From Planctomycetales bacterium (lineage in GTDB: Bacteria; Planctomycetota; Planctomycetia; Isosphaerales; Isosphaeraceae): a DNA stretch of 39,851 bases. Shown here piece by piece: positions 1-39,851 of the stretch (position 1 is the first letter of the stretch; every line of letters begins with the position of its first letter). Both the position numbers and the translations under genes were made by a program. The stretch spans positions 1 through 39,851 of the forward strand of contig DAIDKV010000017.1 of NCBI GenBank assembly GCA_027449865.1, in the 5' to 3' direction. The notes beneath the pieces were generated by a model, which did no database searches, was not told the origin of the DNA, and was given only the letters and a program-made list of their open reading frames with translations.

Positions 1-141
1 GGGTCTGAACAACAAGGTGAAATTGGTGACGAGAAAGTCGTACGGCTTCCGGACGGCCAAGGTGGCGAGATTGGCTCTGTTGCACAATCTCGGACGGCTG
101 CCAGAGCCGGAACGCACCCACAAATTCTGCTGAGGAGCCAA
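1..141 (+). mobile_element. Right end of an ISL3-like insertion sequence (truncated by the window edge)
   Basis: This is the 3' end of an insertion sequence that runs off the left edge. It is repeated, inverted, at 39711-39851 with mismatches only at positions 106 and 123. Similarity stops after the run TGAGGAGCCAA at 131-141, so the element very probably ends near 141. Read inward, the tip is TTGGCTCCTCAGCAGAA, which resembles the GGCTCTTC-type tips known for ISL3-family elements. The family call rests on this tip and on the encoded peptide. The other IS end and any target duplication lie outside the window. Confidence 0.75.
2..133 (+). pseudogene. C-terminal fragment of an ISL3-like transposase (cut by window edge)
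   Basis: Only the last 43 codons are present, ending at TGA 131-133. The peptide has the pattern GLNNKVK, then RKSYGFRT, then RLALLHNLG, and ends THKFC. This resembles the conserved tail of ISL3-type DDE transposases, where a G-x-NNK-x-K motif is followed by a GFR motif. The copy at the other end encodes the same peptide with THRFC, a single Lys/Arg difference, plus one silent change. Whether the full gene is intact cannot be seen. The ISL3 assignment is a family-level judgement from a short stretch. Confidence 0.65.
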
Positions 142-159
142 AGTAAAACAAAGATCAAG

Positions 160-207
160 TCGCCGTCGACCTGGTCCCTCTATCGATAGGAACCGGGCCG
201 ACGGCGA
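160..207 (-). terminator. Probable terminator of the leftward LEPR-XLL gene
   Basis: A 9-bp perfect stem (160-168 with 199-207) continues inward through a second paired segment (170-179 with 188-197) containing one mismatch and one G-T pair, closed by an AT-rich loop. On the minus strand the hairpin is followed by a T-rich run (CTTGATCTTTGTTTTAC). It starts 20 bases beyond the stop of the leftward gene, the expected place for an intrinsic terminator, and it shields that gene from the neighbouring IS. Confidence 0.6.
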
Positions 208-227
208 TCCTGCCCACCCCCATCACA

Positions 228-1823
228 TCAGGCGATGCCTCCGCCGGTTCCGGTGAGGAGTCCGGAGCCAACCCCGCCGACCCCGCTGCCCGTGCCCAGC
301 CCGGTCCCACCGCTGCCGGTGCCGAGTCCCGTCCCGCCCGTGCCGGTCAGACCCGTTCCGCCCGTGCCGGTTCCCAGGCCGCCAATGCCGCCGCCGGTCC
401 CGGTGAGATACCCGCTACCAATCCCGCTGACCCCGCTGCCGAGGCCGACCCCGTTGAAGCCAAGACCCGTATTATAGGTCGACACGAAGTTGTTGAAACC
501 ATTACCGAAGCTGGTGTTGAAGGCGGAAGGCGCCATACCAAAACCGATGTAGCCAGGGTTCGCGCCGGTGGAGTATCCGCCGTTAAATCCGTTGTAGTAC
601 GAGTTGCCCAGGTACGACGTGCCGAATGGGCTGGTGAATCCCGAGGTGGGGAGAGTCGTAGTGGTCGGCGCGTTGACCCCGAAGTAGCGGGCGATCGGCG
701 TGACCAGGTTCTGGTAGGCGCCGGTGAAGGCATTCGAGACCGCCGTATTGAAACTGGTGGTTCCGTACGGAAGACCGGAGAGGGCGGAGGCGAGGTTGGT
801 GAACGCCGCTCCGCCGGTCGTCGTGCCGACGCCACCGGTCGCCCCTACCGAACCGGTGACACCCGTCCCGCCTGTGCTGCCGTAGAAGACCGGCTGGAGC
901 CGGGTGATGAGGCTGGAATAACCGGGGAACAGTGCCAGGCCGCTGCCGAGCTGGTAGGCCGCCGTTCCGAGGGCATTGTTGACGGCGGAGGTGAAGTTGC
1001 CGATGGCGGTCGAGGTCGGTACCGCCGTGCTGCCGTTGGGATAGAGTATCGCGTTGGCAACTGTCGGGTAGTTGTAGGCGAGCGAGCCGAGCGTGTTGCC
1101 GACCTGACTGAGCAACTGATTGCCGATGTATTGCTGGATCGGAATCCGCTGGCCGGAGCTATTGACCGAGAGCCGGCCGACCGGAGTCGTGTTGAAGTAG
1201 TTGTTGACGAGCGAGAGACCCTGGCGGGCCGAGAGAGTCGTAAGATTGTTGAGGGCTGGCGAGAGGATGCCGTTGGCCCGGACGAGCCGGCCGCTGGAGG
1301 CGAGGGAGGTCAACCGGCTAGCGAGGCTGCTGGCCCCGGAGCCCAGGAGTCGGTTCTCGAGCACGGGAACGAGACGCGAGCCGCCATTGGGCAGGAGTGA
1401 AGCCTGAGTGGCAAGGCGAAGAGCCGTGGCATTGAGAGCACCGCCGACGCTCGCATTGAAGTTGGCGACCTGCTGCGCCGTGGGGGTCGAACCGTTGGCG
1501 TAGAGCTGCTGGACTCCAGACCGGATCGCGGCGCGGAGGTCGCGAGTCGCGGCGTGGACCTGCTGGCGATAGGCCGTCCTCAGCCGGGGGACAGTCAGGG
1601 GATGGGCCAGGGCGCCGGCCTGCAAGGCCGCCTGGCGAGCGGCCACCTGGGCGCTCACCGGCGAGGCCGCTGGCGCCGGCGTCATCGCGGCGGTCGAGGA
1701 CTCGGCCGAGGGTGTCAGCACATAGACCTGGGGGGTCGCGGTCGACAGGACGACCCGCTCCTCCAGCTTCGAATCGTCCAGACCAGGGCGGAACCGAAAT
1801 CTCTTCTTCTGGGCGGTGCGCAT
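228..1823 (-). CDS. Secreted planctomycete surface protein with LEPR-XLL-like signal and Gly/Thr-rich C-terminus
   Basis: The start at 1823 gives 531 residues and is preceded by GGAG eight bases upstream. An in-frame ATG at 1955 would add 44 residues of poor character. Near the N-terminus a basic stretch (KKRFRFRP) is followed by LEERVVLS at residues 20-27. This matches the LEPR-XLL-type motif found at the N-terminus of many planctomycete extracellular proteins. The middle is Ala/Leu/Ser-rich and contains an approximate internal repeat built on a NGST...NF...V..AL pattern (about residues 105-150 and 260-300). The last 80 residues are short Gly-Thr-Gly repeats, and a GSGxLTGTGGGI unit occurs twice. 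No catalytic domain is recognised. A structural or adhesive cell-surface role is an inference. Confidence 0.75.
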   Translation of the reverse strand: MRTAQKKRFRFRPGLDDSKLEERVVLSTATPQVYVLTPSAESSTAAMTPAPAASPVSAQVAARQAALQAGALAHPLTVPRLRTAYRQQVHAATRDLRAAIRSGVQQLYANGSTPTAQQVANFNASVGGALNATALRLATQASLLPNGGSRLVPVLENRLLGSGASSLASRLTSLASSGRLVRANGILSPALNNLTTLSARQGLSLVNNYFNTTPVGRLSVNSSGQRIPIQQYIGNQLLSQVGNTLGSLAYNYPTVANAILYPNGSTAVPTSTAIGNFTSAVNNALGTAAYQLGSGLALFPGYSSLITRLQPVFYGSTGGTGVTGSVGATGGVGTTTGGAAFTNLASALSGLPYGTTSFNTAVSNAFTGAYQNLVTPIARYFGVNAPTTTTLPTSGFTSPFGTSYLGNSYYNGFNGGYSTGANPGYIGFGMAPSAFNTSFGNGFNNFVSTYNTGLGFNGVGLGSGVSGIGSGYLTGTGGGIGGLGTGTGGTGLTGTGGTGLGTGSGGTGLGTGSGVGGVGSGLLTGTGGGIA

Positions 1824-2256
1824 CGGCGGAACTCCGTCGTCACGTATTTCTCTGGGCGCGGCGCGATCGCCGGTCATGCGACGGATCTCGCGCGCCGTGA
1901 AGGTTGATCCATCTCGATCCTTCGGACGGGAAATGGAGGGCCGATGGCGTTCCATGAATTCGGCTCCCCTTACGATTACCTAGCAGAATGCGTGCCATCG
2001 GCGCGTCGGATCATCCGAGAGAACCCATGGAAACCGACGACCAGGGTGGTACGGGCTCAAGTTCAGGCGTGAGGGATGACGAGGAAATAGATAAGGGGAA
2101 TTGTCGGGCGAGCCGGCAAGGGCCAACGTGAGGGGAGGTTCCGGGGTTGACAGCCGCGGCCCTTCGATTAGATTCGCCCTCGGAACATGTCCGCCCCATG
2201 GCCGAGGCCGAACCCGTCCCGGCTCCCCATCGTCTCGATCGCAAGGGCTGCCAGCC
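1824..2256. promoter_or_regulatory. Divergent intergenic region between the surface protein gene and rsmH
   Basis: These 433 bases separate two divergently read genes and must hold promoters for both. The rightward promoter is clear and listed separately. No good leftward promoter was recognised. Longer open frames on both strands cross this region, but they lack ribosome binding sites and family signals and are not counted as genes. Confidence 0.5.
2147..2174 (+). promoter_or_regulatory. Candidate sigma70-type promoter for rsmH-LysM
   Basis: A perfect -35 box TTGACA (2147-2152) is separated by 16 bases from TAGATT (2169-2174), which matches four of six positions of the -10 consensus. Transcription would begin near 2181, giving a leader of about 75 bases before the rsmH ATG. 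It is the best promoter match seen in the window. Confidence 0.6.
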
Positions 2257-3141
2257 ATGGGGACGATCCATCAGCCGGTTCTGCTTGACGAGGTGCTGGC
2301 CTGGCTGGCGCCTCGCGAGGGCTCGATCCTGGTCGACGGGACAGTCGGAGGCGGTGGCCACGCTGCGGCCCTCGCGGACCGCCTGGGCGAGACGGGCCGG
2401 GTGATTGGCCTGGATCGCGACCCGTCGATGCTCGAACTGGCCCGGGCGGCGGTCGCTGGGCGGCCGGTGACGCTGGTCCATGCTCCTTATGCCGAGATGA
2501 GGCGGGTTCTGGAGGAAATGGGGATCGATCGTGTGCAAGGCGTCCTGCTCGATCTGGGGCTCTCTTCCGATCAACTCGCCTGGCGAGAGCGTGGGTTCAG
2601 CTTCGCCGTGGACGGACCGCTCGACATGCGGTTCGATACTGGCTCCGACGACCCAGACGCCGCCGACCTGGTCAACCGCCTGCCCGCGGAAGAGCTGGCC
2701 GACCTGTTCTACAAGTATGGCGAGGAACGATACAGTCGGCGGATCGCCCGTCGGATCGTCGAGGAACGGAGGATCGAGCCCATCCGAACCACCGCCAGGC
2801 TCGCGGAGGTCGTCCGGCGGAGCCTACCTCCTCCGGCCCGGCGCGGGCCGATCGACCCTTCGACCCGCGTCTTCCAGGCGCTCCGGATCGCGGTTAACGA
2901 TGAGCTTGGCCAGGTTGACGAGGTCTTGCGGATCATCCCCGATGTGCTGGCCCCAGGTGGGCGAGCGGCGATCATCAGCTTCCACTCGCTGGAGGACCGG
3001 CGGGTCAAGTGGGCGTTCCGGTCGGATCCGAGACTCACTGTCCTGACCCGGAAACCCGTGACCGCGACGGCCGCCGAGGTGGCCGCTAACCCCCGTGCGC
3101 GGAGCGCCAAACTGAGGGTAGCCGAGCGATGTCCGAACTGA
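2257..3141 (+). CDS. rsmH: 16S rRNA (cytosine-1402-N4)-methyltransferase RsmH
   Basis: RsmH (MraW) uses S-adenosylmethionine to methylate the exocyclic N4 of C1402 in the ribosomal P site of 16S rRNA. The 294-residue product has the family landmarks in order: HQPVLLDEV at 5-13, the SAM-binding DGTVGGGGHA at 27-36, GLDRDP at 51-56, LDLGLSSDQL at 98-107, GPLDMRFD at 120-127, TRVFQALRIAVNDEL, and SFHSLEDR near the C-terminus. Length is close to the usual 300-310. The ATG at 2257 puts HQPVLL at the correct distance; upstream in-frame codons carry no family sequence. In many bacteria this gene heads the division and cell-wall cluster. Here no mraZ precedes it, and the next gene, overlapping by 13 bases, is a LysM membrane protein rather than ftsL or ftsI. 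Confidence 0.95.
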   Translation: MGTIHQPVLLDEVLAWLAPREGSILVDGTVGGGGHAAALADRLGETGRVIGLDRDPSMLELARAAVAGRPVTLVHAPYAEMRRVLEEMGIDRVQGVLLDLGLSSDQLAWRERGFSFAVDGPLDMRFDTGSDDPDAADLVNRLPAEELADLFYKYGEERYSRRIARRIVEERRIEPIRTTARLAEVVRRSLPPPARRGPIDPSTRVFQALRIAVNDELGQVDEVLRIIPDVLAPGGRAAIISFHSLEDRRVKWAFRSDPRLTVLTRKPVTATAAEVAANPRARSAKLRVAERCPN

Positions 3142-6100
3142 TCCCCAACCCACAACCTGAGCCCGGGCGGTGGTCGACGGTCCCCCAGGGGCCTTTCGCG
3201 TCTGTCGACATTGACGCCCCGCACCAGCCCGGCTTCGTCGTCCGCTACGAATCGTTCGTCGATCCGTCAGGAGCACCAGCCGAGCCCGAGAATGTCGATG
3301 AGCCCGCACCCGTGGAGGAAGACGGCGCGGAGCGTATTGAGGAGGAGTCCAGCGAGAGATCACCGTCGCGAGGGCGAATCAAGATCATCACGAGTTCAAC
3401 GACTCGGGCTCTGCTCGCGCTTTCCTGGGTTATCGGACGCGCCTCCTACCAGCATCCGCGAACGGTGCTCGTGGTGCTCCTATCGGTCGGGGTCCTGAGC
3501 GCCACCGCCCTGACCCGACCCAGCAAGTCGACGCCGCCGGCCTCGATCGCCAGCAAGTCTTCCATGGAGTCAACGAAGGCCGACGAGCCGACGGCAAGTC
3601 CCGATGGCGAGAAGGAACCGGCACCTCGTCCGGAAAACCCAGCCCTGGCGCAGGCCGGTTCGACAAGCACTCCCGACTCCGTGGAGAAGACGAACGAGCC
3701 GACGGAACCGAAGCAAAACGAGCCCAGAGGTCCGTCGCCAGAGACGCCAACGACGGTTGCCGAGGCCGCCCCAAACCTTCCAGCGACCAAGGAATCGCCT
3801 GCGGTCGCAGCCGTCCCGATCGCGTCTATTCCGCCACAAGCGGTGAGCACAACAGCACCTCCGCCGGAGACCGATCCTGCGTTCGTCTCGCCGCTCGCCG
3901 AGACTCCGGCCGCACCGGCTCCCGCGCCGGCACCGACGACGCCCGCAACGGCCCCCAGGACAGCGGGCCCCGATACGAACCATCCGGCATCGCTTCTGGG
4001 TGGCCCGCCAGAATCGTCCTCACTCCTTCCCTTGCCTGCTGTCGAGGAAAAACCGCTCGCTGACCCGGCGACGACGGCCGTCGCCACCCAGCCGTCGGTC
4101 ACTCCCAACTCAGGTACGGAATTCCCGGAGATGGGAACGCCCGGAGATCCTCCGTCGCCGCTTCCATCCGAGAAGCCGAGACCGCCGGCTTCTGTCATAT
4201 CCAGAACAGAACCAGCTCCACAGGATCCTAGCCCGGTCGGGACAGAACCAGGTCCGCCAAAGTCCCAGGAGATGCCCGGCCCCGAAACCACTCCCAGTGG
4301 CCCACCACTCCCGGCGGGCATCGGAACGCCGAGCCCGGAGCGTACGACCCCAGCCAGTCCGCCAAAGACCAATCCGTCGCCTGCGAGCGGGCCGGCCGTA
4401 CCGCCCCTCTCGGAGCTCATCCAGCCCGCAGTCACACAACCCCGGCCAGCTAGCCCGTCCGTTCCGGAGAAAACAAACTCGCCCGCGACGAAGTCCAATA
4501 CAAAACCGACCGAGAAGCCCGTAAATGACCATCCGGAGCCTCCAGCCCAGATACCGATACCCGCCGAAAAGAAACCACAGCCCCGGATTTCGCCGGATGG
4601 GATGACCGCCCCGGCGGAAATCTCGCCCATGCTACCGATGGTCACCAGCGCCGAGGATCGGCCCGCAAATCCGATGGCCTCGCCAATTCCCGAAGGCGCA
4701 CACAAGGAGGTTCGACCAGGACTCAACGAACTTCCCTTGCCCGGATCGAACGCACCGAGTCCCACGCCCGAGCCCGAGAGCGCCACAGAACCAGCAGCCC
4801 CCAGCCCGTCGGCCCCCAAAGCGGCCTCGACACCGACCACGCCCGCGACGAATCGCGAGGAGGGCCGCCCCGAGTCGTCGCCTCCGAAGATCGAAGAGCC
4901 GCAACCCGCCTCGAAGAGTCCCGCGGTTGAAGCTCCAGCGGCCAAGTTGCCGCCAGACGAAGAACCAAAGCACGAGATCGAGACCCCGGTTGCCAAGGCC
5001 CCTCCAAGGGATGAACCAAAGCACGAGATCGAGACCCCGATCAGAAACCAGCCATCGAAGGAGGGGCCGAAACACGAGAGGATCGAAACCAAGTCCGCCA
5101 TACCTCCGATCGCCACCGAGCCGACGAAACCAACAACCCTCGGTAAGGACTCTCCCGACCCGACCATCACCAGCCCGGCGCACTCGACGGCACCAAACAT
5201 TCCGGAGCCCTCATCAACGCCACGGCACGAGGCACCAGTCCACCGAACGCAAGAGCCTCCGTTGGTGACGACGTCGGATGGGGGATTCGCCGGCTCAGGG
5301 TGGGTAAAGGTTGCAAACAAGAGTCATCTCTCGCCAGAAATGATTGACGATCGCTCGGAAAACTCGGCCGAGGAGCGAGGCGGATTCGACTCTTCCGCCG
5401 TGCTGCGAAGTCGAGCCGAAGGATCGACAACCCTCTCCGCACCGGAACGCCCCGAAGTGTCCAGTGCGCCGATTGATCCGAAATCCATTCCGAAATCCCA
5501 GGAGACAACGCTGGAGCCTACCACCGGGCTTCCGGCTGAAAAGCCTCGCGTCGATTCCACAATCCATGTCGTTGAGCGAGGTGAGAATTTCTGGACAATC
5601 TCCAGGCTTTACTACGGATCGGGTCGATACTACCGTGCGCTCTGGAAGGCCAACTCACGAAAATACCCTAATATTGAACAAATCCACATTAACGACGTGA
5701 TCGAAATTCCCACCGTTGAGAACCTGGATCCAACCTACATCGATCGGTCGCAGAGCACCCCAATCGCCGGTCGGGAACGCGCTCGCGGCATCGATCAGGA
5801 GCCTGGACCGGATTCAGACCGATCCGACTCGGTGCCGACATCCCGGACCGCCCGATCACCAGAGGATCGCCTCTCATCGCGTCGCCCCGTCCGGTCTGCT
5901 CCCGAGCTCGAGTTGCCCGTGGGCAACCTCGAGCCCGACGACTGGCCGGCTCGCATTGAACACGCCCAACCCATCGATCTTCCGCGAAAAGAAGGAAGTA
6001 AAATATCCCCATCTGGACGGGTACGTCGTGAACCCGCAACGGATCAACCTCTGTACAAGGTCCGGGATTACGACACATTGCGGTCGATTGCACGGGACCT

Positions 6101-6257
6101 TCTGGGCGATCCTCACCGCGCAGAAGAGATCTACGACCTGAACCGCGAGATCATCGAGGACCCAACCCACCTCGCCGCCGGTACTCTCCTCGAGATGCCC
6201 GATGATGCCAATCTTCGCCGGATGACGGCCAGCGATCGTAACCACGGACCTCGTTGA
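3129..6257 (+). CDS. Single-pass membrane protein with long Pro-rich region and two LysM domains
   Basis: The 1042-residue product starts inside the end of rsmH, so the two are probably translationally coupled. An acidic N-terminal region of about 90 residues is followed by one hydrophobic segment (roughly residues 95-128, including TVLVVLLSVGVLSATAL). After this come about 670 residues rich in Pro, Ala, Ser, Thr, Glu and Lys. Two LysM domains close the protein: one near 812-865 (begins IHVVERGENFWTIS) and one near 975-1022 (begins LYKVRDYDTLRSIA). A 17-residue unit with core EPKHEIETP is repeated about three times near nucleotides 4950-5100. LysM domains bind N-acetylglucosamine-containing glycans such as peptidoglycan. 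The layout suggests a cytoplasmic head, one membrane pass and a long flexible arm reaching the wall. Its position after rsmH suggests an envelope role, which is an inference. Confidence 0.85.
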   Translation: MSELIPNPQPEPGRWSTVPQGPFASVDIDAPHQPGFVVRYESFVDPSGAPAEPENVDEPAPVEEDGAERIEEESSERSPSRGRIKIITSSTTRALLALSWVIGRASYQHPRTVLVVLLSVGVLSATALTRPSKSTPPASIASKSSMESTKADEPTASPDGEKEPAPRPENPALAQAGSTSTPDSVEKTNEPTEPKQNEPRGPSPETPTTVAEAAPNLPATKESPAVAAVPIASIPPQAVSTTAPPPETDPAFVSPLAETPAAPAPAPAPTTPATAPRTAGPDTNHPASLLGGPPESSSLLPLPAVEEKPLADPATTAVATQPSVTPNSGTEFPEMGTPGDPPSPLPSEKPRPPASVISRTEPAPQDPSPVGTEPGPPKSQEMPGPETTPSGPPLPAGIGTPSPERTTPASPPKTNPSPASGPAVPPLSELIQPAVTQPRPASPSVPEKTNSPATKSNTKPTEKPVNDHPEPPAQIPIPAEKKPQPRISPDGMTAPAEISPMLPMVTSAEDRPANPMASPIPEGAHKEVRPGLNELPLPGSNAPSPTPEPESATEPAAPSPSAPKAASTPTTPATNREEGRPESSPPKIEEPQPASKSPAVEAPAAKLPPDEEPKHEIETPVAKAPPRDEPKHEIETPIRNQPSKEGPKHERIETKSAIPPIATEPTKPTTLGKDSPDPTITSPAHSTAPNIPEPSSTPRHEAPVHRTQEPPLVTTSDGGFAGSGWVKVANKSHLSPEMIDDRSENSAEERGGFDSSAVLRSRAEGSTTLSAPERPEVSSAPIDPKSIPKSQETTLEPTTGLPAEKPRVDSTIHVVERGENFWTISRLYYGSGRYYRALWKANSRKYPNIEQIHINDVIEIPTVENLDPTYIDRSQSTPIAGRERARGIDQEPGPDSDRSDSVPTSRTARSPEDRLSSRRPVRSAPELELPVGNLEPDDWPARIEHAQPIDLPRKEGSKISPSGRVRREPATDQPLYKVRDYDTLRSIARDLLGDPHRAEEIYDLNREIIEDPTHLAAGTLLEMPDDANLRRMTASDRNHGPR

Positions 6258-6442
6258 GGCTACGCAGCAGTATTCGATCCATACAAAACCAGTTAAACCC
6301 GGTATTTGCAGAATTTCCTTTTTCAACTCAGCCATCTGGAAACCTGGAGAAAAATCCGTCGCCTTGCAGGTCTTGATCGCCGGGATTAGTCTCGGGGGCA
6401 TTACGCTCATGCTCCAGCCGGTAGGCACCCGAGGCAAATCCC

Positions 6443-8815
6443 ATGCGACGACACAGCGCGGCCCTGATGGGGATGGTCGTGTCCCTCGGCCTTTACGCAC
6501 CGACCCTCGCGCAAGAAGGGGCAAGCCCTCCCTTGCCGGGCACCAGGGCCTTGTCGACTACCGGGGACATCGCGAGTGAGATGGTCGCGGGCGTCGACCG
6601 GTTTCTCCTGCGGCAGACTGGCGAATCGCGGTCCCGGCGAGCGCTGCACTGGAATCGCAACTATTCCTCTGAAGCCGCCTACCGCAATTCGATTGCGCCG
6701 AATCGCAACCGACTGGCCCATATCCTCGGCGTACGCGATCCGCGCATCACATCCCCGGCGATCCATCGCAACGAATACCGATTCCAGGTCTTTCACAGCC
6801 CAGGTTCAATCGAGTCCCGAACCATACATTTTTCGAGTTGGCCGGCATTCGGAGATGTGACAGGCGAGGGGTTGGAACTAGGGAGCGGGGACACCTTCAT
6901 CATCGTGATTCCCGACGCGGACCAGGTCCCCGAGCAACTGGTGGGGCTCGTTCCGGGATTGCCCGCGGGATCGCAGGTAGCCCGGCGCCTGGCGGAGAGT
7001 CATTGTCATGTCCTGGTCCCAACTCTGATCGACCGGACGATCGCGCCGCGTAACGGGAGGACCAGACTCACCAACCGCGAGTTTGTCTATCGATCCGCCT
7101 TCGAACTGGGTCGCCATGTCATCGGCTACGAGGTCCAGAAAGTGCTTGCACTGGTCGATGCGATCGAGGAGTCAGCAAAGCGAGACGGCCGCAAGCCTCG
7201 TGTCGGAGTTTTTGGATACGGCGAGGGTGGGGCCATTGCCCTGTATGCCGCGGCACTTGATTCGAGAATCCAGGCTGCCTGCATCAGCGGCTATTTCGGC
7301 GACAGGGAGGAAACCTGGCGTCAGCCGGTCGACCGGAATATCTTCGGCCTGCTGGAGCAATTTGGTGACGCGGAAGTGGCGTCGATGGTGGCACCCCGGG
7401 CACTGATTGTTGAGGCGTCTCGGGCGCCGGAAGTGGTCATCCCACCCGGCACCGGCGGGGCGCCGGGACGCTTGACAACACCGGCATTACAGGCGGTCTC
7501 AGCGGAGATCGAAAGGGCCCAATCGCTGGTTTCTGGGCTCGGTCCCGAGGCACGAATCACAATGGTGGCGAGCGGGCCGGAAGGACAGGGCCCCTTCGGG
7601 ACCGACGAGGGCCTCCGACAGCTTTGCCAAGCCCTCGATCCCGGTGCACGACTGGAGCCGGTTCCGACCGGCGAGGTCCGCCACCCTGGGGGTACTGCGA
7701 ACATCGAGAGACTCATTCAGGGCGCTCGAGACCGACAGGCACGGCAGCTTCATGAGCTTGACCGACACAATCAGCAGCTCCTCGTCGAGAGCCCGTACAC
7801 CCGTCGCGAGTTCCTGAAGAAGCTGGAGACGAGTTCGGCCGAGTCGTACGCCCGGACTGTTGAATCGTACCGGAGCTATTTCTCCGAGGAAGTCATCGGC
7901 CGATTCGATCTCGCAATGCTTCCCCCCGATGTGCGCACGCGGAGGATCTACGATGAGCCGGGATTCCAGGGCTTTGAGGTCCTCATGGACGTCTACCCCG
8001 ATGTGATGGCCTTCGGCATTCTGCTTCTTCCCAGGGGGATCAAGGAAGGCGAGCGCAGACCGGTGGTTGTCTGTCAGCACGGGCTGGAAGGCCGGCCCCG
8101 CGACCTGGCCGACCCGAAGGTCGACCATCCCGCCTACCACCGATTTGCTGTCCGGCTGGCCGAACGAGGTTTCATCACATTCGCTCCCCAGAATCTCTAC
8201 ATTTTTGGGGACCGATTTCGCACGCTCCAGCGCAAGGCCAATCCGCTCAAGAAGACTCTCTTCTCGGTGATCATTCCCCAGCATCAACGGATAGTGGCCT
8301 GGTTGAAGTCTCTGCCATTCGTCGACCCGACACGGATCGGATTCTACGGCCTGAGCTACGGAGGCAAGTCGGCGATGCGGATCCCTCCACTGGTGCAAGA
8401 CTATTGCCTCTCCATCTGTTCGGCGGACTTCAATGAATGGGTCTGGAAGAACGCCTCAACCCGTAGCCCGTATAGCTATGTCTGGAGCAACGAGTACGAG
8501 ATTTTCGAGTTCGACCTGGGCAGTACATTCAACTACGCCGAGATGGCCGCGCTAATTGCCCCTCGCCCGTTTATGGTCGAGCGCGGGCACTTTGACGGCG
8601 TTGCGCCCGACGAGACCGTGGCCTACGAGTTTGCCAAGGTCTTCGAACTCTACGACGCCCGGTTAGGTCTCGGCGACCGATGCCGAATCGAATTCTTTGT
8701 CGGCCCTCACACCATTCACGGCAAGGGAACCTTCGACTTTCTCCACCAGTACCTTCGCTGGCCGAAGCCCGACGAACACAGATCTCCAGGACGTCCGACA
8801 GAACCGCCGAGATGA
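6443..8815 (+). CDS. Secreted tandem-domain alpha/beta-hydrolase (acetyl-xylan-esterase or dienelactone-hydrolase-like)
   Basis: The 790-residue product begins with a signal peptide ending near LAQ at residues 22-24. It appears to contain two alpha/beta-hydrolase folds. The second has a complete-looking catalytic set: nucleophile elbow G-L-S638-Y-G-G, a HGLEG oxyanion-type turn upstream, acid candidate D718 in HFDG, and His candidates 756 and 759 in GPHTIHG. The first domain has an elbow at the expected place, but it reads G-Y-G-E261-G-G, with Glu where Ser would act. It may therefore be non-catalytic and serve binding or packing. Substrate is unknown; related secreted planctomycete hydrolases often act on esters of polysaccharides. 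A GAGG sequence eight bases before the ATG supports the start. The gene lies 185 bases after the LysM gene, in a gap without clear signals. Confidence 0.8.
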   Translation: MRRHSAALMGMVVSLGLYAPTLAQEGASPPLPGTRALSTTGDIASEMVAGVDRFLLRQTGESRSRRALHWNRNYSSEAAYRNSIAPNRNRLAHILGVRDPRITSPAIHRNEYRFQVFHSPGSIESRTIHFSSWPAFGDVTGEGLELGSGDTFIIVIPDADQVPEQLVGLVPGLPAGSQVARRLAESHCHVLVPTLIDRTIAPRNGRTRLTNREFVYRSAFELGRHVIGYEVQKVLALVDAIEESAKRDGRKPRVGVFGYGEGGAIALYAAALDSRIQAACISGYFGDREETWRQPVDRNIFGLLEQFGDAEVASMVAPRALIVEASRAPEVVIPPGTGGAPGRLTTPALQAVSAEIERAQSLVSGLGPEARITMVASGPEGQGPFGTDEGLRQLCQALDPGARLEPVPTGEVRHPGGTANIERLIQGARDRQARQLHELDRHNQQLLVESPYTRREFLKKLETSSAESYARTVESYRSYFSEEVIGRFDLAMLPPDVRTRRIYDEPGFQGFEVLMDVYPDVMAFGILLLPRGIKEGERRPVVVCQHGLEGRPRDLADPKVDHPAYHRFAVRLAERGFITFAPQNLYIFGDRFRTLQRKANPLKKTLFSVIIPQHQRIVAWLKSLPFVDPTRIGFYGLSYGGKSAMRIPPLVQDYCLSICSADFNEWVWKNASTRSPYSYVWSNEYEIFEFDLGSTFNYAEMAALIAPRPFMVERGHFDGVAPDETVAYEFAKVFELYDARLGLGDRCRIEFFVGPHTIHGKGTFDFLHQYLRWPKPDEHRSPGRPTEPPR

Positions 8816-9154
8816 GGTATCCCGCAGACACAACACATGGATGGACTCACCAACTCCTTGATCGCTATCTATTAGCTGACAGGATCGCCAGTGGACAGGT
8901 CTCTCCGCTTTTTTGAGCATGATGCGAATTCCCAACGGTGGTCCAGCAGGCTATACGACTTTGCGCACGGATTTTCGACGAGCCAGGGGAATTTTTTGAA
9001 AAAGATCTTTCGCCCTGGTATTTCAGGGTTTACGTCAGAATTCAGAGAGCGTTCTGGAAGAAAAATCGGTCGGGTCGTTTAGGAATTTGCTTCACTGAGG
9101 CATTGTGGAGATAGAGGCCCTGGGTGATCGGAAGGGATAAAAGAGAGGTGGGCG
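8816..9154. other. Gene-poor spacer
   Basis: No open frame here has a good ribosome binding site or a family signal. Two T-runs occur (near 8910 and 8993). A small inverted repeat, CCCTG/CAGGG with a six-base loop, lies near 9011-9026 and is followed by TTTA. It is too weak to be called a terminator with confidence. The spacer is more AT-rich than its surroundings and presumably holds the promoter of the next gene; none is convincing. Confidence 0.4.
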
Positions 9155-9754
9155 ATGGCAACAAGAAAAGCGGACAAGGGAGCCAAGGATCGCCCGAAAA
9201 AGGGAGATCTGACTCGAAGGGCGTCTGGGAGATTCTTTCAGATTCAGGAGATCGAGCAGGACAAGGAATTGTCGTTGCCTGTAGCGGCGATGGAGTACGT
9301 CTGGCTCTACGATCATCGTCGGGGGATTTCTCTAAGAACGCTCGCGGAGCGGGATGGAGTGAGCATCGAGCGAGTGAAGTTTGGTCTGGATCGAGCGAAG
9401 GCACTGGAGATTCGATGCTCCGGTGAAGAGGAGCCCGGAAATTCGGGTCGCCGCGACGAGTCGGAGTTTGCGTTGATCCCGCTTTTCCCGATTGGTTCAT
9501 TCACACCGCAGTCCAGTTGTGCGCACCGCGAGCCCATTGAGAAGGGCTCACGGTTCTGCTGCATGGTCTGCCACGCGTCGGGGATGGATGATCATCCCGG
9601 ACTGCGGAGGGACCCGAAGCCGAAACGGACTTCTGGAGCCGCACCGGACCCGATGAAGGATATCGCCGTACCGGCCGTTGCGTCCAAGGCAGATCGTGCT
9701 GAGACGCGAAAACAGCGACGACGTCGTCAGTTCTCAAAGGTTGCCGTGGCATGA
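9155..9754 (+). CDS. Small protein with HTH-like segment and Cys/His motif, function unknown
   Basis: The 199-residue product has a strong ribosome binding site (GAGGTG five bases before ATG). Residues 1-25 are very basic. Residues 55-83 read like a helix-turn-helix of the sigma-factor region 4 kind (ISLRTLAERDGVSIERVKFGL), which would suit DNA binding. C122, H124, C136, C139 and H140 (the last three in CCMVCH) could hold a zinc ion. The last 20 residues are again basic. It lies just left of the phage-type genes and could belong to either side. A regulatory role is possible but is only an inference from the HTH-like stretch. Confidence 0.65.
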   Translation: MATRKADKGAKDRPKKGDLTRRASGRFFQIQEIEQDKELSLPVAAMEYVWLYDHRRGISLRTLAERDGVSIERVKFGLDRAKALEIRCSGEEEPGNSGRRDESEFALIPLFPIGSFTPQSSCAHREPIEKGSRFCCMVCHASGMDDHPGLRRDPKPKRTSGAAPDPMKDIAVPAVASKADRAETRKQRRRRQFSKVAVA

Positions 9755-10052
9755 GCAGGCCAACCTTCTCTACCTGACCGAAGATTTTCCCCGGGCTTCC
9801 GGCGTCGGGTCCAGCAATCCCCTCTGACCAACGCCGCCACGCCCTCCACCCCTCGGTGTCCCTTCCTGGATCAGGTTTGACCCCGATGGTTCCCCTTCCG
9901 CGGGAAAGGTCGTGGTCACGACCGATCTGCAAACACACGCACGCGTTCCCGTTACAGAGGCCCCCGCGCGACAGGATCGTTCCCGATCGATGGTCGAGGG
10001 CCGTCGCGATCGCGGACTGCCTGTCGCTCCAGATCTATCGAGGTGTTCGACG
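9755..10052. other. Spacer before the phage-type cluster
   Basis: These 298 bases mark the change from chromosomal-type to phage-type genes. An open frame starting at 9912 enters the next gene, but the upstream part looks non-coding. Repeated CGATCG and GATCG words occur around 9979-10040. No attachment site, integrase or tRNA was seen here, and no promoter was convincing. Confidence 0.4.
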
Positions 10053-10490
10053 ATGGCGATCAGTGGAATTCGGGATCTGATCCCGAGCCCGCGCACGTTC
10101 CTGTCGGTCGGGCTATCGAGCCTGCTGGGGGGCGCTGTGGCGATCGGTGTGTCATGGCACATGCGCGGTCCGGAGGGGCCTCCTGGCCCTCCTCGGGATC
10201 CGCGTTTTGTCTCGATCGGGCGAGCGTATCTGCCCGAACTGGGAAAGGCCTACGCCGCAGCCTGGGAGGAGGGGGCGCGTGCCCTCGATTCCGGCCAACC
10301 GGTCTCTGCGGCGATTGCGGCCGTGGGCCGGGCGTGGGACACGAATCGAGCCCGCCTGTTTGATCGGATGGCGACCCCCGAATTTACCGGGATCGTGCCG
10401 GAATCGCGGCGGGACGCCGATGTCACCGCGCAGCAGCGCGGGGCCCTGGCTGCCGCCTGGCGTGGCTTCGCTGCTGGCCTCGACAAGTGA
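10053..10490 (+). CDS. Small single-pass membrane protein at the start of the phage cluster
   Basis: The product has 145 residues with one hydrophobic segment at about 13-32 (FLSVGLSSLLGGAVAIGVSW), a short collagen-like GPEGPPGPP stretch, and then a soluble helical Ala/Arg-rich domain. The ATG at 10053 has GAGGTG eight bases upstream. The in-frame ATG at 9912 is rejected because its extra 47 residues look non-coding. No family is recognised. A membrane protein just before a peptidase and more small membrane proteins would fit a lysis or entry module, but this rests on context only. Confidence 0.65.
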   Translation: MAISGIRDLIPSPRTFLSVGLSSLLGGAVAIGVSWHMRGPEGPPGPPRDPRFVSIGRAYLPELGKAYAAAWEEGARALDSGQPVSAAIAAVGRAWDTNRARLFDRMATPEFTGIVPESRRDADVTAQQRGALAAAWRGFAAGLDK

Positions 10491-10599
10491 CTCCCCCCCT
10501 CCAATGGACTGAGCTCGAGAAGCCGGCCGGCACCCCCGGACGATCCGGCACCGGCCTCACTCCTGCTTCCATTCCCCGATCTCGAGACCCGAGGGATCC

Positions 10600-11499
10600 A
10601 TGAGCGAAGACACATCGCTTCAACATCTATTGGGATGGCGAGGAGTGGATGATGTCCAGCGATCGTTCGCCGGACAGTTTTCCCCTCTTGCAGTCGCCGC
10701 GCCTCGCCTGATGGGCGGCCCGTCAGATTCGCAGCCGATTCTGCTGTACAAGGCCTGGCGCGACGTGCTGGGCAAGGATCCGGAGTACCCGTCGCAGCAG
10801 ATCGGCGACTGTGTCTCGTTTGGGCACGGGCACGGCAACGACTTGCTCCAGTGCGTGGAGATCAGTCTGGGGGAGCCGGCGATCTACCGGGAAACGGACA
10901 CTGAATTCATCTACGCGACGTCGAGGGAGGTTGCGGGCATTCTGGGTCGCCAGGACGGTTCGTACGGCGCCGCTGCCGTCAAGGCCATGATGACGGTCGG
11001 CATGGTCAGCCGAGCGATGCTGGGAAGTGATGGGACATACTCCGGGCAGCGAGCCAAAGCTTGGGGGCTTTCGGGTGCTCCCGAGGCCGTCAAGGCTGAG
11101 GCCGCTCCTTTCAAGCTGGGTTCCGCGGCGCAGGTCACGACATGGGACGAGCTTGTCGGTGCCGTGCGGAACGGCTATCCGGTCACGATCTGCACGGCGC
11201 AAGGTTTCACGCTGGAGCGAGATGGTGATGGTTTCTGCCGGGCCCGAGGTCGCTGGGGCCACTGCATGTTTATCGCTGGCGTCCGATTTGACCGGCCTGG
11301 TGCCTGCATTATCCAGAGCTGGGGCCCCGCCACCCCGACCGGCCCGAGGGGTCTTGACCAGCCGAGTTTCTCGTTCTGGGCGGATCAATCGGTCATTGAG
11401 CGGATACTTGGCGAGGGGGATAGTTGGGCCCTGTCGAAGTCGCCGGCGTTCGAGGAGCGCGAGCTCCCTCCGGCCTGGAAGTACCACGACGCCGCCTAA
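10600..11499 (+). CDS. Papain-like cysteine peptidase, candidate endolysin or virion peptidase
   Basis: The 299-residue product has the order of motifs seen in papain-fold peptidases. A nucleophile motif PSQQIGDCVSFG places Gln66/67 before Cys71. A His motif GRWGHCMFIAGV has His221. IIQSWG at 237-242 occupies the place of the usual NSWG, with Gln239 where Asn is normal. It has no signal peptide. GAGGG lies seven bases before the ATG. In phages, papain-like domains can cut peptide bonds in peptidoglycan stems or process virion proteins. The small membrane proteins that follow suggest lysis. No lysozyme, amidase or other wall hydrolase is seen in the cluster, so this is its best endolysin candidate. 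The Gln-for-Asn change leaves activity open. Confidence 0.65.
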   Translation: MSEDTSLQHLLGWRGVDDVQRSFAGQFSPLAVAAPRLMGGPSDSQPILLYKAWRDVLGKDPEYPSQQIGDCVSFGHGHGNDLLQCVEISLGEPAIYRETDTEFIYATSREVAGILGRQDGSYGAAAVKAMMTVGMVSRAMLGSDGTYSGQRAKAWGLSGAPEAVKAEAAPFKLGSAAQVTTWDELVGAVRNGYPVTICTAQGFTLERDGDGFCRARGRWGHCMFIAGVRFDRPGACIIQSWGPATPTGPRGLDQPSFSFWADQSVIERILGEGDSWALSKSPAFEERELPPAWKYHDAA

Positions 11500-11649
11500 A
11501 TGTCCCGGGTCTTCGGTCCTGAGTCCCTGGCGGTTCCGATTCGCCTCGCGAACTCGGTCGTCGCTGTATGGCGTCGACTCGCCGCGATCTCGAAGAGGAT
11601 CGGCCTGGAATAGCGATCGAATCATAAATACAGGGACAGAGGACACTAT

Positions 11650-12165
11650 ATGAACGGCCCGTTTTTACTCGCTCAAGCTGCCGCGAATGTCGACCCGAAC
11701 GCGATAGGGGTTTCGGTCACAAGCCTGATCGGCTCCCTGGGGGCGGCTGGCGCGGCCGTCGCGGTCACTTATTACTTTCTCGGCTTTCTCCGCACCGAGG
11801 GGGAGAAGCAGGACCGCATCTTCACGGAATTCCGAGACTACCACGCCGAGTCGCAAAAGAAGTTTCAGGACCAGCTCGAGCGGCTCGCCGACCGCCAGGA
11901 GCAATTCCAGCGCGGTGTGCAGGATCAGGTCTCGCGGATGTCCGAGGCCCAAAACACATTGCTCCGCGACTGCATCCTGGCGATGAAGAGCATGGAAAAG
12001 ACCCTGGACAATTCGACGGCCACGGTCCACGGTGTCGAGAAATCCATTGGGGCTCTCCAGGTATCCATGAACGGCATTGACGTTATGATCCGGCGAATGT
12101 TCGAGGCTGGGGTGGATTCGAAAAAGACGTCTCCGTCATCCGTGCTCAGGGAGATATCGTCGTGA
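11650..12165 (+). CDS. Membrane-anchored coiled-coil protein, holin-like or spanin-like
   Basis: The 171-residue product has one hydrophobic segment at about residues 21-46 (ending VAVTYYFLGFL), followed by charged, heptad-like helix from 50 to about 150 with many Gln, Glu and Lys. AGGACA stands before the ATG. The stop overlaps the GTG start of the next gene by four bases, so translation is probably coupled. One membrane pass plus a coiled coil suits a holin-antiholin, spanin or other lysis accessory, but no family is recognised. Confidence 0.65.
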   Translation: MNGPFLLAQAAANVDPNAIGVSVTSLIGSLGAAGAAVAVTYYFLGFLRTEGEKQDRIFTEFRDYHAESQKKFQDQLERLADRQEQFQRGVQDQVSRMSEAQNTLLRDCILAMKSMEKTLDNSTATVHGVEKSIGALQVSMNGIDVMIRRMFEAGVDSKKTSPSSVLREISS

Positions 12166-12464
12166 ATCACACCCATCGAGGATCGCTGCTCTTGATCGTC
12201 GCCGGAGTGCTGTTGCTGCTAGCGGTGGTGGCCTATCTGATCCACGACGCAGAGACACACTCCTTCCACATGGAGGCGTCCGCGGAGCGGCAATCCCTCG
12301 ATGCCCAAACCCGGCAATCGATCGCCGAGATGAAGACGCTGCGGGAAATGAACGATCAGATGCAATTGGAACGGCAGGACCTCCTGGATCGCAACCAGGA
12401 GATTCTCGAGTCGCTCAAACGGTTCGAGGCCCTACTCGGTGACAGACCAATGAGCCGGCCGTGA
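12162..12464 (+). CDS. Small membrane protein with coiled coil
   Basis: The start is GTG at 12162, inside the GTGA overlap with the preceding stop. The 100-residue product has a strong hydrophobic segment at about 9-27 (LLLIVAGVLLLLAVVAYLI) and a Gln/Glu/Met-rich helical tail. Its topology mirrors the gene before it, so the pair may act together in the membrane, for instance as two-component spanin-like or holin-like factors. This is inference from topology and order. Confidence 0.6.
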   Translation: MNHTHRGSLLLIVAGVLLLLAVVAYLIHDAETHSFHMEASAERQSLDAQTRQSIAEMKTLREMNDQMQLERQDLLDRNQEILESLKRFEALLGDRPMSRP

Positions 12465-12513
12465 GGGCGGGCCGGCGCACGCGATTTCCACGAAATTCAA
12501 GTGAGGTACGTCC

Positions 12514-12780
12514 ATGAATCTGACCGCGATTATGCTGTTGATCTTCGGCGAGGTCCGAGCCCTTTCTCCCATTGCCCTGGCCGTTCTTTCGGGGCTGGGA
12601 ATGATTCTGACGAAGAGCCTGGGCTGGGGAATCTCCGAGCTTTTCCAGGCACTCTCGATCGTCTTCAGCGGACTGAGTGCTTTTGTGATTAAAAAGTCAA
12701 TGATCGAACTCTCCGCGGTGACTTCGGCGTTGTCCGCGCCGACGGGCGGCAAGAGTGAGGTCCCTGCGACCGGAAGTTAA
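12514..12780 (+). CDS. Small two-pass membrane protein, holin candidate
   Basis: The 88-residue product has hydrophobic segments at about 4-34 and 44-62, the second ending in KK. The size and two-pass layout are typical of holins, which form the membrane holes that release endolysins. GAGGT stands eight bases before the ATG. It follows two other small membrane proteins and the papain-like peptidase. No specific holin family is recognised. Confidence 0.6.
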   Translation: MNLTAIMLLIFGEVRALSPIALAVLSGLGMILTKSLGWGISELFQALSIVFSGLSAFVIKKSMIELSAVTSALSAPTGGKSEVPATGS

Positions 12781-12786
12781 CGGGCC

Positions 12787-12843
12787 GGGGGGCTCGCCCA
12801 GTTCCCAGCGGCCACCGCCGCGAGATAAGGTGGCGAGCCCCCC
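12787..12843 (+). promoter_or_regulatory. Perfect 12-bp stem with a competing inner stem, upstream of a small membrane gene
   Basis: Bases 12787-12798 (GGGGGGCTCGCC) pair perfectly with 12832-12843. A second stem, 12811-12816 with 12829-12834, shares bases 12832-12834 with the first, so the two cannot form together completely. There is no T-run behind it, so it is not a standard terminator. It ends five bases before the GGAGAG ribosome binding site of the next gene. An mRNA stability, processing or translation-control role is an inference. Confidence 0.5.
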
Positions 12844-12861
12844 ACCTGGAGAGAAGCGACG

Positions 12862-13044
12862 ATGGCGATCCCAGGGGTCACCGTCGGCACCTGGATCGGC
12901 GTGACGAGGGGAGACGGGAAGATGCGACTGCGATACGCCTGGGGCGATCTGCCGTTCCTGTTGCTGGGGGTTGTGCTGCTGATCCCGCTATGTATTCAAC
13001 TGGCTGAGATCGTCATCGACTTCATCACCTCCACTGAGTTCTAA
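12862..13044 (+). CDS. Small membrane protein of 60 residues
   Basis: One hydrophobic segment (about 30-54, LPFLLLGVVLLIPLCIQLAEIVI) fills the second half. GGAGAG precedes the ATG by about nine bases. The stop lies four bases before the portal gene start. No family is recognised. It is the fifth small membrane protein in this stretch and probably belongs with the others. Confidence 0.5.
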   Translation: MAIPGVTVGTWIGVTRGDGKMRLRYAWGDLPFLLLGVVLLIPLCIQLAEIVIDFITSTEF

Positions 13045-13048
13045 TGCC

Positions 13049-14938
13049 ATGACGCCGGACTGGCCCCAACAGACGATGCTTCCTCCGCCCGGAGGCGACG
13101 GCCGTCGCAACGGGCGGCCGGTCGAGCCTGACCTCGACGGCCCCGCGATCGTCCGGCGGCGACACGTAGATTGGGTCGAACACCAGATCCGATGGCGTTG
13201 GCTTCTCGACTCGTTCGAGGGAGGCGATCGCTACCGGAACGCAATCTACGGTCCTGACCGGCGGGGGTTACCGTGCCGGAACCTGTATCGTCACAAACGT
13301 GAGTATCCCGACCCCCAAACTTTCCCCAACGTCTATCAGGGCTTCGCGGGGTTCCTCGGGTCGGTCAACGTCCAGGCCCCGGACGCCTCCTACGGACCGT
13401 ATCCAGGGATGCTCGGAGCCGACCCGGCCGCGACAGCCCAGGACGACGATTACGAGTATCGCCGCAGCCGGACGCCGATCCCCGAGTTTGTCGCCGAGGC
13501 CGCTGGAATTCACCTCGCGAAAGTTTATGACCAGGAAGTGCGTCGCGAGGGGCCCGAAGATTTGATGTCGTGGTGGAACGACGTAGACGGACGTGGCACG
13601 CCGATCGACGACTGGATGCGCGAAACGGCCGCGCCTCTTTTAATGGTTCTCGGCTGTCTTGACGTCTGCCTGGACCACCCCAAGGCTCCTCCCGGCGAGA
13701 CAATCGAGACTCGTGCCGACGAATTACGGCTGGGCCTGGATCGCTGTGTCGCCAGCTACATTCTGCCGCAAAACATGGTCTGGTGGCGGCTGGATCCTGC
13801 CGGACGGTATGTCGAGTGCCTGGTCCGCGAGTACGTCGATCCTTCGGAGCGAATGGACCGGGATGAACGAGGCAACGCGATCGACCCGGACGCTCCAGGA
13901 GAGGCGGGTGAGGCCTGGCGGCGTGACTACGTCCGTTGGCGGCTCTGGCGGCGCGACGAGTCGATTCTGTTCTCGAACGCGGGTGAAGTGCTCGAGCGGA
14001 TGTCGCATACGTTTGGCTGCATTCCCATCATCCGCCTGGTCGATTTCCCCAAGCACCGGACGCCGCACATTGGCAAGAGTCGATACGAAGGCATCGCGGA
14101 ATACCAGCGCGAGTACTACAATCGCGACAGCGAGTTGATCCTCAGCGACACGCTTCAGGCCCACCCGTTCCTCTCGGGGGCAGAGGACTTCTGCAAGTCC
14201 GACAACACGCTCTCGGTCGGGCCTGGTTACATCCTCCCGATGAAGAAGAACGCCGAGGGGAACGGCTATCAGGGGTGGGAATTTGTTAGCCCGCCCAAGG
14301 ATCCGGCCGAGTCCATCCGGAAGAACAAACAGGACATCATCGATTTGAAGGATCGACTGGCGTGCCTGTCGAAGCCAGCCGGGGTCGTCTCCGGGAGAAC
14401 CACCTCGCAATCAGGAATCTCCAAGCAGCTCGATGCGACGACCGGTCACAAGCTGCTGGTCTCGATCGCCAAGTCGCTGGCGAAGGCTGAGCGGCAGCTC
14501 GCTGAATATGCGGCCGTTGTCCTGCGCAACCGACCGCTGGGCCGAGACGAGCGAGCCCAGATCAAGGTGATCTACCCGGCGCGGTTCGACCTATTCGCGG
14601 CCTCGGAGATGACGGAGAACCTGCTCCAGCTCCAGAAGGCCCTCGCCGCGACTGGGGAGGCTCCTGAGACCGAACGGGAGATGCTCCAGACGATCATCCG
14701 CCAGACGCTCCTGGGTCTGAGCGACGCGGATTACCGTCGCCTCGACGAGGAGATTACACGGATGGTCGCGAGCAAATCACGGTTAAAGGAGAAGCTTGTC
14801 CCGATCGGTCCAGAGGGAGTTACCTCACACATCGAGGCAATGGAGGGCCCGGGCTCGGCTGAGCAGGCTGCGCAGGCCGACCCGACCGGGGTATCAGACG
14901 CCACGATGATCAGCAATATGATTCTAAGTGTTTCCTAG
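13049..14938 (+). CDS. Phage portal protein
   Basis: The portal forms the dodecameric ring at the capsid vertex through which DNA enters and leaves. The 629-residue product has the character of the SPP1/DUF4055 kind of portal. It has an N-terminal part with a Y(R)NAIYG and RHKREYPDP pattern, a central region rich in Trp and Tyr with repeated WRL and YV.W strands, the conserved-looking sequence GKSRYEGIAEYQREYYN, and a long helical C-terminal part containing QSGISKQLDATTGHKLL. Length and position before scaffold and major capsid genes agree. A large terminase gene normally precedes a portal gene; here the preceding genes are small membrane proteins. No strong ribosome binding site is visible, so translation may be coupled to the gene four bases upstream. 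Confidence 0.7.
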   Translation: MTPDWPQQTMLPPPGGDGRRNGRPVEPDLDGPAIVRRRHVDWVEHQIRWRWLLDSFEGGDRYRNAIYGPDRRGLPCRNLYRHKREYPDPQTFPNVYQGFAGFLGSVNVQAPDASYGPYPGMLGADPAATAQDDDYEYRRSRTPIPEFVAEAAGIHLAKVYDQEVRREGPEDLMSWWNDVDGRGTPIDDWMRETAAPLLMVLGCLDVCLDHPKAPPGETIETRADELRLGLDRCVASYILPQNMVWWRLDPAGRYVECLVREYVDPSERMDRDERGNAIDPDAPGEAGEAWRRDYVRWRLWRRDESILFSNAGEVLERMSHTFGCIPIIRLVDFPKHRTPHIGKSRYEGIAEYQREYYNRDSELILSDTLQAHPFLSGAEDFCKSDNTLSVGPGYILPMKKNAEGNGYQGWEFVSPPKDPAESIRKNKQDIIDLKDRLACLSKPAGVVSGRTTSQSGISKQLDATTGHKLLVSIAKSLAKAERQLAEYAAVVLRNRPLGRDERAQIKVIYPARFDLFAASEMTENLLQLQKALAATGEAPETEREMLQTIIRQTLLGLSDADYRRLDEEITRMVASKSRLKEKLVPIGPEGVTSHIEAMEGPGSAEQAAQADPTGVSDATMISNMILSVS

Positions 14939-14956
14939 TGACAATCGGTCATGATT

Positions 14957-14979
14957 GGCTCGCCTGTTTGAGGCGAGCC
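14957..14979 (+). promoter_or_regulatory. Perfect 9-bp hairpin just before a strong ribosome binding site
   Basis: GGCTCGCCT (14957-14965) pairs perfectly with 14971-14979 across a five-base loop. It is followed at once by GGAGGAG and the ATG at 14991. The GGCTCGCC stem core is the same as in the hairpin at 12787-12843. There is no T-run, so a role in mRNA processing or stability is more likely than termination. It also argues against starting the next gene upstream of the hairpin. Confidence 0.5.
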
Positions 14980-14990
14980 CGGAGGAGACC

Positions 14991-15218
14991 ATGCCGAACT
15001 TGACCGTGTCCCAGGCCCAGTGGCTCACTCTGATCTTCGTGATCCTCGCCACGTTGATGATCATCGGCTACGACGTACTGGCGATTCGCGCCTGGGGCGT
15101 GGAAGCCTCGATTTCCAGGGTGTTCCGGCGAGTGTTCGGGGCGAGTCCCACTCTCTTCGTCGCCACGGTGTTCTGGCTGGGGATTCTGGTGGGGCATATC
15201 TGGCTGCCCACGGAGTGA
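14991..15218 (+). CDS. Small two-pass membrane protein between portal and scaffold genes
   Basis: The 75-residue product has hydrophobic segments at about 10-32 (LIFVILATLMIIGYDVLAI) and 53-71 (FVATVFWLGILVGHIWL). Its ribosome binding site (GGAGGAG) is among the best in the window, which fixes the start at 14991 rather than the in-frame ATG at 14955. A membrane protein inside a head operon is unusual; it could be a lysis, exclusion or ejection factor. No family is recognised. Confidence 0.65.
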   Translation: MPNLTVSQAQWLTLIFVILATLMIIGYDVLAIRAWGVEASISRVFRRVFGASPTLFVATVFWLGILVGHIWLPTE

Positions 15219-15225
15219 ACCGACG

Positions 15226-15645
15226 ATGATCCCAATCCTGGCCATCGTGCTGGTTGCGCCGTCCTGGCCGTCGAACGGCGAAACCATCCGCGACGACCTC
15301 GTGCTGGCGCGAGCCGTTGAGGAATTCGTGATTGACACCCGGCCCGATCGAGGGCCTCCCGAACCGTATCGTGGACTGATCGATCGACTGGGTGCGCCAT
15401 TGTGGGGTGATCGCGAGGAAGCGTCCGAGGCGATGCGAGAAGCGTCGGCCGGGGACCCTCGATGGCTGTTCTGGGGCCGACGCCATCCCGATCCCGAGAT
15501 CCGACTCCGGTCAAACGCGATTCTTAGGCGTCTCTATCCATGCCAGGCCTGCAAGGGCGACGGTCGGTCGAGAAACTGGGATTCCTGGGCGTGCTGGGAC
15601 TGCCAGGGGACCGCGACGGCCTGGCCCTGGTCGATCTGGGACTGA
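15226..15645 (+). CDS. Small protein with a CxxC...CxxC zinc-ribbon-like C-terminus
   Basis: The 139-residue product begins with a short hydrophobic stretch (MIPILAIVLVAPSW) that may be a weak signal or membrane anchor. Its last 35 residues hold C106-x2-C109-x-G-x-G and C123-x2-C126-x-G, like one repeat of the DnaJ-type zinc ribbon. The middle is acidic and Arg-rich. It starts seven bases after the preceding stop and lies within the head operon. Function is unknown; a small zinc-binding accessory protein is the most that can be said. Confidence 0.6.
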   Translation: MIPILAIVLVAPSWPSNGETIRDDLVLARAVEEFVIDTRPDRGPPEPYRGLIDRLGAPLWGDREEASEAMREASAGDPRWLFWGRRHPDPEIRLRSNAILRRLYPCQACKGDGRSRNWDSWACWDCQGTATAWPWSIWD

Positions 15646-15681
15646 CCCTGAAGATTCTCACACGCGATTGAGGAACTGAAC

Positions 15682-16380
15682 ATGTCCGTCGAGAACCAGG
15701 GGGCCGCGACGACAACCGCCCCGTCTCCGACCACTCCACAGCAGACCGTGTCGATCCCACTGGAGCAACTCCAGGCCTTCACGAATATTCAGGCCCGCCT
15801 GGCCGAGATGGAGGCATCGCAGCACGCTCAACGTGAGGCGATCCAGCAGGAGCAGGCTCGGATCATGGCTCAGAAGGGCGATCTGGAAAACGCCCTCAAA
15901 CTGGCCCGCGAACAGGCCGAGCAGACGCTGAACTCCGAGCGACAGAAGTTCTCGCAGATCGAGGAGCGAGCCAAGCGGTTTGCCCTGGAGAACGAGATTT
16001 CGCGGGCCTTGACTCCGCACAACCTGGTCCAGGGCGGGGTTGAGCAGCTCACGCATCTCTGGCGGAGCCAGTTCGTGATTGATGCCCAAGGTGATTCGTT
16101 CTCGGTCAGGACACCGACGTTTCAGTCAGTAGGCGAGTTCGTCTCACAGCAGCTCACCCGCCCGGAATACGCCCATTTCCTCCGGGCGTCATCGCAGGGG
16201 GGGACGGCCTCGGGCCAACCGGTCCAGGCGACCCAGACCCCCCCCGCGAGTCCAGCCCCGACGGCCCAGCCCCGGAATATGGGCGAGGCCGTGATCTTGC
16301 ACATGCAGGGGCTCCAGAAGGCCCAGGGCGACTCCCGGACCAACCTCAGCCTGCCGATGGGCCTGCGAGTCGCCCGCTAA
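15682..16380 (+). CDS. Scaffold-like protein of the head operon
   Basis: The 232-residue product sits directly before the major capsid gene, the normal place for a capsid scaffolding protein. It has a Thr/Pro-rich N-terminus, a long charged Gln/Glu/Ala-rich coiled coil at about 27-110 (including QREAIQQEQARIMAQKG), a folded middle, a Pro/Thr/Ala linker near 180-200 and a short basic C-terminal segment. Scaffolds commonly have this helical form with a basic C-terminal capsid-binding tip. The call rests on position and composition. Confidence 0.6.
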   Translation: MSVENQGAATTTAPSPTTPQQTVSIPLEQLQAFTNIQARLAEMEASQHAQREAIQQEQARIMAQKGDLENALKLAREQAEQTLNSERQKFSQIEERAKRFALENEISRALTPHNLVQGGVEQLTHLWRSQFVIDAQGDSFSVRTPTFQSVGEFVSQQLTRPEYAHFLRASSQGGTASGQPVQATQTPPASPAPTAQPRNMGEAVILHMQGLQKAQGDSRTNLSLPMGLRVAR

Positions 16381-16423
16381 TCGAACGGCCTCAGCCCAAT
16401 CGCATTCCTCCGCTGAACCTTCA

Positions 16424-16480
16424 GGGCCTCGAGCCCGAGCCGGCCGCCCCACGCCCCGGGGCGAGAACCGCGAGCGGGGC
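16424..16480 (+). repeat. Structured 57-nt leader repeat, copy 1 (before the major capsid gene)
   Basis: This segment and 20313-20369 match at nearly all positions, including CTCGAGCCCGAGCCGGCCG or its one-base variant and GCCCCGGGGCGAGAACCG. It contains a GGGC/GCCC mini-hairpin and a GCCCC...GGGGC stem. It lies 18 bases before the major capsid start. The other copy lies 18 bases before another putative virion gene. Conserved non-coding sequence at equal spacing suggests a shared translation or mRNA-stability element. Confidence 0.7.
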
Positions 16481-16497
16481 AAAAGGTTCTTCCATCG

Positions 16498-17697
16498 ATG
16501 GCTGACTTCCTCCAGGGCTTTCTCGGGACGCAGCAGGCCGGCATTGAGGCTCGCAACGACGTCACAGTGGCGATCCGTAATTGGTTCGCCAACCGCAACC
16601 CGCTGGTGACCCGGCTTCCCTATGTGCCGGTCGAACGGGTTGATTTCCAAATGTACACTCATAAGTATAGAGCGCGTTCGACGATGCTCGGCGCGGCGGT
16701 CTCGTCGGCCACTCAGACGAGTCTGACACTTACCGACGCCACGTTCCTAATGAACCACGACGTGCTGGAAATCGTAGACTCGGCAACGGGTAACATCGAG
16801 CGAATTCAGGTCAGTGGTGACCCCAGTAGCCCGAATACGATCAATGTGACCCGGGGGCTCTGGTCGCAGACTGGCGGGGTCGTCAGCACCACGCCACTGT
16901 CGAGCATGGCGCCAAACTCGATCGTAAATCTGATCGGCAATAGCCGAAGCGGTGCTGAGGTCAATCAGACGGGCCTGACGACCATCGGCGTCCCGCGCAC
17001 GCAGTATTGCCAGACCTTCCAGTTCCCGGTGCAAATCTCGGGGTCGGCCCAGAGTACTCGAGCTCAGGTATTGCCTGGCGGAATTCAAACGCCTTTCGAT
17101 TTCAACATGACGATCCAGCTTCAGAACATGGTCGACGACATCGAGACATCGTGCTACTACGGGATCGCGCAGGCGCCGAATGATACGTCAGGCGTTACGG
17201 CGAAGATGAATGGCCTCCGATCCATTCTTCAGACCAACAACATCTCGAACTACACGGGGTCCACGCCGGTCAACTCGGCGGCCTATGGGGCGACCGACCT
17301 GGTGCGCGACACGCTCCAGGCGGCTCGCACGGGCGGCGGCGAGCCGGATCTGCTGGTGGTCTCGACGAATTTCATGAGCGGGTTCGCGACCTGGGGTCAG
17401 GCTATCCAGCGAGTCCCGGCTGGTGAGACCGCCTTCGGCACGCCGATCCACGTGCTGGAGGCACCGTTCCTCCACGGCGTCACAATCGTGGAGGCGCCGC
17501 TGCTGCGGCCGTTCACGGCCATTGCGCTGACCAGTTCCGAGGTTTACATCCGCAACAAGCGGAACCCTTACTGGCAGCTTCGAGGAGCCCGTGGCGACAT
17601 GGTGGAGGGTGACTGGATCGCCGAAATGGCGATCGAGGTCGTCAACGAGAGCCACCACGCCTGGGTCGAGGGGATCACAGCGTTTTCAGCGAACTAA
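16498..17697 (+). CDS. Major capsid protein, SU10-like
   Basis: The 399-residue product matches the pattern of SU10-type (DUF5309) major capsid proteins of the HK97 fold. It has an N-terminal IRNWFANRNPLVTRLP stretch, a Ser/Thr-rich beta region at 75-165 and a central helix-rich part (FNMTIQLQNMVDDIETSCYYG). The C-terminal half holds LLVVSTNFMSGF, EAPFLHGVTIVEAP, RPFTAIALTSSEVY, RGARGDMVEGDWIAEMAIE and VNESHHAWVEGITAF. It would build the icosahedral shell. Position after the scaffold-like gene and before connector genes agrees. The leader carries the structured repeat listed separately. The AAAGG before the ATG is weak, so the leader may matter for the high expression expected. Confidence 0.8.
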   Translation: MADFLQGFLGTQQAGIEARNDVTVAIRNWFANRNPLVTRLPYVPVERVDFQMYTHKYRARSTMLGAAVSSATQTSLTLTDATFLMNHDVLEIVDSATGNIERIQVSGDPSSPNTINVTRGLWSQTGGVVSTTPLSSMAPNSIVNLIGNSRSGAEVNQTGLTTIGVPRTQYCQTFQFPVQISGSAQSTRAQVLPGGIQTPFDFNMTIQLQNMVDDIETSCYYGIAQAPNDTSGVTAKMNGLRSILQTNNISNYTGSTPVNSAAYGATDLVRDTLQAARTGGGEPDLLVVSTNFMSGFATWGQAIQRVPAGETAFGTPIHVLEAPFLHGVTIVEAPLLRPFTAIALTSSEVYIRNKRNPYWQLRGARGDMVEGDWIAEMAIEVVNESHHAWVEGITAFSAN

Positions 17698-17783
17698 GGC
17701 CCGACTGGAGCTTGGCCGGGGTTGGTGTCCGAGCGTGCCCTCGGGCCGTCGATCGCCGATCCCCGGCGGAGTTCCAGCGAGAC

Positions 17784-18239
17784 ATGACTACAGACCACTC
17801 GAGCGGAGCGGAGCGAAGCGACATGTGGCGATTCCGCGGCACCCCGTATTACCTGGACGCCCAGGGCGTGCGCCTCGGGCTGTCCAAGGCTCTGACCGAC
17901 CGGGCCCGGCACAATCCGGAGGTCTACCGGGTGTCCGTGCTACTGGGCCAGCTTTGCGAGCGATACCACCGCGCTCCGAAAGAACGAGAGCGGGCGTTGA
18001 TTCCACCGGTCGAGTTGGCTCAGGTCCGGGGGACACTCAGCCAGTGTGAGCAGGAGTTGGAGAAGCTCCACGCACTGGCGGCAGCCTCACAGGCCATGGT
18101 CGATGAGGCGTATCGGGCCTTCGGCCTGGATGGCCCAGATCGTCATTTTCGAGTCCGTTGCGACTTCGACGATCTGCCGGCCGCGGCAGAATCTAACCAG
18201 ATCAAGGTCACCCGCGACAGAAGCGCGAGGGCGAAATAA
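17784..18239 (+). CDS. Hypothetical phage protein downstream of the capsid gene
   Basis: The 151-residue product from ATG 17784 has a charged central helix (about 85-115, with QCEQELEKLHALAAASQAMVD) and no recognised family. A second in-frame ATG at 17823 has GGAG nine bases upstream and would begin MWRFRGTPYY, so the true start may be there. The frame also extends upstream to 17712, but that part looks non-coding. Its place between the capsid gene and a virion-type protein suggests a head or connector role. Confidence 0.6.
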   Translation: MTTDHSSGAERSDMWRFRGTPYYLDAQGVRLGLSKALTDRARHNPEVYRVSVLLGQLCERYHRAPKERERALIPPVELAQVRGTLSQCEQELEKLHALAAASQAMVDEAYRAFGLDGPDRHFRVRCDFDDLPAAAESNQIKVTRDRSARAK

Positions 18240-18242
18240 TCC

Positions 18243-19010
18243 ATGGCCTATACGTCACCCAGCATCGCCTCATCGGGCACGACCTTCGCCCAGTTCCAGG
18301 AGGTCGGAGCCGGCGGCATTCTTGAAAGACTCATCACCGCCCTGATGCCCGGAACGAACGGACCGTCCGCGACGGTCGCGCCCGCTGTCGCAACAACTGG
18401 CGGCGGCACGACCGGTGGCAGTCTACCGGCTGGTACTTATTACTACGTTGTCACGGAAACCAATGGGATCGGCGAGACGACGCCAGGCAAGGAAGGGTCG
18501 TTCACGATAGCCGCTGGCAATATTCCACAGATCACGTTCGCGGCCCTTCAGCCGGAGAATCTCGCCCGTAACGTGTACCTTGGTACGACCAGCGGAGCGG
18601 AAGTACTCTACGCGGAAGGAATCACAACCGGGACATACAATCTCTCGGCCGCGATTCCAACAAACAGCTTTGCCGTGCCCGCGCCGACTGTGAACGACAC
18701 GGGGCTGACGGCGACCAACCCCATCACTGGCGTCACGACGAATTACCGCCTGGCGGCTCTCCGCGCCGTGGAGCGGGGCAACCTTCAGGATGTCTGGAAC
18801 AACATGGCCCAGCTCACCACGGAATTCAATCGAGGCGAGCCGATGAGCTTCACGGGTGTCAGGGAGAAGATGTGGATCGCGCACACGACCTTTGCCGTCC
18901 TTGCGGAGATCTGCGGCGAGATCGGGGCCCTGATCGACGCCAATCCCGGGCACTTCACGACCGTTCCCACTGGCATCGGCGGTCGAAAGACCGTCCGGCA
19001 ATGGCCCTGA
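18243..19010 (+). CDS. Putative virion protein with Fn3-like module
   Basis: The 255-residue product starts three bases after the preceding stop. A central module at about 58-140 has the look of a beta-sandwich: LPAGTYYYVVTETNGIGETTPG, then ARNVYLGTTSGAEVLYAEG. A related module occurs near the end of the 2454-residue protein at 23011-30375. The C-terminal third is helical and ends in a Gly- and Arg-containing tail. It lies in the head part of the operon, so a decoration or head-fibre protein is possible. No established family is claimed. Confidence 0.6.
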   Translation: MAYTSPSIASSGTTFAQFQEVGAGGILERLITALMPGTNGPSATVAPAVATTGGGTTGGSLPAGTYYYVVTETNGIGETTPGKEGSFTIAAGNIPQITFAALQPENLARNVYLGTTSGAEVLYAEGITTGTYNLSAAIPTNSFAVPAPTVNDTGLTATNPITGVTTNYRLAALRAVERGNLQDVWNNMAQLTTEFNRGEPMSFTGVREKMWIAHTTFAVLAEICGEIGALIDANPGHFTTVPTGIGGRKTVRQWP

Positions 19011-19013
19011 ACG

Positions 19014-19190
19014 ATGAGCGAAGAGATCCGAATCCTCCGACTGGAGCCCGCGCAAATGGCCCAGATCACGATCGTGGTGCGATGCAGCGGGGTCCGCAAG
19101 TTTCGATTGAAGCTGGCCATGGCACTGATGCAGATGGCCGGGCGTCTAGGCGGGTTCAAGCAGGTCAAGCTGGTCCGGGAAACGAGGTGA
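19014..19190 (+). CDS. Short basic protein of 58 residues
   Basis: The frame begins ATG 19014, three bases after the preceding stop, and ends TGA 19188-19190, four bases before the next ATG. The product reads MSEEIRILRLEPAQMAQITI and continues into a basic, amphipathic helical half with LKLAMALMQMAGRLGGF. It fills an otherwise empty 184-base gap exactly, which supports it as real. No clear ribosome binding site is seen, so translation would be coupled. Function is unknown. Confidence 0.5.
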   Translation: MSEEIRILRLEPAQMAQITIVVRCSGVRKFRLKLAMALMQMAGRLGGFKQVKLVRETR

Positions 19191-19194
19191 ATCG

Positions 19195-19542
19195 ATGGCT
19201 CAGATCGACAAGACCGGCGACGCCTGTAGGGGCATCGTCCGGCCGCCGAACGAGACTGGTCCGTGCGGGAACCGGGCCACCAACAGCTATCTCCCACTCT
19301 CCGGCGTGCCCAGCCCACAGTACCCCGAGAGTCGATGCGGTGGATTGAAGGGTACATCGTCCCCTTACAATCCCATCGCAAATCCGGTGCATATCCCGGA
19401 CTGCCGGTTCCATGTCGAGGAGGCAAAGATGCCACAGCCCCCCTCGGCGATCGTGCCCGGCAGAGGGGCCATACCGGTTGATGCCTCGGAGATCGCGGCT
19501 CGGCCGGGGGTTGTGCCGGATATCCTAAAGGAACCTCGCTGA
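19195..19542 (+). CDS. Small Cys- and Pro-rich phage protein, function unknown
   Basis: The 115-residue product has a strong ribosome binding site (GAGGTG just before ATG, overlapping the preceding stop). Its composition is Pro/Gly-rich with four Cys (11, 24, 48, 70) spaced too far apart for a standard zinc ribbon. The second half is Pro-rich with Glu and Ala and is probably unstructured. No family is recognised. Confidence 0.55.
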   Translation: MAQIDKTGDACRGIVRPPNETGPCGNRATNSYLPLSGVPSPQYPESRCGGLKGTSSPYNPIANPVHIPDCRFHVEEAKMPQPPSAIVPGRGAIPVDASEIAARPGVVPDILKEPR

Positions 19543-19609
19543 TCACCTGCCCGGCCTCATCCGCACCTGCCGCAGCCTGACTGCAAACGCTCTACAAGGG
19601 ATCGATCCC

Positions 19610-20302
19610 ATGAGCAACGTTCCCTCACAAACAACACCTGTCTACTGCACGGACGAGGATATTCTCGTCCATGCCGGCGGCGATTTCACGCTGCTCTGCC
19701 CTCCCTGGCAACAGATGGCCGCAGGCACTGACGGTGCCTTCGGCCCGGGCTCGCCATGGGTACTGACTTCGGTCTCGGTGGACTTTCAGGCCAACGGTGT
19801 ATCGCCGAACCAGGTGATCTGGCTGACGGCTCCCAAGTCACAGTTCCCCGGAGGGGGTCATCTCCTGGCGATCGATTCGGTCTCAGGGAACAGCCTGACG
19901 CTCCGACGTCCGTACAAGGCTTTAGGCGTCGGCCAACCGCCAGGGGTAGCGTCGGGCTTATCGAGCGTTACATTCGCGGTGAACACACTCGATCCGCAGA
20001 TTGCCGAAGCGAGTTACGACCTCAAGCAGCGATACGCGATCGACGACCTGATAGGCGGTGATTTCGCGCGGTCCTCGTCGTGGATCTACGATCTTCAGGT
20101 CCTCCGGGTAGCAACGGTCTACTCGGTGCTTCTGGAGCGATACACCCAGGAAACGCGGACCGGACAGGGCGACTTCGACAGGAAAGTAGGCCGCTTCCAC
20201 CAGAAGCTGGAAGATGCCCTGTCTCGCGTGCAAATCCGCTGGGGCCCGCTGGGAAATTCCGCCGCTCCGGCCAGTCTGTTCAGTTGCAAGCTCTCCCGCT
20301 GA
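19610..20302 (+). CDS. Head-tail connector-like protein
   Basis: The 230-residue product begins with YCTDEDILVHAGGDF, which resembles the DIL...GGDF start of small connector proteins of siphophages. A beta-rich insertion follows (about 45-125, ending near VTFAVNTL). A helical C-terminal part holds DPQIAEASYDLKQRYAID and YSVLLERYTQ, then a long basic helix. Its place after the capsid genes fits an adaptor that docks on the portal and joins the tail. Connector families are poorly conserved, so the call is moderate. Confidence 0.55.
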   Translation: MSNVPSQTTPVYCTDEDILVHAGGDFTLLCPPWQQMAAGTDGAFGPGSPWVLTSVSVDFQANGVSPNQVIWLTAPKSQFPGGGHLLAIDSVSGNSLTLRRPYKALGVGQPPGVASGLSSVTFAVNTLDPQIAEASYDLKQRYAIDDLIGGDFARSSSWIYDLQVLRVATVYSVLLERYTQETRTGQGDFDRKVGRFHQKLEDALSRVQIRWGPLGNSAAPASLFSCKLSR

Positions 20303-20312
20303 TGTCATGAGA

Positions 20313-20369
20313 GGGCTTCGAGCCCGAGCCGGCCGCCCGTGCCCCGGGGCGAGAACCGTGATTGGGGCA
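20313..20369 (+). repeat. Structured 57-nt leader repeat, copy 2
   Basis: This is the second copy of the element at 16424-16480, starting ten bases after the preceding stop and ending 17 bases before the next ATG. The core CTTCGAGCCCGAGCCGGCCG and GCCCCGGGGCGAGAACCG are kept. The few differences fall mainly at the junctions between the putative stems. Confidence 0.7.
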
Positions 20370-20386
20370 CAGAGAGATCCACTCAC

Positions 20387-20836
20387 ATGGCAGCCCTTCA
20401 AGGTCAGGTATCGCTGGGCATGACAGCGCTGGCGGCCGGCGCGCCCAAAACGGTCATTCGGGTCAAGGCGCCGACGAACCAGCGGGCGAAGGTCCTCGGC
20501 TACGGCTTCTACTTCGACGGCACGAGCAATTCGGCGACGCCGGTACAGATTCAGATCGGCCGGATTTCGGCTGATGGCACGTTCACAGCGGCCACACCAA
20601 TGCCGAACGAGGAGGAATTAAGCGAGACGTTCCAGACCTCGGTCGGAGTCAATGCATCTGCCGAGCCGACCTATTTGAGCTACCTGAAAACCCTGACAGT
20701 TCATCCTCAACTTGGCTACGAATACCTGGCACCAATGGGGCAGGAGATTGTGGTGAAGGGAGGCGGGATGCTCGGGTTCGTGATTAATGCTCCTGCAGCC
20801 GTTGATGTTCGCGGATATGTAATGTTCGAGGAGTGA
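20387..20836 (+). CDS. Putative virion (decoration or minor head) protein
   Basis: The 149-residue product starts MAALQGQVSLGM and is beta-rich throughout, with many Thr, Val and Gly and strands such as AKVLGYGFYFDGTSN, VQIQIGRIS and GMLGFVINAPAAVDVRGYVM. It looks like a single compact beta-domain. It shares the structured leader of the major capsid gene, suggesting a similar expression level. A decoration, cement or tail-base protein is a reasonable guess; no family is recognised. A hairpin follows its stop. Confidence 0.55.
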   Translation: MAALQGQVSLGMTALAAGAPKTVIRVKAPTNQRAKVLGYGFYFDGTSNSATPVQIQIGRISADGTFTAATPMPNEEELSETFQTSVGVNASAEPTYLSYLKTLTVHPQLGYEYLAPMGQEIVVKGGGMLGFVINAPAAVDVRGYVMFEE

Positions 20837-20841
20837 AGCCA

Positions 20842-20862
20842 GGCCCGGGGCCAAGCCGGGCC
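20842..20862 (+). other. GC-rich hairpin after a virion gene
   Basis: GGCCCGG (20842-20848) pairs perfectly with CCGGGCC (20856-20862) across a seven-base loop, six bases after the stop codon. No T-run follows. It could protect a 3' end after processing. It resembles the other GC-rich intergenic hairpins of the cluster. Confidence 0.4.
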
Positions 20863-21560
20863 GGGGCAGACCGAGTTGCAGTGCGTTTGTACCAGCTTTT
20901 CTATCGAGAAACAAAGACCATTGGCTACTCGGAGACGACCCTTCCGGTGGACCATGCAAGGAGAGACGCCTCGACTGGTGCTCGCGCTGGACTGGGTGCG
21001 TACAAAACGAAGACGAGGTCGTAAGTTTCTCGATCAACGCCTGAAGGAGCTTTGGGATAGGATACCACGCGCTGGAGACGTTTACGTCCCGACCCGCTAG
21101 TCTCCAACCCGAGTGGTTGCTCGACCTACAGCCCAATCCACCTTACGACGGCTGACTTCACCTGCCACCTGGACTGAGTCGAACCCATGCCCATCGTCCC
21201 GCCGCAGTCTTGTGGACTCATGGTCAGCGTCCAGGGGCGACCGACCAGGGGCCGGGTCTGGATGGTTTGCAGTACCGGATATCTTTCGCAGCTTCATCCT
21301 TCGCCGAGCATCCGGCCGAAGGCGGCCAGCCACCGCTGGATTTCAGGACGATCTGTGATCATAGGTCACTCACCTGGTGCTGGCCTGCTGGCCGGGCGAT
21401 CGCTCCTGAGCCCGACGGCCCGTCGGAACACGGAGTGGCTGTTGCGCGGACATGCTCAGACCAAGCTAGGTCCGTTGCCGGTGCAAGAGCCTAGACCCTC
21501 GCTTCTCCTCGGGACCGTAACAATCCAGCGTCGTGATGATATCGCAAGGAGACCCTCAGG
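20863..21560. other. About 0.7 kb without a convincing gene, possibly a decayed gene
   Basis: In a cluster where gaps are usually under 170 bases this stretch stands out. Open frames exist in all three rightward phases, but none has both a ribosome binding site and a protein-like sequence. The frame used by the next gene stays open back to 21187, although its residues there look random. A short frame at 20954-21100 is listed separately. Gene decay after deletion or frameshift is the simplest reading. Confidence 0.4.
20954..21100 (+). CDS. Possible 48-residue basic peptide
   Basis: The frame reads MQGETPRLVLALDWVRTKRR and then a basic helix with DQRLKELWDRIPRAGD before TAG. The composition is protein-like, but no ribosome binding site precedes it. 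It may be a remnant of a larger gene in the degraded stretch rather than an active gene. Confidence 0.25.
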   Translation: MQGETPRLVLALDWVRTKRRRGRKFLDQRLKELWDRIPRAGDVYVPTR

Positions 21561-22182
21561 GTGGGTATCACGATTCGGACCATCGACACTTCCATTCTCC
21601 GGACTACTCTATTACAATATCTACACCAATCAAGGAGCCGGTGAAGCCGTAAGATATACGTCGCCGATCGCATCTCTCGTCTCCACGTTCTGGACTTCGC
21701 CGACTCTCGCATCACCGGGCACCTGGAGTTTCGGAGTCCGGGCGGCCGACGTAAACGGCGAGGAACAGAACCTCGACGCGAACGTGACGATCGTCCTTGA
21801 TGCCTCGGGAAACGACATAACGGCACGGCCCTCGCCACCGGTCGGACTTCGCGCATTCCCGCTCCCCAGCGGCTCGGCGCGGGTCGAATGGTTCTCCCCG
21901 CTGGCACGCGGAGCGAGTGCTCCGATGGGTTTCCATGTTTACATCGGTGTTGGGACGGGCCCAGATTATGCGGCACCGGTGGCCACAATTCCGTATGGTC
22001 AGGGGTTCTTTAATACTTTCGTTGCCGACCTCACCGGACTGGCCAGTGGCGTTACGTATCGGTTAGGTGTGCGAGCCTACAATGCGAGCGGTGAGGAGTC
22101 GAATACGGTATCGGTCACTCTCGCCGCCGATGCCGCAGGACCTGGTCCCGTCGACCTACTGATCTCAATATCTATAATATAA
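21561..22182 (+). pseudogene. Fn3-like tail or fibre protein with an apparent frameshift at its start
   Basis: From about 21574 the frame encodes a coherent beta-sandwich protein of roughly 200 residues. It runs FGPSTLPFSGLLYYNIYTNQ, then GTWSFGVRAADVNGEEQNL, then a second Fn3-like unit with PPVGLRAFPLP, GFHVYIGVGTG and YRLGVRAYNASGEESN. The natural start is a GTG at 21561 with AAGGAG nine bases upstream, but that GTG is one base out of phase. Reading MGIT from it and skipping one base near 21573 would give MGITFGPSTLP. The same main frame opens at 21187 without a ribosome binding site or sensible sequence. The product resembles the Fn3-like protein at 34001-34720. The shift may be a sequencing error, a real mutation or recoding. 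Confidence 0.6.
22151..22178 (+). promoter_or_regulatory. Candidate internal promoter before the fibre genes
   Basis: TCGACC (22151-22156, four of six matches to the -35 consensus) is separated by 16 bases from a perfect TATAAT (22173-22178). It lies in the last codons of the preceding gene, in an AT-rich island. It would drive a leader of about 165 bases before the gene at 22352 and the giant gene after it. Bases 22183-22351 hold no gene and may be an untranslated leader. Confidence 0.5.
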
Positions 22183-22351
22183 CGACGATTGCACATTCTG
22201 ATTCAATCTTGCGTACCAGAGATCGCTACCGCGCGGTCGCTTGACGCGAGGAACTTTCACAAGAGGTGTAAGTTCGAACTGTCTTCCTGCTTCGATCCGT
22301 CCATTCCTGGCGGTTCTTCTCCACTCGACTTCCCACGGAGTTTGATCCCTC

Positions 22352-22957
22352 ATGCCGACCCCCTCCTATTCTCTCGGCGCGCCGGGCGGCGTCCTGAACG
22401 CTGTTAGCGTGCCTAAGTCCAGCACGATCGCCGCGTTCATTGATGTCTCATCGCTCTTCAAGTCGGACCTGCTCTGTCAGGCTGACACCGGAACGACGGC
22501 GCCCGCGTCGGGGAATGGCACGTCCTTCTCGGCGTACCCGGTCGCTGGCAATCAGACGACCAACATGCTCTCGACGGCCGTCGCGGTCGGCGCCACGTCG
22601 ATCTCGGTCACTTCCAGGACCGCGATCAACCCCAATCAGAAGATCGCCCTCATCGCCGCCGCGTCCGGCGTGGGCGAGGTCGTCACCGTGACCGGGGCTC
22701 CCACCGGCACCGGGCCTTACGCGGTGCCCATCTCGGCGACCCTCAACGCCTATGCCGCCAACGATCACGCCTATCTGATGGCTCAGACGACAACCCTGGC
22801 CGTGAATCCCATGCCGATTACGCCCGGCGTCTCCTCGGATTACTCGATGCAACTGTCGGTCGAAACGGGGCAGTACATCCTGGCGGTCAATAACCCGGAT
22901 ACGGCGCAGCCCGTCACGGCGACCGTCTCCCGCAATGATCTCCAGAAGTATCAGTAA
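22352..22957 (+). CDS. Beta-rich phage protein preceding the giant fibre gene
   Basis: The 201-residue product is rich in Ala, Thr, Ser and Val. GGAG stands 11 bases before the ATG. Its middle (about 75-140) has the form of a small beta-barrel found in many virion proteins: AVGATSISVTSRTAINPNQKI and then VVTVTGAPTGTGPYAVPISA. The C-terminal part ends SRNDLQKYQ. It lies 53 bases before the giant gene and may be an adaptor or a partner of that fibre. No family is named. Confidence 0.55.
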   Translation: MPTPSYSLGAPGGVLNAVSVPKSSTIAAFIDVSSLFKSDLLCQADTGTTAPASGNGTSFSAYPVAGNQTTNMLSTAVAVGATSISVTSRTAINPNQKIALIAAASGVGEVVTVTGAPTGTGPYAVPISATLNAYAANDHAYLMAQTTTLAVNPMPITPGVSSDYSMQLSVETGQYILAVNNPDTAQPVTATVSRNDLQKYQ

Positions 22958-23010
22958 TCGTCGTCACCCAGACGTTTTGACGCCGCCCTTCTCCGCTGGA
23001 CTCCCGCGCC

Positions 23011-26000
23011 ATGTTCGACGTTTTTCAGCGTACACAGAAGCCGCCTGCCGGCACGCCGATCGATCGTTCGCGGCCGATTCTGGGCGGCATGACGGGCTTC
23101 TGGCCGTTCAATGAGGGCATCGGCGCTCTGGCCCACGACGTCTCGGGATTGACGTCCAGCGGATTCCAGGGCGGCGCGACATGGACTCCGGGGCTCTCCG
23201 GACCCGCCATGGCCCTGAATGGAAGCGGCGGCAATGGCTGTTATTTCCCGAGCTCCGTCATGTCGCCCGTCGCGGGGACCGCGATTGTTCGGGCCATGCC
23301 GGCCAATACCGGCAATCAGTATTTGCTGGGAAGCTACGATCAGCCCGGGTCCAACTGGGCGTCCTTCGGCATTAATTTGAATTCGGGCAATATTCAGTTT
23401 GGATGGCAATCCTACAACGGGACCACCCTTACCGATTCGACCGCTCTTTACTGGTATCAGTATAATATCAACGGTGTTTATTCGTGGTTGCCGGGACGCT
23501 GGGCGACCTATGCCGTCACCTGGGAAAATGGCGGTCTGACCTGCGCGTATGTCAATGGGACACTCGTCAGTGTGGTTGGCAATACCCTGACCAGCCCATT
23601 GCCCATGCCGGTCGGCGTGGGATGGAAGGCGGGGAGTGGTGCCGACTTCCCATTCTCCGGGCTGGTCGATTACGTTTTCTTCGCGGATCGTGCGCTATCG
23701 TCCGACGAGATCGCGGACTTCTCTGGCAACCCCTGGAAGAACTTCGCGCCGCCGTCTTACCTGCGGGCCGTTCCCACGATCGTTCCCGAATTGACGCCGG
23801 GAGCGGTCGTTTACGCCAACGGAACTCAGCAGGTCGTGCCTCTGACCGCCTTCGATCACACGCTCACCGTGGGATCGTCGCCGTTCTCCATCTCGGGCGT
23901 CGCGCCGGCCGGCGTCTCCATCGCCACCCAGACCGTGACGACCACCACGGCGGGAAGTGTCACCCTCAACACCGGCACCACGAGTGGTCCGCTATCGATC
24001 ACGGACGGCACAGCGACCGCCCTGGTCCCGATCCTGGCGACCTCCATCGCGGCTTCACCGTCCGTTGTGCCTGCCGACCATCCGGGGCACATCACGCTCA
24101 CGCTGACTGGCAGCGGGATAGATTGGAATGTACATACAACAGTATTCTCGCTGATCGGCACCGTTCCGGCGGGAACGGCGATCGTCAGCCAGGTCGTCAA
24201 TACGACGACGTCCGCCACGGTTGTCATCACGACCGGGGCTGGCACCGGACCTGTCACCATCACCGACGGCACCGCGACGGGCACCGTTCAGGTGGAAGCC
24301 TCGTCGCTCTCGGTGAACATCCAGTCGCCCGCGACGGTCGCCACCGGAAACTACACGATCGTCTTTTCCAACCCGGCGGCGGTCTGGACCCAGGAAACCG
24401 CTTCCACCCTGTTCGCCATCTCGGGATGGAGCGGCGCCTCGCTCTCGAACATCGTCGTCGAAAGTGACCATGTCGCGTCCGCGTCCCTCGCATTGGGGCT
24501 GACGAACCGTGGCGCCGGATCTCCCACCATCACGGATAACAGCACCGGCACGACGACCACGTTCCCGGTTCAGGCGATTCCCTCGGGTGCGCTCCGGATC
24601 ACGGAGACCGCCACGCTCGCCAAGACGAGCGGACCCGCGAACCTGTTCTCCTACAAGACGAACGCGACCCTCGGCGTCTGGGTGCGGATCAACAGCACGA
24701 ACCTGCCGATCCCCCCGTCGTCGATCCGTATTCTGGGCACCTCCACCGGGCTCGGTCCGACGCTCGTCTACTATCCCGCCAGCCAGACCTACGATGTTTC
24801 GTTCCCGATCGCGAGCGGGGGCGTTGGCGTCACCACAATCGCCGCCGTCCCCGAGGCCGGCATCCTGTTTGGCTTCACATGCAGTCCCACGGAAGTCGCG
24901 ATCTACCAGAACGGGGCTCTCCTGGCGTCCGCGACCAACAGCGGAGCGACCACGGGTAACTGTGCGGAGATCGTCCTCGGTCCCCATGAGGGTGGTTCGT
25001 ACGCGACGGACATCAGCGTTCACGACCTCTTCGTCCTGGGCAGTTATGCCGCGACTCTGACGGACATGGCGAATCTCGCCTCGGGCGCGGCGACTCCCGT
25101 TTCGCTCCCGGGGGCGGCTTCGGCCTGGTGGCCTCTTGGCGGCGGCACCATTGGGGCGACCCCCAGCCTGGCCGACGCGGGGATGCTCGATATCAGTGGA
25201 AACGGGAATGTTCTCTCCGTCTCCAGCGGTTCGATCGCCTCGTTCATGTACGAGACGCAGTTCCCGACCATCGCGCCGTTCTTGCGGTCGGATTACATCT
25301 CGAAGTCGGGCAAACTCGCGGTCTTCGGGCTCACGTCGTCCTATGCGGTTCCAGGTGGCGGTTGCCAGCTCGCAACGATCAACTCGCCCGTGGGATCGTC
25401 CACAATCTATCGGAATGGAACGGCGATCACCGCCGGACCGCCGACCAGTCTGTTCAACGGCATGCCGCTGGTCACCCTGTTGCTCCAATGCGGGTCCGTG
25501 ACCAGGTTCGACTTCGAGGATAGCGGCGAAGGTTTCACCGCGCCCACTGTTTCCTGGGCGTCCGGTTCGGGGGGCGGCACGTCGCTGGTGCTCGGTACAC
25601 CCGTGCTCGCCACTGGTGTCACGACATACAGGATCGTCAACGCGGGCGTCGGCTGGACCTCGGCGCCGGGTATTGACGTTCAACCCACGCCGCCGGGTTG
25701 GAATACGACTCACACCTCTCCGATACGAGCGACCGCCCGCGCGGATGTCTCCGGCGGCGCGCTGACACTGTTCCGCACCGGTGCGGGAAGCATTCTCGGA
25801 CCGGGCTCGGGCTACACCATCGGCGAGTCAATCACGCTCTCCATTGGAACCGGCTCGGGCGCTTACCTGACGCCGAGTTTTGGCTCAGGGAACAGTCTCT
25901 CGAAGGTAAATGTTTCGGCGGCGGGCAGCAATTACTGGGGCGACATCTGGATCGTCCCGGTGGACCCAACTGGCGCGGGTTCGGGAGCCATCCTTTCGGC

Positions 26001-29000
26001 GACCCTCTCGAACGGGACCATCGCGTCCGTCTCGGTGGTCGCGGGCGGCGCGGGCTACTCCACCGGCACCACGTTCGCGATCGTTCCCGCCTGGTCGTTC
26101 ACGGGCTCGACGACCTCGGGATCGACTGCCCTGACGGTCGTTTCGGGTAGCCCATCGGTGGTCGTCGGACAGGGATTGTACGGACCTGGAATCCCGGCGA
26201 ACGCGACCATTGCATCGGTCAACGGGACGACGATCACCATGTCGGCGCCGGCGACCGCGACCGAGACAGCCGTCTCGATGACCACCTTTAACCCGACTCA
26301 GGTCTGGGCTCGGGTCGGCACGTACATTCAGCAGGTTCCGGTCATCTCGTCCAGCGACGACTTCACGGGACCGCCCTCGTTCACGATCACGGACAGCCCG
26401 TCGCCCACAAGAACCGCAACGCTGATGCCGATCATGTCGGGCGTCAACGCGGGCGATACGGTCACTTATGACGCGCCGGCGAACTGGCTCAACGCCACCC
26501 TTGGTGGTGTCTCCATCGGCGCCATCGGTGCCGTGACGAGTCAGCTGATGGTCAATTCCGTGGGCAAACTGGAAGTTGCCGGCGGTCTAACCGCCTTCGC
26601 TCAGTCGCCCACGATGCCGGCCGGCGTGAACGAGGGCGGCTCGCACAACAATTACTACACGGACATGAGTACGCTGCGCAACAAGGCGTACAACGTCGCG
26701 TGGAACCCCATCTCGGTCAACACGGGTCCATCACCCACGGTGACGTGGGCACCAGCGCCCGTCTCGGCAGGTTCCAATCCCGGAACAGGCGGCATTCCGC
26801 AAAGCTGGACCAACCCATCGACGACTTTCCTCCAGAAACAGGTCATGTGGCTCGCCGGTCCAGGCGACAACAATTTCGTGGACGCCATGGAGTGCCCGGC
26901 CCCGATCGGCAAATGGACCTGCACGTACACGGACCCCTACGCCAATACCACGCAAGCCTCATTCGTCCAGTTCTCGGCGACGTCTCAGCAGAACAACTAC
27001 GTCAACCTCTCGGGTCCGTATGCGGGTCAGACGGGCGTAGGTGTCGTCATCGATTCGAACGACATTACGATGTCGAACGGTGGCATTTCGGCGATCGCGG
27101 TGAATAATTCCGCGTTCAATAGCGGCAACTGGCATGGGGCGATCGTTGTTGCCACGGGTGGCAACACCTATAGCTGGCAGGCGGTCGGCGTGATGGCGAT
27201 TGTCCAGAACGGGAATGTCACGAGTTTCGAGGTGGTGATTCCCGGCTCGAACTACACGTCAAAACCCACCCTGACGGTCTACGGGACCGCCGTATCGGGC
27301 AATCAGGTCACGATCGTTGACGATATCCAGTACAACACGCCGTTCGATAATCAGGCCGACCTCGGCATGAATGTCACAATGAACGTGGCGAACGCACAAG
27401 GGGTCTGGAATCTCGGCGATGTCGCCATTACCACGTTCGACCAGACGGGCACGCCGCAGGTGTGCAGTCCCACCCAAATCCTGGCGCCTGACTCCTGGTT
27501 CACGGGAGCCTTGACCAGTTCCTCGGGTCGCGTGGCGGCGTCCATCCGTTTCATGGGGACCACGGAAAGCGGCGGCGGCCACTCCAATACGGTTTACGAC
27601 GCGGATCTCCTGAATCCGAACGCCGACAACTGGCAAAACCAGGAGATCATCGGCGGCAACATCACGCAGTTCCGAAACTACAATCCGGACCCCAGCAGCA
27701 CCATCTATAGCTGGTCCAGCCCCAAGCTTTACGGACCGCAGTCGTACTTCACGGAGACTGATCCGTCGTTCACTGTCACGGGAACGACCACCACCGGATC
27801 GGCCGACGTGACAGGCGTCTCGAACATGAATCTGATGGCCGGATCGATCGTGACCGGCCCGGGGATTCCGCTTGGCCCCCAGGGGCAATCGAACTACATC
27901 GCCCGGATCTTGACGGGCGGCTTCCGGCTTGGGTATGCGGCGACGGCCTCCGGAACGAACACCCTCACGATCACGAATCCAGGCTACATCACCATCCCGC
28001 CCGAGGCGCCTCCCGCTTTCATGGGCGGCATCGGACCCAACCGGGTTCTCGTGGAATTCGTGACGTCCGTTCCCCACGGAATGACGACCGGGCAGACATG
28101 CGTGATCAACGCCGGATCGGTGCCGATCCCGATCCAGGGTTACGGCGCGTGGAACGCGGGCTCTCAATGGACGATCGTTTACGTCTCGGGTCCGTACACG
28201 TTCTGGACCGCTTTTGACCCTTACGGCAACCCCCCGAGTTGGGCTCAGATCCCGTCGAATGTCCCCATCGACGCGACAGCGGGCGGCAAGGCCGCGACCA
28301 TGTGGACGTACTATACGTCCTGGCCGTGCGCCCCCAACAGGGGGAACGCCCTCCCTTATGAAATGCCGGCCCAGGTCGTGGCGGCCCTTCCGGGTTGTGG
28401 CGCGTGGATTACCATCCCGACGGCGGCCACCGACAACGTGCTGGGGGCCATCGCGCGGAAGATCGCCCAGAATACGACGCCTTCCAATCCGGTCCTTCTG
28501 GAGTACGGCAACGAACTCTGGAACTTCGACAACTACATGTGTAACGTCCCGCGTACCGTCGGCAGCGTGCTCATGGCGAACACGCCGCATGGGCAACCTG
28601 TCTTCGATGGTTACATCGGAGATGGCAACGTCGCACAAAACGGCTGGTATCCGCCGATGACGGTCCTCATGGCGGATGAAGCCTACAAGGCGTTCACGGC
28701 AGCCTGGGTTGCCGCCGGCAGGGACGGCTCGCAGGTCAAGCGGATCCACAGTTCATTCATGGTTGGGCACTCCACGACGACCATGATCCTTGAGACACTG
28801 GCGCGGGCCGGGTCTTACACCGACTACATTGACGTCGCCCCCTACTATACCATTCCCGCAGAAGGCACGACGGTCACGGCTTTTGCTCCGGGCGGCTCGC
28901 TGGACAACGCGGGCGCGTGGCCAGTGGACGCGATCAACGATTTTTTCCGCTACTGGATGGTTTATGGCGTCTACCTTCAGGGAGCATGGGGTGGTCATGC

Positions 29001-30375
29001 CCAGGCGTGCCGCCTCTTTGGCCAGCCGCAAACCGCGCTCAACTGGGTGGGCAGCGCCGGTATTTCCGCGAACCTGACGCCGACCACGATTGCCTCGGTG
29101 TCCCCCACCAGCCAAGGCTCCAATTACAGCTCGTCCACCACGGCAACGATCTTCGGAGGTGGCGGTCCGACGACGGCGATCACGCCGATCATCTCGCTCG
29201 GCGCCGTCACCGGCTTCACGGGATTGCCGACCACGGCAAGCTGGACATCGACGCCGCTGGTGGCGATCACCGATCCCACGGGCGCCGGCGACGGAGCGAT
29301 GGCGACCGCCGCGATCACACCGACCTCGGTGGCGTCGCTGACGGTTGACGATCCAGGTGTCGGCTATGGTCAGCCGGGCGCCTCCGCGATCTCCGTTTCC
29401 ATCGGATCACCCGCGAGCGGGACAACCGCCCAGGCCGGCGCGGTCACGCTCTCGGGTTCTGGTGTCTCGATGGTCGCGTTGGCGTCGGGGGGAACAGGGT
29501 ACACGGATCCGCCACCGGTTTACATCATCGGAGGCGGAGTTCTTCCGGGCGGAAAGTACACCTGCACTTATACCTACATCGACGGTTCTGGTAATGAGAC
29601 GACGGCGGGACTGAGTTCTGGTTCCTTTTCGATAGGTAACAACAACATGGTGGTGACGGAATCGCCATCGCTTCCGCTTTGGGCGCAGGGGGTGAACTTC
29701 TACCTGAGCAATGGGGGTCAGTCGGGCTCGGAGACGCTTTACATGAGCCTCACGCGGGCGGAATGGCTCGCGGCCGGTGGACGGATTCCTTTCAATCAAC
29801 CGATTCTCGCGTCGTCACGCACGGTCCCGCTTACATGCCAGGTGCCCCCGGCAACGATAGGTCCAATACCAGAGATCATCGGCTACGAAGGATCAGTGGA
29901 CATTCCCATTCATCCGGATGTCCCTTTCTCGATGTACGTGCGGCACGACCTCTGTTCGCATCCTTCGTATTACGACACCGTTCAGGGCTGGCATTATGCC
30001 TGCCAGACAGGCTGTCAGTGGATCGCGGCACCAGGGGGGGCTTCACGAAGTCACTACTTCGAACTTTTCAATACGCTCAACCAGACTTCGCCGGGTTCTC
30101 CCACCATCGATTCCTGGCTACTCGCCACGTCGATGCACACGCCGCCCGGCACCGGCGTCAACAATCTCTACGCGACCAATCAGGGTGGCGTGGCGACGGG
30201 TCACGATCAGTGGGTCGGTGCCGCTGGCTATGGGAACGTGGCCCCCGCGTTGCTGGCCCTTCAGGACTGGATTGGGGCGACGTCTCCATCAAACGTGCAA
30301 CCGGTCAATACCGGGCCTCGAAAGAAACGTTGGTTCTCCGCTCTCGGAAAGCGGGTTGTCCGGCCACTTAAGTAA
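23011..30375 (+). CDS. Giant 2454-residue fibre or spike: LamG-like, Ig-like and GxGY repeats, split cellulase-like TIM barrel
   Basis: This is the largest gene here. A LamG/concanavalin-like domain lies at about 25-245 (MTGFWPFNEGIG ... FSGLVDYVFFADRALSSDEI). Three Ig-like units follow at about 250-530, each with a GPxxITDGTAT-type end. A second LamG-like domain is near 527-750. Gly/Ser/Thr-rich GxGY beta-repeats lie near 827-1100. From about 1490 the sequence resembles a secreted cellulase-like TIM barrel: SIRFMG near 1508, a WITIPTAATD strand, LEYGNELWNF with N1834-E1835 as the expected acid/base pair, then VAPYY, and finally IIGYEGS with E2293 as candidate nucleophile. Roughly 265 residues of GxGY-type beta-repeat and an Fn3-like module (about 2023-2287) are inserted between these parts. 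It probably binds and cuts a surface polysaccharide. It is not a tape measure: long helices are absent. Confidence 0.75.
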   Translation: MFDVFQRTQKPPAGTPIDRSRPILGGMTGFWPFNEGIGALAHDVSGLTSSGFQGGATWTPGLSGPAMALNGSGGNGCYFPSSVMSPVAGTAIVRAMPANTGNQYLLGSYDQPGSNWASFGINLNSGNIQFGWQSYNGTTLTDSTALYWYQYNINGVYSWLPGRWATYAVTWENGGLTCAYVNGTLVSVVGNTLTSPLPMPVGVGWKAGSGADFPFSGLVDYVFFADRALSSDEIADFSGNPWKNFAPPSYLRAVPTIVPELTPGAVVYANGTQQVVPLTAFDHTLTVGSSPFSISGVAPAGVSIATQTVTTTTAGSVTLNTGTTSGPLSITDGTATALVPILATSIAASPSVVPADHPGHITLTLTGSGIDWNVHTTVFSLIGTVPAGTAIVSQVVNTTTSATVVITTGAGTGPVTITDGTATGTVQVEASSLSVNIQSPATVATGNYTIVFSNPAAVWTQETASTLFAISGWSGASLSNIVVESDHVASASLALGLTNRGAGSPTITDNSTGTTTTFPVQAIPSGALRITETATLAKTSGPANLFSYKTNATLGVWVRINSTNLPIPPSSIRILGTSTGLGPTLVYYPASQTYDVSFPIASGGVGVTTIAAVPEAGILFGFTCSPTEVAIYQNGALLASATNSGATTGNCAEIVLGPHEGGSYATDISVHDLFVLGSYAATLTDMANLASGAATPVSLPGAASAWWPLGGGTIGATPSLADAGMLDISGNGNVLSVSSGSIASFMYETQFPTIAPFLRSDYISKSGKLAVFGLTSSYAVPGGGCQLATINSPVGSSTIYRNGTAITAGPPTSLFNGMPLVTLLLQCGSVTRFDFEDSGEGFTAPTVSWASGSGGGTSLVLGTPVLATGVTTYRIVNAGVGWTSAPGIDVQPTPPGWNTTHTSPIRATARADVSGGALTLFRTGAGSILGPGSGYTIGESITLSIGTGSGAYLTPSFGSGNSLSKVNVSAAGSNYWGDIWIVPVDPTGAGSGAILSATLSNGTIASVSVVAGGAGYSTGTTFAIVPAWSFTGSTTSGSTALTVVSGSPSVVVGQGLYGPGIPANATIASVNGTTITMSAPATATETAVSMTTFNPTQVWARVGTYIQQVPVISSSDDFTGPPSFTITDSPSPTRTATLMPIMSGVNAGDTVTYDAPANWLNATLGGVSIGAIGAVTSQLMVNSVGKLEVAGGLTAFAQSPTMPAGVNEGGSHNNYYTDMSTLRNKAYNVAWNPISVNTGPSPTVTWAPAPVSAGSNPGTGGIPQSWTNPSTTFLQKQVMWLAGPGDNNFVDAMECPAPIGKWTCTYTDPYANTTQASFVQFSATSQQNNYVNLSGPYAGQTGVGVVIDSNDITMSNGGISAIAVNNSAFNSGNWHGAIVVATGGNTYSWQAVGVMAIVQNGNVTSFEVVIPGSNYTSKPTLTVYGTAVSGNQVTIVDDIQYNTPFDNQADLGMNVTMNVANAQGVWNLGDVAITTFDQTGTPQVCSPTQILAPDSWFTGALTSSSGRVAASIRFMGTTESGGGHSNTVYDADLLNPNADNWQNQEIIGGNITQFRNYNPDPSSTIYSWSSPKLYGPQSYFTETDPSFTVTGTTTTGSADVTGVSNMNLMAGSIVTGPGIPLGPQGQSNYIARILTGGFRLGYAATASGTNTLTITNPGYITIPPEAPPAFMGGIGPNRVLVEFVTSVPHGMTTGQTCVINAGSVPIPIQGYGAWNAGSQWTIVYVSGPYTFWTAFDPYGNPPSWAQIPSNVPIDATAGGKAATMWTYYTSWPCAPNRGNALPYEMPAQVVAALPGCGAWITIPTAATDNVLGAIARKIAQNTTPSNPVLLEYGNELWNFDNYMCNVPRTVGSVLMANTPHGQPVFDGYIGDGNVAQNGWYPPMTVLMADEAYKAFTAAWVAAGRDGSQVKRIHSSFMVGHSTTTMILETLARAGSYTDYIDVAPYYTIPAEGTTVTAFAPGGSLDNAGAWPVDAINDFFRYWMVYGVYLQGAWGGHAQACRLFGQPQTALNWVGSAGISANLTPTTIASVSPTSQGSNYSSSTTATIFGGGGPTTAITPIISLGAVTGFTGLPTTASWTSTPLVAITDPTGAGDGAMATAAITPTSVASLTVDDPGVGYGQPGASAISVSIGSPASGTTAQAGAVTLSGSGVSMVALASGGTGYTDPPPVYIIGGGVLPGGKYTCTYTYIDGSGNETTAGLSSGSFSIGNNNMVVTESPSLPLWAQGVNFYLSNGGQSGSETLYMSLTRAEWLAAGGRIPFNQPILASSRTVPLTCQVPPATIGPIPEIIGYEGSVDIPIHPDVPFSMYVRHDLCSHPSYYDTVQGWHYACQTGCQWIAAPGGASRSHYFELFNTLNQTSPGSPTIDSWLLATSMHTPPGTGVNNLYATNQGGVATGHDQWVGAAGYGNVAPALLALQDWIGATSPSNVQPVNTGPRKKRWFSALGKRVVRPLK

Positions 30376-30451
30376 ATCGTTCCGGGTCCCGAGACTGCCA
30401 TCGTAATTATATACCAGTTTTTCTACATTTATAGATGTTTCGGAGTACTTA
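30376..30451 (+). promoter_or_regulatory. AT-rich spacer before the tail genes
   Basis: The stretch 30400-30447 is clearly more AT-rich than its surroundings and contains TAATTATATACC and a T5 run followed by TTTATAGATG. This would suit a promoter for the tail operon, but no -35/-10 pair with proper spacing was found. The ribosome binding site GGAG before ATG 30452 is clear. Confidence 0.35.
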
Positions 30452-30907
30452 ATGGCACGAGAGCGAGACCTCCGTAACGCAATTCGGCAGTCCCTGGTGC
30501 AGACTGGGGCCTTCTCGGACGTCCGTCTCAACGGCCTACCGGAAGACTACGGCGAAGGTGCGAGCAACCTGACAGCGGCTGCAATCCTGCCTGGCTCGAC
30601 GCGCCTCGTATCCGGCTGGGATTCGGGTCCAGGTGGCGGCCGAGTGTTTCTCTGCCAGCTCCTGATAACAGTTCTTGCCAGGCACGCTGACCCGCAACTC
30701 TGCGACGAACTCGCCGAGCAGCTTGTTGAGTATATACGTGATGCCCTCGACGGACAACCGATTGTGCCAGCCTTCAATGAGCCTCAGCGGACCATGATCA
30801 CCGGTTGGCAGTGGCTGCCCCGAAAGGCACCTGAACGAAGGATTGCCGTCACTCTGACGTATCACTACATCCAGGACGGCTGGAACACCGCCGATACCAC
30901 CCCATAA
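30452..30907 (+). CDS. Tail terminator / tail completion-like protein
   Basis: The 151-residue product begins with RERDLRNAIRQSLVQTGAF, the helical start typical of small tail-terminator proteins that cap the tail tube. It continues with a central helix (CDELAEQLVEYIRDAL) and strands in the C-terminal part (RRIAVTLTYHYIQDGW). GGAG lies six bases before the ATG. Its place directly before the tube-like gene fits siphophage order. The call is from position, size and secondary-structure pattern. Confidence 0.55.
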   Translation: MARERDLRNAIRQSLVQTGAFSDVRLNGLPEDYGEGASNLTAAAILPGSTRLVSGWDSGPGGGRVFLCQLLITVLARHADPQLCDELAEQLVEYIRDALDGQPIVPAFNEPQRTMITGWQWLPRKAPERRIAVTLTYHYIQDGWNTADTTP

Positions 30908-30918
30908 GGAGTCGACTC

Positions 30919-31335
30919 ATGCCCGCTTCGGCACTTCAGATGAACTGGACTAATGTCCAATTCGCCACCATGAATCTGACCCGCGTTACTTCGGTCGCCT
31001 TCTCGCAGGGAGGCGAGCTCATTGAGTTCGCTGGTGACAACAACCGCTATCCTGTTGTGATTGCGAATAACATCAATCGACCGCGATGTACGCTTACCTC
31101 TGGCGACATTGCGACGCTAATGTCGATCGCACCCGGAACGTCGGGCACGATTACCGCCACCCAGAACGATGCCCTCGCCGCCGTCGGCGGCGCCGTCAAC
31201 TGGACAATGACCAACGCCGTTCATCAGAGCACCGACGAAAACGGCCACTGGGGCCACTTCGCGACGGCAACGGCAACATTTCGAGCGTATGCCGCGGACG
31301 GAGCTACGAATCCGTTAAGTTTCACTCGGAGCTAA
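30919..31335 (+). CDS. Tail tube-like protein
   Basis: The 138-residue product is beta-rich: VTSVAFSQGGELIEFAGDNN near the start and AVNWTMTNAVHQSTDENGHW and ATATFRAYAADG near the end. This is the character of tail tube proteins with a Hcp-like barrel. AAGGAG eight bases before the ATG is the best ribosome binding site in the tail region, in keeping with an abundant structural protein. It follows the terminator-like gene and precedes chaperone-like genes, as a tube protein should. Confidence 0.6.
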   Translation: MPASALQMNWTNVQFATMNLTRVTSVAFSQGGELIEFAGDNNRYPVVIANNINRPRCTLTSGDIATLMSIAPGTSGTITATQNDALAAVGGAVNWTMTNAVHQSTDENGHWGHFATATATFRAYAADGATNPLSFTRS

Positions 31336-31411
31336 ACCTTCGCCGGTCGACCGCATGCGGATCGGTCCTAACGGCGACCGGCTATCCGTCAACGGGACCA
31401 CAGGACGACCC

Positions 31412-31726
31412 ATGATCCCGACCAGCCTCATACCCGATGCCCTATTCATCCCCGAGGCGTCGAAACGCGGACGCACTCTCTTCGAGCGGGTCGAGTCGAT
31501 TCTCGCGATCGCTGAGCCGATGCTGGGAGTGGATCGGACTCGCGGCGATCGCGCCTATATCCGCCGCCAGGGAGATGGGTGGCTCTTCGTGACCCGTGAT
31601 CCACAGGACACCATCTATTTCCCGCTAGACTCGCCGCTGCGCGGACGACCGCGATACCGATGGATTGACGGAGCGGACGGAATCCGGCGAGGCCACCTCG
31701 AAACAGAGGCTGCCGATGATCGATGA
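31412..31726 (+). CDS. Small tail-region protein, function unknown
   Basis: From ATG 31412 (AGGA six bases upstream) the product has 104 residues. An in-frame ATG at 31355 would add 19 poor residues. The sequence is Arg-rich with short strands (GDRAYIRRQGDGWLFVTRDP) and an acidic end. It overlaps the next gene by 11 bases, so translation is probably coupled. It may be an accessory tail protein; no family is recognised. Confidence 0.55.
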   Translation: MIPTSLIPDALFIPEASKRGRTLFERVESILAIAEPMLGVDRTRGDRAYIRRQGDGWLFVTRDPQDTIYFPLDSPLRGRPRYRWIDGADGIRRGHLETEAADDR

Positions 31727-32126
31727 GAGAACACGGCGCAAGTCCGGATTCGATGAAAGAGACATCGCCTGGATCGTACTGGCCGATGGGGGCCGGTGGG
31801 CCTTCCCCAAGCCCTGGCTAGAAGTACGTGCCTCGTTCCATAGTGGACGGGCCGCTTCAGCTCGCTCGATTCTCACTTATGGTCGTGAATTGGACGAACT
31901 GGTCCAAGCCATCACCGAATGCCGAGACGATGCCGCGTTACTTATCGCCTCGGCCTCTCTAGGTTCCTACCTGCTTGGCCATCAATACGAGCTCTCGGAT
32001 GACGATCTGGACCGGCTCTTTGCCGTCCGCGTCGGCGACCTTGACTCGTGGGAATGGGCGCGATCCGTCATTGAGGTGGCGACCGGTGCGAGCGGCTGCC
32101 GGTCTTTTCGCGATGGCAGCGGCTGA
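31716..32126 (+). CDS. Tail assembly chaperone-like protein
   Basis: The 136-residue product lies between tube-like and tape-measure-like genes, where tail assembly chaperones (lambda G-like) are found. After a mixed N-terminal part (WIVLADGGRWAFPKPWLEV) it is acidic and helical: ELDELVQAITECRDD, LLGHQYELSDDDLDRLF and SWEWARSVIEVATG. The short frame that follows lies in the -1 phase and overlaps this gene's end, as in the G-GT arrangement. Function rests on position and helical, acidic character. Confidence 0.5.
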   Translation: MIDERTRRKSGFDERDIAWIVLADGGRWAFPKPWLEVRASFHSGRAASARSILTYGRELDELVQAITECRDDAALLIASASLGSYLLGHQYELSDDDLDRLFAVRVGDLDSWEWARSVIEVATGASGCRSFRDGSG

Positions 32127-32131
32127 CTTTG

Positions 32132-32287
32132 ATGGCCAACAGCTCGCTGCACGATCCGATCTTGCTGGAAGATGCCATCGATCTCTGCGATTTCCTCGAA
32201 GCAACCGGACGAACGATCCCCCGATCCAAGTGGGCTGTCGAATCGATCTCAGCTGCCCAGCGAGCCAATCTCGAGGCAATGTTCTAA
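32132..32287 (+). CDS. Short acidic helical protein of 51 residues, possible second half of the tail chaperone
   Basis: The frame starts ATG 32132, five bases after the preceding stop, and ends TAA 32285-32287, three bases before the next gene. The product reads MANSSLHDPILLEDAIDLCD and continues with a basic helix ending NLEAMF. It has no ribosome binding site, but it fills the gap exactly and looks protein-like. The same frame is open back to 32075 in the -1 phase relative to the chaperone-like gene. It may be made by reinitiation or as a frameshift extension. Confidence 0.5.
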   Translation: MANSSLHDPILLEDAIDLCDFLEATGRTIPRSKWAVESISAAQRANLEAMF

Positions 32288-32290
32288 GCC

Positions 32291-33475
32291 ATGGAAAACC
32301 ACGAATGGATCGCCCCAACCCGGTTCGAATACCGGGACGCAGTAGCCGGGCTCCGATCGATCGAGGAAGACGTTCCGTCCGTCGACGGCCTCGGGCAGAC
32401 CACGAATACATCGTCGACCCGATTCCGCCAGGCCCATGAATCCATCGCCTCCGCATCGCGGCAGCGCGGCCATCTTCAGTCGACTCTCCGAGAGAGTGGA
32501 CCAGTGGCGGGAAACCTGTTCGCTGGATCGGAGATCAATGGACTCTCAAAATTACGAACAAGCACTTTCGAATCTGGCTATACGCTCGAGTCACCGAAGG
32601 AAGGACCGTCCTCAACCATTCCGAGCTCGGTCAATGAGCGGATCGGACAGGCAAATGCAGGCCAGAGCGATCCCAACCGGGATAGGCGCTCGGCGAGCCC
32701 AGTTTCGATGGATGTACGTAATGCCCTGACCGGGAAGCCCAACTTCAATCATCTCGGAGCGGCCGACTCCCGACCGGACGGTCTTCCTTGGGCGCCCTCA
32801 ATGGATGTCTCATCGGATCGAATCCATGGAAAACCAGAGAATCCGGACAACGGCCCCGCACCATCAAGCGACCCCGTGATTCGTGCTGGACGCGTCGTCC
32901 AGATCGATCCCCAGGATACATCCCTCCTCGGCAGCCAAGCGGCTCTCACACAAATTCACGTGGGGACGGCCTCGGTGATCGCGACCGAAGCAGCCGATTC
33001 CGGGATGACCAGGGTTGAGCGGTCTGTACCGATGGACCAACGGGCTCTCGCTGATTCTCAGGCAGAAACGTCTGACCGCCTCATTCGAGACTCAAGGCCG
33101 AAAAGTCACCCCGACCGGGCCTTCATCTTAACCAACGCGCAAGCCTCAAGGGCGGCAGGCGGGATGGGCTTCCCTCAAGCACCAATCACCGGGCTCGTTC
33201 CTCCAGGCATCGCCCCGTATACGATCACTCGGAGCGCAACGAGCCCCTCCTCGCTTGCTCCGTCGGCCGATGGCCAGTGGACAGGCCCCCTCAGAAATAC
33301 CGATTTCAGCCCCATCGGAGGTCGGGGTTCAGTGAGCGAGTTGGGAGCGGCAAACGGCACCATCGAGCACCTGCTACGCGAGCAGAACGAGCTGATCCGC
33401 CAGGACCTCCAGCGCAATTCGAGCCGGCCAATCGCGGCCCCGCCGCCGTTCCGCAATAGCGGAATCCGCATGTAA
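32291..33475 (+). CDS. Short tape-measure candidate, low-complexity
   Basis: The 394-residue product occupies the slot of the tape measure protein, after chaperone-like genes. It is unusual for one: mostly Ser/Pro/Arg/Asp-rich and probably disordered, without hydrophobic segments. Only the C-terminal 50 residues form a clear amphipathic helix (NGTIEHLLREQNELIRQDL) followed by a Pro-rich tail. At the usual 1.5 angstroms per residue it would set a tail of about 59 nm. The ribosome binding site is weak, so translation may be coupled to the frame ending three bases before. It could instead be another tail protein. Confidence 0.45.
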   Translation: MENHEWIAPTRFEYRDAVAGLRSIEEDVPSVDGLGQTTNTSSTRFRQAHESIASASRQRGHLQSTLRESGPVAGNLFAGSEINGLSKLRTSTFESGYTLESPKEGPSSTIPSSVNERIGQANAGQSDPNRDRRSASPVSMDVRNALTGKPNFNHLGAADSRPDGLPWAPSMDVSSDRIHGKPENPDNGPAPSSDPVIRAGRVVQIDPQDTSLLGSQAALTQIHVGTASVIATEAADSGMTRVERSVPMDQRALADSQAETSDRLIRDSRPKSHPDRAFILTNAQASRAAGGMGFPQAPITGLVPPGIAPYTITRSATSPSSLAPSADGQWTGPLRNTDFSPIGGRGSVSELGAANGTIEHLLREQNELIRQDLQRNSSRPIAAPPPFRNSGIRM

Positions 33476-33566
33476 TCAATGCATTTGATCGCGCTCCGAG
33501 GATCGCCGGGCGAGATGCTTCGCCAGACATTTCGCAAATAGCCACATTAAAAGAATCGATACAGAT

Positions 33567-33941
33567 ATGAATCCCAGTTTCGGCAGTGCCTTCATCTTTG
33601 GTACCGCCTGCCATGTGGTCCACGTGCCCCATCCTGTCGCCCTCCAGAAGGATGGCTTCTTCGGCGTGACGGGGATGACGGCGCTTTTTGGCGGCGGACG
33701 AGGTCGGACTTTCGAGATCGCCGGCGTTCTGGTCGGCTCCGACCTACCTGGGGTCATAGCGGCCGAAGGATCGCTGCTCTCCTACGCCGACGGGATCGCT
33801 CGAACCCTCGTCGACACCCAGGGTCGATCCTGGCCAAACGTGATCTTCGAGGGCGAATACCAGGCTTCCTCCGAGGGGCCTAAAAGCACCGATTTCGGCT
33901 GGTGCTTGCCGTATCACTGTATCCTCCGTGGTCTGACCTGA
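33567..33941 (+). CDS. Small tail or baseplate protein
   Basis: The 124-residue product is beta-rich with many Gly and Phe: SFGSAFIFGTACHVVHVPHP, then GFFGVTGMTALFGGGRGRTF, then SLLSYADGIARTLVDTQG and a C-terminal strand. It resembles small distal-tail or baseplate proteins built on one beta-domain, and it lies just after the tape-measure candidate, where such proteins are found. No strong ribosome binding site is visible. Bases 33476-33566 before it hold no gene. Confidence 0.5.
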   Translation: MNPSFGSAFIFGTACHVVHVPHPVALQKDGFFGVTGMTALFGGGRGRTFEIAGVLVGSDLPGVIAAEGSLLSYADGIARTLVDTQGRSWPNVIFEGEYQASSEGPKSTDFGWCLPYHCILRGLT

Positions 33942-34000
33942 GGCCACTCGATCTCATTCCTCGGGGCGAGTCCGCCAGTGTCAGGGAGCTGTCGAAATCC

Positions 34001-34720
34001 ATGGCCTTCTCGCAAACCACGATCCTGAGTGTCTTACCCCCGCAGTACCGGGGAAACCAGGTCTATCTCTCGTGGTCGTCATCGAGCCCGTCGGGAACCT
34101 GGTATCAGGTCTACGTCAACCAGCGGCTCGCATGGTCGGGCACACGGTGCTCGGCCTGGATCGCGATTCCCGCGGGACCGGTGCGGATTGACATCGGTGC
34201 CGTCGGTCCGGGTGAGCAGGACATCGACTTCGCCGCCTCACTGCCCTCAGGGCCAGGCCGACGGGTGCAACTCTCCTGGCAGTCGGGCACTTACAAGGGG
34301 AGCGATCTGGCCGGATTCCGAATCTACGGTCCTGACTCGCCGGGCGGTGCAATCAACTACACCCAGATCCTAGCAGCAATCACGGCTTATCCCACAGGTA
34401 TCACAACCAGCGGATTCGGCCTCGGTGAATTCGGCTCCGGAGGATTCGGGGAGGCCGCCAGCTTCTATTCGTGGACCTCAGGACCCCTCGCCGCAGGGAC
34501 CTGGACCTTCGCCGTCGTACCCTATGACGTTGCTGGCAACGAAGGAGCAGCGCAGACGACGACCACCATGGTCAACGGCCCCCCCCGTGCCCCGGCGACG
34601 TTCGAGGGCACTTCGACTCGTCTTAATTATGCCATGATCGGCTTCGGGCAGACCGGATTCGGGATCGGCGGATTTGGCCTGCCCGCAGCCACGCTCTCGT
34701 GGAATCCCAGCCCCACTTGA
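34001..34720 (+). CDS. Fn3-like tail protein with Gly-Phe-rich segments
   Basis: From ATG 34001 the product has 239 residues. The frame is open back to 33902, but that part overlaps the preceding gene's end and is rejected. Two beta-sandwich units are visible: QVYLSWSSSSPSGTWYQVYV and, later, RRVQLSWQSGTYKGSDLAGF with GTWTFAVVPYDVAGNEG. Two GFG repeats (GFGLGEFGSGGFGE and GFGQTGFGIGGFGL) flank the second unit. The second unit resembles the frameshifted protein at 21561-22182. A tail-surface or tip-fibre role fits. Confidence 0.6.
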   Translation: MAFSQTTILSVLPPQYRGNQVYLSWSSSSPSGTWYQVYVNQRLAWSGTRCSAWIAIPAGPVRIDIGAVGPGEQDIDFAASLPSGPGRRVQLSWQSGTYKGSDLAGFRIYGPDSPGGAINYTQILAAITAYPTGITTSGFGLGEFGSGGFGEAASFYSWTSGPLAAGTWTFAVVPYDVAGNEGAAQTTTTMVNGPPRAPATFEGTSTRLNYAMIGFGQTGFGIGGFGLPAATLSWNPSPT

Positions 34721-34793
34721 GTAGCCCATCCGCAGGCACGGACCGGCATCCTGTTTTCGACTGAACCCACAACACCCGAGCAAACCGAGCGCC

Positions 34794-35414
34794 ATGAGCA
34801 CCACCTACACCCCCAACGCCAAGCTCGCAATGCCGGCGATCGGCGATACTGGTTGGGCCGTCCCGATCAACGCCAACAGTGCCGCCCTCGACATGCTCGC
34901 GCCGGTCGGAAACCTGGCTGTAACCACGTTCGAGATCCCCAGCGCTTCCCTGAATGTCGCCATTTCACCCGGCTCTTACATCAAGCAGGACGGCAGCATC
35001 GGAACCTTCCCGGGCGCTACTCCGCAGCCAGTCACCGCATCGACGACTCAGGTTCTCTATCTCGACCTGACGAATGCCGGTGCCCTCGTCGTCGCCGCAG
35101 CCTATCCGCCTACCTCCCACGTTCGACTCGCCACTGTCATCGCTGGCGTGTCCTCCATCTCATCAATCGTCGACAATCGCCAGTGCTTCCACGTCGTCGG
35201 ATCGTGGGCCGACGGCGTCAACATTTCGCTGGGGAGCGGCACTGGTACACAGATCGGAACCGCGCCGACCCAGAAGCTCGGCTTTTTCGGCAAGGCTCCC
35301 ACCACTCAGCCCGCAATGGGCGCCGCGACCGCCGGAGCCAGCTATACCAACAACGAGCAGGCGATGCTCCAGGCTGTATACAGCGCTGTCCGTGCTCTGG
35401 GACTGGGGAGCTGA
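34794..35414 (+). CDS. Phage tail fibre-type protein
   Basis: The 206-residue product has the conserved look of a tail-fibre base protein. It starts YTPNAKLAMPAIGDTGWAVP and INANSAALDMLAPVG. An internal TFEIPSASLNVAISPGSYI and a VRLATVIAG strand follow, then a C-terminal GTAPTQKLGFFGKAPTTQP that repeats in related fibres as an attachment segment for trimer tips. It probably anchors or forms a short fibre at the tail tip. It ends two bases before the next ATG, so the two are co-translated. Confidence 0.65.
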   Translation: MSTTYTPNAKLAMPAIGDTGWAVPINANSAALDMLAPVGNLAVTTFEIPSASLNVAISPGSYIKQDGSIGTFPGATPQPVTASTTQVLYLDLTNAGALVVAAAYPPTSHVRLATVIAGVSSISSIVDNRQCFHVVGSWADGVNISLGSGTGTQIGTAPTQKLGFFGKAPTTQPAMGAATAGASYTNNEQAMLQAVYSAVRALGLGS

Positions 35415-35415
35415 G

Positions 35416-37647
35416 ATGCCCGGCTCATTCGACCTCGACAATACGAACGCACCCCTCTACGGGGATGCACTGGCCGCCGGCGTCTACCTTTACGACCCGG
35501 CCGCGGACAACCCCTTCTCATTATTTCCAAACGTCCGCTGCCTCCGGATCGATTTCCGAGAGGGCCCCGAACCTCCTGTGGCTCGATTCGAATACGTCCT
35601 CTCCGACATCGTCGCGATCAATCTCGGCTGGCCGGCACAATTTGAGGAACTCTGGCCGATCGACGCCCAGGGGCCTTACGTGGTCAATCCCGACGATCGA
35701 CTCGTCGTGATGGCGACCAATCCCGATGGTTCCCCGTTAATCCTCTTCGACGGCTTCGCCCAGGTCCCGCAGGTCGATGTGACACCGAGCAACCAGAGGG
35801 TCACGTTCACGGCCGTGGGAGTGGCGATTCGTGAGTGGGACAACCCGGTCAGCGGGCGCGTCCAGCGGAACTCTGACCCAACCGGACTCGTCGACACATC
35901 AGGTGGGTCGGACATTTCTATCGACCTACCCTGCCGCTTCAATCCATCCGAGACCGACGTCGGGGGTCGTGGCGGTTACCTTCCCAACCGAACGCCAGAG
36001 GGCAAGGATACCGTCAAGTCAGTCGGCGGCCTCTCGCTAAGTTACCCGGTGTTCATCGACCCCGGTATCGAGCGATCCCCAGATCCTCGAGCCTACTGGA
36101 GTATCGGCGACGCCATCGGATACCTCCTCGCTCAGTACAACGGAACCCAACTCTATACCGGCTACCCAAACCTGGATTCTCTGGACACCCTCTTGCAGGT
36201 CGAATCGCCCGCGCAGGGACAGGACACCTTCACACCCGCCGACGCACAGACCGCCCCACTGACGATCCGCGATTATGATGCCTCGAACCGTCCTTATCCC
36301 GAGGTCGTCGCCGAGTTGCTCTCCTATGCCGGATTCGTGATGCGATGGGACACAGAGGCTAACCAGAACGGTCTCCCTTTCACCCAACTCCGGATCTACC
36401 GACGCGACGGCGCCGCGACCTCGCCCATCAAATCAATCTACCTCGATGCCGCCGGCACCCCGACTCTCGACCCGAGTCGGAACAATATCGCAAGACTCCA
36501 CCTGGCGCGAGACAGCAATAGCATCGTCAATGCCTGGCAGGTCGAGACCCAGCAGCGGCTCGTCGAGGTCAGCATCGTGCTGGCGCCGCTGTACCAGCCC
36601 TCCATTGGCGACGCCCAATCCGTCATACGGAAGCAGTATTTCCGATCTTCATGGAATGCCTCCACGCCAGCCGCAACCCGTCGCCAGTATCGATGGTACG
36701 GGGCCGACGAATGCGGTGATGGGCACTGGACCTCGTCGGGATCCTGGAGCACGTCCCCCTGCGATCTCTCAACGATTTTTCCGCCCGACGACGACGGGAC
36801 GCCGTCCTACACTGTCCGATATCGCCCCGGCTCGCAGACGCTGATTTCGACGGACTCCGACGGCAACTTCCTTCGAGCGGATCTCGCCATCAGCTTTGAC
36901 TACAGCGGACCGACCGCCGCGCCCTGGGATGGCTCAGGAACCTGGCAGACAATCAAGGGAGGCTGGCGGCTTCTCCCAAATCGGCTTGGCATCGAGGTGA
37001 CTGCGGAGGACGTCGAGCAGTGGGCCACGGGACGTGGTGCATTCGCCGCTGGCGGCTCTGGCCCTGCCGCAGCCATGGTGCCTGGTGGCGACATCCGCGG
37101 GGTCACTTGGTGGGCCTCGCCACCCCAGGGTGCGCCGACAAACGGCAATCCCCCAGTCCTCCGCCTCACTACCGTTATCCGCGATGACCTGCGAATGCCG
37201 ATCTCGGCCGGCAAGCGCATCGCCAGCCCGACGCGATACGCCCGATGGCGCAGCATCGATGCCCGGGACCATTTCCAGTACGCTGGCATCGATCCCAGTT
37301 CCATGAATTACAAGACTCAGGGGGGCAACGGCACCGATCCCGTCGTGGCACGCAACGACACCGACGCGGCCATGGCCCACGCCTACCAGCTCCGAGGCGC
37401 CCACGAATTCCCTCCGCTCGCGGGTTCTGCCACGGTTCCTTATATTACAACATATTACAATGTAGGCGATCGTATCGACCAGATTGCCGGCCGCGATGTC
37501 TCGCTCACGACGAACATCGGCCAGGATCAGGGCGAGGCGCCGACTTATCCCTGGGTCGTGGGAGTCTCCTGGAGCTTCGAGGGTGATCGACAGAGCACCA
37601 CACTCCAGCTTTCGGACCGTCGCGCTGAGCATGACCTCAGGACGTAG
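35416..37647 (+). CDS. Large tail tip / baseplate hub-like protein
   Basis: From ATG 35416 (GGGGAG five bases upstream) the product has 743 residues. The frame extends to 35074, but there it overlaps the fibre gene in another phase and is rejected. The N-terminal part has short beta-strands with LFDGFAQVPQVDVTPSNQRV, the kind of strand pattern found in hub proteins with an N-terminal beta-domain (gpD-like). The middle has PYPEVVAELLSYAGFVMRWD and a charged beta region; the C-terminal part has YYNVGDRIDQIAGRDVSL and a strand near GVSWSFEGD. This agrees with a baseplate hub or distal tail protein. No enzymatic motif is seen. Confidence 0.6.
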   Translation: MPGSFDLDNTNAPLYGDALAAGVYLYDPAADNPFSLFPNVRCLRIDFREGPEPPVARFEYVLSDIVAINLGWPAQFEELWPIDAQGPYVVNPDDRLVVMATNPDGSPLILFDGFAQVPQVDVTPSNQRVTFTAVGVAIREWDNPVSGRVQRNSDPTGLVDTSGGSDISIDLPCRFNPSETDVGGRGGYLPNRTPEGKDTVKSVGGLSLSYPVFIDPGIERSPDPRAYWSIGDAIGYLLAQYNGTQLYTGYPNLDSLDTLLQVESPAQGQDTFTPADAQTAPLTIRDYDASNRPYPEVVAELLSYAGFVMRWDTEANQNGLPFTQLRIYRRDGAATSPIKSIYLDAAGTPTLDPSRNNIARLHLARDSNSIVNAWQVETQQRLVEVSIVLAPLYQPSIGDAQSVIRKQYFRSSWNASTPAATRRQYRWYGADECGDGHWTSSGSWSTSPCDLSTIFPPDDDGTPSYTVRYRPGSQTLISTDSDGNFLRADLAISFDYSGPTAAPWDGSGTWQTIKGGWRLLPNRLGIEVTAEDVEQWATGRGAFAAGGSGPAAAMVPGGDIRGVTWWASPPQGAPTNGNPPVLRLTTVIRDDLRMPISAGKRIASPTRYARWRSIDARDHFQYAGIDPSSMNYKTQGGNGTDPVVARNDTDAAMAHAYQLRGAHEFPPLAGSATVPYITTYYNVGDRIDQIAGRDVSLTTNIGQDQGEAPTYPWVVGVSWSFEGDRQSTTLQLSDRRAEHDLRT

Positions 37648-37677
37648 TCGTCCGAGGGCGAAGGGAGCCAATTCATC

Positions 37678-38007
37678 GTGAATGACCTACGTATTCTCCG
37701 CGATCGCCAATGGGCCGGGCGCGATTACCTGGATAACGAAATGGGAGGCGAAGGAGTCACCGGGTCGGCTGCGATGCTGGCACAGACGACGACCATGAAA
37801 ACCTATCCGACCTCGGCGTCGGCCTTCTATGCCATCGTTCCCTGCGATGTCGACGGATCCGAGACCGAGGGTGCCGCGGCGGCTTATGTCCCCCGTACCG
37901 GCTCCGTCTCCTTCGCGATCAACCTGGGCACACAGATACCGCCTGTCGGAACCACAGTCGTCTGCCATGGTGTCGGCGGACGCTGGTGTTTCCGCTATGA
38001 CGGCTAG
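37678..38007 (+). CDS. Small tip protein, paralogue of the next gene's N-terminal domain
   Basis: The start is GTG at 37678 with AGGGAG ten bases upstream. The 109-residue product has a central beta-domain: FYAIVPCDVDGSETEG, then PPVGTTVVCHGVGGRWCFRY. The same pattern occurs in the next gene (YFAHPVDLDGNEIEG, then PPETGDLLVATSVGGRWVAE). The G-x-x-V/L...VGGRW signature suggests an OB-like barrel as found in tail-tip proteins. It is an accessory tip component by position. Confidence 0.6.
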   Translation: MNDLRILRDRQWAGRDYLDNEMGGEGVTGSAAMLAQTTTMKTYPTSASAFYAIVPCDVDGSETEGAAAAYVPRTGSVSFAINLGTQIPPVGTTVVCHGVGGRWCFRYDG

Positions 38008-38071
38008 TCGCTCGATACGCCGAGCCGAAACCATCCGATGCTCCACGTCGACGAAAGCGAGCAGAAGTCCT

Positions 38072-39199
38072 GTGCTCGATCCCAGCCTGACCCGACCGCT
38101 GGACCACCCTCAACACGACGGCGGGCAGGCGAGAGCGGCCCGCATCCTCCGTAATCGCCAGGCGGAGCAGGTAGCCGGCGTCAGCCGATCATCGAACATT
38201 TCATCGCCCCAGGCCACCCGCCGACTGGTCTCGATCTATAACGGCGGTCAGATGCCGAACCAGCCTAACTACGTCTACTTCGCGCATCCCGTCGACCTCG
38301 ACGGGAATGAAATCGAGGGAGAGGTAGCTTCACCAAACCCGGACGTTTCGGCGACAATCCCCGTAGTGGTCCTTTGGCATCCCCCAGAGACCGGTGATTT
38401 GCTCGTCGCCACATCGGTCGGCGGCCGATGGGTCGCCGAGCGAGGCGGGATGGCCAGCACGAGGCTCTGCGTCACGGCGTGCGGAAACCTCCCCGTCCCA
38501 GGAGCCACGATCACACTCCTCTCCGGAACCCGGAACATCGCGACCAGCATGACGGGCCCGGATGGCTGCTGTCAATTCTTGCTTGCCGGCACGTACACGG
38601 TTCAGATTGCGATCGGTGGTACGATCGTCTACGAGGCTCTACAGACCCTATCCTCAGGCGGAACGACGACCATCTCGGCAGAAAGTAGCGGCCTGGTCTG
38701 CTGCGGCGGATATGCCATCCCCCAGGTCCTGACCCTGACCGATGCCGAGGGTACGATCGATCTCGTGTACGACTCAACCGACGGCATCTACGTCCCAACC
38801 TGGTTCGGAGGCCATGCGGTAACCCGACTTTCCGCGACAGTCACGACCCCGAATAACATCTGTTCCGCGCAGCCGGCCTCTCAGGGACCGGTTCGAGTGT
38901 GCTATCAAATGACCTGCAACGCCAGCCAGAACCCGACGTTCAAGATCACACGCTCCTGGTCCTGGGTCTACCAGCAGGCTAACACACCAATTTGGTTCCA
39001 GGACCCAACCGGCTTCACGGCGGGCCGATACTGCATCACGGCACCACCACCCCAGTGTGGAAACCCTCTCACCGACACGGCTACTTTAGGAACAAACCCC
39101 TTGTCCGGTGGCCCGTTCGTGCTCTCGGGTAGCCCCGTGCCAACCGCTAGCAATGGCACCAGCGATCCCATCGGGGGATCGATCGCCATCTCCGCATAG
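38072..39199 (+). CDS. Tip or fibre protein: OB-like domain plus carboxypeptidase-regulatory-like domain
   Basis: The GTG at 38072 gives 375 residues starting LDPSLTRPLD. An in-frame ATG at 37997 has no ribosome binding site. The first 130 residues contain the OB-like domain paralogous to the preceding gene. From about 130 a Cys-containing beta-sandwich begins: CVTACGNLPVPGATITLLSG, then TSMTGPDGCCQFLLAGTYTV. This is the pattern of a carboxypeptidase-regulatory/Cna-B-like domain. The rest is beta-rich with many Thr, Pro and paired Cys, and ends in a Gly/Ser tail. It is probably a tip fibre exposed to the host surface. Confidence 0.6.
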   Translation: MLDPSLTRPLDHPQHDGGQARAARILRNRQAEQVAGVSRSSNISSPQATRRLVSIYNGGQMPNQPNYVYFAHPVDLDGNEIEGEVASPNPDVSATIPVVVLWHPPETGDLLVATSVGGRWVAERGGMASTRLCVTACGNLPVPGATITLLSGTRNIATSMTGPDGCCQFLLAGTYTVQIAIGGTIVYEALQTLSSGGTTTISAESSGLVCCGGYAIPQVLTLTDAEGTIDLVYDSTDGIYVPTWFGGHAVTRLSATVTTPNNICSAQPASQGPVRVCYQMTCNASQNPTFKITRSWSWVYQQANTPIWFQDPTGFTAGRYCITAPPPQCGNPLTDTATLGTNPLSGGPFVLSGSPVPTASNGTSDPIGGSIAISA

Positions 39200-39264
39200 T
39201 AAACATTTGATCGCACTTTTATTTCATCAAACAGCCGATCCTAAATCTTCGAGAGCCGAATTCA

Positions 39265-39636
39265 GTGGATCGCCCCTGTGAGCCATGTCCCTGTCCCGGG
39301 CTCTGCGTGCGATGGTCCATTTTTTGCGAATGGGCCGCCGAGACACCCACCGACCCGATCAAGATCCAGCACATCCGTGCCCGATCGGGATACCGTAATG
39401 ATCGGAACGCCGCCTTGATCTCCGATGGCCCGGGAAAAACGACCGGATTGGGCTCTATGAGGAATCCCGATCTGGTGAATGCGATCCAACGAATTATGTC
39501 CATCCGTTCCTGCGCATTCCGATCGACGGGGCCGGGTTGCAATTGTTCAGGTGGACGTTGCAGCCTGCGTTGCGGCGCAGCCGTCTCGCATCTCGATTGC
39601 CTGGAGTGCCTCCAACGCTATCCCGATCCCATCTAA
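39265..39636 (+). CDS. Cys-rich small phage protein with two putative zinc clusters
   Basis: The start is GTG at 39265 with GAGAG nine bases upstream. The 123-residue product has Cys at 5, 8, 10, 14 and 21 in the N-terminal part and at 83, 92, 94, 99, 103, 112 and 115 in the C-terminal part, with a linker of about 60 residues. The spacing suggests two zinc or disulfide knots. It lies last in the cluster, after the tip proteins. Function is unknown. Confidence 0.6.
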   Translation: MDRPCEPCPCPGLCVRWSIFCEWAAETPTDPIKIQHIRARSGYRNDRNAALISDGPGKTTGLGSMRNPDLVNAIQRIMSIRSCAFRSTGPGCNCSGGRCSLRCGAAVSHLDCLECLQRYPDPI

Positions 39637-39710
39637 TCTCACGATCGCAGGATTGATGCTGGTCAATATTCTAAGTTTCTCGAACATTGGCCCACTCCGA
39701 CCACAAGAAA
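39637..39710. other. Short spacer before the right IS copy
   Basis: No gene or signal is seen. The cluster stops here, directly before the IS end, so anything further right in the phage-type cluster is unknown. Confidence 0.4.
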
Positions 39711-39851
39711 TTGGCTCCTCAGCAGAATCTGTGGGTGCGTTCCGGTTCTGGCAGCCGTCCGAGATTGTGCAACAGAGCCAATCTCGCCACCTTGGCCGTC
39801 CGGAAGCCGTACGACTTTCTCGTCACCAATTTCACCTTGTTGTTCAGACCC
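39711..39851 (-). mobile_element. Inverted second copy of the ISL3-like element's right end
   Basis: This is the reverse complement of 1-141 with two mismatches. The element's terminus is at 39711 (TTGGCTCCTCAGCAGAA) and the rest runs off the window. The two copies point outward from the window, with transposase 3' ends facing inward. Confidence 0.75.
39719..39850 (-). pseudogene. C-terminal fragment of an ISL3-like transposase (cut by window edge)
   Basis: The last 43 codons of the same transposase as at 2-133 are present on the minus strand, ending at 39719. The tail reads ERTHRFC, with Arg where the left copy has Lys. The intactness of the gene outside the window cannot be judged. Confidence 0.65.

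Follow-up and report, generated by a model that had tools for sequence, protein, structure and literature searches.

A probably domesticated, gene-transfer-agent-like phage particle cluster of Isosphaeraceae, with the terminase pair deleted in one lineage

The particle cluster and its chromosomal surroundings

The window, meaning the whole stretch of DNA analysed here, is the complete 39,851-bp contig C17 of its source genome (8.48 Mb, 278 contigs, 99.4 % complete). Between positions 9155 and 39636 it holds an intact head-and-tail gene cluster with portal, scaffold, SU10-type capsid, tail tube, tail terminator, hub and giant fibre, all genes being encoded on the plus strand. The cluster is about 30 kb long, and its GC content is 62.0 %, compared to 63.3 % in the flank. 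An earlier note on this DNA had recognised a structural phage cluster, and its reality is borne out by matches to Pfam SU10_MCP, phrog_145 and phrog_206 as well as by the tail-tube fold. The start proposed there, 10053, has to be moved, as the conserved block opens at about 9155. In agreement with the same note, the window yielded neither a terminase nor an integrase between 9155 and 39636, and no gene for replication or a repressor.

The block begins with a cluster-linked 199-aa protein (9155..9754), which has no Pfam match and has homologues in the same place in genomes G019, G014, G001, G002, G027, G028 and G031, followed by a conserved 192-aa ORF (9912..10490; homologues in the same place in G002, G019, G021, G028 and G031). 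The peptidase that had been noticed before the membrane genes (10600..11499) has a papain-like cysteine protease fold, with an AlphaFold model resembling xylellain (best match, E 8e-7) and cathepsins, and its Cys71 and His221 are invariant across 12 sequences. Three membrane proteins come next, presumably as a lysis module. The first (11650..12165) is conserved and has a hydrophobic N-terminal segment in its sequence, the second (12162..12464) is spanin-like according to a weak match to the Rz-like spanin phrog_89 (E 0.0017), and the conserved third (12514..12780) could be a holin, judging by its size and place. Directly before the portal lies a conserved 40-codon membrane peptide (12922..13044), found 3′ of TerL in relatives and matching at 70-82 % in L208, L209 and L232; a longer frame for this peptide opens at 12862.

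The head genes start with the portal (13049..14938; phrog_145, E 3.2e-32), a 139-aa protein conserved in relatives (15226..15645), the head scaffold (15682..16380; phrog_206, E 4.6e-6) and the SU10-type major capsid protein (16498..17697; Pfam SU10_MCP PF17236, E 1.6e-33). They are followed by a conserved protein whose internal start at 17823 agrees with its homologues (17712..18239), a possible head closure protein (18243..19010; weak match to phrog_8040, E 0.0078), a short protein conserved in relatives (19195..19542) and a head-tail connector candidate (19610..20302), which is present in nearly all relatives at 35-75 % and is assigned by its place. Further conserved proteins are encoded at 20339..20836 (shared with G021, G014 and L232), at 21187..22182 in the fibre region and at 22352..22957, the latter two conserved in relatives, and lead to a 2454-aa fibre or adhesin (23011..30375) with stretches of phrog_460 and phrog_19630.

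In the tail region, the conserved tail terminator (30452..30907) weakly matches phrog_123 (E 0.0099), and the tail tube protein (30919..31335) resembles the tail tube of siphophage R4C in a Foldseek comparison (8gtb, E 1.8e-3, probability 1.00), based on a model of moderate quality (pLDDT 68). Two conserved tail assembly chaperone candidates (31355..31726 and 31665..32126) are suggested by their place, the first also by its overlap with the next ORF. A 394-aa protein (32291..33475) probably occupies the tape-measure slot, in which relatives hold 205-405 aa at most, the integrase-linked elements having 693 and 723 aa there. The cluster closes with three conserved tail proteins (33567..33941, 33902..34720 and 34794..35414), a 743-aa tail hub or tip (35416..37647; 34-75 % in relatives, start set from homologues), a conserved tail-end protein with a weak CarboxypepD_reg match (37829..39199) and a last conserved ORF (39265..39636; 42 % in G019, 29 % in G021). 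A tRNA-Gly called by ARAGORN inside the cluster received no support from Rfam.

Host genes lie to the left: rsmH (2101..3141; PF01795, E 7.9e-97), a LysM-like gene (3129..6257) and an esterase-like gene (6443..8815; PF01738), all on the plus strand. In G001 and G002 rsmH is likewise on the left and the LysM-like gene holds the same position, and the esterase-like gene stands left of the cluster in G019 as well (72 %). An ancient neighbourhood with rsmH was rejected: outside the window, the gene adjoins the cluster in no genome but G001 and G002, it lies 20 kb downstream of the cluster in G011, and the rsmH-LysM pair occurs elsewhere, without any cluster part, in 7 genomes that lack the cluster. 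On the right, the supposed IS of the earlier note turned out to be only the contig end. Positions 1..141 and 39711..39851 (no strand assigned) share one 141-bp repeat in inverted orientation with 98.6 % identity, and the right end is therefore an assembly break. In relatives, the genes to the right of the cluster follow an order that recurs on contig C42 of the source genome: a pentapeptide-repeat gene, a gene for a sigma-70 factor, an M32 carboxypeptidase gene and two host genes. This contig probably continues C17 beyond its right end, the two contigs being physically separate and the join drawn from relatives. C42 holds no terminase and no integrase; the terminase, integrase and att sites that would have spoken for a phage directly beyond the right end were thus not encountered there.

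Terminase genes inside and outside the cluster

In most relatives with a readable stretch, a TerL of about 520 aa lies directly 5′ of the portal, with a small, overlapping TerS-like ORF upstream, and the pair is located between the third membrane gene and the conserved 40-codon ORF. The in-cluster TerL is full length or nearly so in 31 of the 45 family genomes, and that of G019 is a large terminase in PHROGs (phrog_2, E 1.2e-13). In the window, BLASTN against G019 places a 141-bp scar at this position (12781..12921, no strand assigned), which holds a 12-bp inverted repeat (12787-12798/12832-12843). An IS or repeat as the origin of the scar was rejected, since its sequence occurs only once in the genome. 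The nearest match of the relatives' TerL to the window is a chance one (E 1.3). The search for a terminase in related genomes, as proposed in the earlier note, therefore succeeded in the slot before the portal in relatives and found none of that type in the whole source genome.

Of the metagenomic relatives, the closest is L232 (capsid 90 %), which keeps TerS, TerL and the small ORF. Two other metagenomic relatives show losses: both TerS and TerL are missing from L236, as in the window, and in L234 the terminase is reduced to a remnant next to a transposase-like insert, its other genes being intact. In G014, a different TerL (PF03237 type) occupies the same slot. Because relatives carry a TerS-TerL pair where the membrane genes give way to the portal, the absence of a terminase is no property of the system; judged from the sequences compared, it is a local loss in the window's lineage and not the normal state of the cluster. 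As a sign of domestication it was accordingly rejected.

The source genome has three separate TerS-TerL loci, on C252, C230 and C91. A recombinase stands beside the terminase at two of them (one by a PF00589 match). No mobility gene was seen at the C230 pair, which adjoins uvrA, as it also does in another species of the genus (TerL 96 %, dN/dS 0.07). The TerLs of the separate loci are under purifying selection, with dN/dS about 0.07. In G019, separate TerL genes are present in addition to the in-cluster TerL.

Distribution, inheritance and selection

With one genome per species in the comparisons, the capsid gene was found in 32 of the 45 Isosphaeraceae genomes and in 16 of the 21 genera, mostly as a single copy, which removes the possibility, raised earlier as a ground for refutation, that the cluster is confined to one strain. 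The carriers with a species name are Tautonia sociabilis, Aquisphaera insulae and Paludisphaera soli; the family comprises soil and freshwater planctomycetes. The gene is missing from at least seven fairly complete genomes (G003, G008, G009, G010, G012, G037 and G038). In the regions read in relatives, the cluster is colinear.

Flanks common to several genera place the cluster at two chromosomal sites. At site A (genera g1, g2, g13 and g17), the pentapeptide protein, the sigma-70 factor, the M32 carboxypeptidase and others are found on the right in varying combinations, while site B (g3, g6 and g20) has a phosphofructokinase and a histidine-methyltransferase-type gene on the left. The genes on C42 of the window's own genome correspond to the right flank of site A. 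The expectation of a conserved chromosomal position under purifying selection thus held, except that there are two positions rather than one. No HTH match was present in the site-A TerS candidates, and known GTAs commonly have a TerS without a detectable DNA-binding domain (PMC11841831); since the small gene before TerL carries an HTH in site-B clusters, an HTH-less TerS is not general to the clusters. In 11 genomes, a search aimed at the tyrosine type brought up no PF00589 integrase on the contig of the cluster or less than 180 kb away from it.

In the TerL tree, all seven tested genera were monophyletic, and TerL and rpoB distances were correlated with r = 0.61 (0 of 2000 permutations). The capsid tree showed a weak relation to rpoB (r = 0.18), with five of seven genera monophyletic and g1 and g17 split, the split of g17 being due to the use of the second copy of G029. 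Every gene of the cluster is under purifying selection, with dN/dS of 0.06-0.34 between the window and L232 and 0.06-0.52 between the window and G019, and in members that keep it, TerL shows values of 0.10-0.20. Relaxed selection after the terminase loss was considered and rejected: the portal has 64 versus 21 unique changes against L232, but rpoB is also accelerated in the window's lineage (37 versus 10 and 28 versus 18). The comparison with G019 is balanced, with 290 versus 268 unique changes in cluster genes and no acceleration after the loss, and the terminase-less L236 shows no effect.

Genome G030 also carries a divergent, prophage-like relative, C114. Gene order is the same, and homology covers the C-terminus of TerL, the connector and tail genes, the portal and the capsid, the latter with 31-33 % to the window. 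It differs in a tyrosine-recombinase-like gene upstream, in the HTH of its TerS and in the length of the protein in the tape-measure slot, 693 aa. Since true prophage-like relatives exist, some of the clusters could be phage.

Interpretation and comparison with known systems

We propose, with a probability of about two in three, that Isosphaeraceae have domesticated a tailed-phage particle cluster and pass it on vertically, that it most likely works as a gene transfer agent (GTA), and that its in-cluster TerS-TerL pair was lost in the window's lineage. The earlier note had arrived at a domesticated GTA-like particle from the lack of a terminase. That ground was wrong, and the reading is carried instead by the family-wide, mostly single-copy occurrence, shared sites, host congruence, purifying selection and the distance from any tyrosine integrase in the 11 genomes searched. 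The sequences themselves show the gene set with its conservation and synteny, the congruence with the hosts, the selection and the terminase deletion. Particle production, packaging, lysis and transfer are suggested by the gene set and by known GTAs. The head and tail genes would be expressed by the host, and a terminase without sequence preference would fill the head with pieces of host DNA. Release could be accomplished by the membrane proteins, perhaps together with the papain-like protease, and the short-tailed particle would attach via its giant fibre and deliver the DNA to kin. As for the window's lineage, the deletion took TerS and TerL out of the cluster and left its other genes intact.

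With no terminase, the window cluster is unable to package DNA by itself. The window strain could form empty heads, or packaging could be taken over by a separate chromosomal TerS-TerL pair, which we consider the more likely of the two, an inference weakened by G019 having both in-cluster and separate TerL. It is also conceivable, although doubtful, that packaging has become uncoupled from the particle: in the clade to which this genome belongs, the HTH-less terminase of the cluster would be repeatedly deleted or replaced, and separate HTH-type TerS-TerL pairs, some of them recombinase-linked, would take over. Other loci would then control a host-made capsid and choose the DNA that is shipped. 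The repeated terminase losses, from clusters intact in other respects, are a natural experiment on whether such particles need a packaging motor of their own.

Alternatively, the clusters could be ordinary prophages whose means of integration went unrecognised, or a prophage that decays recurrently, re-entering the same hosts and sites time and again. Such an origin would explain the second cluster copies present in some genomes, the listing of the clusters as viral in IMG/VR and the tyrosine integrase and HTH-bearing TerS of C114, and the systematic search for integrases near the clusters was aimed at the tyrosine type. We regard this as unlikely given that 11 genomes have no tyrosine integrase in the vicinity of the cluster, that several genera share the same flanks, that TerL is congruent with rpoB and that every gene is under purifying selection; in addition, neither capsid nor portal matches any of 50,697 phage records (INPHARED, tblastn E 1e-5). 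Somewhat less probable again is that the domesticated particle serves a purpose different from DNA transfer, acting in a bacteriocin-like way or delivering cargo. The terminase would be dispensable for it, and therefore lost in the window and in relatives, in line with the otherwise intact genes of the window, L236 and the insertion-wrecked L234 and with the rest of the window cluster evolving no faster than expected. In most members, however, purifying selection maintains portal, scaffold, TerS and TerL, and headless bacteriocins normally lose capsid and portal.

The separate TerS-TerL loci also allow a helper-satellite relationship, in which the cluster would provide capsids to small chromosomal elements with their own TerS and TerL. 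Three such loci, two with an adjoining recombinase, and the selection on their TerLs fit this idea, but with both kinds of TerL in G019 and no mobility gene at the C230 pair we consider it improbable.

According to Kogay et al. 2022 (PMC9662315), GTAs consist of tailed-phage-derived proteins, have a fully endogenised genome, often in several loci, and are mostly vertically inherited and co-diversify with hosts; they also carry mostly random host DNA in a head too small for their own genome and deliver it to cells. Here, tailed-phage particle proteins are present (SU10_MCP, the phrog_145 portal, the phrog_206 scaffold and the relatives' phrog_2 TerL), the cluster is chromosomal with conserved flanks and no tyrosine integrase near, and vertical inheritance is indicated by TerL (r = 0.61, 7/7 genera) and shared sites, with the capsid tree (5/7) as the weak point. 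Since the three properties that can be tested on sequence are found and the other three are experimental, the cluster is best described as GTA-like rather than as a GTA. A nearby integrase and an own terminase, as expected of a prophage, are lacking in the window, most relatives having the latter, and the intact capsid, portal and scaffold do not agree with a tailocin (headless bacteriocin). Few GTA-like elements are known outside Alphaproteobacteria (PMC12946183), and as far as we searched the open-access PubMed Central literature, none has been described in Planctomycetota, to which this one would be new. A family-wide, host-congruent cluster in cultured Tautonia, Aquisphaera and Paludisphaera makes gene exchange by such particles in planctomycetes directly testable.

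Among known systems, PBSX of Bacillus subtilis is a bacteriocin-like particle. It resembles the cluster as a host-fixed phage-like particle, one that packages host DNA (PMC12946183), and differs in its genes and host phylum. SU10-type phages share the capsid family PF17236, yet no INPHARED record matches the capsid or portal. In RcGTA (Rhodobacter capsulatus, Rhodogtaviriformidae), the terminase stays in the main cluster. As in the Isosphaeraceae relatives, TerL precedes portal and capsid and the system co-diversifies with its hosts, and its TerS, in which no DNA-binding domain can be detected (PMC11841831), is paralleled by the site-A TerS candidates but not by the HTH gene of site B, whereas the SU10-type capsid and the phylum set the Isosphaeraceae cluster apart. 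BhGTA (Brachyspira hyodysenteriae, formerly VSH-1, Brachygtaviriformidae) likewise has host-inherited, siphovirus-like head and tail genes. Its particles and transfer are proven, while the evidence here is genomic, and its clusters lack synteny, in contrast to the Isosphaeraceae relatives with TerL in the cluster and conserved synteny. The sole terL of BhGTA lies outside the structural cluster (PMC9662315), a precedent for an out-of-cluster terL, as may apply in the window's genome.

Terminase pairs and a tail-only block outside the cluster

Separate pairs of genes for the small and large terminase subunits (TerS-TerL), of the PF03237 type, were found in the same genome (G000) at C230:12137-13568 (locus L037) and at C252:3423-5235 (locus L036), the latter with an HTH in TerS. 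Pairs of this type are also present in other genomes, on G017:C291, G019:C388, G019:C172, G014:C51, G014:C493 and G022:C161, and at G008:C1:735800-737720. In all these genomes they are surrounded by host genes, some being adjoined by a serine recombinase or a tyrosine integrase, and their TerL is under strong purifying selection.

The same genome also holds a tail-only phage-like block with a tyrosine integrase, TerS and TerL (C91:6160-18072, locus L038). Homologues of the tail tube (81%) and hub (55%) of the cluster were found within this block, with no portal or capsid match, and a TerL close to that of the block (95%) is located on G019:C31.

Right flank and tRNA call

In several genera, the immediate right-hand neighbours of the cluster are a gene for a pentapeptide-repeat protein and one for a sigma-70 factor; this pair is found at L292:793-2969 on contig G000:C42, and also in G001, G002, G027, G028, G031 and G032. 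The sigma-70 factor is a candidate for a dedicated regulator. Within the cluster, ARAGORN called a 94 bp tRNA-Gly on the minus strand (window 21751-21844), inside an ORF on the opposite strand; this call is probably false, since Rfam gave no match for it.

Capsid genes in other planctomycetes and in viral contigs

Distant homologues of the capsid protein are present in other planctomycete families (f7, f27, f73 and f78), mostly as a single copy per genome, and might represent another host-fixed phage remnant. Such homologues include those in the region G171:C1:3140355-3143667, where a portal-like and a scaffold-like ORF precede the capsid homologue, and on G139:C1 near 3.22 Mb. In the IMG/VR viral contigs L248-L252, L254 and L256, the capsid gene lies upstream of the portal gene, an order rearranged in comparison with the window.
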